64,000 nt of DNA, taken from the NCBI GenBank assembly GCA_000697665.1, contig KL197725.1:231567-295566 (forward strand), read 5' to 3'. Below the pieces are notes generated by a model. That model was not told where the DNA came from and ran no database searches. It worked only from the letters and a program-made list of their open reading frames with translations. Origin of the DNA: Jaapia argillacea MUCL 33604 (taxonomy: Eukaryota > Basidiomycota > Agaricomycetes > Jaapiales > Jaapiaceae). Made by a program: the position numbers and the translations under genes. Below, in pieces: positions 1-64,000 of the stretch. Positions within the stretch are counted from its first letter, which is position 1. Every line of letters starts with the position of its first letter.

Positions 1-15
1 TTGAGGGGGGGTATT

Positions 16-452
16 TGTCACGGTTTCCATGAAGGATCCCACAATTCAACCCTAACCTAGAAGGTTCAGTCTAGATCGTCGAACATAACAAGCGCCAGGT
101 AAGTCATGTGATAGACACCTCCAGATCCCCTGATGTCATAGAGAACATTCCAGAACTCCGTAGTAATCCAGATTTCTCTGAGTAACTGCGGACTACGCCG
201 CAGTCGCTCTAGATTTCTCCGAGTATGTCAAATGACCTAACTCAGGACCGTAACTCAGGATAGTTACTCAGGACTCGCAGTAGAAGCACAGGCGCAGCAG
301 CCCCGCTTAGTGATAGACGCTTACATGTGCGTAGATAGATTGTGTATATATAGCTGGTGGAACTGGGCATAACACCCCAGCTTTCAGTTGGCTTTTTCTT
401 TCTTGTCATCAGGCTGACGAACAGGACGCTTGTGTCACGAAGTCACGTCACA
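16..452 (+). mobile_element. 3' LTR of a gypsy-like (Ty3) retroelement, body off the left edge
   Basis: A purine tract of the polypurine-tract type (1-15) is followed by TGTCACGG, and the segment ends in GTCACGTCACA, giving the TG...CA ends of an LTR. A TATA box (TATATATA, 345-352) lies in the right half, as expected for an LTR promoter. The internal region must lie to the left of the window, so family assignment rests on the tract and end sequences only. The flanking target duplication cannot be tested here. The LTR ends about 50 bp before the start codon of the next gene. Age cannot be judged from one LTR. Confidence 0.55.
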
Positions 453-501
453 TTTTTTTCCTTCGTCCTTACTCCTTGGCTACTGCCAACCATCCACTGG
501 C

Positions 502-1504
502 ATGGCTCCTCGACCATCGTCTAGCGACTCCGAATCCGATGGCGACGCACCAGAGTCGTTATCCCTCTCTCAAAGTCGCAAGACGGCTCGTGGCCATGAA
601 GCCGCCCTGAAAGAGTTCCAAGTCGCTCAGAAACAAAAGGTCAAGGCGAAGAATCAGGAGAGGGATAGGAAGTTGAAGGAGAGGGCTGAGAGTAGGAAGG
701 GGAAAGATGCCGAGTTAGGCAAAGGGAACGGTGGTAAAGGGAAGGGGAAGGAGGTTGAGGAGGACGAGCATGAAGAGGAGGATGCTAGGGATGAAGATCA
801 AAGGTTGCAGGAACGGATGATACGGGCAATGAAGGATGCAGAGGACGAGAGTGAGAGTGAAGGTGAGGTTGGTGAAGATGAATGGGAGGGTTTGGGAGTG
901 GCGATTGGGGGTATTTCCCCATCAGACGAGGACGCCTCAAACTCAGATTCTGATGAAGATGTTATGTTGGCGGAAGACGATGACGTTGGCTCTAGTTCTG
1001 AGGAACACGAGGACGAAGAGGGTTCCGAAGACGGCGACGACAGTATGGACTCGGAAGATGACCCCAAAGCCGATAGTATGGACGAAGACGATAACATTCC
1101 CTTGCCCAAATCAAAACCCTCTAACCCCAATCACCTCCCCGATCACCTCTTCACCGCCGCCTTTACATCCTCTTCACAACCATCCACTTCGAAACCAAAA
1201 GTTTACACTACGAGCATTACCAAACAGCGAAAACGGAAGACGACCAAGAATCCGAAAGATAGCATCATCGGGTACGCATCTCTTTCCCTGATACCATTCC
1301 TTATATTGTTTATACTCATACCTCACCAGGTCTCGAGCGATACGAACTCTCCAAAACCCGAATCACCACACGCTCTCAGCTTCTCACACTGTTCCTTCCT
1401 CCAAAATCAACAAATTCCTCAGTCGCAGTTTGATTCTGACCGGAACCACGAGCAAGTCGCGGCCGAAGAAAGGCTGGGAGCGAAGAGCCGGTCAGTATCC
1501 TTGA
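502..1504 (+). CDS. Utp16/Bud21-type U3 snoRNA-associated nucleolar protein
   Basis: Two exons (502-1271, 1330-1504) encode 314 aa. The intron 1272-1329 begins GTACGC and ends CCAG; reading straight through it gives a hydrophobic, non-homologous tail, whereas splicing gives GSRAIRTL and a basic end (KKGWERR). I see an N-terminal basic/coiled stretch, a long acidic Glu/Asp/Ser domain (about residues 85-205), the motif LPDHLFTAAF (about residue 211), then a Lys/Arg-rich stretch. This order matches the fungal U3_snoRNA_assoc family (yeast Bud21/Utp16), part of the small-subunit processome that processes 18S rRNA in the nucleolus. The start at 502 (ATGGCTCC) is preferred over the in-frame ATG at 430, which lies inside the LTR. 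The family call is from motif recognition. Confidence 0.75.
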
Positions 1505-2303
1505 CCTCTATTGCATCGAGGGATATGAACTGATCTGTAGTCTCCTCGCAGTGAATGTCGGGGTGATGAAACGAAGTGGTCCTGCCTCGCATTTCGTTCG
1601 AAGTCGATAACCTCGGCACCAACATTCACGCGAATCTCATTGGCCTTGTAGACCCGCTATCATTTCAGTGAATGCACCATATATTCATTCGATCTACGAA
1701 CGTACACGATACAGTACTGTGGTTTTGCAGGAAGAGACTCGTGAGCATATATGTGCAGGGCTTTTGAACAACGTCAAGAACGGTACATTTCACTGATAGA
1801 GCAGAAAGAGAAACTTTAGCAACAATTCAAAGCACGAACTATGAGAACTCGACCAGGCGAGATGAAACAAGGGATCACACGAAAATCGTTGGTGAGGGAA
1901 GATGAAGCAGGGAGAAAAATGAGACTTCAAGATATGGTTCTTCGTTCGTCAAATCGTATAAGAGGGGGCGTGGAGATAAGGCTCGTTTGGCAATCGTCGA
2001 GATGCGGACGACGTGAGGTTCGTGGAGGATGTAAGAACGTAGTGAGCTCGTAAGAGGTGTGATTGTCGTGGGGAGGATCAACGTCGTGGGGGAACGTAAG
2101 AGGAGTCAGGAGTTAGGGTTAATGCGAAGTATGCAAGGTCCGTGTGTTTGGATGTTTATGCAAATGATTTGAGAAGTGAAGGGGGCATAGATCAATAATC
2201 ATATCATAGAAGGAACCGATGAGGCCCAAGTCTTGAGTGTTTGGATTAGATGCGCAGCGCATGAGGGCGTGCAGGCGTAGGTCGGCCGCGAGGACGCGGA
2301 CGA
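1505..2303. other. Convergent intergenic region
   Basis: This lies between the stop codons of the Utp16-type gene and the large minus-strand gene. It should hold both 3' UTRs. I see no conserved reading frame and no clear repeat. Confidence 0.5.
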
Positions 2304-5300
2304 TCAATCCGAAGAGACTTGGGTGGACTGAGAACAAGAAGTGTCAGTGTGGAACGCTTGACGGACGAGAGAAGTAAGAACAGACCTCATCAGTGCTCCT
2401 TGACCAGCATTCTCTTTATTTTCCTTCTGAGACCGCCCGTTGCTTCGCTTGGCCCAGCCCAACGCACTTCTCCTCGCGCTCGAAGTCACCCTCTGCCGGG
2501 GCAGAGGTGGTGCTCCAGCAGCGGAGAAGCTTGCAGAATCCTCATGAACGAATTTAGCGGACCTGTCCAAGTCAACGAGGAACGGTGAGGCGACTTTGTG
2601 CTGTCCGAGGGTTGGGGCGGGAGAGCTGATGTTGGGGTTGATGGATACTTGCTTAAGAACGGCGTGGCGGAGGGATACTGGGCTTCGGTTGGAGTCGAGG
2701 TACACCGCCGGTATTGGTTCTTCTTCGATCGAGGATGTCGAGATCTTGCGAGTGCGAGGATAAGGTGATGGTCTTGAATTAACTCGAGACCTGATGCGAC
2801 GGGGTCGTAGATCATGAGGAAGAGGGCCGTAATTTTGTTGCGAGTGTTCCAAGAGCGCCTGCATCCCTTCTCGTCGAGTAGGAGGTTGGAAAGCTGTGAA
2901 AACAAATTAGATTTGGGGAGCTGAAGCAACTGTATGGGATCAACTGACATTGAATGGCAAAGATAGAGAACGAGGTGTCATGCCAAACACGCTTGCTCTC
3001 CTTGACCGTTTCCTGAGCCTCGTCTTTGAGGGCGTAGTACTTGCGCAAGACCGTGATTCCCTGCTCGTTATCCCATTCCATGGTTTCCATCATCTCCAAC
3101 TCGTTATCAGCGATCACAACGGGCTCGGCGGCTTGGTCAGCGACGGCGACCTGATCGACGTATACAGCACGAGGGGGAGTGGGTGGGTTTGATTGGAGCT
3201 CCTCAAGGATAGTTTCATATACCGAAGACCTCGACGCGCGAGCTTGGGAGATACGACGGCGATGACCTCTTCCTCGCGCTCGGGCGCGGGCTCGTGCAGC
3301 GCTGGACACTCGGTTTGTGACGGGGTAGGTGACGTTCGCCAAAAGACTACCTAGATGAGAGACGTCGATGCTAGATTGAGAGTCCCCTGACTGAGACGAT
3401 GCATCAGATGAGAGTGGAGGGGTCTCTGCTCCAGAACTGGCGTAAGTGTCGGACCGTGAGCGAGAAGCAGGGCCAGGACGAGAGAACACGGGGTAGATGC
3501 GACCTATGAAAAGATGAGGAACGAGTTACATGAGAGAGGGTAAATAACAGCTTACTTGACGTTGTGTCGTCCTCGCCTGAGGCACTAAGGCAACTCTCCT
3601 CGAGGCTTTGTCGGTGAAGCAACCCGATCTGTGCGTCTTGCATACGATCGTCGCCGAAATGATGAGATGCAGTTGAAATCATGGAGGCCCTTTCGATCAG
3701 CCTGGCTTTGTTGGGGGATTCCTCGACTTCACGAATGAATGGCTGGTGTAATGCCTCCAGTCTCTCAACGTCCGTGTGCTTTCGCTTACCCATTCGAACG
3801 CAGGGGGAAGCAGCGATTATCGAGCCGACTGATTGCCGGCGAACATGACCACCACCGAGCATCTGTGGATAAAGTGAGACGAGAAACTAAACACGACCAA
3901 GAAAGACTGACCGAAAACATCGTATCATCGTCCTGAGGAGGGCTGTGGATGCTACCGGTGCTCAGCATCGACACAGGCCTGAATTGAGCCGGCGGCCAGA
4001 GGCCTCCATGGCCTGAATCTGAGGAATCATACCGAAAGACGGAACCCGACGACATAGATGTTCTGTGCCCAGTCTTCTCGAAGAGTGAATCGTCCATAGA
4101 AGAGCGGCGATCACAATCGATAGATGACCTGTGGTCATCGTCGAGGATGGAGTCGAACGAAGCACGGTGTCGGAGGTGATGACTGGTGGCGCTGTCCGGA
4201 GATGCAGAAATGGCGGTGAGGGGCATTCCGTATTCAGCAGCAGATTCTAACATCTTATCGCCGAGACCCGGGCGACCAAGACGCATAGCCGACATGTCGC
4301 TGAGGATTGAATCCACGGAGGGGTCGGTACGATGTCTTGCCCAAGCAGCACGTCCGCCATTAGCGCCGAACATCGCGTAACTCTGAGCAACAGAGCTGGC
4401 GCTCGTGCTCGAGGCGTTGCGACGATGTCCAAAGCTGCGATTGTAAAGACTGACGGGAGGTGCGATGGAGGCCATGGACGCTGAGGATTCATCCCTGTAA
4501 TGACCACGCCTTGGAACATGCGAAGGTCTGGGTGGAGGAGCTCGGAAGTAGAAACTCGAGGCGTCGCTTTCCACTCGCTTGCGGGGCAGTTGGTTCTTCA
4601 TGAAAGAGAAGGTATCATCCACTGACATGGAGAATGAAAACGTCGACATGTCGTCTGAAGAGGGTCGAGTGGGCAAGCTGTCCGCATATTCGAAAGGATC
4701 CTTACATCCAGGGTTGATGACCTGACCATAAGACGAGACGGAAGCGATGCTGAACATGGACGCTTCCCGACCGTGGGATGGGCGCGCTGATGAAGTTCCA
4801 GGAGGGGGATAGAACGCGGGTCGGTTGGGATGGAATTCGAATCCGCGCCTGATCTCATCGAAGGAATCCAAACCAGCAAAGCTAACGCCAGATTCATTCC
4901 TCGAGTGCGCAATAGCCGGATGCGAGACTCTGCGTACTCGGACTCGTCGCTTAGAGCTCGAGTCAGAATCAAGTCGAATGCGAGGTTGAAGAGGGGCTAT
5001 TTCGGCAGCTTGGGCGAAGATCGACTTGAGTACGGAACTGTCTTCCTCAACGATCGAACACAAGGAAGCCTCTGAGAGTGAACGAGCGTGCGACGGAGAC
5101 GGAATGATGTCTGGTAGCGTCAACGGTTTCGGCGAGTTCTCCTTGAGTGAAACTGATCGAGCAGGAGAGGGTAGTCCACCAAACCTGAACGACCTATTGA
5201 GTTGGCCATCCGAGGGTCGAGATCCCATCGACGAATTATGCTTCAAGCTACGCGGAGAGGGCTCTTCCGGTGTCGAAATATCTGGGTCGGAGGTTTCGTG

Positions 5301-8300
5301 ACAACTGAGTGGGACAGCCATACTGATATCCTTCATGTCGCCAGTTGTCTCCACCGCGAACGAAAGATCGCTGAACCGAACAGCCTCGTCAACTTGCAGA
5401 GCCTGCGGTAACCTAGGAACTGGAGGTACTTCGATGTCAAGAGGGCCATTAACATCGAGGAATTCCGCAAATCCGGCGTGGAGGTTGAGCTTGGCAGGAG
5501 TCTTGAACGCATTCTCCAATTGCTCGATAAAGCTAAGTCGTTCCGAGCCCCCAGATTCATTGAGTTTCATCAACTCGCCCGTAAAATCGAACGACTTCTT
5601 CGTATCATCCTCTGAAGGAGACGACACAAAGCATTCGTCAATGTCGGCGTGGTTCCCTTCTTCATCATTGAGTTGGAAGACGGGAACGTCCATGGAGAAG
5701 TCCAAAGAGAGGACAGGCGCCGGAGTCGGGAGAGGTGAAGCAGGGGGGAGACCAGGAGACGGCGGTGGAGCAGGAGAGTAATCGCCAACCGACGTCGCAT
5801 CATCGCACGACTCATTATCCGACTGGCCTGACAGAATCACCTGCAGTTCGTCGGGAATATCGGAATCAGGATCGTCGGGGTTGAGAGCGGGTGCAGTAGA
5901 TCCGACCGAACCACCCATAGTCCCAGCCAACCCAAGAACCCTCTTGCCTTCAGGTGGAATCGGCATACTATCCCTCAAACTAGAATGACTCTTCATTCCG
6001 ATCAACGAAGATCGCTTCCTCTCTTCCCCAGTTGCCCTTCTGAAAACCGGCGTCGGCGAGGGAGCACCATTATCCTCAACGGCCAACAGACCAATCTTCG
6101 AAGGTCTGGAGCCGAACGTAAGTGACGAGGGAGCAGCGAGATCAGAATGGCCAACAGGAGTGGTCGTCGCCGATGATCCTTCTTTAGCAAACAACGCAGG
6201 ACCGAGGTGAGGTGGAGAGGCGAGCCTGGGTCGGAGGGGTCGGAAAACGGGCATCGAGTCTTCAAGAGGCATCGGTGGGCTCATCGTCCTCTTATGACTA
6301 GGCTTAAAAACTGGCGAGCCTCCAACCAAACGAATCGTCCCACTCATCGCTGGTGCAGTCGATACAGCCTTGGGTTTCGCGGGAGAAACAGGCCAAGGCG
6401 CGATTTGCAAACCCAAACCACGCGAAGCGGCCGTAGGAGCAGTGAACGTAGGCGCTTTGCCTCTCGACTGGGCATAAGGACGAAGAGAGTTGATTGATGC
6501 AGCGCTCTCTCGTAACGTCGGTTTCTTGACAGGACTCTCGAATTCGAGCCTGCGTTTCGTGAGGAAACCATCTGCTAAATCGGATCGTTGAGAGGCAGCT
6601 GAGAGCGGTGAGGGTCTGCTCTTGCGAGGTGAACCTCGGGGTGTGCCGCCCGGAGTCGCTTCCAAGTCGAGTCGATCGATGAGGGACGCGAGGTCGTTGG
6701 TAGCGGCGTCAAGGATTGACATGAAACCTTCCGATAAACGAAATATAAATCAGCAACAAACACCACATAAAATGCCATAAACACTTACCGTCACCTTCAT
6801 CATACATCCCAGCAGGTCTGGTCCTCCCAACAAGAGTCTCCGAAACAGGTCTCGCCCTCCGTGGTTTGACAGGAGTCCCAACAGAACCCATCGACAAGTT
6901 CAACTCCAACTGTGCGTGGCCATCCTCAGTAGCTTCCTCCAACATCAACATCGGCCTCTCAGTCTCCTTCTCACTCACTTCTGCCTCTGCCTCCTCCTCC
7001 TTTTCTTCCTCCTCTTCAACCACTTCCATCGGTGATTCAGGGAGCTGAGGATCGTCCACAACCATCCCCTCCGCTTCAACCTCAGCTTCAACCTGCGCAA
7101 AAAGGTCCAAAACAGGTTTCCTCCTCCTCGCCTCACTAGCTTTCCTACTCTCCCCACTAACACCTCTCCTAGTTCCAACGACCTTAGCTTGCTCCGCTTC
7201 CTCAGCCCTCTTCATCCTCCTCTCAACACCAATAGTCTCCTTCACGCTCTCCAACCCCTGCTCATCCCACCTAACCGAAACGACACTCCCAGAACTACTC
7301 TTCCCAGTCCTCTCAGAAGAAGTAGAAGCAGGCCTCAACGAACTCCCACTCGAAAGTGTACTCGGTAACCTATCCCTTCCCAACCCCAGCCCCAACCCGG
7401 CTCCAAGACTGATAGACGAAGCAGCGGAAAGGCGATTCAGGTTGGGTTGGTTGAGATCCGAAGACGAAGACGACGACGACGAAGTGGAGTTCGAGTTCGA
7501 ACTCGAATGGACACCAGAGCCACTAGGATGTCGAACCATAGCAAGCCTCATAGTACTAGGCCATCCAAGACCCAACGTACTCTGCTTCCTCCTCCCCAAC
7601 TCCTTAACATCAACTCCCTTCCCCGGACTCCCAGCACCACTCAAAGCGCCAGCTTCAAAACTACTGCCCGAATACCTAACAGTAGCATTCCTCTCCTCAT
7701 CCCTCTCCTCCTTCGAAGAACCCTTCTTACTCTTCTTCTTTTCCTTCTTCTCACTCTTCTCCTTCTTCCCCTTCCCATCCTCACTCTTCTCCTTCTCCTT
7801 CTTCCCCTTCACAGACTCATCCTTCTTGCCCTTAACACTCTCATCCTTCCTCCTAACAGACCCACCAACACTCCCCTCCCCACCCTTCAACTGCGCCCAA
7901 CTCCCAATATGAGCCAAACTCCTCATACTCTTCATAGCCCTAACAGCAATCGATCCACTCGCAGACGCACCAGGCGGAGCGAGTAACGAAGGCGAGGCCC
8001 TCCCATCGGCCGTCGTAGCCCTTCCATCGGTGGGGGAGAGTAACGATGAAGTGGGGGCGCCTCCTAAAGGAGAAAGAGCCCTCTCAATAGACAAACTAGC
8101 AGCCCTCCCTTCAACCTCAACAGGCGACAAAGCTCTCTCAATCGACAAACTCGCAGCTCGAGCTTGACCTTCCCGGGCCAACGAAACCGTCCTAGGCGGC
8201 AAAGCACTCATAACCGGAGGCAGAGCCTTCTTCGAAGGAGGGGTATCAACCTCACTAGCAGGCATCGAACCGCCATACAACCCCGGCCCAAAAATCACAC

Positions 8301-9478
8301 TAGTAGGCGGCGGAGGAGGCAAGTCTCTCTCCCTATAAGTAGGCGCATTCGCACTAGTCGGAGTAGCCAACAAGATTCCTGAATCGAGAGAATTGAAGCG
8401 AGCTCGAGAGTCGATTGGGGAAGAGTTGAATAACTTTTCTGGGTCGGGTGCTAGAGGGCAAGATAATGAGTGTCAATATATGCGCCGAAAGAAGAAAGCG
8501 GATGGCCGAAGAAATGAAAGGATGTCACCACAAACGAACAAACAAAAAAAGAAACTCACTCTTCGACCTCTCCCCTTCCTTCTCCTTCGAATCCTTCCTC
8601 CCCCTCCCAATACTCCACCACTTACTCTCCTCTCCCTTCACTCTCAACATTCCCTTATCTTTCCCCTCCTTCTCCTTCCCCTCTTTCCCATTCTCCCCCT
8701 TCTTATCCTTCCCCTTCCCCTCCTTACCTCCCTTGTCCTTGACAACCTCACCATCATCCCCACTCTTCACACCCTCACCAACATTCGTAACCTCCCCAAG
8801 CACCCCAAAAACACCCCCCAACCCCGCCCGACTCTTCTTCTTCTTAACAAAAACAATCTCTCCAAACTCAGGATCCTCATCCTGGTCAACCCAAATCTCG
8901 AAACCCCCCCTCCCACTAGTCCCCACCTTCCCTCCTCCCCCTCCCCCATTCCCTCCCTTTGTCTTCCCAGCACCAACCCTCCTAACGACATCACTCAAAT
9001 CCTTCTCCTTCTTCGATCCCCCAAGTAACCCCAACTTAGATCTCTTTGGTACGAGTCGCCTCTTAGTAGGCCCCACACTATTATCAGTCCCACTAACCAC
9101 CCTAGGCGCAAGCGGCGAAGGGACAGAAACTACCGAGCCCGCGAATGAAGTTTCGCCTGAAATGTGGGAGGTGTTACCTCCTGAGGCTGAGGGTGTTGCT
9201 TGGACTAGGCGGATGGTGGGGATTTGGAATGGGGCGGGGTGTTGTTGGGAGGAGGATAAGGGGCCTTGGGAGGGGCCGCGGTAGGAACCTTGAGATGGTC
9301 CGCGGTAGGAACCTTGTGAGGGACCACGGTGGGAGCCTTGATTTGAAGGAGTCGAGTACGCATCTTGTCGGGAGAGAGTTGATTGGGAAGTGGATGATGA
9401 AGCTTGACGAGTGGATCCTCGGAATTGGTCGAGATCGGGTTGACGAGCGAGGAGTGGTAACGTGTAAGTGCTACGCAT
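2304..9478 (-). CDS. Large Ser/Pro-rich, mostly disordered fungal protein of unknown function (2,282 aa)
   Basis: Six exons on the minus strand (9478-8560, 8450-6789, 6727-3912, 3862-3556, 3503-2949, 2893-2304) join in phase without a stop. The introns are 109, 61, 49, 52 and 55 bp. The protein is largely low-complexity. Residues about 49-70 are a short G-S-Y-R-G-P-S-Q tandem repeat. Residues about 192-222 contain the most ordered-looking block (GFEIWVDQDEDPEFGEIVF, then KKKKSRAGL). Exon 2 has a Lys/Glu-rich run and exon 3 many Ser/Pro/Arg phosphosite-like stretches. Two adjacent KEN motifs (residues 2243-2248) near the C-terminus are possible APC/C degrons. I do not recognise the family. A cell-cycle or polarity role would be a guess. 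The start ATG at 9478 has a CAACC context. A decayed partial copy lies at about 48.85-49.21 kb. Confidence 0.8.
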
Positions 9479-10900
9479 GGTTGCGCGTTAGTACTTGAAT
9501 GCTTGAGTCTCGAGTCTCGAGTCTTGTAAGCGCCGAAAATGCAGAAATCAAAGAACAAAGCGTGAAAAATCGTTATACAACAGAAAGCAGAAAATCAATA
9601 TATGCGTGTTGGAAGTGTCGTGAAAACTTTGAATGCGAGTTCTAGTGAGATTGAACTCTTTGGTCGTGAATGTGTTTGAAGGGTCGTGAGGCGTGATGAT
9701 GGTCGTTGAGGCGGGTGGTGCGAGTGGATGTCTACACCACAAACGCGTGAGCACCAAAGCACACAATGAAGGATGAGGGTGCGTACGTACCAAAAGACTT
9801 GGTCAAAAACTGAAAAAACAAAAAAGAACAAGTCGGAAGACTCCACAGGAGCCCGCGCGTAAAAGGTCGACTCGGTGTCGACGAGAAATTTGAGAGATTT
9901 GGCTTGCTTGAAGACGGGTGGCGATAGATAGAATCTTTGACGCGTCGTAGTTGTCGTGTTTGGAAAAAACGTTTCCTGCTTGTGATTTTCTGGGCTACCT
10001 TTAGAGTTGAGGGCCGGTGTGTTAGTATTGGTTGAAACAGGTTAAGAGGGAATGGGACAATGCGGTTATGCGTTCAGGGATGTAAGGAATTTGAGAGATG
10101 GGGAGGTGGGAGAATCGATGGTGCTTCGACCCTCGGAGGGTTGTAGGCGACGGCAGCGTCCGTGTAGCATCAACCGTTCCGCAACAAGGCGACCTCTTTA
10201 CGAGCAATCCACAACGACGAGTAACCTAACGCGACCTCCCTCCTTTCCTCCAAATTCAAGAACTCAACTCACCTCGAAAACTAGCAAGTACCGCTATACG
10301 AACAGCACACCCACTCTATCGAATTCAGGGCTACTTCTGCCTGAGTGACGAAGACGAGTGTTCACAGCTCTTGTCGCTGCTACTTGCTTGGTGCTGCTTC
10401 ACTTGCACTTGACTTGCGTTTACCGAAACCAAAAGAGACGGCGAGGCGAGGGAACAGGCAATCAAGGCTTCGAAAGTCGAACCAACATAAACAACACGAG
10501 GTCATTTGGTTCCGTGGGTCCCTTTCCTTTTTTGGCTAAAGGATTTCTGTAATTGGATTTCGAGGAGAAGAAACAACGCGTACATAACGCGAGAAGGTCA
10601 CGTGGAGACGCGTGTCGTCATTGGAAGTTTGTTGCGTGTCCTTGTCTCGAATCGAACAACGCACGCCATTGGACTGTCCTTGGAGATACGTGGGGAAAGC
10701 ACGTTCGTTTGTTCGCAATATCGCTGTATAGGGAATATGAATCAACCTGTTTCATCTAGCTAAAACCACTCGTGTGGCGTCGTCCAGATCCACAACACAT
10801 GCTCTCCTCCTTTCCTTGACGAAACAGCCTCCCGCCCTAATCAAGTTTTCGGCTCAGCACCACCTCACCCATCTCAACTACGCATCGCCGCGACGGTCTC
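9479..10900. other. Upstream region of the large gene; no gene seen
   Basis: This is presumably the promoter and 5' UTR of the minus-strand gene. Frames here are short and unlike known proteins. No clear repeat was found. Confidence 0.4.
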
Positions 10901-13900
10901 GAGAGGCACGGAACTGAACACCACGATACCGGTGAGTTTCCCCTACTTCCGTCCTCACTTAACCCACGGCTAACAACTCCACCAGTTCGAACGTCCACAT
11001 CACACCCCCACTCCCACCCGACGTCTAACCGATCCACCAATCACTCGACCGCCGTTCCATATTTCAGCGTCAGTTTTGAAGAATTTTAGAGCCACGAAGA
11101 TGGAGCCGCGTCTTGTATAGATCCGTCCAAGGATTGAGCCGATTCCTACCCAACCAGCTCCTTGTCAAACCACCACCACTCCTCTGGCAGAGACGGAGGT
11201 ATGAATATTAGTTGTGGAACACATCGGTGAGTTTCCTCCTTTCATCCTCCACTTGACCCAACTAACAACAACCCCTTAGTTCGAACGTCCACATCGCAAG
11301 TCCTCCTCAATCAACTCCTCGACTACCAGCGACGGTTCGAGGCATCGAGACAGCTCCGGGTCTGAATAGGTGGTATCTGAGGCTTAGGTCGATATAACTC
11401 GGAGCGGCTACCTTCTCAATCGACCACTGTTTCTTCTGGAGAGGTGGATGTCATGAATAATAGAGAGAGTGATATCAGTGAGTTTCCTCTCCCTTCCTCC
11501 TCCTCCACCACAACCCACCAACCTCAAAATAGTCTCGCTCGGCAAGGAAAACCGAACAACGCCATTCCAAACCCTCCTCAGAACACGAACTTTCATCAAT
11601 CAAACGTCATCCAATTCCCATCATCATACAACCATTCTCACCTCAGACTCTACCCTTCCACTTTCACCTTCCGGACCGCACAATCCGACTCGCCAGGACT
11701 ATCGAAGCCATCCGTATTGGACACCCGCAAAACGTCGGTTCACCATTTCTACGTCCTGGCAGTGCTTCCGCCACCCAGGTGCCTGCGGGTTAGTCCATCA
11801 CCACCTACGTTCCTTTGGCCTTCGTCCTCGCTCCATCTTATCAACTAACCCCAACATAACTCACCGGCAGCATACACCCCCGACCGCGACGACCAGACCC
11901 GACAAAATCGAGATTCCACGAGATATCTTGAACAAGGAACCGGTACCTTCTGTCGCCCGGGTCCGTCGACCAATCGACCATCAACAAACGACTGAAGAAC
12001 CCAACGTGAAGAGATCGTCATCCGACCACATACCCTGACTCACCATCCACCACCGAAGCCACTCGATTCTCGAGCCAAATCCTTGGAGCTGGATACATAC
12101 GAAGTGCCGAGGATCACGAATCTCACATCAAAACTCATTCTTCTTATTCGGCCGCGAGAGGTGGATTGGGTTGGGATAAAATAGTAGAGAACTTGATCGC
12201 ACCGTGCCCATTTTCCTCAAAACGAGATCTTCGGACTTTTTCGGTTAACTCCACGACCATTCAGCGATGGGTTTCAGAGGATGGAGATTGTGTTGGGTTG
12301 TGTACGTGGCATCCGAGGTTTAGGTCGATAGAAGTCGGAGTGGCTGTTTCTCAATTGAGCACCGTTTCTTTTGGAAAATAGCAGAGGCGGAGGGATACCG
12401 GTAAGTTTCCCCTTACCTTCGTCCTCCACCACAACCAACCAAACTTACTCGACAAAAGTAAACCAATCAATACCCTCCTCTTAGATAACGAAAACACTTC
12501 ATCAATCAAACTTCGTCCAAATCCTATCCATCGTACAACCGTACAAACCGTTCTAACCTCACGCACTCTACCCTTCCAACTTCCACTCACCTCACCGCAC
12601 AATCCCGTACGCCAGGACCATCGAAGCCTCACCCCCCCCCACGGAAAAACGTCAGTTCACAATTTCTACGTCATGGCAAGTGCACTCTGCTAATCAAGCC
12701 ATCCAGATATAGTAGTACCTACAAGTTTAGCATATCACCGCTTACCTTCTTCTTCTCCCCACCCCTCCGTCGCTCCTTGTTATTAAGCCACATGATGCAT
12801 GGAGCGCCGCGGATCATGAATCTCGTATTGAAGCATATGCAACTTTCTCATTCAACCGACAATTCTTCGGGAGGGATGGATGGTGTAGAGAACTTGACCC
12901 AACACCCTTCTAATCCTCACGTCCACCCTCCTTTCCTCGTCGACTCAAACTCCCAGCCCAACCGTTCACCGCTCCCACCCCCCCCACCCCCCAAATGCTC
13001 GATCGTCATCAAGCAACTTTGACCATTCAGCGATGCGATTCAGAGGATGGAGATAGCGTTGCTGTCCGAGGATTGGGAGGATTTGCTTTAAGTGACTGCT
13101 ACCATTTCCCCGGGAGCGGCAACGGAAGATATCAATGATTGTTCCCTTATTATAGCCCCCCACATCCAACCAAGAGTCTTGCTCGACAACAGGAAACTGA
13201 TCGACGTCATCCCAAAATCCTCTCCTCGAGTACTAAACTCATTATGAAACGGATCATCTAACTCCTTCGAAATCATATCTTCTTATGACCATACAACCTC
13301 TTCCCCATTCAACCGCTATCTCTTTGGGAGAGGTGGATGGGGTAGAGGACTCGACCAAACGAACCATAACACCCTCCAAATCGAACCTCCAAATCGTACG
13401 CACCCTCCTTCCTCGCCGGCTCAAACTTCCAGCCCCATCCAAAACTCAACTACCTCACCCGACTTGTGCATCGCACATTCACCGCACACCCATTTCCCTC
13501 AATGCGAGATCGTCGTTCCCTCGGTCAAGTAAACTCCTCGACCGCCGTTAGGTGTTTCAGCCATGCGGTTTTAGCGGATGGGGATAGTGCTGGATCTCGC
13601 GTAGATGTGTACGTGGCGGGAGGATCTATTCGAAGCGGCTGCCGCTTCTCAATTCCTTCCCCATTTTCCTCAGGAGCGGCAGCGGGAGAGGTGGAGGATA
13701 CCGGTGAGTTTCCCATATTTTCGTCCTCCATCAAACTAACAGTGTTGCTCGATCAAAGGAACCAATCGACGCCATCCTAACATCCTCCGCTCAAGTACCA
13801 AATTCATCACCCAACTCCTCCGAAATCCTATCTTCGTACAACCATACAACCTCCCTACTTCAGCAACGAGTGAGCATGCTGTTGCAGTTGAGTCCGAGCC

Positions 13901-14400
13901 GGAGGAAAAGCACAACCATTCCGTCTATGCCACCCTCCGCGGCCAACAACTCCCCACGAATTCGAACGTCTACATCGCATAACCTCCTCCGCTCTTCAGC
14001 GGTCCAACTTCCCAACCCAATCGATTCGGGACTGTGAGTCTCATACTAACTCCCTCACCCAAGCGAGCGTCGCCTTTCGCTTTCGCAAACGATTCGTCGA
14101 GACTGTCTTCAATCATTCCCAGTTTCAACGCCTCCACTCAAGTACCAAACTTATTATCCAACTCCCCCGAGGGACGACCATACGACCTCCCCAATTTCCT
14201 CTTTACGGGCTAAAGCCTTCAAGTTCCAATCGATCAGTGAACGGCTCTGACGGCAGATTCTTTCAGGTTATGCGATGGATATCTGCAACTCAGCAGATGA
14301 GATTATTTCCTCTTGCCGCTTTTTACGGACTTTGATATGGTCGGTAAGTTGCTCTCGCGTTCAGGAATCCATCGATGCCTACGCCGGTTCGCTTCTTCTG
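10900..14400 (+). repeat. Degenerate tandem repeats with splice-donor-like cores
   Basis: Blocks recur in the same order and orientation. A core (C/A)CGGTGAGTTTCC or close variant followed by a C-rich tract is at about 10930, 11223, 11475, 12397 and 13700. A GAGGTGGAT...GTAGAG block recurs at about 12160, 12870 and 13330. An ATAYGACCATACAACC-type block recurs at about 13270, 13840 and 14180. The clearest pair is about 11580-11765 against 12485-12685, offset near 910 bp. The units are diverged and carry no shared open frame. They look like an old tandem duplication of an intron-bearing sequence or a decayed element of unknown class. Confidence 0.6.
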
Positions 14401-14582
14401 TCTATGCGCCATGGTCCACAACTGATTATTGCCTGATGATTATTATGATATACACAAGTCTGTAGGATAAAATTGTTACACGAATGCCCAGTTGGATGAT
14501 TATCAGAAGTACGTGTGGTTGATCAACGGGATGCGGGCACGAAAGCTGAGTAACAGAAAGGTAGACGTAGACTGCTCTGTCA

Positions 14583-15829
14583 TCAGTTGACAACCGTCCG
14601 ATCCTTTCGTCTACGAATACACGCCTCAAGCTCTGTCAGCACCCAACCAATACCCGGCCTATGAAGGGGATCTTGCTTCCAACATTCACAAATTATCCGC
14701 CAGACATCATTAGGAATCCCCCTCCTAGGTCGTCGGGGTCTGATTCCACGGCGTACATCCTGGGAGACTTGGAATGCCTTGACGGGATGAAACGGGGGGT
14801 ATCCAGTGTAAACCTGCAGGGAGGGTAGAGTGAGATGACGAAATATACCTGAGGAACCGGCCATACCTCAAGCATAGTCATTCCGAAACAGTATACATCG
14901 CTAGCCGGTGTGTAAGGCTCCGTGTCGGAACCGATCTCAGGAGCGAACCAACGCCATATATCTGAGGTACCACGCGAATCTTTCAATGTCAACCCTGTGA
15001 CTTTGACGAGCCCGATATCGGTTAAGGAGGCACGACCACTCTTGTTAATGAGGATGTTTCCCTTGATATCGAAATCAGCTGAAAGGGGAAGAGCGAGGAG
15101 GGAGAACGAGTCTCACCCCTGTGATGCAGCCATGGGGAAGAGGCGTCGAGAGGCTATGCAAGTAGCTCAAGCCACGAGCGACATCCCGGAACTAAATAGG
15201 TTTTTTCGTCTCTCTAAATTTAACGACGGGGAGTGGTGACAACAGTGAACTTGTGGGCTTACCAAGGGAATAGGATCGACTGCGTTGCTCGCCACGTACT
15301 TGTTGATGTTCATTTCGTAACGCGGAAGCACCAAGGAAGGGATAGAATCCCAATGCCATGTCAGACCCAGGAAGGGAGCGATATTGGGATGGTGGAGTTC
15401 TTTCCATCGATCCAGGTGGTCTAATAATGTCTGGTGCAAAACTTCAGTGTTGGGCGCAGAAACAAGAGAAGAAAAATCACATTTGTAAAGTTCTGGGGGC
15501 GGTGAGGCCCTATAGATCCTTCCCACCAAGCCTTGACAACAACAGGGATTCCATTGTACATCCCATAGTAAGATCGGGAACGTGGGGAATTCCCGTAATC
15601 CTCATATCCGCTTCGGAGTAGATGTTCGTTGGGAATGATATAAGCTTGTTCTCTGGGGTTTCGAGTACCAGACTGTTCGAGAGGGAAGTTATGACCGACA
15701 TTGGAGCGGTTTGCACCATTGTAAGCAAGGAGCGGTGGAAAGGAGGTTTGGTACTAGTAGACTCACATTGTGGATCCTCTCCGAGGGCACGTCGGGGCCG
15801 TAAACATAAGTTTGCGCTTCGCGAAACAT
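14583..15829 (-). CDS. TKL-like protein kinase-fold protein PK-A, predicted pseudokinase
   Basis: Six exons (15829-15767, 15672-15481, 15430-15263, 15191-15117, 15061-14867, 14813-14583), all joined in phase 0, encode 307 aa. The first exon is MFREAQTYVYGPDVPS.... Exon 2 holds the N-lobe with VVVK (the ATP-binding lysine). Exon 3 has LDRWKELHHPNI...FLGLTWHW. Exon 4 has the catalytic loop HGCITG, continued by GNILI in exon 5, then TDIGL, WFAPEI and SDVYCFGMTMLE. Exon 6 carries the C-lobe with WKQDPLHRPG. The catalytic aspartate of HRD is Cys and the following Lys is Thr, so phosphotransfer is doubtful although the lysine and the DFG-type Asp remain. It is a paralogue of PK-B, PK-C, PK-D and PK-E. 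A role as scaffold or decoy is inference. Confidence 0.85.
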
Positions 15830-16954
15830 TGTGGGAGAGTTGGGGAGAAAGTGATGTGGTGTCGATCCCCAACATCTGCCTTTTAACAGTTTGAAGAGAT
15901 GTCAAAGCGAGCAGTGCCTTTGTTAGGGGGCACCGTTGAGAAGCAATGGTCCACGAAGCTGTGAAGATGGCATATCGCCCCATAACAGTGCAACGGTCTA
16001 AATCCGGATACTTGTAGGAAGAGACAATGGAAACCGTCCCATCTTAGCAAGAAGAACCATTGCGCGAGCACAAAAGAGCCCCCACTGAGGCCACACGAAG
16101 GACGAGAGTTCAACATGACCTCGTGTTCACAAGCGACACAAGAGTTTGCAGTACGATGTGGTGTCCCCGGGGGAAACAGAACTTGAGGAATGGACAACGT
16201 TTACGATTAGTCAGGACGAGGACAAGACGACTCGACGACTCGAACAAGAACATCAAGGCTCAGCTGTAGCCGTCCAAAATCAGGTCGCAAGCAAAAAGGG
16301 TCTATCCAAGTGAACCCCTTCCGAGGCAGTGCTCCGCTGGTAGGAGCTGAAATATTCAGCGCAGGGACACTGAACCATGAGGCTGATTTCCGATTGAAAA
16401 GCAATGCGTTTTCAGACCACCGTGCTATGTGATGACGATAACGGGAAACATCGGAGCAGGACACGCAAAGGACACGGTTCATGCGACGTCGCCACCTATC
16501 CACACAGCCATGTCCCAACCTCCAGATTTTGTGCGCAATCAGTACGTCCTGTTGACGGAAGTTTAGAAAGGTAACGGAGGTCGTCAGTCGCAGGAAGATA
16601 GACTTCATGTTCCAAAGATGAAGTCCAAGTGGCGTGGCGGTGATTGAAAGAGAGAACAACACGATCGACAATCTCGGTGAAGAGCTGAACGGCGAACAAG
16701 GGTGTGCGTCACGGTGAATGGCTCCCCACTGACTGAGAAAGTAACGAGGCCCGGCTGAGAGTTTGAGATGACTGGGAGTTGATTTCGTTGGACCTAAAGA
16801 AGCAGGGGCCGTACGTTCACATCTACGCCAGACCTACCCCCACATGCCTCACAAAACCTTGCTGAAACATCTGATGGTGGAGCAGTTTCTTGACCGGTAG
16901 GACATGATTAAGACGATTTCGTTATTGGGGGAGTTATGTGGGCGGTGTATACGC
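15830..16954. other. Intergenic region upstream of PK-A, with repeat relics
   Basis: About 15900-16090 resembles, in the same orientation relative to the kinase, the region upstream of PK-C (about 37560-37740), so the promoter was duplicated with the gene. About 16600-16745 is a diverged partial copy of the dispersed repeat also found at 40.8, 46.0 and 51.0 kb. No convincing coding frame is seen. Confidence 0.5.
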
Positions 16955-17017
16955 GACTGTTCCACTGTACATGTGTGGTCACTGGTGAAAACACCAGACT
17001 ATGGAGACCGAGACGTA

Positions 17018-17025
17018 TGACGTCA
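17018..17025. promoter_or_regulatory. CRE-type TGACGTCA palindrome upstream of PK-B
   Basis: An exact TGACGTCA lies about 720 bp before the PK-B start and is kept at the matching place upstream of PK-C (38215-38222). This is the classic bZIP/CRE site. Binding is not shown. Confidence 0.35.
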
Positions 17026-17744
17026 TGCACCGTCGTCCTGCCTCGCACAGCCTTGCAACCTCCGACCACAATCATTTCATTCCTACTGGTCGGGCACTTG
17101 CTGCTTGCTAGTTCTTTGGTTTGTGTGTTCCTACCGACAGCTGATATTGTCGCCACAAATCTTCACGGCGGAGGTTTGAAACTACCAACTTTGAATCGAA
17201 GGCCGGGAATCCTTGTGCTTCATCATTCTTGCTCTGCCAGCGGAGCACTGCATCGAAGAACAGAGCACGATCGTACACCAGAGTTGTCCTTCGGAGTCCT
17301 AATCTGGACCACTGATGCTCCGACTTTTCCTCTGCTCCGCTTGGGCCATCGTTGTCATGTTCTTGTTCCAGTGGATAATGGTCTCCATTCCTCAAGCCCT
17401 GTTTGTCCACGGACGCCACCTGACCAGACTTGCGACGAGCAGGTTCCTTTTGTCTTCTGAGGATGTTAGCCTTCTCCAATCCCAGGCAGTCGTGTAGCCT
17501 CAGTCGGGTTGCTTTTGTGCCCGCGCAATGGTTGCTACGATGAGATAACTTCCATTTTTCTCTTAGCCGTGGTATCCGTATTTGGATCCTTGCAGTATCT
17601 TGGGGCGATGCACGATATTTGCAGCATTGTGAGCCTCGTTGTTCACTCGTGGCTACCAGACAAGTGCTGCTTGCTTTGGCGCTTCCTCAAAGGACTTAAA
17701 ACCGGGTGTTCGAGATACAAACCCACATCACCTTCTTGCCCACA

Positions 17745-19089
17745 ATGTTTCGTGAAGTGCAATATACACCCGGTATCGGCGACATAGGCGACCCCACCAT
17801 TATATCAGAACGACCCTCCAATGTAAGTATCTCTTCCTTGCCATCGTTCGCCACTCACCATTTCACAATTCGCACCCGTGTCGGTCGTAACCCCCCCCCC
17901 CCTCGTACAGTCGGGTACAAGAAATTCCAGAGAGCAAAGTTATATTATTGCCAACGAACACCAACTCCGAAGCGGATATCACGATTACGGATGGACTGCA
18001 ATCGCCCGTTGCTACTATGGTGACTATGATGGAAATGCTGTTGTCATCAAGGCATGGTGGCCCCGACCATTCGAGTTCAAGGATCGGGCAGAAATATTTA
18101 CAAATGTACGCGTTCATTCGCTCTCAAGTTGCAAGTTGCATCTGGCAACTCGACCTCTACTAATTTCTTTCGCTAGGCATTATTCGACCAGCTAGATCGG
18201 TGGAAGGAGGTCCACCACCCCAACATTGTTGCCTTTCTGGGTGTGACATGGCATGCAAACGTTCAACCATCGTACCTCTCCCTACTCCCTTCCTTGGTCC
18301 TTCCGTTTTACGAAAATCGGAATATCAACAACTACTCGAAGAGTTACTCAGGCCAGGTGGATCTAATCCCCTTGGTAAGTCCGTTTCACTTTTGTCACGA
18401 GCCCCCGTTGTTGCATTCGATTGATTGGGTGTGTGACAAACTCGGTTAGTTTCTGGATGTCGCTTGTGGCTTGAGCTACTTGCACAGCCTCTCGCCGCCC
18501 CTTCCACACGGCTGCGTCAGGGGAGTGAGTATTCTCCCTCCCGTCTCCTTCCCATTTCAACTGATTTTCAACTATCACTTGTCAAGGGAAACATCCTCAT
18601 CGACTCTTCCGGTCATGCCTGCTTAACAGATATCGGCATTGGCAAAGTTACGGAAGCTATGTCGGGTGCCTTAATTCCCAGAGAGACGTTCCGCTGGTTT
18701 GCTCCTGAAATCATGGCCAAGCAAAGGGCAATAGACATGTTCACCACGGCTGGCGATGTATACAGTTTCGGCATGACTATGTATGAGGTACGCTTGATTT
18801 CTCGGTGTGTTTGGTCAACTCACCACTGATTCGTCTGTAGGTTTACACTGGACACCCTCCATTCCCTACGGTTAGAGTAAACACAGCCGTTAGCGACGTT
18901 CTCAACGGATTCAGACCCCCACGACCCGCAGCTAAGGAGCGTATTCCCGACGATATGTGGGATATAATCGAAAGCTGCTGGAAACAGGATCCTCTTGAGA
19001 GACCAAGTATCAATTGCGTTTGGAGATGGATTGAACTATGTATCCGCACGATGGAGGTGAAGAGCATATCTATGGGTGATGGCAAATGA
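17745..19089 (+). CDS. TKL-like kinase-fold protein PK-B, predicted pseudokinase
   Basis: Six exons (17745-17822, 17911-18105, 18177-18374, 18450-18524, 18587-18787, 18841-19089), all phase 0, encode 331 aa. N-lobe: GWTAIARCYYG, then VVIKAWWP. Exon 3: LDRWKEVHHPNIVAFLGVTWH. Catalytic loop: HGCVRG plus GNILID, so the HRD aspartate is Cys and the Lys is Arg. TDIGIG replaces DFG. WFAPEI and GDVYSFGMTMYE follow, and the C-lobe has CWKQDPLERPS. Intron 1 contains a 12-13 nt C run near 17891. The MFRE start is chosen because it is the start conserved in PK-A and PK-C; no upstream in-frame ATG exists. PK-C at 36153-37482 is its inverted-duplicate copy with identical exon lengths. Confidence 0.87.
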
Positions 19090-20590
19090 TGTACAATCCA
19101 GTTTTCCAGACCATCTGTAACCTAGTCATCCTCGATGGTTGATCCCTCGAAATTTATGCTTAACTGACATGATAAGAGTGTGAGCGAATTGACTCGTCGA
19201 CTACGAGGGTTACCCACCCGGAAGGATGGAAAGCTGAGTAACAATCACGTTTGAGTTGTGGAAAAACCGAAGAAGTTCCAAGCAGGCGGAATTGAGAGAT
19301 GTGGACATCAACAGCTTGGTGAAGGGCGCGGACCGGATGTCAAGAATATAGTAATTGGATAAAGCCAGCAGCAGGTTTCAAATGCAAGGGGGGCTATGGT
19401 GGGAAGGGCGAGGATGTAGGAAGTGGTTCAGTTCAGGGAGGTTGATCAGGCTTGTCGTACACTACGTCAGTTTTCATGAGTTTAAGTATCCGGTCAATGT
19501 GGCTGACGACAGCGTCGATGTACCTGCGAACAACACCCGCAAGCCATAGACGGCGAGCGATTGGTCCCAGCTTCAATCCGTAGAAATGGGTGGATTAAAG
19601 CGTGAAGTCTGAGTGTAAGAAATACATTTGTCGATTGTAGAGAAGTATGTTCGACATGTTCAAGAGTACGAGGAATTGACGAGGGAAGAAATTGAAGGCC
19701 TTATCTGCAGGCTGTAGTACAAGGTGTTCGGCAAACATATTCAACAACGGTGACCCCCCCTTGACTGGATGTATGCCCAAACTCACACGAGACGACAACT
19801 GTGTGAGTGAATCAATTTATTACTGATAGGAAACGAACCCACCTCCGCATGGGACGAGACTTTCATCAACCACCACCTGCGTATGTGTTGGAGAAACCGA
19901 CATCAGCACGAGAAAAAATCCTAAGGGGTAGCAGGATCCGCTTGCGAGACCAAGTATCAATTGCGATTGGAGATGGATTGAACTACATATGTATCCGCAT
20001 GAGGGAGGTGAAGAGCATATCTATGGGCGATGGCAAATGAGGTACAATCCAGTTTTCCCTTGTTTCCCAGACCATCCGTAACCTCGACGGTTGATCCCTC
20101 GAATATTACGCTTAACTGAGATGGGAAGAGTGTGGGCGAATTGACTCATCGACTACGGCCACCCGGAAGGATGGAAAACTGAGTAACAGTCATGTTTGAG
20201 TTGTGGAGAAACAGAAGACAGCACGAGCAGACATACCAGAAAAGAGCGAATGCCTCACTGCTGACTTGAAGGGTCACCGGTCACCCACTCCTTAACCGAA
20301 TGTACGCCCAAACTCACCCTCGACGATAAGCGTATGAGTGAATCAGTCTTTCAACGATACGAAGTTTACTCACCTCCCAAGGACAACAGCTAATCAACCA
20401 CCACCTGCATATATGTTGCGGAGAAACCAGCATCAGCGCGAGAAGGAATCCTAGAAGAGACTTAAACTCACCAGCCGAACAAAACTCGCGTTTCGTTCGA
20501 CCAGGGAAACGGTATAAGTAATTCACGTCTCGTCTCGACACGCAGAAAGACTCACCGCTAAAAGCCTGTTCGATTACTCCATCGACTGGG
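19090..20590 (+). repeat. Tandem duplication of the PK-B 3' end and flank
   Basis: Positions about 19930-20460 repeat about 18985-19910: the last about 100 bp of the PK-B coding region, its stop and several hundred bases of flank, offset near 950 bp. The second copy is only a gene tail and is not a gene. About 20460-20590 holds a short module with CTCACCAGCCG, also present in the right arm (about 35.7 kb) and near 44.72 and 52.5 kb at the edges of inverted duplication II. Confidence 0.7.
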
Positions 20591-20599
20591 TGTACTCGC

Positions 20600-21760
20600 C
20601 ATCCGGCTCCAAACCCTTCCTTGTGCAGATGTCCATCTTCCATCACACCTCACGGACCAACTGGCCTCCCCGTATACTAGGCAGACAGAGTTGCGGGATC
20701 AGGAATTTGGGGCAACAAAGAGATCAGATTCGCCGCTTCGATCAGAGGCGGGGACGGGTTTTGTCCAGGGTTCAGAGGTAAGGGGGAACGGGGTGGGAAG
20801 CTCGAGAAAGTGCACTGGGAGTAGTCCCGGACTGGGCCGCCTGCCAGCTACGAAGCACCCCTATTCCACCAGGAATGAGCATCTGGCTCAGGTATAGCTT
20901 CGCCGAGTCCAGAAGACTCGGAGGCAGGTTTGAAACCGTCAGCTACGAAGTCCTCCTTGAGCAGATGTCCATCTCCCATCATCCCCGCGGCCCAACTGGC
21001 CTACCCGCGTAGGTAGACAGAGTTGCGGGATCAGGAATTTGGGGCAGCAAAGATAGGCCTCGCCGCATCCAGAGGACACGGAGACGGTTTGAAGCCAGTG
21101 CACTTATGAAACCAGAGAGACCAAGGAGAGAAAAACCACTGGGAGTGGTCCCACACTCGACCCCCCGTCAGCTACAAAGCCGCCCTTTTCCACCAGGCAC
21201 GAGCATCTGGCTTAGGTATAGCTTCGCCGAGTCGTTTCGACTCGGAGACAGGTTCGAAACCATCGGCTACAAGACCTCCACTTGTGCAGATGTCCATCTT
21301 CCATCACCCCCACCGCCCAACTGGCCTCCCGACAATCCCGGAAGGCAGAGTTGCGGGGTCAGGAATTTGGGGCAACAAGCGTGGATCTCGCCGCGTCATC
21401 ATGATAGAGACACGGAGACAGCTATCAGACCAGCACATTTTGAAAATGAGAGATCAAGAGAGAAATAAAAAGAACACTGAGAGCAGTCCCCTTGTCGGCT
21501 ACAGGGCCGCCCCTTTCCACCAGGCATGGAACATCAAGGCTTGGGTATAGCTCCGCCGCGTTGTCGAGACATCGCAGAGACAAGTTTGAAGCCGTCAGCT
21601 ACAAAGCCACGCCTCTAGCATATTCCCATCTTCCGTCATACCTCACAGACCCACCAGCCAAACGAATTTGGTCAGCAGACCCATGAAGTCAAGAAATTGG
21701 GGCATCGAGGGAAGACCTCGCCGCGTCGATACGACACGGAAACGACTTGAAGCCAGTGTG
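20600..21760 (-). repeat. Tandem array of about 330-bp hairpin-bearing units (left arm)
   Basis: About four units start near 20620, 20960, 21285 and 21620. Each holds GCAGATGTCCATC, GGCAGAGTTGCGGG(G/A)TCAGGAATTTGGGG, a stem-loop of the form TCNCCG...CGGCGA (read on the minus strand) and a conserved CACCAGGC segment. The stems differ between units by paired changes. The right arm carries the mirror-image array at 34420-35600. No protein-coding frame is shared by all units. Confidence 0.75.
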
Positions 21761-22313
21761 TTTGAGAAGAGAAGGCAAACAGAAAGCGCACCGTGAGTGG
21801 TCCAAGGCTTGCCGCCATACAGGTTACTGTCAGCCACTGAGCTGGAGATGGGTATAGTACTAGCAGCGGGTCAGGAATGTTGGGCGTCAACAACTCGGAG
21901 AGCATAATGCTCACCTCGAGAATACGGCGGCAGAGTGAAGGCAGCGCTCACAAAAGTAGAGGGGATGATGAGGAAGAAAGGGAGGAAATGAGAGTGTCCA
22001 GAAACGAGTTGGGTGCAACTCTTATACCACGTCGGTTTTCATATGTTTATCCCGTCGGTGCGGCTGATGAGCTGGGTACCCAAGACACCCGCCAGCCGTG
22101 TGTGGTTAACTGGTTGTAACTGGAATTCGTAGCAATGGGTCAAGTACGGGCAATGGTTTGTCAATGGATGCTATTCTATAGATGAGGCTGGATGAAGTAC
22201 ACGTTCAAGACTTTCAGACATTAATGAAGGAAGAAATTAAGACCTCTGTGGGACACGTGGATGGAACGGGTTACAAGAAGATATGAATAGGGAAATGAAT
22301 AGGGAAACTGTGT
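21760..22313. other. Intergenic part of left arm
   Basis: This matches about 33891-34400 of the right arm in reverse complement, with patchy similarity. It includes a tract with ACCCGCCAGCC. No coding frame is conserved between the arms. Confidence 0.45.
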
Positions 22314-23994
22314 CTACCACCGCCTGAGCGCATTAGGTCTACTGCTTCGCCAATGGGTGCTCCTCGAAGCTTGTGACTGATCCTAGACGAGAGTGAGGAC
22401 GGACATTAGGATAAAATGGAAGACCTGGCTCACGTCGTCAGAAAAACCCACCCACATCCCTCGTGGGGGATGGTTCATGTCGTCCGGTCCTCGGTAAACA
22501 CCTTGGCACGAAGATCCCGCAACAGCGTTGAAAGGAACGCTGCCTTCCTCGCCTTCTTCTACCTTCGCTTCAACCGGGGGCGATGAGAGCCTCCTGCGCT
22601 TCATAGAGCTACGTGAAATGGTTTCGTCGTCTTCAGGATCAGCGCCTCGAACCCTCTTCCCAGGAGACAGGATCAGGGAGGTTTCGTGTATGGTTCGAAG
22701 CAGAGAGCTTGTGCTGGTCCCACCAACCAGCGGGGGGAAGAGCATGGCGGGAGAGCGAACCATCCTTCCTGCCGGCGACGCCCAATCCACAGTCGAAGAA
22801 GAGGCTATATTGTAGGCGGGGGGAGGCATCCTCATGGCGATCGGAGAAGCATCTTCGTAATGATAGGCAATATCGCGCGAAAACATATTGATGTCTTGAG
22901 GAACTGTTCGGTGGAATCCTTGACCGGGATAGTCAAAACGGTCACTATGCTGCGTCACAGGAGGCAGAGACGGGGCAGTGGTTTTCGGGAAGGTCCCATT
23001 TGCAGCAGCGACATTCAAGGTACTGAGACTCTGGTTCTTGGAGGGAATCGATGATAACTCATAGCTTGAATCTGTAGGACCAATCGGCTCGTTCGGAGAC
23101 AGAACACGGTCTCGTGATTGTTTCACCAAGTTTGAAGAAGCTGCGCCAGTCGTGCTGAGTAACATCGACGAACAAGATCCGCGTCCTCGAGGTTCAGAAA
23201 TATCGTTGCGAGTAGATAGACGTGAGGAAGACGCGGGCAGACTGTCAGGAAGCGGAGCAGTGAACGGGCCTGAACTCTCATCAGGATGACCCGCGATTGC
23301 GCTGTGGATTAACTGCGATGACGACAGTGTGCGAGTTTCTGGATGATCCGTCACATCGCTGCTACTAGAAGAACCCAAAAGTACGACTCGTTCGGGTTGC
23401 AGAGCGGAAGACAAGCCAGAGACGGCAGGGACTTGAGACGGTGAAGAAGTCGACAAGGCACGAGAGCGGGCTCCCGAGGTGACGATCTCGCCACAATGTG
23501 TCGATTGGCTGGAGAGGAGAGTATCGGTAGGCTCTTGTTTTGGTTTGCCAAACTGAGCGATATCTTGTAGAGACGACGGCGGTTTGATGGAGGTAGATTG
23601 GGATGGAAGATGGGACGATCTGTTTGGTTGATTGGGCAGTTGGCATCCCGAAAGCAGGGGCTTGTCATGATATGAGTTGCTTGTCTGTAGCTCAAAACCT
23701 GAACCGGCATTCTGAGAAGAGATCATATCAGTAACATAATCGGAAATTGCGATGTTCGCTTACTGAAGGTCCATCCGTCAAATCGGTGCAGCATCGTACA
23801 CAGCAGCGAGCCTCGACAAGTGCTTCCAAAATCTCACAAAGATCGTTGGCGCGATCGCACTCCTCAGCCTCAGCTTGAAACCGATTGTTCAAGGCTTCGT
23901 ATTGCTCGTTATGTGCGTGATGCCGCTCCTCAGCTTCTTTTACTTTTCTACGAAGGTCCACCAGTGGGTCGTCCAGCGACTTGGTGTGCAACAT
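22314..23994 (-). CDS. F1: coiled-coil plus disordered protein of unknown function
   Basis: The preferred model has three exons (23994-23764, 23711-22434, 22382-22314), 525 aa. The N-terminus (MLHTKSLDDPLVDLRRKVKE...) predicts a coiled coil with a Cys pair (CVRCC) near residue 70. The rest is Ser/Pro-rich with SPGKRVRGAD, a basic KRRRLSSPP (NLS-like) and a conserved DVYRG/GVYRGP..DMNHPP end. Reading through the last GTGAGC...CTAG intron ends at once at the TAG overlapping the acceptor (stop 22383). Splicing it adds 22 codons that are also open in F2, so I favour splicing. It is related to F2 at 32066 but strongly diverged. A nuclear location is inferred from the basic motif. Confidence 0.7.
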
Positions 23995-24190
23995 GGGAGA
24001 ATCAAGGTGGTTGGTTATCATCGAAGGGTCTGAGGGAGATGGCGGGTAGGATGTGGTTGATGGTTGAAGTTTGGAATCGTCAAAAACGCTGCAACGCGAA
24101 TGCTGGACTCGTCGGACTCAGGTCTCCCATGGACCAACCTCCTCCGTCCTGGGAAATGTGCCAACAAACCATTGAAGCGCGTTGGAACTA

Positions 24191-24372
24191 CAGTGTGTTG
24201 CATATGAAACTGCAGTGTCGATTTCGCGGAAGGGGATTTGGCTTGCTTCGAAATTCCTGCATATAGGAACTCTCTCACGAGATCTCACGTGGCCTCTCCC
24301 AATATGGTATTTTTTGCTGATCAATCAGGTTTTTCACGAAAACGAGTGTGCAGTTTCATATGCAACACACTG
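24191..24372. mobile_element. 182-bp MITE of Tc1/mariner-pogo type with TA target duplication
   Basis: Perfect 24-bp terminal inverted repeats (24191-24214 and 24349-24372) begin CAGTGTGTTGCATATG, flanked on each side by TA (24189-24190, 24373-24374). The CAGT end and TA duplication fit Tc1/mariner/pogo-related elements. The internal sequence is non-coding. Perfect repeats suggest recent insertion. It sits just outside the end of inverted duplication I. Confidence 0.85.
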
Positions 24373-24553
24373 TAAACAACCGCAAGTCTGCGATGTGTAT
24401 ATCTAACATGTGAATTCACCGAGGTGAAGGGAGCCATGTCTTCTGTGATTCTCAAACGATCCCAGACATGAACTTGCCAAGGTTGGATTGATTCAAGCTT
24501 GTCTCCTCCCAGATTTCTACCCTTGCGTCTCAGTCGCGTCTTCTACCTCAATA

Positions 24554-25975
24554 ATGGAACCTGTTACCCAAGTACCAATTTACGAGTTATCCCAGCTGAA
24601 CCGGCGGATGGATGCCCTGAAACGCAACTCGCATACCCGTGAACGTGAGCTTCTGGCATCGTTGGAAAGCTCAGAGCTGGTCGGGTCTGGTAGAAGCACT
24701 CCAATTTTCGACTTTCTGCTGTCGGTAAGCATGATCGAACGACGATTCAGACTGAAGTGGTCCCTCTGCTGAACAGATATTCTCCCAGAACATTCGATCC
24801 CAAGCCCCGACATCGGTCCTCCCAGTTCTTGGGCCTCAACCAGCATGTGCGACACACACCACCGAGGCCAAAACCCGCATTCCCTCGACGCACAAGTCCC
24901 ACAGTGACTCTCACCCCACGAAGCGTGCATTGGACGATTCTGAGACCAAAGCCATCTCAGACACACTTCCTAAACGCACAAAGCCTGGCTCCCCCTCAAG
25001 TCAATTCGTCACACCAGATCCATCCCATCATCTCGTGGGACATTCCCATTCCCAGTTCTCCAAGGAATTAATCGGGATCAGCCAGGCAAGTAACTTCGTC
25101 GCCTTTGTCAGTCGCTGAATACTGATCTTCTCGTGCGCTCGTGGAATCAGTTGCCCGTTTCTATTCTCCTCGAGATCGCCTCCATAAAGGCGGGTGGAAT
25201 CACATTTCCTGTTGAATACGACGCATTCTACAACTACGCCTTCGTGCCTGACTTTATTCAAAAAATCGTCAACTTCACCACCACTGGACTCGTCAAATCT
25301 TTCGATCTCTTACCGACCGGAACGAACACGGAACCTTGCAGCAGCGGGAATTTCACCATGGTCTGCCCAGATCCACGTCAAAACCACTTCATAGGCTCAA
25401 CTCCTGGCGAACCGGGCATCATCATCTGTTCCTCGCCCAACCGTCTCCCTGATGGAAATCCCTTGTTGTTGTTCAGGGAGGAGGGAGGAGTTCAAAGGTA
25501 CCTTGGATACTACCTCAGCAAGGTCGTTCGTGTATTGTCCAAAGAAGAGTTTTGGGCTCTCGGTCCATCTGTAAGTTCAAATTCTTCCGAATCGCATCTC
25601 GATTGTATCGGGGACTGAAAATATCATCCTAGGTCATGCTCAGTCTGGCTGAAGAATTTGTTGATTCAACCTCGACAGAGCATATACCTCAAGTCCATGC
25701 CAGCTCTGCCCCGTCCTCGAACTCCACCGGCGCAAAGAAACAGAAGTTGCCAGTATTGGATCATGTGGACACAAGTCGTATCCAATCCATTTCAGATGTC
25801 ATGCATGATTTCATGACCGGGAAAGAGGTGAACACGCATCCCGATACTTCTTAGTTTGATGCTTGTCACTGACGGACGTGCATTACAGCAAGTTTCCCTT
25901 TTCAGATTACAATGTGTTGGATATGATCGCGACTTTCGCGACACTCTCATCGTCCAGCACGATCAACTTGGGTGA
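24554..25975 (+). CDS. G: DUF6697-like protein of unknown function
   Basis: Five exons (24554-24724, 24777-25085, 25151-25570, 25633-25827, 25889-25975), all phase 0, encode 393 aa. Intron 2 uses a GC donor (CAG|GCAAGT). The N-terminus is a coiled-coil-like segment, then a disordered basic stretch (KRALDDSE, LPKRTKPGSPS). The C-terminal domain has GEPGIIICSSPNRL, RYLGYYLSKV, LSKEEFWALG and ends MTGKE...LQCVGYDRDF. That order resembles the Agaricomycete DUF6697 domain as I recall it; function is unknown. H and K share the domain's final exons. It is single copy in the spacer of inverted duplication I. Confidence 0.72.
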
Positions 25976-26691
25976 CCTGGACCAGGGCCCTCATCAGTCA
26001 ATCAAGCCACTGGCGACATGAGTGTTTCCGATCTACGACGGGTGAGGAGGCGTTAAGAGCATCGGTATTGATCAGGTTTCCTTTGGTTTCCTTTTCCTAG
26101 TCATCGCGCAGTGGTACTTGTAGCACTCAAAGGACACATAGTTACGATTGGAGATACTTAGACCAGAGTGTATTATCATGTAGCACATCATCGCATTAGC
26201 ACATGTATTCTAGCCATACTATACCAGGAGACCCATCCTCACTACCGAACATTGTTCATTCTCAATCACGTCCCAAGGCCCATCACAGTGGTACATTGAA
26301 TGATGGACCGACTGTGTTGAGAGACCGACGCGACTTCGCCCTCATGAGATGACAAAACTCATGAGGAGAGTACCCTATCTGACAACGTGCTCAACGAGGA
26401 ATTTGTTACCATGACAAGGCTTGATATCGATGAGGATGCGTAGACCGTCTAGGTTTATTGCGCATATCTTCATGTGACGAGGTATATCTGGCGGTCGTTC
26501 AGCGAACATTGCAATCAACGGTATCAGATCGACGAAATCAGTCTCGAGCAGGATATCTCAACTATGACAGATCCTCACGAGAGGGGAGTAAGTTCGATAG
26601 AGGTTGTTGTACGTCGCGAGGCATCTTGATGATTGCTGTCGGGACTTGAACGAGAAAATAGGATGCCAATTTGTGGAGCCTCAAGGGCGGC
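25976..26691. other. Intergenic region
   Basis: This holds the 3' flank of gene G and the left flank of the TIR element. I see no gene, repeat or RNA in it. Confidence 0.4.
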
Positions 26692-28949
26692 GCATCGGGA
26701 AAAACCTCCCGCGCTAACCTAAAGTAAATTAGGTTCCATTAGTCCTAAACGCTTGCTAAAGGTGCTCTTGCAACTAATTCCAACTAATCGAAACTTTCGC
26801 AGGCTGAGTTCAACTAAGGCGACTATCTACGGATGGATACATGTAGAAGGGGTGCATGTCTGGGCCAATACTGTATATATCAGTCTGTATCAAGACATAA
26901 TAGTGTTGGTAGTACACGAAATGCGATGATGTTGTGAGATTGATGAAGGGAGGAGGGATATACGCAAACGAAACAACGAACGAAAGACAAAAAGGTAGAA
27001 TAATGCATGGAGGATGCCAGTGAAGCGCCGTCGAGTGATGATGACAGTCCAATGTACAGCGAGCCATTAGTATTGCCGGACCGCCGTTGTCGAGACTGCC
27101 GGGCCACTAAATAGGGGAAAACCTGAAAAGATAGAAAATTGAGACGAGAATGGAAGTCGACGAGAGGCGAGGACATCGCCAGCAGTAATAAAGAGATCAG
27201 AGGAGAGACCAATGGCGCTACCAAACCACCGGCGCAGCGGAAACAAAAGCTTCCCGACTAATCTTGGATTTTGGGCATGCCGACTGGAGCTTGAGTTCCA
27301 CGGCCATCATCACCAGGCGGGTATAGCGACTGTGGGTGACCTGGATCTCTTCGCCATCAGGTGGTGTGGGGGCGATGCCGACGTGGCGGGCGACGACAGT
27401 GAAAAGGTTCGTGGCGTTACGAGGGTCGTAGGTGACCTTGGCGGGAACGGGGGGAGGTGGTAACAGGTTCTGGACGGGCTTGGGTGGTGATTTCCGAATG
27501 GGTATGGGGATGACTGGTATTGAGATGGCGTTGGATTCGAATGACAGAGTCGGCTGTTCGGGAATATGAGGGGGTAGGGCGTATGTCGGGTGGGGACCAG
27601 AGCCAATGAAATCTTTCATGAGGGTACCCAGATGGCAAACAAAAGGGTGGGATGAAGGGGTGCCAGAGATGTTCGTTTGTAGCAGCAGTGAATTCAGCAT
27701 GCAGGGTTATATCGAACGTGAGGCATCCAGTATTGCGGACGGCCAAGGGCGCAGATTCTCTAAGTCCTGAGAATGAAGCGGAGCTTAAATTTGGTTGGTT
27801 GAGTGTCGGGAGCTTTCACTAGCTCGTCCTCTCGCCACGTCTCCTCTCGCCGCATCGTTGTCAACGACGATGCTATCTCTCTCCCCTCATCGACGACAAC
27901 TCTGTCGATCCCCTTACCTTGACTTTGGGACCATCCCACTTTCCCACTACTGTCTTCAACCCGCGTGATGCAACACGATGCAAGTGAGTTTTTATCAGTT
28001 TGTCTGCCTACACACCCCATCTCCTCACGTATTCGGGTAATGTTGATTATAACAGGTGGCCGGCAGCAGATCTCAAGTCCGAGCGGCAGCTCGCGTCCCC
28101 GCCTTTTCCTTTCCTTGCGCGCCACGGTACGTGAATTTTCTTGCATTGGTACCTTACTCCTTCTCTAGCCGTGCCTTCCCCTTGCCGTACATGCAAGGTT
28201 CACCACAGCGGTCTGATGGGTGACGACCACCATGGGATTTGGCTCGAGTTAGAGCATTGTATCTGGTATGTTGATGCCCCCATGTTCTCAGACCCGTTAT
28301 AACGTGCTTCTCGTTGTTGTCACAGCCCACCCCTATTCCGCCACATTACTGTCATCCCCTCGATACCATCCGCTGAGCCGACGCGATACCCATACCTGGT
28401 AAGTGCTAGCCTCGCTCACCTTGGTGCCCGTGCTAATCTTCATCCCGTTGTAGGTGCCTCTCCAATCCCGAGTAGAATTGGGCTCTTCGCTGATATCTGT
28501 AAGTTTTTCTATCTCATTTGGTATTAATTTGTTGCTTGATACTTCATTCTATCGCGCAGTTCCTGCCGCCATGCCCATGATGCCTCCGCCATGTTGTCGG
28601 GATCCGCAATAGTTTGGCTTGTGGCTGTTAGGGTTTAGGATCGACGTTGATGTTTGGTGACTCCAATAACATACTTTGTAGTGCCCTATGTATTAGCTAT
28701 ACTTGACAATGATAGTTACTTCGATTCCTCTCCTGTGCAGCTTTACATGGATTATTGAGTAATTACCTGCAAGAAATAAAGAATAATTGTCTGCTCATCT
28801 TCGACTAAGCCACCTAAGCGAGCTAATCGTCGACGATTAGTAGGGAACCTACCTAATTAGCTCTAATCAACTTATCTGGCTAATCGGGGCTTATCAGAGC
28901 TATTTAGATATAATTAGGTCTAATTAGGGCGGGAGGTTTTTCCCGATGC
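26692..28949. mobile_element. 2.26-kb DNA element with 21-bp terminal inverted repeats, non-autonomous
   Basis: A 21-bp sequence starting GCATCGGGAAAAACC at 26692-26712 recurs exactly inverted at 28929-28949. Both ends are followed inward by many short CTAAT/ATTAG motifs, typical of subterminal transposase sites. No transposase is recognisable. I cannot see a clean target duplication, so the superfamily is left open. Inside are a minus-strand frame (27218-27700) and a plus-strand stretch (about 27960-28620) with several GT...AG pairs; either could be captured host sequence. Confidence 0.65.
27218..27700 (-). CDS. Hypothetical 160-aa frame inside the TIR element
   Basis: The open frame has a Pro-rich middle (PIPIRKSPPKPVQNLLPPPPVPAK) followed by a more ordered-looking end (NATNLFTVVARHVGIAP..., RLVMMAVELKLQ). 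I do not recognise it. Codon composition is Pro/His/Ser-rich like other chance frames here, but the length and the change in character suggest it could be a captured exon. It may be non-coding. Confidence 0.25.
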   Translation of the reverse strand: MLNSLLLQTNISGTPSSHPFVCHLGTLMKDFIGSGPHPTYALPPHIPEQPTLSFESNAISIPVIPIPIRKSPPKPVQNLLPPPPVPAKVTYDPRNATNLFTVVARHVGIAPTPPDGEEIQVTHSRYTRLVMMAVELKLQSACPKSKISREAFVSAAPVVW

Positions 28950-29505
28950 ACTCAGAGTCCGATGGTCTCGTTTTGGATTCGATCCAACTTGTAGTGCCAC
29001 CCCAAGCCAACCATAATCTTTGCAATTCGTCGGTTTCACGCCATGAGAGGATTGAGGCAAACAAAGAAGACCAAGCCAGTGCACAACAAGCATTGGATTG
29101 GGCAAAAGCCATAAGGCTTTTCGACTCAGCGACACATTCCCTGGTTGTGAGGGTGGTCTGAACTGAGCCGCAACGGGTGGGAGGGCAAGAAAGGGTGAGG
29201 AGGGAGGGAGAACTTGCTACCCATCGCGGCAACCTACACTAGACCGAGAGTGATGTGCCTCAAAGCCAATACATGAAATTATGAGTCCGAAGTGTCGAGG
29301 GCAACTCAGCTGGGTGCATCAAAACCTTGCCACCCAAAAACCCAGTGGGAAAAAGGGCAGTCAAGGAAAGCTACCAACTGGTGCGGAAGGGGGATGCAGA
29401 TTCTAGCAGAATCACGAGACACTTTGAGAAATTGAAGGTGGAGCCATGTCACAATCTGTAGGTGAGGAATGATATACTATGGTGAGCATCAAGATCTGGA
29501 GAAAA
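28950..29505. other. Repeat-derived sequence left of the assembly gap
   Basis: 29015-29170 is a 156-bp unit repeated almost exactly at 30352-30507 beyond the gap, same orientation. The remainder up to the N run shows no gene. Confidence 0.6.
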
Positions 29506-30241
29506 NNNNNNNNNNNNNNNNNNNNNNNNNNNNNNNNNNNNNNNNNNNNNNNNNNNNNNNNNNNNNNNNNNNNNNNNNNNNNNNNNNNNNNNNNNNNNNN
29601 NNNNNNNNNNNNNNNNNNNNNNNNNNNNNNNNNNNNNNNNNNNNNNNNNNNNNNNNNNNNNNNNNNNNNNNNNNNNNNNNNNNNNNNNNNNNNNNNNNNN
29701 NNNNNNNNNNNNNNNNNNNNNNNNNNNNNNNNNNNNNNNNNNNNNNNNNNNNNNNNNNNNNNNNNNNNNNNNNNNNNNNNNNNNNNNNNNNNNNNNNNNN
29801 NNNNNNNNNNNNNNNNNNNNNNNNNNNNNNNNNNNNNNNNNNNNNNNNNNNNNNNNNNNNNNNNNNNNNNNNNNNNNNNNNNNNNNNNNNNNNNNNNNNN
29901 NNNNNNNNNNNNNNNNNNNNNNNNNNNNNNNNNNNNNNNNNNNNNNNNNNNNNNNNNNNNNNNNNNNNNNNNNNNNNNNNNNNNNNNNNNNNNNNNNNNN
30001 NNNNNNNNNNNNNNNNNNNNNNNNNNNNNNNNNNNNNNNNNNNNNNNNNNNNNNNNNNNNNNNNNNNNNNNNNNNNNNNNNNNNNNNNNNNNNNNNNNNN
30101 NNNNNNNNNNNNNNNNNNNNNNNNNNNNNNNNNNNNNNNNNNNNNNNNNNNNNNNNNNNNNNNNNNNNNNNNNNNNNNNNNNNNNNNNNNNNNNNNNNNN
30201 NNNNNNNNNNNNNNNNNNNNNNNNNNNNNNNNNNNNNNNNN
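29506..30241. other. Assembly gap (736 N)
   Basis: Unsequenced. It is bordered by direct repeats and minisatellites, which probably broke the assembly. Frames crossing it are meaningless. Confidence 0.99.
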
Positions 30242-30507
30242 GTCCAACTCGTGCGAAGACCCCAATCTGGGTTCGAATCCTCCATCGCTCTGCTTCCTCC
30301 GCTTGTTCCTCACTACATTCCCCTTGCTCATCGTCACATCACCGAGATTACAATCTTTGCAATTCGTCGGTTTCACGCCATGAGAGGATTGAGGCAAACA
30401 AAGAAGACCAAGCCGGTGCACAACAAGCATTGGATTGGGCAAAAGCCATAAGGCTTTTCGACTCAGCAACACATTCCCTGGTTGTGAGGGTGGTCTGAAC
30501 TGAGCCG
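30242..30507 (+). repeat. Composite direct repeat (unit a + unit b) right of the gap
   Basis: Unit a (30242-30351) recurs at 31889-32000; unit b (30352-30507) recurs at 29015-29170. Unit a contains GGGTTCGAATCC, an exact match to a tRNA B-box, but without a foldable tRNA around it. The pair may be parts of a longer repeated element split by the gap and the minisatellites. Confidence 0.7.
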
Positions 30508-30630
30508 CGACACCCAAAAATTAGGAGTCAGACTAGCTGGGATGTTAACACTCTTGATGGAGAAGACTAGTCAGCGTACCTGAAGGATAGAATTGGCACT
30601 GTGAGAGAATGAAGATGGGTTCAGTCAGTT

Positions 30631-31085
30631 GGGCATCTGCACTGGTGACAGAGTGGCCTAATTGAGAGCAGTCATCCACCTGCACATGTGGGCATCTGTA
30701 CTGGAGACAGGATGGCGTTAACGGAGCAGTCATCCACCTGCACGTGTGGGCATCTGTACTGGAGACAGGACAGCATTAACGGAGCAGTCATCTACCTGCT
30801 CAGATGGGCATCTGTACTGAAGACAGGACAGCGTTAATGGAGCAGTCATCCACCTGCTCAGATGGGCATCTGCACTGGAGACAGGACAGTGTTAATGGAG
30901 CAGTCATCCACCTGCACGTATGGGCATCTGCACTGGAGACAGGATGGCATTAACGGAGCAGTCATCCACCTGCACGTATGGGCATCTGTACTGGTGACAG
31001 AGAGGCATACTTGGGAGCAGTCATCCGTCTACTCAGGCGGGCATCTGCAAGTGTGGTTACAAGACAGGGATGCATTTGGGAGTAG
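30631..31085 (+). repeat. Minisatellite, 58-bp unit, about 7-8 copies
   Basis: Units start at 30631, 30690, 30748, 30806, 30864, 30922, 30980 and 31039. Each carries GGGCATCTG(C/T)ACTGG, GACAG and GAGCAGTCATCC. The units are about 85-95 percent alike. Only chance frames run through it. Confidence 0.92.
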
Positions 31086-31090
31086 ATTAG

Positions 31091-31500
31091 GCTCTCGCAA
31101 ACCCAACATGGGTCAATGCAGTAAGCTCTCGCCAAGGGGGAAAAGAGCAATAAATGGTCTCTTGCAAAGCAGAAACAGGCACTAGATAAGCTCTCGCAAA
31201 GCAGAAACAAGTGACAAATAGGCTCGTGCAAACCAGAGACAAATGATGGTTAGGCACTCGCAAAGCAGAAACAGGCAATGGTGAGGCTCTCACAATGCAG
31301 AAGCAGACAACAGTTAGGTTCTCGCAAAGCAGAAACCAGCAGTGAGAAAGCTCTTGCAAAAAGGCAAAAATAGGTAATGGACAGGCTCAAGCAAAGCAGA
31401 AATCAAGAGCAAGTAGGCTCAAGCACAGGAGAAACGGGCAATGGATAGCCTCTTGCAACACATAAAGGCAATGAATAAACTCTCTCAAAGCAGAGATGAA
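31091..31500 (+). repeat. Minisatellite, 32-bp unit, about 13 copies
   Basis: Directly after the 58-bp array, a different unit GCTCTCGCAAAGCAGAAACA plus about 12 variable bases repeats every 31-35 bp. The copies drift toward the right end. It is non-coding. Confidence 0.9.
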
Positions 31501-32049
31501 ACTTCAAAATGACAGGTATATTCTCACAGAGAATGAGCAAAGAAACAGAAAAGGAAAATTACTAGCACCGGAATGCTACATCTTCACCTGCAGCAAAACA
31601 ATCCTAACACACGTCGAGCTGGCCTGGCACTGGACACCAATGAGTTTGACCATAGAACAGACTCACCGAGCTTCGTCCATGACTACATAGGCAAAGGCCA
31701 GTGACACATCGCGAGGGCTCGAGATACCCATATTTAAGGAGCTGGCCTAGATAGCCAAATACATTGACTTGTACAGCAGTAGTAGAGATGAAAAGCTGAG
31801 CTGTAGAGTGAGGCACGAAGCCCGAGCAAGAGTTATCAGCAGCGAGCAACGTTGTGGCAGGAGACAACGAGCGACTGATGCCTGATTTGTCCAACTCGTG
31901 CGAAGACCCCAATCTGGGTTCGAATCCTCCATCGCTCTGCTTCCTCCGCTCGTTCCTCACTACATTCCCCTTGCTCATCGTCACATCACCGAGATTACAA
32001 GTTAACCACATCCTACCCAACACATCCCTCTGGCCCTCATAAGATCTAG
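31501..32049. other. Spacer with repeat unit a
   Basis: 31889-32000 is the second copy of unit a of the gap-flanking repeat. The rest shows no gene. The right arm of inverted duplication I starts at about 32050. Confidence 0.55.
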
Positions 32050-32065
32050 CCTTCTAGAATCACCC

Positions 32066-33890
32066 ATGTCTCATACAAAGTCCTTGGACGATGAATTGGT
32101 CGAGCTCCGTCAGCAAGTCAATGAAGCTGAGGAGTGCGACCACGCACTCAACGGGCGATACGAAGCGTTGAACACTCGCATTCAAGATCTGGCCGTGGAG
32201 CGAGGCCGTGTTGGGAATCGGTGTCAGGCTTTGGAGGCTCGTCTCCAGGATGGTCTTTGTGCCAAATGCTGGATCGATATCCCTTCAGTAAGCGAACGTC
32301 GCCATCTTCGACCGCGTTGCTGAGATGATTCACTTTCAGAATGCCAACGGAGGTTCTGACCTACCGACAAGCAATTCATCTCCTAGCATCCCCCAACTTT
32401 CGGAGCCTGAGAGCAGTCTGTCGAACCAACCAAACACATTGGCCCACCTTGTATCCCAACCTATGGCATCCCCCAAACCGACGTCGGCCACAGAGGGTAT
32501 TGCTCAGTTCGGCAAATCAACACAACACGTTAACAATACTCGCCTCTCCAGCCAACCATCGCATTTTGGCAAGGCAGTTGCCTCGGTAACCCACTATCGT
32601 ACCATGTCAACTTCTCCACCTTCCGAAGTCTCTGCGATATCTAGCTCCACTTCGGCTCGGCAATCCCGACCTGTTGTGGTCCTGGGCCTTTCTGGGAACG
32701 AACACACGACGGTTCTGTCAGAAGCGACTGCCTCGTCGTCGCAGCAGCCATCGATTCCGAACACAACCTCGGCTCATCTGAACGAGACTTCAGGCCCGTT
32801 TACCGCTCCACCGCCTGGTAGCAACAGTCTTCCCGCCTCATCCTCCTCACGTCTGCCTAGTCACGAAGATGTCTCTGCCCCTGAAACCATGGTTGGGTAT
32901 TCCGAACTTGCCGTTGTCTCAGGACCTGTTTCGACAGCACCGAGCCCTAAAGAATCTCAGCCTCGAGGACGTGGACCTTTTTCATCACGAATTCCTATTC
33001 GAACCATCCCTGCGGCATGTCAACGCACTGAGGACGCTCGTCTTGGCCTCTCGATGTCACTTAGAACGACTGGCACAACGCCTTCTACTGTGGCAAAACG
33101 CTCCCGTCGTCAGGTTTCGTCCTCAAAGAAGGCTGTTAGTCCTCAGACCTCAGGCTCGAAGGAGTCGTCGGCGCAATCCAAAATCAAGAGTCGCACAACT
33201 TCGAACTTTTCTGCTTCTTCGGCCTTCCCAGGTACTGCTCCCGCGTCTTTGTCTCCCGCGACCCATCGCAACGACCCTATGGAGTATCCAGGTCAACAGT
33301 TCCAACACACTTTGGCTAATGACATCAATACATCTTCTCGTCCCGCTCCTCTCAGCCCTAATCAGTTCAACGAGTTTGGTTTTCCACTCGCTATGAGGAT
33401 GCCTCCCTACACCTACAATGTCGCCTCATTGTCGACATCAGCGGGCAGAATGGTTCATTCTCCCCCCACGCTCATCTCTTCACACGTTCCCGAGACCAAG
33501 CCGTCCTCTTTGCGTCCACCTATCCCCGAATCCACCCTGCTCCTGTCTCCCGGAAAGCGGGTCCGAGGTGCTGATTCTAAAGATGGCGACAACATTTCCC
33601 AGAAGCGCAGGAAGCTCTCATCACCGCCGGTCAAAGTCAAGGCAGAGGAAGACGAGGACAGCAGCATTCATCTCAACGCTGTAGCGGGACCTTCGCACCA
33701 AGACGTCTACCGAGGACCAGTCGACATGAACCATCCCCCAGGAGAAATATGGTCGGATTTTTCTGAGAATGTGAGCCAAGTTTTTGGTCGTATCCCAATG
33801 TCCGTCCTCACTCTTGTCTAGATCCAGTCACAAGCTTCGAATAGCGCCCATGGGCGAAACAGTAGATCAGATGTGCTCAGGCGACAGTAG
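32066..33890 (+). CDS. F2: coiled-coil plus disordered protein, partner copy of F1
   Basis: The preferred model has three exons (32066-32287, 32340-33770, 33822-33890), 573 aa. The N-terminal MSHTKSLDDELVELRQQVNEAEE is a coiled coil like F1, with a CAKC pair near residue 66. A long Ser/Pro/Thr-rich region follows, with basic KRSRRQ and QKRRKLSSPP motifs and the conserved DVYRGPVDMNHPPGEIW. A GTGAGC...CTTGTCTAG intron near the end, if retained, stops at 33821; if spliced, it adds QSQASNSAHGR..., matching F1. Against F1 it has many in-frame length differences, far more divergence than the kinase copies in the same arms. Function unknown. Confidence 0.72.
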
Positions 33891-34420
33891 ACACATAGTT
33901 TCCCTATTCATATCTTGTAACCTTCTTCCCATCGACTTGTACCATAGAAGTCTTTTCTTCCTTCCAATGACCGAAATTCTTGAACATGTACTTCATCCTT
34001 CTATACAATCCACAGACGAATCTATTGCCCGTACTTCACCATCATCTGGGCTATGAATTCAATTTACGACTAGCTGACGACATACGGCTGGCGGGTGTCT
34101 TGGGTATCGAGGTCGTCAGCCGCTCCCGACGAGATAAACACATGAAAACCGACGTGGTATAAGAGTTGCGACTAACTTGTTTCTGAGCACTATCATTTCT
34201 TCTCTTCCTCCTCATCATCCCCTCTGCTTTTGTGACGCACTGCCTTCACTCTGCCGCTGTATTCTTGAGGTGAGGATCATGCTCACAGAGTTGTTGATGC
34301 CCAACATTTCTGACTCGTCACTATCTCTACCTCCAGCTCGGCGGCTGACAGCAACTTGAATGGTGCCAAGTCTCGGACTACCACGGTGCGCTTTCTATTT
34401 GCCCTTCTTTCTCAAACACA
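33891..34420. other. Intergenic part of right arm
   Basis: This is the mirror of about 21760-22313. Short frames here are not conserved between arms. No gene is seen. Confidence 0.45.
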
Positions 34421-35600
34421 CTGGCTTCAAGTCGTTTCCGTGTCTTATCGACGCGGCGAGGTCTTCCCTCGATGCCCCAATTTCTTGACTTCATGGGTCT
34501 GCTGACCAAATTCGTTTGGCTGGTGGGTCTGTGAGGTATGACGGAAGATGGGAATATGCTAGAGGGGTGGCTTTGTAGCCGACGGCTTCAAACTTGTCTC
34601 TGCGATGTCTCGACAACGCGGCGGAGCTATACCCAAGCCTTGATGTTCCATGCCTGGTGGAAAGGGGCGGCTCTGTAGCCGACAAGGGGACTGCTCTCAG
34701 TGTTCTTTTTATTTCTCTCTCGATCTGTCATTTTCAAAATGCGCTGGTCTGATAGCTGTCTCCGCGTCTCTATCATGATGACGCGGCGAGATCCACGCTT
34801 GTTGCCCCAAATTCCTGACCCCGCAACTCTGCCTGTCGGGATTGTCGGGAGGCCAGTTGGGCGGTGGGGGTGATGGAAGATGGACATCTGCACAAGTGGA
34901 GGTCTTGTAGCTGATGGTTTCGAACCTGTCTCCGAGTCGTTTCGACTCGGCGAAGCTATACCTAAGCCAGATGCTCGTGCCTGGTGGAAAAGGGCGGCTT
35001 TGTAGCTGACGGGGGGTCGAGTGTGGGACCACTCCCAGTGCGTTTTTCTCTCCTTGGTCTCTCTGGTTTCATAAGTGCACTGGCTTCAAACCGTCTCCGT
35101 GTCCTCTGGATGCGGCGAGGCCTATCTTTGCTGCCCCAAATTCCTGATCCCGCAACTCTGTCTACCTACGCGGGTAGGCCAGTTGGGCCGTGGGGATGAT
35201 GGGAGATGGACATCTGCTCAAGGAGGACTTCGTAGCTGACGGTTTCAAACCTGCCTCCGAGTCTTATGGACTCGGCGAAGCTATACCTGAGCCAGATGCT
35301 TGTTCCTGGTGGAATAGGGGTGCTTCGTAGCTGGCAGGCGACCCAGTCCGGGACTACTCCCAGTGCCTTTTCTCGAGTTTCCCACCCCGTTCCCCCTTAC
35401 CACTGAGCCCTGGACAAAACCCGTCTCCGTGTCTCATCGAAGCGGCGAATCTGATCTCTTTGTTGCCCCAAATTCCTGACCCCGCAACTCTGTCTGCCTG
35501 GTATACGGGGAGGCCAGTTGGTCCGTGAGGTGTGATGGAAGATGGACATCTGCACAAGGAAGGGTTTGGAGCCGGACGGCGAGTACACCCAGTCGATGGA
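34420..35600 (+). repeat. Tandem array of about 330-bp hairpin-bearing units (right arm)
   Basis: This is the mirror image of the left-arm array; stretches such as 34491-34900 are almost identical to it. Stem-loops lie near 34437, 34600, 34757, 34928, 35095, 35253 and 35426. Stems include CCGAGTC/GACTCGG and CCGCGTC/GACGCGG, always inside the constant frame TCNCCG...CGGCGA. Confidence 0.75.
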
Positions 35601-36152
35601 GTGATTGCACATGCTCTTAGCGGTGAGTCTCTCCACTTATCGAGACGAGATTTGAATTACTCATACTGCTTCCCCGGTCGGGCGAAATGCAAGTTTTGCT
35701 CGGCTGGTGAGTTTAACTCTCTTCTAGGATTTCTTCTCGCGCTAATGCTGGTTTCTCCACAACATATATGCAGGTGGTGGTCGATTACCTTTTGTCCTTC
35801 TCTGGGAGGCGAGTAAACTTCCTATCTTTGATAGATCGATTCACTCATACAGTTGTCGTCTCGGGTGAGTTTGGGCGTACATCCAGTCAAGGAGCTGGTG
35901 ACCGGTGACCCTTCAGGTCAGCAACGAGTCATTCGCTCTTTTCTGGTATGTCGTGCTGTCTTTGGTTTCTCCACAACCCAGGCGTGATCGTTACTCGGTT
36001 TTCCATCCTTCCGGGTGAGTCACCACTCGTAGTCGACAAATCACATCGCTCACACTGTTGTTATCTCGGTTAAGCATAAAATTCGAGGATCAACCATTGA
36101 GGACGACCAGGTCACGGATGGTCTGGGAAACCAGGGAAAGGGGGATTGTACA
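35601..36152. other. 3' flank of PK-C in right arm
   Basis: It includes the edge module with CGGCTGGTGAG (about 35.70 kb) and sequence matching 20050-20460 of the left arm. No gene is seen. Confidence 0.5.
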
Positions 36153-37482
36153 TCATTTGCCATCACCTATAGATATGCTCTTTACCTCCCTCGTGCGGAT
36201 ACACAGCTCAATCCATCTCCAAACGCAATTGATATTTGGTCTCTCAAGAGGATCCTGTTTCCAGCAGCTTTCGATTATATCCCACATATCGTCGGGAATG
36301 TGCTCCTTAGCCGCGGGTCGTGGGGGTCTGAATCCGTTGAGAACGTCGCTAACGGCTGTGTTTGCTCTGACCGTAGGGAACGGAGGGCGCCCGGTATAAA
36401 CCTACGGACAAAATGGTGGTGAGTTGACCGAACGCACCCGAGAAACCAAGCGTACCTCATACATAGTCATGCCGAAACTGTATACATCACCAGCCGTGGT
36501 GAACATGTCTATTGCCCTTTGCTTGGTCAGGATCTCAGGAGCGAACCAACGGTACGTGTCTCTGGGAGTGAAACTACCCCACATAGCTTCCGTAACTTTG
36601 CCGATGCCAACATCTGTTAAGCAGGCATGACCGGAAGAGTCGACCAGAATGTTTCCCTTGATTCAAAGTGATCAGGTAAAATGAGAAGGAGGCAGGAGGG
36701 AGAATACTCACTCCCGTAACGCAGCCGTGTGGAAGGGGCGGCGAGAGGTTGTGCAAGTAGTCCAAGCCACAAGCAACATCCAGAAACTAACCGGGTTTGT
36801 CACACACCCAATCAGTCGAATGCAACAACGGGGGCTCGTGACAAAAGTGAATCGGACTTACCAAGGGGATTAGATCCACCTGGCCTGAGTAACTCTTCGA
36901 GTAGTTGTTGATATTCCGATTTTCGTAAAACGGAAGGACCAAGGAAGGGAGTAGGGAGAGATACGATGGTTGAACGTTTGCATGCCATGTCACACCCAGA
37001 AAGGCAACAACGTTGGGGTGGTGGACCTCCTTCCACCGATCCAACTGGTCGAATAATGCCTAGCGAAAGAAATTGGTAGGGGTTGAGCTGCCAGATGCAA
37101 CTTGTAAGCGAATGAAGGCGCACATTTGTAAATCTTTCTGCCCGATCCTTGAACTCGAATGGTCTTGGCCACCATGCCTTGACGACAACAGCCTTTCCAT
37201 CATAGTCACCATAGTAGCAACGGGCGATTGCAGTCCATCCGTAATCGTGATGTCCACTTCGGAGTAGGTGTTCGTTGGGAATAACATAACTTTGCTCTCT
37301 GGAATTTCTTGTACCCGACTGTGCGAGAGGGAGTTATGACCGACGTGAGTGCGTATTGCGAAATGGTAAATGGCGAACAATGGCAAGGAAGAGGTGATAC
37401 TCACATTGGAGGGACGTTCTGATATAATGGTGGGGTCGCGTGGGTCGTCGATACCGGGAGTGAATTGCACTTCACGAAACAT
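36153..37482 (-). CDS. TKL-like kinase-fold protein PK-C, predicted pseudokinase
   Basis: Six phase-0 exons (37482-37405, 37318-37124, 37059-36862, 36786-36712, 36656-36456, 36401-36153) encode 331 aa, exon for exon the same lengths as PK-B. The start is MFREVQFTPGIDDPRD. VVVKAWWP is present. The catalytic loop is HGCVTG plus GNILVD, so Asp is Cys and Lys is Thr. TDVGIG, RWFAPEI and GDVYSFGMTMYE follow. The frame is whole, so both inverted copies were kept open after duplication although each lacks the catalytic base. Its upstream region shares the CRE site with PK-B. Confidence 0.87.
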
Positions 37483-38443
37483 TGCGGGCAAGAAGGTGAT
37501 GTGGGTTTGTATCTCGAACATCCGGTTTTAAGTACTTTGAGGAAGCGCCAAAGCAAGCGGCACTTGTCTGGTAGCCACGACTGAACAACGAGGCTCACAA
37601 TGCTGCGGAGATCGTGCATCGCCCCAAGATACTGCAAGGATCCAAATACGGATACCACTGCTAAGAGAAAAATGGAAGGTACCTCATCGTAGTAACCATT
37701 GTGCGAGCACAAAAGCAACCTGACTGAGGCCACACGACTGCCTGGGGTTGGACAAGGCCAGCATCCACGAGAGACAAAATAAAGTGGCTCGTAGCAAGTC
37801 TGGTGAAGTGGCGTCCGTGGACAAACTGGGCTTGAGGAATGGAGACCATTTATCCAGTGGAACAAGAACATAACAACGATGGCCCAAGCGGAGCAGAAGG
37901 AAAGTCGGAGCAGCACTGGTCCAGATTAGGACTCCGAAGGACAACTCTGGTGTACGATCGTGCTCTGTTCTTCCTTGCAGTACTAGTGCTCCGCTGGCAG
38001 TGCAAGAATGGTGAACCACAAGGATTCCCGGCCTTCGATTCAAAGTTGATAGTTTCGAACCGCCACCGTGAAGATTTGCGGCGATAATATTAGCTGTCGG
38101 TAGGAACACACAAACCAAAGAACTAGCAAGTAGCAAAGACCCGACGAAGTACAATAGGAATGAAATGATTGTGGTCGGAGGTTGCAAGGCCGTGCGAGGC
38201 AGGACGACGGCGCATGACGTCATACGTCTCGGTTTCCATAGCCCGGAGTTTTCATCAGAGTGGAACAGAAACAGATGTTCTACATACATCTATCTCGAAG
38301 TGGATATCAACACTGGGAAACATAACATTGGGATCAAGTGGCGCAATCCGTACGAACGGATCAGGCCAAGGCACTCCAGGAAACATCCATCGTGAAGGGT
38401 TCAATTGCGAGGAGTCGAATTCAACTCCGAGTCGCAGTATCCA
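37483..38443. other. Upstream region of PK-C and arm end
   Basis: This is similar to 16955-17744 (left arm) and in part to the PK-A upstream region. A frame in 37684-38289 is partly shared with the left arm but its ends are not. Beyond about 38270 the similarity stops. Confidence 0.45.
38215..38222. promoter_or_regulatory. CRE-type TGACGTCA palindrome upstream of PK-C
   Basis: This is an exact match to the bZIP/CRE consensus at the position equivalent to 17018-17025 in the other arm. Use is inferred only. Confidence 0.35.
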
Positions 38444-39672
38444 TCACATATCTTGGATAAGAATCTGCAGTTCCAGCCAGGCACGGACTGTGTCAATCGA
38501 CGGTCGGTCTTCGGGGGCATGTTGCCAGCAACTTTGGAGTAGGTTCCAAGTATCGTCTGTAATTCTCGTCCTTGTGTCTTCATCCCGAGGTCGACACGGC
38601 CGGACTTCGTGGAGGATGTTGATGATCACCTGGAAGCATGATCGAAGATCTGAAAATGGCACTAAACCTGTCAACACCTAAACTCGAGTAAGTTTCGGAC
38701 GGTGAAGGAGTAGAAGCTGAGGAATGCACCTCGAGAATAGTCATTCCAAAGCTATAGACATCGATTGCAGGTCTCCTGGTGCAAGCTTGCGGGTTGAAAC
38801 TCTCAGGCGCAATCCAGCGGTGCGAAAATTCGGTACCAAATCTTGAGTCATGAACTACGATTCTCAGACCGAAGTCGACAAGAAGGGGCCGGCCAGACTC
38901 GCTAACAAGAATGTTTGACTATGATATCGAATTAGGGTCTCGCTTACTCGCTAAGCAAATGATTCAAACTCACGGCTTTCAATCCACCGTGTACAACTGG
39001 CGGTGACAAACTGTGCATATAGCTTAACGCCGATGCAATCTCGACGAGCTAATCAAAATGTGGGTTTTGTCGACAACGGAGGATCAGGTAGACTCACCAA
39101 GGGGAAAGGGTCTATCTCAGGATTCCTTTCCAAATATTCATTGATGTTACCGTTCTCATGACGTGCATAGACTATTGATGGAATCGAGTGCCAATGCCAT
39201 GTCAAACCTAAGAAGTGACCAATATTGGGGTGGCGAAGATGTCTCCAGGTTCGCAGCTCCATGAGAAGCTTCTGTATACAAACGCGAAAGCAAGTGTCAG
39301 CTACTATATTGAGCAGAGAAGACTGAACAACTCGCCTCAGGGAAGTCTGCACTAATATCAGAGGCTGTGCCCTCTGCTCCGTGGAAACGTTTGATAATGA
39401 CCCGAGTATTGCCAAGGGTGCCAGGGAACAGAGCCGCGCAGGGGCTCCAGATCTTGTACCATGTCTGGGGCCATGTGTGCACCAACTGGTGCTCATTTAC
39501 TATCAGGTACTCTCGTTCTTGCGAGTTGCGTACACCGGACTACATGAAAGAGTAGGGTTGTGAAGAAAATAAGTACGTGTCGAGAGAGCCATGGATCGAC
39601 AATACTGACATTGAACGCGCAATGGTCGCTTTGGTCGCATTCACGATACGGGGCAATATATGTAGATGCCAT
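38444..39672 (-). CDS. TKL-like kinase-fold protein PK-D, predicted pseudokinase
   Basis: Six phase-0 exons (39672-39610, 39539-39336, 39271-39098, 39048-38974, 38918-38730, 38677-38444) encode 312 aa. Intron 2 has a GC donor (GAG|GCGAGT). Exon 1 is MASTYIAPYRECDQSD. Exon 2 starts SGVRNSQEREYLIVNEHQL, matching SGTRN.RE of the others, and has VIIK. Exon 3 has RHLRHPNIGHFLGLTWHWHS. The catalytic loop is HGGLKA plus SNILV: the Asp is Gly, the Lys is kept. DFG is intact (VDFGL), with WIAPES and IDVYSFGMTILE. The C-lobe ends QHAPEDRPSIDTV...LEL. It is outside the palindromes and more diverged than PK-A to C. Confidence 0.86.
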
Positions 39673-40780
39673 CTGAGGATATGAGATATGGTAGAGGGGA
39701 AATGAGTAGCTGAGTACACATCCTCGAAAGTAATGAACCTTATAAGGGAGGGAGCAGGCCACCTCGCTTTGAAACTGTGGACAGCAGCCGAGGGCAGTGT
39801 GAGCCCACATGAATTGGTTATACCATAGGTCCACACCAGATTGGGTTATCGGATAACAAAGATCGCGGAGTCTACCTTCGCCACCGTGGCAATGTAGAGA
39901 AGCATTGTCGAGACAATGAATGTGTACTTGTGGAACCTCCCTCAGGCCAAGACGACAGGAATGGACAATCTCAAGCGTTAGCGAAGCTCCGTTGACCTCC
40001 CCGAGCTCAATAATTAGGACTGAGGAAACCCGTTTCACAGACCGGATCGACTCTAAATTCGTGGTGTGGCGTCGAGCCGTCCAAAAGAGCGCCCAGAAGA
40101 GATACACCGTTAGACTCGGAGGCGCGATTGTAACGTGACGACAACAAGCGCACAACGGATGCGGATATTGGCTTAAATCAGGTTGTCTTCGAAGGAGAGA
40201 CAGAGGGAAATCTGGACGCGATTCATGCCTGTCCACCCAGCTACTCGAATGCCAGGGCCCTGCCGAGGGCGGGGAGTTACGAGCGAAGGTGTGTGTCGCA
40301 GATCGAGCTGGAGGAGCATAGGCTTCCCAAAGAAAGTAAAATGGTGAAAATGTAGGGAAATCAATTGGGAAAGGATGCTTTAATCCGACATCTTCAGCCC
40401 ATGGTGTACGAGGACTCCGATTCCGAGATACTGGGAAACGTTCGCGTTAGAAGCGGAGAAGAGACCAAGGATTTCTGCGACTTACGACTTCGTTGGTGAT
40501 CTCTCCATCCGATCGAGCTGGGAAATCGGCCATGCGGTGCTCTGAAGGTATCTGCAAAACAGAAGGAAGTTTCAGGCTAAGGGATCCCAGTTCATAACGG
40601 CGTACAAAGGAGCGAGGTTCCACGGTCAACCCCATCTCTATATTGAGGTCGTCTCGCGGGTGCGCTCGGTATATGCTATGCTTGCCGATCAACGGGGAAA
40701 GGAGCGCAGCCAATACGTTGAATGACAAATAAATCAGGGTCAGGTCATCGAGTAGGTCGCGAAGTGCTAGCTGTTCCCTT
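39673..40780. other. Intergenic region upstream of PK-D
   Basis: A long minus-strand frame (39493-40236) runs here but overlaps PK-D exon 1 and intron 1, and I judge it a chance frame. No other gene is seen. Confidence 0.45.
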
Positions 40781-40799
40781 ACCTCGATGTCCAAGTCGA

Positions 40800-41345
40800 G
40801 ATAAAAGTCCAACTGGTGTGGCGGTCAAAGAGAACAAGGTGATCAAGAATCTCGGTGTGGCGAGGCTGGATGGTGAACAAGGATGTGGTTGAACGGCCTC
40901 CCAATGACTGGGTAACGGTGTGGAATCAAGACAACCGAGAGTTGACTTTGGTTGGATTGCTGTCGATTTCGGGCTGGGTCCCATATGAAGCTCCCCATAG
41001 ACTTCCAACGACTCCACATCACCGCCATGCTGTCTTATAGACGAGCTCTTCTTCTCGACTCGCTTGAACCAGGTAGAAACGTGACCTGGAGATGGTCAGC
41101 GCTGAATGGAACATAGGAAAGCAAGGGAGTAGTACCTGGATACCTAAGTTCAAGGAATCATCATCCTGTCATTTTCGACTAGGTTGTGGGATTGCGAGGC
41201 TTGGCCATGCTCAAATCCGCGTGAGGTTGAAGAGTCGAGAGCTTGTTGGCCCCGGTCGTGCAGATCCGTCGCAAAGGAAAACGCGTGGTTGAAGTTCAGA
41301 ATCAAGATGGAGCATGTCGCGAGTCAACGCGACACCCTCTCACAC
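40800..41345 (+). repeat. Dispersed repeat R, copy 1
   Basis: About 540 bp are shared with about 45700-46340 (reverse) and 50640-51345 (same strand), plus a partial relic at 16600-16745. Shared blocks include GAACGGCCTCCCA, GAGCTCTTCTTCTCGACTCGC and TTGAAGTTCAGAATCAAGATG. There are no TIRs, no poly-A and no shared open frame, so its class is unknown. A stretch near its left edge could be a decayed host gene. Confidence 0.7.
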
Positions 41346-41662
41346 CTGACTGGTTTCGTCCGCATCGTCCCTTCTCGTTCGAAATGTGCGCTTCTCTCAA
41401 CCTCAGCTCGACCTGTATCTTCGTATACTTACTCTTCTTGCAAATACCTAATGATTTACAATGGATTCGTCACCATGATTGGAGGTGGACGTGCGTGAGT
41501 GTGGACACAGATATGAAACCATCATTACATGCGCGACATCAATGAGAGACGCCTCTGCGAAGTGGAATAAACTATACATGAAACCAAGATAAAGATGTGC
41601 TACAAAACGAGGAACTGAACAACCTCCCGACAGCATCCTGGTTACGTCTCACCTCACACAAA

Positions 41663-43978
41663 TCACTCGGGAGAAGTGAGGCCACATTGACGCATACGAG
41701 AAATCATGCTACTGCGAAGGGAGTCATCGTAGTAGTCGCACTGCATTTTGACCACGACGACAACCTAGCATCAGTAGATAGTAGGGTTAATAAACGTACA
41801 GAACACATGAGTCAATTATCGGAAACTCACAGTGTTCTCGTCTGTGAGCGCCTTCATGAGATTGGCGATCGTGAGGCTTCTGAAGCGCCAAAGGTCAGAA
41901 AGGGGACGGGAAAATCGAAACAACTGACAGCGGACTTTAGCTCATGGTCGGCCATAATATCCTTTCTCATCGACACATAGACACTGGCAGAAGATGTGAG
42001 GACCTCGGTGGCCAGCGCGTACTGGGACTTTCATCGGAGAAGTTCTGGTCAGCGATAATCGAAGCCATGATAAGAATCGAGGTCTATGCCTTGCTCCGAG
42101 GTTGAGGTGAGAATGGGTGATGCGACGGGTCCGAGGAACACGAGAGTGAAGATTTGGGTACAAACTTGTATTGTTTGGTCGCCAAAGCTCTCTCGCACAA
42201 CCCGAATAGGGCCGAGCTCAAGCCAGCACAGGCGAAGGGAATACACGAGGAAAAAGAGCGAGAAATGGGTACGAGGTAAGGGTGGGAGAAAAGACGAGAG
42301 CTCGAAGTCGAAGACTAACGAGCCACTACTATGTGAGATAAGAGACGAGAACACAAGAGGAATCATGAGGATCGAAAAAACACTATATACGACTTGCGTA
42401 GACAAAGGAGAAGTGATGCAGAAGAGCCACTGAGCCCTAATCAGGCAGCAAAGCTGCCTACGTTGTCTTCGCCAGCATAGACCGTGATCAAAGGCTTTTG
42501 ATCTCTCACCCACCCAGTAATCAAATTCTGGGAAATTCAGCCAGTGAGATTCGCTGAAGGTATAATGACCAGCGTAGACACGACCACTTGGGTGCTTTTT
42601 GTTGGGAAATAGGGCTCGGGCCGTCGTCATCACTGCTGTGGGGGGCAAATCGAAAAGAGACTCGGGATGGAAACATGGGAAAAAACCAGTTTGGGTCGGG
42701 AATGCGGGGAGCGAATAAGAAAAGAATTGGTCGGGCCAAAACATTGCCCAAGGGCCACTTTTCGCCAAAGTAACGCCGCGATTGCTTTGCGGCTCGTCGG
42801 GAAACATGTCAAGGCGTGCGATGGTAGCTTTTTGTGCGCCAGTCACCTGGCGACAGAGATGGTTATGGAATAGATATCTATACTTGTGAGGGATGAACTG
42901 CAAAGTGGGACATCGTCAGACGCCATAAACGAGAGAAAAATTGGCTTGCTACTCACGGGCGCCTGCTCCTCTTCGTCTTCCTCAATGTAGTTGTCCTTGT
43001 TACGTTTGTTCTTGTTGCGGGGACGCGGTTTTTCAATCTTGTATGCGTCGTATCCTTTGTATGGAGACAATCCAAGCCGACGGCAACGCTTCTCAATACG
43101 CTGCTGCCTCTTAAGGGTCGTCAAAACCTCATTACCAGTATCTGAAGGCTCTGTAGCTGGGTCGTTTAACGAGTGATGTATGACAAATGGATCCGAACCA
43201 AGATGAGCAGCCTTCGGGTCGGTGACAGTCGGATCCGCGGTGACATTGAGAACTTTCTCGCCTGTAGAAGACGCTGGTATATCGATAACGCAGAGCTCCG
43301 AGGCTGTCGCAGGAGCGTCCAAACTTGATGCGGGGACCTCCAGATTTGCAGTAGATAGATCCGGGTGAGGAACGGAGGACATATTTGAGCTCGTATGAGA
43401 AAGCTCGGCCTCAGTCGCAATCATATCCATGTCGGTATCGTTTGTGTTCGAACCAGTAGCCTCCATTTCCGACGCAGATTCCACAGCAGCCACCTCTTCA
43501 TGGTGAGTCGTCCTCGACCGCTTTGCTCTTGAGTTGTTGACAACCAAGACATCCGCATCAGATTCTTCTCTCTGGCGCTTCAAAGTGTTAATGTGGGATT
43601 CGAGATTAAGTTTTGCTGGAGAGTCGGCAACGGCAGTCGATCCAGAGAGGTTACTTCTGAGAGTGCTGGTGGGAGACTGCTGTGATTGTTGAGTATTGCC
43701 CGAACGTGAACCAGATGGGCCGAGGTGGCTGACAGAAGTACGAGAAGTGACGATATTGGGTGTTTGAGCCAGATTCGAACCGCCAGAAGAAAGATCTTGC
43801 GAAAGTGGAGGCACATCTGGAGGTCGGTGAACGACTGGAATATTAATAAACGGCTGAAGATCTGTGCGCTGGTCAACCATGCGGTATAGATTGGTGAGAA
43901 ACAGGACAACCAGAGCAATTGTGAACTCACTTCAGATAGGTCTCGGATCGCTGGTAGACTAATGGATGGCACCAGCAT
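41663..43978 (-). CDS. H: DUF6697-like protein with long disordered N-terminus
   Basis: Six exons (43978-43931, 43868-42957, 42897-42514, 42021-41936, 41879-41831, 41764-41663) encode 526 aa. The N-terminal two-thirds is Ser/Thr/Asn-rich with RAKRSRTT and KRQQRIEKRCRR. The C-terminal domain has GPWAMFWPDQFFSY, PSGRVYAGHY, then YALATEVLTSS, LTIANLMKALTDENT and a last exon of 102 nt ending MRQCGLTSPE. Exons 4-6 match K (YHLK/HELK junction in phase 2, same last-exon length). Intron 3 is about 490 bp, eight times the usual length here, and may hold inserted DNA. An upstream in-frame ATG at 44002 is an alternative start. It is a paralogue of K and, more distantly, G; function unknown. Confidence 0.7.
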
Positions 43979-44690
43979 ATTTATCAGAAATTGGGGTAGC
44001 ATGAGAATAGCCAAGAGATGAACGTAGCCGAGTAGAAGGTGGGATAGCAGAGGCGGATGTTGAATAGTCGGCTGAGTCTTATATCTGGTGCATGTGGAGT
44101 GAACGAACCGTCGGTCCCGGTCATCCAACAACTTGAACACGCAATCTGCGTGTGGCGGAGTTACAAATTGTGAATCTGGTGACCTACTTCCGAGGTTCGG
44201 CTGGCAGGACGGCTCGAGTACCAACGCCTGTAACGGTCTTTCGTGTGGTGTATAATTCAATAATGGACAGTCCCTTAGAATCTCGAGTGGGTCGACCCGA
44301 TACTGGTGCATGCACCACTTGTCCGACCTCGAAGTCGATATCACTGATACTCTCGCATTTCATCCAAATAACAGTCGCGAGCCAGCGCGAAAAATTGGGG
44401 GAGACGAAGGATGACATGGCTACGATAGAACAGGGTGAATCAATGATATGCTTAAGTACAAGTAAATCAATTGAGACAAATGTCGAAAGCTGGACCCTTG
44501 CATTTGATCGCAAGTCTGTTGTTGACGATGGACTCCGATGGGGAAACCATCCCCTTCCTCACCTGAATATTGGTAGTGTGAGTGAATGCCATAAACCACA
44601 ACAAGCACAAGTACCCACCACTGAGGATCCAGCCAGTGTTTCAAATCAAACCTGCAAAGGAGATATAGCATGTAGGGGAGTCAGCCCGGG
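43979..44690. other. Intergenic region between H and inverted duplication II
   Basis: This contains the probable promoter of H. No conserved frame or repeat is seen. Confidence 0.4.
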
Positions 44691-44889
44691 AGAAGATCCC
44701 TGAATGGAGCGTAACTCACCAGCCGGACAGAACAGCGTCCCATCCGACCTGGGAAGTGGTATGAGTACATCACGACTTGTATCAAAAATGGGAGAGGCTC
44801 ACCGCTGAAAAACTCCTCCTCGATACTCTCAGTCATGAGAGCACGAGGATGAGAGGGGACGAGAGTGCAACGAATGGGAGAGTCCGTCG

Positions 44890-45265
44890 CTGTCCGATGC
44901 AGAGCCGCCCGAGGCCAGGTCCCTGCTCACCATCATCCTCGCGACATACTAGCACGGTCAACGAGTCAGGGTTGACGTTAGACTGTGCTCGCCGCGACGA
45001 AAGGTCACAGAGACAGGCGCCACTCTACGAGAGGCTGACACGACAAAAGAGATATAGGAAGAGAGAGACGACCCAGGCCTGTCATGACAGAGCCGCCCAA
45101 TGCCAGGTCCCTGCTCACCATCATCCTCGTGAGTATGCACGGTCAACGAGTCAGGGCTGACAATAGACTGTGCTCGCCGCAACCGATGGTCACGGAGACA
45201 GCCCTGCAACGCTGCCATCGAGAGAGCCCCCCAAAGCCGAACTGTCCACCATCATCCTCACGACA
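44890..45265 (-). repeat. Tandem 187-bp hairpin repeats, about 2.5 copies (left arm II)
   Basis: The segment containing GGTCCCTGCTCACCATCATCC recurs near 44920 and 45098 and in shortened form near 45245. Each unit carries the TCNCCGNGNC...GNCNCGGCGAG stem-loop (minus strand, near 44993 and 45177). The right arm has about one unit more. Confidence 0.75.
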
Positions 45266-45699
45266 AGCGTGGTCAACGAATCAGACGACAATGAGTTGTG
45301 CTCAGATGCATCCGATAGACACAGACAGGTGCAAGTTGGGTAGAAAAGGGAGTTGGAAGCGGAGGGACAGGGGGAGGAAGTCCTCGTTGGGGGGGAAAGG
45401 AAAGGAGGATTATGGAGGATGGGACGGTTGAGCAGGCTTTTATAGTGTTGAGACCCAAGGAATCACATGAAGGTCGCTGGAACCGTTGGGTTTCGGACTG
45501 AACGGCTGGACGCTGGCTGACACTGACACGCGTAATGCGGAGAGTTGGATACGCGAGGTACGAAAGGCAAAGATTCGTCTTGAACTCATCGATACGTTTG
45601 CAGTCATAGATTTAGGGAGATCAAGGATATACGAAGAAGAAATTGACAGCAGATCATCAGTTTGAAAGTTTCCTAGTGTCGTGGTTGAGAGCATTGAAG

Positions 45700-46340
45700 A
45701 GATTCGGACACCGTCACGGTGTCGCAGTTGCGGCGACATGCTGGCTTGCTTGTGATCGTCCATCTTGATTCTGAACTTCAACATCTTCCTCTGTGCGACG
45801 GCGCTACACGATTGGTACCAACAACTCGACCCTCAACATCAGGCTCACGCGGATTTCGAGCATCGGTCAAGCTTCGAAATCCCGAAACATGGCTGAAAGT
45901 GGCAGCTCGCCCAGGTTTGTCTGATTGCTTCTGCAGTCTTTATCGCCTCTCCGAGGTCGAGCTTAGTCCCAAACCACCACTGAACTCGATCTTTTTGGCG
46001 GCGAGACGATAATTTCAACTTGGGTATCCAGGTAGTTCTCCCTCGCTTTCCTATGTTCCATTCGGCGCTGACAATCTCCAGGCCATGCTTCGACCGGGTC
46101 TCAAGCGAGTCGAGAAGAAGAGTTCGTCTATAAGATGGCGAGGCGGTGATGTGGAGTCGTTGGAAATCTATAGGGCTTCATCTGGGACCGAGTCCGAAAT
46201 CGACAGCAATCCAATTAAAATCAACTCTCGGTGGTCTTGTTCCCCACCGTTAATCAGTCGGTGGGAGGCCGTTCGCGCAATATCCTTGTTCGTCAGCTTA
46301 CACGTTTTGGAATTTCGGCAGCGATGCTACTCTACCCCAT
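45700..46340 (-). repeat. Dispersed repeat R, copy 2 (in left arm II)
   Basis: This is the reverse-oriented copy of the 40800-41345 repeat. It holds a perfect 17-bp palindrome GACACCGTCACGGTGTC at 45707-45723, also in copy 3. Confidence 0.7.
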
Positions 46341-47118
46341 AGTCAAACTCAACCGGTGCAAACGACCATTCACACTCACACTCGACAGACGTATCGAGGG
46401 ACGAAGATGATCTCAGAGCACCGTGACTCGGACGTGACGCCATGCTTCATTTGTAGGGTTCTTCGCCGTGTGTCTGGCGTGTTCTCCTCCAAATGGTTTG
46501 GCACCGGCTTGGCCAGTTGCTTAAGGCGAAGCGACGGCTCGCAAGCTGGAGTAAAGTGATTCTTCATGTTTCTGTTGCTTGATTATTGGCAGAAATCCAC
46601 ACCGTCGGCAACCAATGTCGCGTGCCACGCGTGGTAAACCTGTGCTTTCGTTTGGCGACCAGCTGTGCCCCGGACTCGAGCAGTCATCGGCCCAATTCCC
46701 TTTATGTTGCTGTCAGCTCAGCTTCTGGCGATGTCATTACTGGGGCCTCGCTGGATCTCTCTCTTCATATGTACCTTCCGTCTCTCCCGAGAGTTCTGGT
46801 CAAATGATATCTCATGGAGTGTATGCTGCTCTTGCGCTTTGCCAGGACGTGCCGATACTTGGCCTTTGTTGATGACTACTACCTGAGATGCCCGCCTTCC
46901 ACGAAGTCAATAACACTCTGAAGTCACAAAAGACTCCTGCCTAGTGTTCAGCTCGATTGCGTGCCAAACAGGGAACCGCACTGCTGGTTAGGACAACTCA
47001 CGTGACTCGTAGCATGAGTATAACCATCTTGCCCGGCTGACGGTTGCACAATACGTCTGTCTTCGCTACCACATCTATCCCCACATTCACTAAGCTTCAC
47101 AAATCTTTAATCATTTCT

Positions 47119-48592
47119 ATGGCTACAGACGTCCCCGATGAACCAGCGCCTGTTTTATTGGGCTCCCAAGAAGCATCGGGCTTTGATGTGAGCTCGCTCC
47201 ATTCATTTGTTTTTGATCGTCTCCTCAGTACAACTATCTAGACAGAAGAACCTGAAGCCCTGCCGCGGTCAAAAGCTGCAACTTCGCAAGACATCACCCC
47301 TACGTCTACGGTCGCACTCGAAATCAACACGATCTCCTCCGGGTCCGCTCTCGATGCACTCATCCTCCCAAGCTCTGCGAAAGTCGGACAAAATCATCGT
47401 ACTTCCATCAGCTCTCTGAGGCTTACTCCACCTGCACTGCTCGGTTCACCGCAGCTAGCGAGGTCTGGTCACAAGGATATCGTGAAGAAGCGACATCATC
47501 AACCTTCTGAACCTCCTGAACCTTCCTCGGATGACGATCCGGAAGCCAAGCAATGGAGGGTAGAATACGACCTATTTTCCCGCAAGCTCAACAAGCGTCG
47601 GCGAATCGAAAAGATGCAGAGGCAGAAGTCCAATTCGACCCATCAAGAGGTGGAGCCGCAGCGGCGAGTTGTAGTTCGAGTTTATAAGGCGAGTTCCATT
47701 CTGATCTCCCAGATATCGCAACGTCTCCTGACCATACACTCCTGTCATCTTTAGCGTGGTGGTTCTAATTATTTGCGTTACGGTCTAATAGGCCACGACT
47801 TCTACCACTTCTATCCCCACGTCTTGCAACAAGTTCTTCGTGTCGCAAGCATTGAAGTCTCAAATTTCCTCCCCGCATACCCCTATAGCACTTTGGGAAC
47901 TCCCTTAGAACATCTGCCTCTCCCGTGGTGTCTGCTCTGGCCGGACCGTGCATTCCAGTCCTTGCTCCCCAGTATGCCAATGATGCCTGGTTCCTTCCCG
48001 TCCACTAGCCTCAACTTGGTTGATTCGGACACCCCATTGGCACTCATGACAAACCATGATATTGACATGTTCGGGAAGCGAGGACCCCTCGGTCGTATTT
48101 ACGACGGACACTACAACATCGAGTTTGACCGGTTCGTCTCCCAAGAAGAATTTCAAAATTACAAGAGAAATGTGCGTCTTCGTTGGCACGGGAATCGCGG
48201 CCCTGATATTTACTGAACAACAATCGTTGACAGTGGCAGGATGCATTGGCCAACGAGGTACTTCGGTCTACCTCGCAACTTCACATCAATATGCGCTCTC
48301 GCATCGCGAAAAACTATCATCTCAAGTCGGCCCCTTTTTCCTATGCTCCCAAAAGGATTTTCCTTGCTGACGCTGTTCCAGGTTCGTTGGCCTTTGGGAC
48401 ATCATGAAAGCCTTCACTGAGGGTCGCGAGGTGATTGAAAGACCAATTTGACTGTTGCATTAAGTTGACCTAACTGTGTATCACATCTAGCGTGTTGCCC
48501 TACTGAAGCTGAAACCTGTCAAATTCATCGACCAGCTCCGCTATGATTTGATTTGTAAAATCTGGCAACTCGGACTCACGGCTCCCCCATGA
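47119..48592 (+). CDS. K: DUF6697-like protein
   Basis: Six exons (47119-47187, 47242-47688, 47755-48171, 48234-48325, 48382-48430, 48491-48592) encode 391 aa. Intron 2 has a GC donor (AAG|GCGAGT). Intron 4 has a weak GTCGGC donor, paralleled by GTCCGC in H at the same codon. The N-terminal disordered part has KKRHHQPSEPPEPSSDDD and KRRRIEKMQRQK (NLS-like). The domain follows: LPWCLLWPDRAFQSL, LGRIYDGHYNIEFDRF, WQDALANEVLR, FVGLWDIMKAFTEGRE, VALLKLKPV. Exons 1-2 lie in the palindrome arm and are copied at 49361-49911; exons 3-6 lie in the loop and are single. Function unknown. Confidence 0.75.
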
Positions 48593-49360
48593 GCCTGGAG
48601 GTTGCTATAATCGGACGGTGGCTTTTATCGTGACCGTACATAGTTATCAGAATAGTATCCCATCTCCCCCCAAAAAAACCCTTTCCATTCCCTAGCGTAT
48701 CACCACCTCCAATGTAAGTATCCTACGTCTTCAATACGATGTAAGGAGTACGCAGCCCTGCAGTCGATACAGGTCCCAGCCAACATGCATTTGTTCCCTC
48801 GCCCCCATTGAATGATTGAAGTTCTTCCTTGGGTTCCGTTTCACATTTACCGATTCAAGTTCTGTAGTTCCGATCCTTCAGCTCAAGCTTCCTCATCAAC
48901 CACGCATTATTCCCAGTCGAACTTGAGACAAGACGCGTACTCGACTCCTTCAAGTCATCAGGGTCAAATCGCGTTGCATAAGTATTCACCTCAATCATGA
49001 CAGCCTGCGGAATGCCAACCTTATTTCTAGGTCAATTCCGCTTCGATGGGACCCTTGCGATACCACCATCGCCACGGTCCCCTCTGGAAACACTTTCAAA
49101 GTTGGCTGGAACCATGGGTGGTTCAATTGGGTCTACCCAGCCGCTCTCAAGACGAGCTGCAAGCGAATCCGTCAGGCCAGTCGAACTTAATGAGTCCTGC
49201 GATAGTTCAACATCTTACAGCCATGCCATGTCACTCTCAAATGATGTGTTCATCTCGCTTCAAATATCGAGAGTATGTTGAACCCTGTGATATTATGGTT
49301 TGGGGAGGAATGCGATTTGACTACAAACCGAGCAGACAACCGGAGAAGAAACGACAATGT
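48593..49360 (+). pseudogene. Loop of inverted duplication II with a collapsed fragment of the 2,282-aa gene
   Basis: About 48850-48990 resembles exon 1 of the large gene at 2304-9478: it shares GCGTACTCGACTCCTTCAA and encodes RQDAYSTPS as in that gene. About 49090-49215 resembles exon 3: GGGTGGTTC, GTCAGGCCAGTCG and AATGAGTC, encoding LAGTMGGSIGST against LAGTMGGSVGST. The two pieces lie about 100 bp apart here, against about 3.5 kb in the gene, so most of the gene between them is missing. No long frame remains. Confidence 0.6.
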
Positions 49361-49911
49361 CTACTCGCATTGTAATGCGATACTGCCACTCCACTTCTTG
49401 GCCGTAAGGGACTTTTGCCTCTGCAACTTTTCCTTTCGCCGATCCCTCTTGAGCTTCCGCAAAAGTGGGCTGTATTCCTCCTTTCGTTTCCTCGCTTCCC
49501 ATTCGTCACCCACGTAAGTCATAAAGAGTAAAGTAAGGCGCATCTTCACGATATCCTTGTGACCAAACTTCGCTAGCTGCGGTGAACCGAGCAGTGCAGG
49601 TGGGGTCAGCCTCAGAGAGCTGATGGAAGTACAATGATATTTTCTGGCGTTCGCAGAGCTTGGGAGGATGGGTGCATCGAGAGCGGACCCAGAGGAGATC
49701 GTGTTGATTTCGAGTGCGACCGTAGAGGTAGGGGTGATGTCTTGCGAAGTCGCAGCTTTTGAACGCGGCAGGGCTTCAGGTTCTTCGGTCTAGGTAGTTG
49801 TACTGAGGAGACGATCAAAAAAAACCAACGGAGCGAACTCACATCAAAGCCCGGTGCTTCTTGGGGGCCCGGTAGAGGAGGCGCTGGTTCATCGGGTACG
49901 TCTGTAGCCAT
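49361..49911 (-). CDS. K': N-terminal-only copy of K
   Basis: Two exons (49911-49843, 49789-49361) encode 165 aa. Exon 1 (MATDVPDEPAPPLPGPQEA) and most of exon 2 are nearly identical to K. The frame remains open after the similarity weakens, through EYSPLLRKLKRDRRKEKLQRQKS, and ends in a TAG at 49361. It keeps the basic NLS-like region but has none of the DUF6697-like domain. It could be a short competing version or merely a young truncated copy; nothing shows expression. Confidence 0.55.
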
Positions 49912-50639
49912 AGGAATGATTTGCGAAGCTTAGTGAATGTGGGGATAGATGTGGTAGCGAGGAGAGACGTATTGTGCAACCGTCAGCCGGGCAAGATGGC
50001 TATATGCTACGAGTCACGTGCGTTGTCCTAACCAGCAGTGCGGTTCCCTGTTTGGCACGCAATCGAGCTGAACGCTAGGCGAGAGTCTGTTGTGACTTCA
50101 ATGTGTTATTGACTTCGTGGAAGGGGGGCGTCTCAGGTAGTAGTCATGAGAACAAAACAAAAGGCACAGTCACTTGGTACATCTTGGCAAAGGGCAAGAG
50201 CAGCATACCCTCCGTGAGATATCATTTGACCAGAACGAGAGGCGGAAGTTACATATGAAGCAAGAGGTCCAGCGAGGCTGTGGTAATGAATGACATCGCC
50301 AGAAGCTGAGCTGGCTGCAAAAAAAAAACGCATTGGGCCGACTGCTAGAGTCCGAGGCACAGCTGGGGACCAAACGAAAGGACAAGCACAGGTTTATCAC
50401 GCACGGCACGCGACACTGGTTTCGGAAGGTGTGAACTACTGCCAATAGCCAAGCGACGGAAACGTGAAGAATCACTTTACTCCAGCTTGCGAGCGGTCGC
50501 TTTGCCTCAAGCAACTGGCCAAAGCGGTGCCAAACCATTTGGCGGCGAAGACGCCAGACATACCGCGAAGAACGCTACGAGCGGAGGTATGGCGCTACGT
50601 CTGAGTCGCGGTGCTCTGAGATCATCTTCGTCCTTCGAT

Positions 50640-51345
50640 ACGCTTGTCGAGTGTGAATGTGAATGGTCGTTCTCACCGGTTGAGTTTGACGATTGGGTGG
50701 AGACACATCGCTGCCGGAATTCCAAGGACGTAGAAGCTGACGGTGAACAAGAATATGGGCGAACGGCCTCCCACTGATTGATTAACGGTGGCGGAACAAG
50801 ACAACCGAGAATTGAAATTTGGTTGGATTGCTGTCGATTTCAGGTTCGGTCCCCGATGAAACTCTCAATAGACTTCGAACGATTCCACATCACCACTTCG
50901 CCCTCTTATATATGCCGAGCTCTTCTTCTCGACTCGCTTGAGACCCGGTCGAAGCATGGCCTGGAGATTGTCAGCGCTAAATGGAACATACGAAAGCGAG
51001 GGAGAACTACCTGGATACCCAAGTTGGAACTATCGTCTCGCCGCCGAAGATCGAGTTCCGTGGTGGGTTGGGACTAAGCTTGACCTCGGAGAGGCGATAA
51101 AGCCTGCAGAAACAATCAAAACAAGCCTGGGCGAGCTACCACTTTCAGCCATGTTTCGGGATTTCGAAGTTTGATTGACGCTCGAAATCCGCGTGAGCCT
51201 GAGGTTGGAGGGTCGAGTTGTTGGAACCAATCGTGCAGCGCCGTCGCACAGAGGAAGATGTTGAAGTTCAGAATCAAGATGGACGATCACAAGCAAGCCA
51301 GCATGTCGCGACAACCGCGACACCGTCACGGTGTCCAAATCTCTT
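50640..51345 (+). repeat. Dispersed repeat R, copy 3 (in right arm II)
   Basis: Same strand as copy 1. It contains the 17-bp palindrome GACACCGTCACGGTGTC at 51319-51335. Confidence 0.7.
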
Positions 51346-51776
51346 GCTCTGAACCACGACACTAGGAAACTTTCGAACTGATGATCTGTTGTCAATTTCT
51401 TCTCCGTATATGCTTGAACTCCCCAAAATCTATGACTGCAAACGTATCGATAAATCCAAGACGAGTCGTCGCCTTACGCACCTCCTCACGTATCCAACTT
51501 TCCGCATTACGCGTGTCAGCCAGCGTCCAGTCGTTCAGTACGAAACCCAACGGTTCCAGAGACCTTCATGTGATTCCTAGGGTCTCAACACTATAAAAGC
51601 CTGCTCAACCGTCCCATCCTCCATAATCCTCCTTTCCTTTCCCCTCCAACGAGGACTTCCTCCCGTTGTCCCTCCGCTTCCAACTTCCTTTTCAACCCAA
51701 CTTGCACCTGTCTGTGTCTATTGGATGCATCTGAGCACAACTCATTGTCGTCTGATTCGTTGACCACGCTTGTCGT

Positions 51777-52400
51777 GAGGATGATGGTGGACAGTTCGGC
51801 TTTGGGGGGCTCTCGCGATGGCAGCGTTACGAGGCTGTCTCTGTGACCTTTGGTTGCGGCGAGCACAGTCTATTGTCAGCCCTGACTCGTTGACCGTGCA
51901 TACTCACGAGGATGATGGTGAGCAGGGACCTGACATTGGACGGCTCTGTCATGACAGGCCTGGGTGTGTCTTTCTTTCTATATCTCTCCTTTCGTGTCAG
52001 CCTCACATAGCGTGGCACATGTCTCCGCGACCTTTCGTCGCGGCGAGCACAGTCTATTGTCAGCCCTGACTCGTTGACCGTGCTAGTATGTCACGAGGAT
52101 GATGGTGAGCAGGGACCTGGCATTGGGCGGCTCTGTCATGACAGGCCTGGGTGTGTCTTTCTTTCTATGTCTCCCTTTTTGTGTCAGCCTCACGTAGTGT
52201 GGCACCTATCTCCGTGACCTTCCGTTGCGGCGAGCATAGCCTATTGTCAGCCCTGACTCGTTGACCGTGTTTGTATGTCGCGAGGATGATGGTGAGCAGG
52301 GACCTGGCATTGGGTGGCTCTGCATGTGACAGCGATGGACCTCTCCAACCCCTTTCGTTCTCGTCATCGTCTCCTCTCATCCTCGTGCTCTCATGACGGA
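51777..52400 (+). repeat. Tandem 187-bp hairpin repeats, about 3.5 copies (right arm II)
   Basis: GAGGATGATGGTG starts units at 51777, 51907, 52094 and 52282. Stem-loops near 51838, 52023 and 52210 include the perfect CCGCGAC...GTCGCGG. CAGCCCTGACTCGTTGACCG follows each stem. Confidence 0.85.
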
Positions 52401-52560
52401 GAGTATCGAGGAGGAGTTTTTCAGCGGTGAGCCTATCCCTTTGTTGCTATAAGTCGTGATTTACTCATACCATTTCCCCGGTCGGATGGGACGGTATCCT
52501 GTCCGCCTGGTGAGTTATGTTCCATTCAGGGTTATTCTCAAGCTGACTCCCCTATATACC

Positions 52561-54608
52561 CGACTACATTTTCGGGACTGATAATAAATGAGCTGAGTCC
52601 TCAGTAGTGAGTAGCTTCGCTCGTTTCGAGTTGTAATGTTCACTAATCCACTTCATGGTCAGGAGAGCCGACGTGGACGCTCTACCCTTCCTCAACGACG
52701 GAAGACTCGGTTCCGGACGTGTTTAGCTCTCGATGGGCCCACATGTAGCTTATGGCGTCGTCGCTTCGGTAGGACGAGTCGATAACGCCACTAGCTACAG
52801 TGTACATATTGCATGTAGGTCTTGTGAGTGTATGCTGAGTGCAAAACCAATAAATTCTTGATGTTGGACGGGCGGTCATGTAATACATGGGTCGAATACC
52901 TTCTCAGAGACAACCTAAGTGAATATCCATCGGTGTCATCCTCCTCTACTGAGGGCAACCGTCGACGGATGCGTCTTTCGACCGCTGGCACCGGGTACAA
53001 CAAGGCATATACGCACTTATTTGCCTGGCGAATAGTCGATAATTTGTGCACCAGTATCAGCTACGTACGAGATATAATTGGGGTGGGTCACCTGGGTGCC
53101 TGTACTGTTCTTTCAACGGCCCGAGTCAGCGCTCTCGCTCAATGGCTACCATATAGAAAGGCCACACCTGGCGAGGCTATTAACAGAGAGGGATCACGAT
53201 ATGGAACACTGCACGAAAAACTGGATTCCCAAATACGTCGACACACGAGCTGAAAGCTGGGGCGATTGAACAGGGCTGGCGACGTTTAGTTCTCGGAGAC
53301 GTGGGAGAGGAGTACGAAATAGGAGAGACGACGACACATTGAACACTTGGGTATGAGAACCCAGGAGAGTAGACTGAGGACGAGTCCGGTTAGGAAGCGC
53401 TCGTAGTCGACTTTCTTGGATCCCTTACCGAAGGTCAAGACAACGGCGATCAACCGTCCCATGACCCCTTGGCAATTGGACCGAGTCTTCCCTCAATCTG
53501 GATGAATTCGGCGGAAAAGACGAATAACTCCATCAACGGTCTCCTCGGAGTGACTCACCCAGAGTGTATAAAAGCGGATCGCGGAAGATCCACGAATCAA
53601 GAGTGCTCAGGAGTGTCTGCTTCGTTTTGTCCGAAAACGGACATTGTGAGTCCGAGTCGAGTGGCGGTCAGAGCGGTCGGAAAAAGGTTGTGGGGTTGGA
53701 ATCAGCGTGTGGATCCAACTACCTTCAGCTTCGAGCGGACAAGAAAACTGTAGGAACCGCTTCTGGTCAACCAAGGGAAGAAGGGAAGAATATAGCCAGC
53801 AGAGTAATTCGATACTGGGTTCCGAAGAGAAGGAAGGCAGATCGAGAACCGGCCTGAACACCAGAGAACAAGGAGATTGAGAATCTCGAGGTGGCGACTG
53901 AGTACGGATGAGGGCGTAAGAACCACTTGAGCTGAAAAGGAATTGAGGGGGAAAGGAATGAGACGGGGATAAACGGCCAACTCGGAGAGAACAGTCACGG
54001 AGAGCGGAAATCTATTCCTTTTGTACGTGTTCGTCACTTCCAGTCGAAGGGAAGGAAGAAAAAGCAGTTCCTTTCCTGAATCAGAGAGAAGAGATTCAAA
54101 GTTCAGTCAACGAAACTTGGAACACAACACAGAAGAGATACCAAGCGTTCCACGTCACAGAGAAGAAGAAGAAAAGGACAATTGAATTCGCTACGTAGTG
54201 GCGCTGTACAGTAAGAAAGAAAGGCGTATAGCTACATAGCGAAGGATCCACTAGACAAGTTTACCGTATACACCAAGGTCCAAATTTCGGAGTGCCAAAG
54301 AAGTTTGGGAAGGAGGAATAAGGATAAATCGGAGCCAGAGCCGGGACCCAGGGGAAAGCGTAGATATTCGCGTCCAGGGAGGGGTACATATTGTCAAAGC
54401 CTCATCCTGCATTCGTAGCAAGGTAATAGGAAAAGTGATAGCCAATTTCCAGAAGGGCACCATATTGATAACTTGACTTCTTGAGCTTTTGGTCGACGTT
54501 CATCCTGTGGAGAGGTTTACCCCATCCCACACGACACGATACTTCTCCCCCCCATCATTCCGACGCAATTGTGCCCCATTTCATCCCACTCCACCCCACA
54601 TGACCCCG
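52561..54608. other. Gene-poor intergenic region
   Basis: The longest frame is 141 aa (52828-53253, plus) and resembles nothing I know. No repeat or RNA is evident. It separates the duplicated cluster from PK-E. Confidence 0.4.
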
Positions 54609-55957
54609 TCAGCTCGCAACCTCCCCAACCCGAGTCAAAACCTCCAACCAGGCAGCAACAGTCCCCATCCCCGGTCTCTTCTCCGGTTCTTGTACCCAAC
54701 AGCTCTCTATAAGTGACCACAGATCATCCGATATAACTTTCATCTTCGAAGTTGGTTGTGTGGATTTTGATTTCGATTTCGATGATGAAGACGAGGGAGC
54801 AGGAGGGGCAGGACGTGGTGGTCGACGTCCGTTTATAACATCATAAACAACCATGGATCCATACTTCCTATTCGCAAACGGTTCTTCTCCCGTAAAGACC
54901 TAAACTCCCCCAAATCAACCCTGCACCCGCTCCAAAAACGAAGAAGAGACACACCTCCAAAACGGTCATACCAAAACTATAAACATCACCCTCCCTACTC
55001 CCCCTAATCTCTCCCTCAAACCCAGGTCCAGGGTATATAATCTCAGGTGCCAACCATCTACAAGCCGAGCCGATGTTGGCGATGGAGAAGTTTGAGTAGG
55101 CTGCGACCGAGCCTAGGCCAAGGTCTGTTAAGAGGGCGTGGCCGTCGTCGGATATCAGGATGTTGGACTATGAAGGGGATGAGTGGGGGAAGGGGGGGAG
55201 GAAGGTGGCAGACGTACGCCTTTGATGTCGCCGTGGGCGATTGGGGGGTCGAGGTTGTGCATGTAGACTAAGGCGCTTGCTACATCGAGTAACTAGATAA
55301 ACCAAATAGGGGCGTCAATACCCTACTATCCCAAATACAAATGGCGCCACTCCAGAATGATGGTGATTCGCCACGAAGAGAAACCGAAAGAACACTCACC
55401 AAAGCACCCCCATCCCCCATCCCACTCTTCAAATAACTCATGATATTCCCATTCTTATAAAACGGGAAAACCATCGAAGGGATTTGACCCCAATGCCAAG
55501 TTAGACCGAGGAACGAAACGACGGAAGGGTGTGAGAGTGATCGCCAGATCTTCAATTCCACTAGGAGACGCTGTTGGGTGCTTAGCTTCGTGTTGTGACG
55601 AGGGTGGGGATAGAACTGACCCTGGTGAAATCCTGACTCTCGCTAGTAGAGAAACTAGCCCCTCGCCAAGCTTTGATCATAACCATCATAGCACCCAATT
55701 TACCACGATAGAGATCTGTGCATCCGCTCCCTGTGAAGCAGAATTCTTCGTGGGACATTTGGGATTCGTCGGGGAGGGTGAAAAGCTGTTCGTGTGAGGG
55801 TCTGGGACCGGACTGCCGAGGGGGGGGGGTTAGGTTGCGGTTGAGGTAGGATAGAGGAAGGGATACGTACGTTGAAGATGCATTCTCGGAAACCCTCGTT
55901 GGTACTTGACGCTTCGACTAGCGATGAGGAAGATGGAGATACTGTGGGTGTCATCAT
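54609..55957 (-). CDS. TKL-like protein kinase PK-E with intact catalytic loop
   Basis: Six phase-0 exons (55957-55871, 55812-55621, 55570-55400, 55292-55218, 55167-54955, 54899-54609) encode 342 aa. Exon 2 begins SGPRPSHEQLFTLPDESQ, like SGTRNSREQ in the others, and has MVMIKAW with the ATP lysine. Exon 3 has SLSHPSVVSFLGLTWHWGQ. The catalytic loop is HGDIKG plus SNILI, with Asp and Lys both present. TDLGLG replaces DFG. WLAPEI, GDVYSFGMTVLE and a C-lobe with CWVQEPEKRPGM follow. The open frame continues upstream to an ATG at 56086, so a longer N-terminus is possible. It is the only member of the window's family that looks catalytically competent. Confidence 0.85.
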
Positions 55958-57059
55958 AGAAAGTATGTTGGGTGATTCGTTAAATCCTAAAACGCACCAT
56001 TCTGTGCTACTCTTATAGTTATCGGAGGGCGGTACAATGCTGGCGCGCGCCAAAGAAGGCTCCGAACTGGATTGGTCCGTGGGCAAGCTTTCAATGATTC
56101 ACCTTTCCGTACCCGATTAGGGAATATGGAGGAGGACCGCCCTTAATCGGGAAGTCATTACTGGTTCGGAACGAAGTGTTTCGAACAGGCTGGGGTGGAA
56201 GCTCGCTGCGGAATGCACCGCCACGCGCCACATCTCCTAAATAGGAATCCACTGACGTCCACGACTGTTGAAAAGCGGATTATGGGCAACAATAAAGCGG
56301 CATGCAAGAACAAATGGGTTGTTGTCGTCCTCGAGGCCTTTGTGTTTTGCTTGAGGAGGACAATAGGATCCAAAGATGACGATCAGAGACCAACCAACTG
56401 GCCCTAGTGCCACTCGAGCTTGTCCTGGACTTTCACTGAGTTTGGGTATTTCCGACCGCGACCCACAGCATGAATTCCATGACAGGGAGAAAGGTTCACG
56501 TCGGATAGAGTGAAATGTTGGATCTGTTTAAGAAAGCGGGGTGAGGCGATGTCGACTGCATTCTGCGCCTTTAGGGTTCACATGGCTTTGCTTGTGAGCT
56601 CCCGCGGGAAATTTGCGAGCAGTGCTGTTTGCGGTGCATAGCTGTGCTATGTCGATCGTCGTGCTGTGCTATGAGTCGGGATGAGGAGAGTTTGAGTTTT
56701 TGGTGTCGAGATGGGAACAATCTACCAGTGGTTGCAGTGGAGGGTAGTGATGGTGAGGGCGGATGTGTACGCCGTGTGGGAAACGACGCGTGGACGACGA
56801 GGATGACAGAACCTTACGCTTACGGGAGACAAGCATCCCATTATGGGTCGCTTTCTTCTGCGCAGGCGCTTCAAGTCACGATGTCGGGGCCTCCACCTGT
56901 CCTGGTACTCTTTCCAGGAAATCGACACGCCCACGATCCTTTCCTTCTCGACCACGTCTTGTACCGTCTGCGAATCTCTTGTTATTCGCACTACTTGAAC
57001 CGTCGTTCCTTGCCTTGATCCCATTCATCGCCGTCGTTACGCTGTGTTCCAACTTCACA
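55958..57059. other. Intergenic region between PK-E and metacaspase 1
   Basis: This is a divergent promoter region. It contains only short frames without recognisable content. Confidence 0.45.
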
Positions 57060-60000
57060 ATGTGGCCTTTCGGTCGTGGTGGTGACCCTCCGTACGTCCT
57101 CCCCTCGATCGCTCTGATCGCAGAAAAGACCTAACCTATATCCATTCATCATCCTAGATTTCCCACTCCGTAAGCCCTATCTCGTCCTCCACATACACCT
57201 CTTCCCTGCCTTTGTTTGATCTCGCCTAATAATTTCATTCTTGCCTCGATCCCCCTGCCTGACGTCAATATCCCGTGATGCAGCCAACAATATCCAACAG
57301 AGTATGCAACGCCTTTCCAACCGATTGGTATGCCCGGTCCGAACCCACACGAGAGAGGTGTCCCGGTTCCTGTGATTAGCCCGGGCGCTGGGTACACGTA
57401 CCATATGCATTCGAGGGATCATTCGTCGAACAAGTTGCACCCTAAACTGAAACCCCATAGTTCCAAGCCTCATACTAGTTCCAAGCCACATACGAGTTCC
57501 AAACCCAGCCATTCGCATTCTCATTCTCACTCCCACTCGCCTACCCCAAAACCCCATCACTCCACTACCCCAAAACCCCACCACTCGACCTCGTCCAAAC
57601 CCCACCACACGACCTTGTCCAAACCCCACTCCTCCTCCAAGCTCCACTCCAAGCCCCATCACTCCCCCAAACCCCATCATACACATGCGCCGCAGCAACC
57701 CCAACCGCAGTACATCGTCCATACCGGTCAAGTCAACGCCACATCATCTCGTCCCCAAGCATATCCTATCCAAGGTTATGGCCAAGGAGGCCAAGAATAT
57801 GGACAGAGCTACGGACAAGGAGGGAGTTACGGACAAGTGGGCCAAGGAGGGAGTTACGGCCAAGTAGGCCAAGTAGGCCAAGGACATGTCACCATGCCTT
57901 CACCTAGTGCAGGGTTGAATGTAGGTTATGCACAGGGTGGATCGTACCACGACCAACCTGGTATTTCCCATCAACGTCAACCTAGTGTTCACTTTCAACA
58001 CGAAGCCGTTGCGGCATACCAACACCAGACTGTCGCCACTTACGGGAGCGGAAACGCAAACCAAACTCGTGGAGGGAACCAAGCTCAAGATGCTCATTTC
58101 CATTATTCGAAATGTACGGGGAAGAAGAGGGCTCTTTGTGTACGTCCGTCTTTCATCTCTCTGTCGTTGTCGGTTTGGTTTGGTGGGCTTATTTGGGATG
58201 GGGTTGGGATGTAGATTGGGATTAATTATAGAGGTCAACCGGAAGAGTTACAAGGATGTGTGAATGATGCTAGAAATGTGCATTATTTCTTGAGGAGTAC
58301 GTATCCTTTCCCTCGTTCGCTCTTTATACCCCTTCGCTTTCGTTTCGCCATTCTAATGGAACTTTGTTCGTTCGTCCCTAATTGTATGCGTCCCCATGTT
58401 TTGTTATGCGCCCGTTATATTCATCCCTCCTCCTCTCCTTTCTTCTCCATCTCCATCACCCGCCACCTCTCCCCCTTTCCCCTACCATCTAATCAAACTA
58501 ACGACCCCGATTAGACCACCACGGTTTCAGAAAAGCGAATATGTTACTATTGACGGATGATAGTAAAGATCCGAAGATGTTACCTACGAGGAGGAATATT
58601 GTGGAAGGGATGAAGTGGTTGGTTAGAGGTGCTAGGCCTAATGATTCGTTGTTTTTACATTGTGAGTGGCCCTTCTTCGTTGGAGGGTTTTTGGGGTGGT
58701 GAGGGGGGAGTGGGAAGAGGGAGGGGATTGAGGGATAGAACAGGAGCAGAAGAGTACTGATGTGTTCTTTGGTAGTTTCGGGACATGGAGGACAGACGCC
58801 AGACAAGGATGGGGATGAGATTGATGGGTTGGATGAAGGTTCGTTTCCTCCTCGTTCGGGTTCGGGTTCGACGGCGAGATTGAGGTTCAGACCGAGTCCG
58901 AACTTCCTTCGTTCCCACTTCTGATCCCTGTATCATTCTCAACCGCCCCCTTGAAGTTTCCCAACTCACTTTCGAAGCGCCCACTAACGTTTTTCTGGGA
59001 CGATAGTGATTTATCCTATGGACTACAAGACAGCAGGCTACATCGTAGACGATGTACGTCCCTCCCCCCCTTCCTTCGTCCATTCCTAACTCCTAGCTGG
59101 AATAGGAAATACATGATATAGTGGTATGCGTCCTTTTTTGTGGGTGTATGCGCAGGGTTGACGTTTGAATAGGTGAAACCACTGCCTGAGAAATGTCGGT
59201 TGACTGTGAGTACTTCCTTACGTTCTTTTAGGGGGTTTTGGTTAACGTGCGGTGTAGGGTGTATTCGATGTAAGGCTTCTTTTTGGGTTAGGGGTGTAGT
59301 GCTGATGGGTTTTTGCTGTGTGGGTAGTCTTGTCATTCGGGGTCTATACTCGGTTCGTCCTCTCCCATCCATGTTTCTTGATGCTGCTTGATGTTTACGA
59401 CTCACCTTGTAGATTTACCATACCTCGTACGTCCCCATTCGTCCCGTTTATCACGTAGGCTAACATGTGGTGGTGGGGCAGTATCATTCGAATGGACGTG
59501 TGAAGGGGAGTATGGTCACTGCAAAATGGAGGGCTAGGAAGAGTACGAATGCTGATGTCGTACGTACTCTCTCCCCCTTTCCTCCTTACTGTTGTTCGGT
59601 TGCTGATGGGTTGTGTGGGGGGGTAGATATCGTGGAGTGGGTGTAAAGACTCGCAGACTAGTGCTGATACGTTTGAGGAAGGGTTTCCGGCTGGTGCTAT
59701 GAGTTATGTATGTCCTCCTCCCTTCCCCACCTTCTTGGAGCAGTATGTTGATGGGGATTTTAGGCGTTCATGCTTGCCCTAAGTAAGTACTTCATTTGGT
59801 CCCGTTGGTTTGGGGGCGGTGTTGAGGGGTGTGTTAGGTCGGAACCCGAATCAGAGTTATGCGGAGTTGTTAAGGTCTATTAGGTGTGTCTTCCCTTTCC
59901 TTTTTGCCTACGCTGGAGCTTGGGGCTGAGTGGTCTGATGGTTTGGTTTGGTGGTGTAGGGCGATATTGAAAGAGAAGTATAGTCAGAAACCGCAGTTGT

Positions 60001-60107
60001 CGAGTTCGCATCGGATTGTATGTTTCTTTCTTTTTTACTTTTTGGTGGTAGTATTTTGCTTATTGGGTTTGGTTGGGTAGGATACGAGTTTGAAGTTTAT
60101 TATTTGA
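57060..60107 (+). CDS. Type I metacaspase 1
   Basis: Eighteen exons (57060-57091, 57158-57169, 57284-58139, 58215-58296, 58515-58661, 58776-58838, 59007-59053, 59106-59123, 59173-59205, 59258-59269, 59328-59352, 59413-59426, 59482-59559, 59627-59707, 59764-59782, 59838-59883, 59960-60017, 60081-60107) encode 549 aa. The N-terminal prodomain (about 290 aa) starts MWPFGRGGDPPFPTP, is rich in His/Pro/Ser/Lys and has Gly-Gln-Tyr repeats. The peptidase domain has IGINYRGQPEELQGCVNDARN, LLLTDDS, the catalytic His in FSGHGGQTPD, the catalytic Cys in SCHSGSI, and SWSGCKDSQTSADT. It ends SSHRIDTSLKFII. Metacaspases are Arg/Lys-specific cysteine peptidases of the caspase clan with roles in proteostasis and cell death. 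Several exons are only 12-19 nt. Confidence 0.93.
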
Positions 60108-60631
60108 TGGTGGTGGGAGGTGGAGTGGGTGAGTGGGTGTCTACTGAAGTCTGAAGATAGGCCTTGGTCATTGAGTGTGCGGGTGGGTCGAACTGTAGGA
60201 GAAGCGTTATTATTTGGTGTATCAGGTTCATTATCTTGTGTACTTACGATTTGTATTGCTTATATCTTGTTATTCTAATAATTTATTCACCCAAAGTCTC
60301 AAACATCCTCGCGCAGAGAAGCAATGAACAAAGTCCGTGGCTGTGTCGGCTTACGTAACCCGAGGCTCCTCAAGTTGATGTTGGAAATCACATCCCCTGG
60401 TGTTCCAGCCACTCCCGAATTTCTCGGGGAACACTGATCTTGGGCGTCTATGTCCAGCTTTTTGCTGCGCTCAGATTCTCGCACTAGCTCAGAATCTCTG
60501 CCTTTACCTGCTTGTCTGTGCATCGGGTCTGCTAGTACTGGGAAGGAATAACGCTTGAGCTCGGTCTTCGGATACGAAGTTCGCAGGGAGCAGAGGTTTA
60601 GCAGCAGTGATAGTGTGAGGAGGTTAGAAGG
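60108..60631. other. Intergenic region, upstream of metacaspase 2
   Basis: The last about 170 bp (from about 60470) is repeated upstream of the third copy at about 63690-63855, including GGTACTGGGAAGGAATA-like and ACGAAGTTCGCAGGGAG motifs. It is a duplicated promoter. Confidence 0.6.
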
Positions 60632-63373
60632 ATGTTGTCAACTCGTCCGAGCCACCTGAGCTTTGATAGGGATAATCTAGAGAGGGAGCACCATTTCGCG
60701 TTAAGTGGGGAATCGCCATATCCTAGGTGAGCCCTACGTTCAATTGTGTGGACTTGGGTTGATGGAAGAAGTGGTTAGGTCTTATCACGTTTCGTGAGTC
60801 CTTTGCTACTTGTGATGGAGTTGGGCTGACAGTGTGGGGAGAAAGACACTCGAACCGATCGTCGTTGTATATCCCACCGGAGATTGCACAGTTGGTTGGG
60901 TCGCCGGAACCTTACACTCATCATTATCTTCCACCTTCACCTGGACCGATCCTGCATCACCCTCTTCCTCTACATGAACCGAGTGGAGGCGTACCCTTCC
61001 CGAGGTTCAGTTCTGCTACTACTCAATTTGATCCTCAAGAAGCGGAGCCCCAGCAGCAAAGGCCGAGAGAGGTTTCGGATGCTCAGCGTCCGCGAGTGGG
61101 TTCTAGGGGTTTGAAATTGTCGAAACCTCATCCGCCACCTGTACAAACGCATCATGTGCTTTCGCATTCGCAACCGCAGTATCAGCCTGTGACACATCAT
61201 CCCCCACCTGCGCCACATTACCCGCCACCTGCGCCACATTACCCACCTCCTGCACCTATCAGACGAGTCGATTCTCGACCTCCTCAACCTCAACCTCAAT
61301 CGCGTCCTAATGCTTATATACGGCCTCCTTTGAATAGTTTGGGAGGAGTGAGAAAGTCTTTATGTGTACGTCTTTTCGTTTTTTCGTTTTGTTTGTAGCT
61401 GAGGTTGGTGGGGGCTTTGGGGAGAGCAGATTGGGATTAACTATACGGGGCAACCGGATGAATTGGTGAGTATATCCCTTTGTGATTTGGTGGGATGTTG
61501 TTGATAATGGTGGTTGACCGTAGAATGGATGTGTGAATGACGCGAGGAATGTTGATCAATTCTTACGGCGTGCGTGCTCTTTACTCTTTATCATTGTGTT
61601 GAACCTCCCAAGTTACATGCCCCTCTATCCTTCCTTCACCTACTGATCCTTCCTACCACTTCGCGACTCACTCGTCCCTCCCAACTCCCATCCCAACGTA
61701 TCCTAACCCTTCTTTTCCTTCACCTTGTATAGAAAGATATGGCTTCAACCGCTCCCATATGGTTCTCCTCGTAGATGAATCCTCGAACCCAAGAGAGAAA
61801 CCTACGAAACAGAATATGCTGGATGCGATGAAGTGGTTGGTTAGGGATGCGAAGAGGGGTGATTCGTTGTTTATACATTGTGTGTAGTTTGATTTCCCAT
61901 TAGCTTCTTCCAATCCTCGGCGGCTCGTTTACTCCTTTTCAATCACGCGCGCTGTGTGATTAATGCTGACATTTTCGGTTGGTGGCTGATATGTGGGTAG
62001 ATTCAGGACATGGAGGGCAGACGAGAGATTTGGATGGGGATGAAGCGTATGGTTATGATGATGGTAGGTGCAACTTTCTCTTCTCGTCCTCTTTATTCGT
62101 CTACGCATAGGCTGAAGAAGTTTGTAGTGATATACCCAGTTGACTCGGATGTGAACGGTTTCATAACTGATGATGTACGTTGCTTTTCTCCTCTTTTCGT
62201 GATTTGATTCGGGTTTGTGAAATATTTTGTGTCAATGTGCGTAGGAACTCAACACTTTACTCGTACGTTCCGTCAGGCTATCATTGCGGGGGAACTCGAG
62301 CCTCATGGAACGACGTTTTGGAGTACAGGTTAGACCTTTACCTGCGGGGTGTCGACTTACTGTACGTTGCAATCTTTCACCTCTCTTTTCGGTGCCCTCC
62401 ATAAAGCTGATATGGTCTCTACGCACTGGCTTTGATAGGCGCTTTTCGATGTAAGTTTACCCAATAACCGCGATCCTCGACGATGGAGGCTAATTGTAGG
62501 ACTCTTATCAAAAAGTCTTGTCATTCCGGCTCCGTACTCGGTACGAAATACTTGTATGCCTCACGGTTCGGCTCGTTTTGACGACGCTTTTGCTTGTAGA
62601 TTTGGTTTTCGGTGTACGTGACCTCCGTACTTTCTCGCTTCGAGACTGAGAGTTGGTTTGGTTGTGGTTGTGGTTAGTATGATGCCAATGGTAAACCAAC
62701 TGGGAGTTTGGTTAGCGATAAGTTCCGGGCGTTGAAGTCGTCTGCTGGTGAAGTGGTACGTCGATGTCACTCGTTATGGCTCTTGGGGCTTCCTTTGTTT
62801 TGCTTTGGGTGGATATTTTGGGCTTGACACGATACTAATCCTTGTTGATGTATCTAGGTCTGTTGGAGCGGGAGTAAAGACACTGGGACGAGCGCCGATA
62901 CCGTCGAAGGAGGAGTGGCTGTAGGTGCTATGAGCTTTGTATGTGTATATACGTTCTTCGTCGCTCATCCTCGGTGTCCATTTCTTCTTCTGAGGTTTGA
63001 GGACATGAACGGAATGCTGATAAATCTTCTCCGTAGATGTTCATGAAGCAACTCAGTTTGTGGCACTTTTCTCGACTTGTTACAGGATGCTGATTGATGC
63101 ACGGGTTGACCTTAGCTCAACAACCGAACATATCGTACGCTCAGTTGCTTCAAACTGTCGGGTGAGTTCCACTTCCTCTCCGAGAAAGACCTACTCGATC
63201 TAATGAGGTTCTAACATCGTGTCAGGCGGACTTTGAGGAAGCAGTATAGTCAACAACCACAGATATCGACTTCTCAACGAATGGTCAGTATCAAGTTTCG
63301 TGGAGTCTGTTCATGGTGTGATCGCTTACTCTCTGTGTGAATTTAGGACTTGAACGCTCCGTTCAAGATTTGA
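60632..63373 (+). CDS. Type I metacaspase 2
   Basis: Exon 1 (60632-60726, MLSTRPSHLSFDRDN) is conserved in the third copy. The junction to the next exon (about 60846-61365) needs a non-consensus AAAG acceptor, so this joint is unsure. Then 61430-61465, 61524-61569, 61733-61879, 62001-62063, 62128-62174, 62245-62262, 62329-62361, 62439-62450, 62516-62540, 62600-62613, 62678-62755, 62858-62938, 63037-63055, 63116-63161, 63226-63283 and 63347-63373. The prodomain is Pro/Gln/His-rich with an H-Y-P-P-P-A-P repeat. IGINYTGQPDEL, catalytic His in YSGHGGQTRD, Cys in SCHSGSV, and VCWSGSKDTGTSADT are present. It ends DLNAPFKI. Most exon lengths equal metacaspase 1, but an extra intron splits DEL|NGCVND. 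Confidence 0.87.
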
Positions 63374-63855
63374 TCTTATGTATGATGCTTCTTAGTGGGA
63401 AGAAGAGTCGATGATTTATTAGGGACTTTCTATCATTATTATCTTGTGATTCGTTCCATCGTGTCATTTCCCCGTCAAGTATCTGTGAATGAGGAGGCCT
63501 CAGCTTCTATCTTTTCCTTTGCCTTGTCAACTCGAATATCGTCCTCCATCTTCCTCGATGCCCAGGCGTGGGACTCTGACGTCACATCGCCCGCTTCTCC
63601 TCAACCATTGGAGTTGCTCATCTGGTCGTCGCGGCGTTGGGCTTCGTATCAGCTTCTGTGCCTTGTCAGTGTATGTCCAGATTCCTCCTGTGCTCTGGTT
63701 CTTGTACTGGCTCAGAATTTCAGCCTTTGTCTACTTATCTGTGCATTGGAACTGCTGGTACTGGGAAGGAATAGCTCTCGAGCTCGGTCCTCGAATACGA
63801 AGTTCGCAGGGAGTAGGCGATAATCAGCAGTGAATAGTGTGAGGAGGTCAGAAGG
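63374..63855. other. Intergenic region upstream of metacaspase 3
   Basis: The right part duplicates about 60470-60631. No separate gene is seen. Confidence 0.5.
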
Positions 63856-64000
63856 ATGTTGTCAACTCGTCCGAGCCACCTGAGCTTTGATAGGGATAAT
63901 TTGGAGAGGGAACATCATTGGGCGTTAAGAGGGGAATCGCCATATCCCAGGTGAGTCCCTGCGTTCCCGGTCAATTGTGTGTGGACTTGGGTTGATGGAA
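63856..64000 (+). CDS. Start of a third metacaspase-type gene (partial)
   Basis: Exon 1 at 63856-63950 encodes MLSTRPSHLSFDRDNLEREH, nearly identical to exon 1 of metacaspase 2, with the same 95-nt length and GTGAGT donor. The following intron also matches. The peptidase domain lies beyond the window, so the call rests on similarity to copy 2. Confidence 0.65.

Follow-up and report, generated by a model that had tools for sequence, protein, structure and literature searches.

Introduction

According to the excerpted text of PMC10211241, the TKL group has more pseudokinases than any other, and these occur mainly in plants and fungi. The excerpts of PMC2838846 report an excess of TKLs in Laccaria, and those of PMC3937382 describe an expansion of FslK kinases in Agaricomycetes, in which most members have conserved catalytic residues and are probably active. 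HER3, as presented in the excerpts of PMC4718504, lacks two residues, the αC Glu (His in its place) and the catalytic Asp, and retains the β3 Lys, the loop Asn and the DFG Asp. In its αC-out form it binds ATP with a Kd of about 1 uM, one Mg sitting between the Asn and the DFG Asp, and it serves as an allosteric activator of partner kinases. The same excerpts state that JAK JH2 domains bind ATP and regulate a kinase, and that weak activity remains in both HER3 and JAK2 JH2 (PMC4718504).

We describe here a local group of kinase-like genes from the genome of Jaapia argillacea, four of which lack the catalytic Asp. Among the matches listed, judged by titles and the starts of abstracts, none deals with HGC or HGG loops of mushroom TKLs, which is not proof of absence; the excerpted text of PMC10197012 contains nothing on these kinase-like genes.

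Gene models and domain type

The window, i.e., the whole stretch of 64,000 nucleotides that was analysed (contig C17:231567-295566 of a genome of 43.7 Mb in 95 contigs), contains five such genes. The introns are short and the TKL family is very large, as would fit a mushroom-forming fungus. A hand-spliced draft of PK-B, used as a tblastn query, found four relatives within the window, and the five genes were modelled by splice-aware alignment followed by a final joining of exons. PK-A to PK-E are complete genes of 307–342 residues each, running from ATG through stop, with no internal stop in any model. All have six exons and five introns; the 25 introns are uniformly of phase 0, and 24 of them have GT-AG borders. 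The exception is intron 2 of PK-D, for which GC-AG is the best reading; a weak GT slightly further downstream, by a few bases, appeared in the first model and keeps the frame as well. The catalytic-loop exon is 75 bases long in all five genes, and its splice sites lie at equivalent positions. The residue check, genome searches, Pfam scan and structure search were performed on first models, in which PK-A was two residues short at its end and PK-D had 315 residues; for the residue check, the PK-E model also lacked part of exon 1. Protein identities and final dN/dS values were obtained from the final gene models.

In a Pfam scan of PK-A, PK-B, PK-D and PK-E, all four proteins matched PF07714 at 92–104 bits (94.5, 104.2, 98.2 for the earlier 315-residue model, and 92, respectively; cut-off 23.1), as TKL-type domains do, although PF07714 matches tyrosine kinases too and so is no proof of TKL membership by itself. 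PF00069 was also above its cut-off (94.5 bits for PK-E), and no other Pfam domain was found in the four proteins; PK-C was placed through its 91% identity to PK-B. Among the best 60 of 1829 solved chains ranked by sequence, the nearest to PK-B include EGFR, CTR1, roco4, TNNI3K and Mer, i.e., tyrosine and TKL kinases.

Catalytic site

The sequence-only reading of this DNA held that four of the five genes have lost the catalytic-loop Asp, that the ATP-binding Lys and the Asp of the DFG-type motif are kept in all, and that all frames are open. The gene models bear out each of these statements. Thus, PK-A (14583..15829, minus strand) has HGCITGGN and DIG, with His at the position of the αC Glu; PK-B (17745..19089, plus strand) has HGCVRGGN and DIG, and PK-C (36153..37482, minus strand) HGCVTGGN and DVG, both with Gln at the αC position. 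PK-D (38444..39672, minus strand) combines HGGLKASN with an intact DFG and αC Glu, and PK-E (54609..55957, minus strand) has the full catalytic set, with HGDIKGSN, DLG and the αC Glu. From PK-A to PK-E the codons at the catalytic site are TGC, TGC, TGC, GGA and GAC, and the residues at the DFG Phe position are Ile, Ile, Val, Phe and Leu. The β3 Lys, the loop Asn and the DFG-type Asp are each retained in five of five. What the earlier reading did not contain is that the αC Glu has been lost together with the Asp in PK-A to PK-C, with the residues for ATP and metal retained. If a pseudokinase is defined by sequence as lacking at least one of the VAIK Lys, the HRD Asp and the DFG Asp, PK-A to PK-D are pseudokinases, and PK-E, which has all three, falls outside the definition.

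Duplication within the window

Self-BLAST of the window places PK-B and PK-C in the two arms of an inverted duplication, the left arm at 16982..24058 (plus strand) and the right arm at 32004..38258 (minus strand). The outer parts pair at 90% identity (16982-19273 with 38258-35959, inverted); further in, identity is 83% (19932-23188 with 36257-33030) and then 68% (23195-24058 with 32877-32004). The presence of PK-B and PK-C in matching inverted arms indicates a single gene copied in an inverted block. Their proteins are identical at 300 of 331 residues, their exons at 932 of 996 positions (93.6%, no gap columns) and their introns at 290 of 327 (88.7%, plus 29 gap columns). The 750 bases upstream of the two genes are 90–94% identical, which is comparable to the exons, so that conservation of the PK-B and PK-C exons alone tells little. 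Exon 3 (18177-18374 and 36862-37059) is 98.0% identical, against 90–95% for the remaining exons; gene conversion is perhaps the cause. The PK-A region matches both arms at 65–66% DNA identity.

Apart from these genes, a Pfam scan of 26 window ORFs, made to annotate the neighbours, gave nothing besides DUF6697 (29.3 bits, cut-off 23.9) in an ORF at 25094-25618, between the duplication arms. The window also contains another inverted duplication of about 2.8 kb (44900-47661 and 49383-52135, 87%), with shorter repeats nearby.

Asp losses across the genome

A census of related genes was made with PK-B, PK-E and PK-D as queries against their own genome, and its comparisons are accordingly among paralogues of one genome; because the searches scored the best candidates only, the counts are lower bounds. 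The regions covered were 100 of 140 candidates, plus seven loci from parts of four of the other 40, hand-picked for likeness to the window genes. A family profile with spliced alignment yielded 110 models, of which the 102 scoring at least 480 were kept; the eight dropped are L062, L047, L110, L111, L041, one of two at L109, L022 and L044, and L047, which reads HGR, would count as another loss. L001, L003-L006 and L008 were scored yet excluded as other kinase types. The 102 models still include rows resembling other kinases (e.g., L016 and L036), and several loci expected to hold two genes yielded one model (e.g., L039, L046, L074 and L082).

The catalytic column is Asp in 90 of the 102 TKL-type models. 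The 12 without it have Cys (PK-A, PK-B, PK-C), Gly (PK-D, L079), Asn (L026, L034, L043, L058, L098, L109) or Ser (L094). The hand-picked loci contribute five more, three with HGN (L112, L114, L118) and two with HGG (L113, L116), which makes 17 of 109, or 13 of 105 under the same cut of 480; L112, L113, L114 and L116 score 339–463, below that cut, and of these L114 is modelled only in part and L116 without the APE segment. All three genes examined in a second local cluster, about 8 kb long at C1:2081600-2089700, lack the Asp (L112 HGN, L116 HGG, L113 HGG). Losses of the Asp thus recur across the TKL-type family in this genome, and the earlier view that it is unusual for such genes to be amplified locally is not supported. 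In-frame stops occur in five of the 102 models (L020, L025, L033, L063, L085), in part perhaps through errors of modelling. L079, L094 and L109 look decayed.

Two further features of the census were observed. The DFG Asp is lost in six of the 102 models (L015, L053, L066, L068, L076, L079; GFG, GLG or SLA), five of which retain the loop Asp. In the six Asn models the catalytic-site codon is AAT or AAC, from which a single A-to-G change leads to Asp, and in fungi having A-to-I editing such codons could be recoded to Asp; we know of no such editing in this fungus.

In a tree built without the loop, DFG and αC columns, PK-A, PK-B and PK-C form a clade (support 100/99), and all five window genes group with L034 of contig C50 (100/96), which is placed among them. 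These belong to a wider subfamily of 14 genes (89/89 in the tree of 102; 93/91 with the picked loci) that holds nine of the 12 losses and in which 11 of 14 members lack the αC Glu. L112, L113 and L116 of C1 form a separate clade with L114 of C13 (100/99). The minimum number of changes at the catalytic site is five on the tree of 102 and seven with the picked loci (109). Given the recent inverted duplication behind PK-B and PK-C and the single clade of PK-A to PK-C, HGC represents one event.

The sequence-only reading counted the loss of the Asp as having occurred in at least two ways. Cys and Gly do differ, but the argument is weak: PK-A, PK-B and PK-C are not independent, and an AU test, with groups defined after inspection of the tree, does not reject PK-A to PK-D as one clade (p 0.268), so that one loss followed by a change of residue is possible. 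A clade of PK-A to PK-E is not rejected either (p 0.328). For eight Asp-less rows (PK-A to PK-D, L034, L026, L043 and L058, with L094 omitted) the corresponding p is 0.021, which disfavours a single loss without regain among them. Ancestral loss with regain in PK-E is allowed by unordered parsimony; we consider it the less likely course, given that the αC Glu, too, is retained in PK-E and PK-D.

Across the nine Asp-less genes of the subfamily, with site names that are our own assignment, the β3 Lys, the loop Asn and the DFG Gly are each kept in eight, and the DFG Asp, the APE Glu, the αF Asp and the final Arg in all nine. Poorly kept sites include the αC Glu (1/9), the VAIK Ala (1/9) and the DFG Phe (3/9). 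The Gly of the Gly-rich loop is present in four of nine, so ATP binding could be weaker. Mean pairwise identity among the nine is 40%, and owing to their kinship the site counts are not independent.

Selection on PK-A to PK-C

For PK-A, PK-B and PK-C jointly, dN/dS is 0.41, with a likelihood ratio of 40.0 against neutrality (dN/dS of 1), and branch-specific values for the three add little (1.24). PK-B against PK-C gives 0.41 (ratio 11.3) with the final models and 0.44 (ratio 8.9) with profile models; counting methods give 0.30 (NG86) and 0.39 (YN00). Protein identity within the trio goes down to 58% (177/305). Since HGC is common to all three, their divergence, and the constraint seen in it, is most simply later than the loss of the Asp.

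Close pairs of Asp-bearing paralogues were picked on the tree for comparison. The nine usable pairs span 0.18–0.61, a range that includes the 0.41 of PK-A to PK-C; the pair at 0.61, L060/L108, is indistinguishable from neutral (ratio 2.9). Values of 0.34 and 0.22 were obtained for the HGN pair L043/L058 and the mixed pair L067/L098, respectively, and the pairs D/E, A/E, B/E, L026/L058 and L083/L097 were set aside for saturation at silent sites. Constraint on PK-A to PK-C is thus not stronger, and not clearly weaker, than on Asp-bearing relatives, and a dN/dS near 0.4 represents a moderate degree of constraint only.

Discussion

We favour, at a probability of roughly 0.6, the reading that PK-A to PK-D are pseudokinases of a TKL expansion that, in the manner of HER3 or JAK JH2, bind nucleotide and act through protein contact, with PK-E as a catalytically complete relative. 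The retained domain fold, with its β3 Lys, loop Asn and DFG Asp, would probably bind ATP and one metal ion. Phosphate transfer would be inefficient without the catalytic Asp and, in PK-A to PK-C, also without the αC Glu. Through protein contact, PK-A to PK-D may then switch or scaffold a catalytically complete TKL relative. By analogy, the logic of HER3 is the most likely one for PK-A to PK-C, and a JH2-like or scaffold role the most likely one for PK-D. As HER3 and JAK2 JH2 keep weak activity, it is not certain that PK-A to PK-D are "dead".

The sequence-only reading had proposed a non-catalytic role such as scaffold, decoy or nucleotide sensor. A non-catalytic role is reasonable, because whole frames have been kept by selection (dN/dS 0.41, ratio 40, for PK-A to PK-C) and the divergence of these genes most simply follows the loss; scaffold, decoy and nucleotide sensor are indistinguishable from sequence. 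An alternative that we regard as unlikely takes the genes to be by-products of birth and death, recently copied, deprived of activity, under weak residual constraint and heading to pseudogenes. The inverted duplication is indeed recent, PK-D has a non-canonical donor, and the family contains the models with in-frame stops, whether or not some are model error, as well as the decayed-looking L079, L094 and L109. PK-A, PK-B and PK-C themselves, however, have undamaged frames, and neutrality is rejected for them over a divergence that reaches 58% protein identity.

We find it rather improbable that PK-A to PK-D are unusual active kinases or other transferases, in which another residue replaces the Asp or the nucleotide is differently oriented, as in known atypical pseudokinases. 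The Lys, Asn and DFG Asp retained in all four would suit such enzymes, and other presumed pseudokinases have turned out to be active (PMC4718504 and PMC10211241, in excerpt); yet the αC Glu is also gone from PK-A to PK-C, and none of the four offers a substitute acidic residue in the stretch from the loop His to the loop Asn. Very improbable is an artefact, whether alternative splicing that restores the Asp or two haplotypes (PK-B and PK-C) misjoined across the assembly gap of 736 N in the inter-arm spacer (29506..30241), because the loop residues lie within one exon with the same splice sites in all five genes, so that a shifted exon 4/5 junction would not restore the Asp, A-to-I editing would be unable to turn TGC or GGA into Asp, the arms are flanked by different DNA, with PK-A next to one and PK-D next to the other, which argues against misjoined haplotypes, and PK-A to PK-D would still be without the Asp if PK-B and PK-C were alleles.

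The genes are real, intact and under selection, and they are ordinary in kind: they exemplify a phenomenon that earlier work describes as common among fungal TKLs. What the analysis adds is the joint loss of the αC Glu and the Asp while the ATP and metal residues stay, together with the recurrence of such losses in the family. In our opinion, the genes are of value as a defined group of intact fungal pseudokinases under selection whose Asp-bearing relatives are present in one genome; repeated loss of the Asp with retention of ATP and metal residues makes the function of a fungal TKL expansion testable through pairs of relatives. A more general idea, which we consider a long shot, is that mushroom TKL expansions hold fast-renewing, nucleotide-sensing pseudokinases of separate origins (the window clade, the C1 clade and others), in local clusters that in the window lie beside a catalytically complete relative. 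Such genes might act as a recognition system of kinases and pseudokinases whose partners diversify, for example in self/non-self or developmental signalling.

Comparison with known systems

As in the TKL and FslK genes of Agaricomycetes described in the excerpts of PMC3937382 and PMC2838846, the expansion is large and lineage-specific, consists mostly of lone kinase domains and includes recent paralogues. In contrast to FslK, most members of which are predicted to be active in the excerpted text of PMC3937382, 12 of 102 models (17 of 109 with the picked loci) are without the Asp; the likeness of the window genes is to the description of FslK in that source rather than to a place in the FslK clade next to animal tyrosine kinases.

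PK-A, PK-B and PK-C share with HER3, as described above, the loss of the αC Glu and the Asp and the retention of the Lys, the Asn and the DFG Asp, and the αC His of HER3 recurs in PK-A. PK-D, in which the αC Glu is present, is not HER3-like by sequence. HER3 is a receptor carrying further domains, whereas PK-A to PK-D are stand-alone domains, and the position that is Asn in HER3 is Cys in PK-A to PK-C and Gly in PK-D. With JAK JH2, PK-A to PK-D share a predicted mode of action, that of a nucleotide-binding pseudokinase acting on a kinase. The catalytic loop of JAK JH2 reads HGN, as it does in L026, L034, L043, L058 and L098. JAK JH2 and its kinase are parts of one chain; any partner of PK-A to PK-D would instead be a separate protein.
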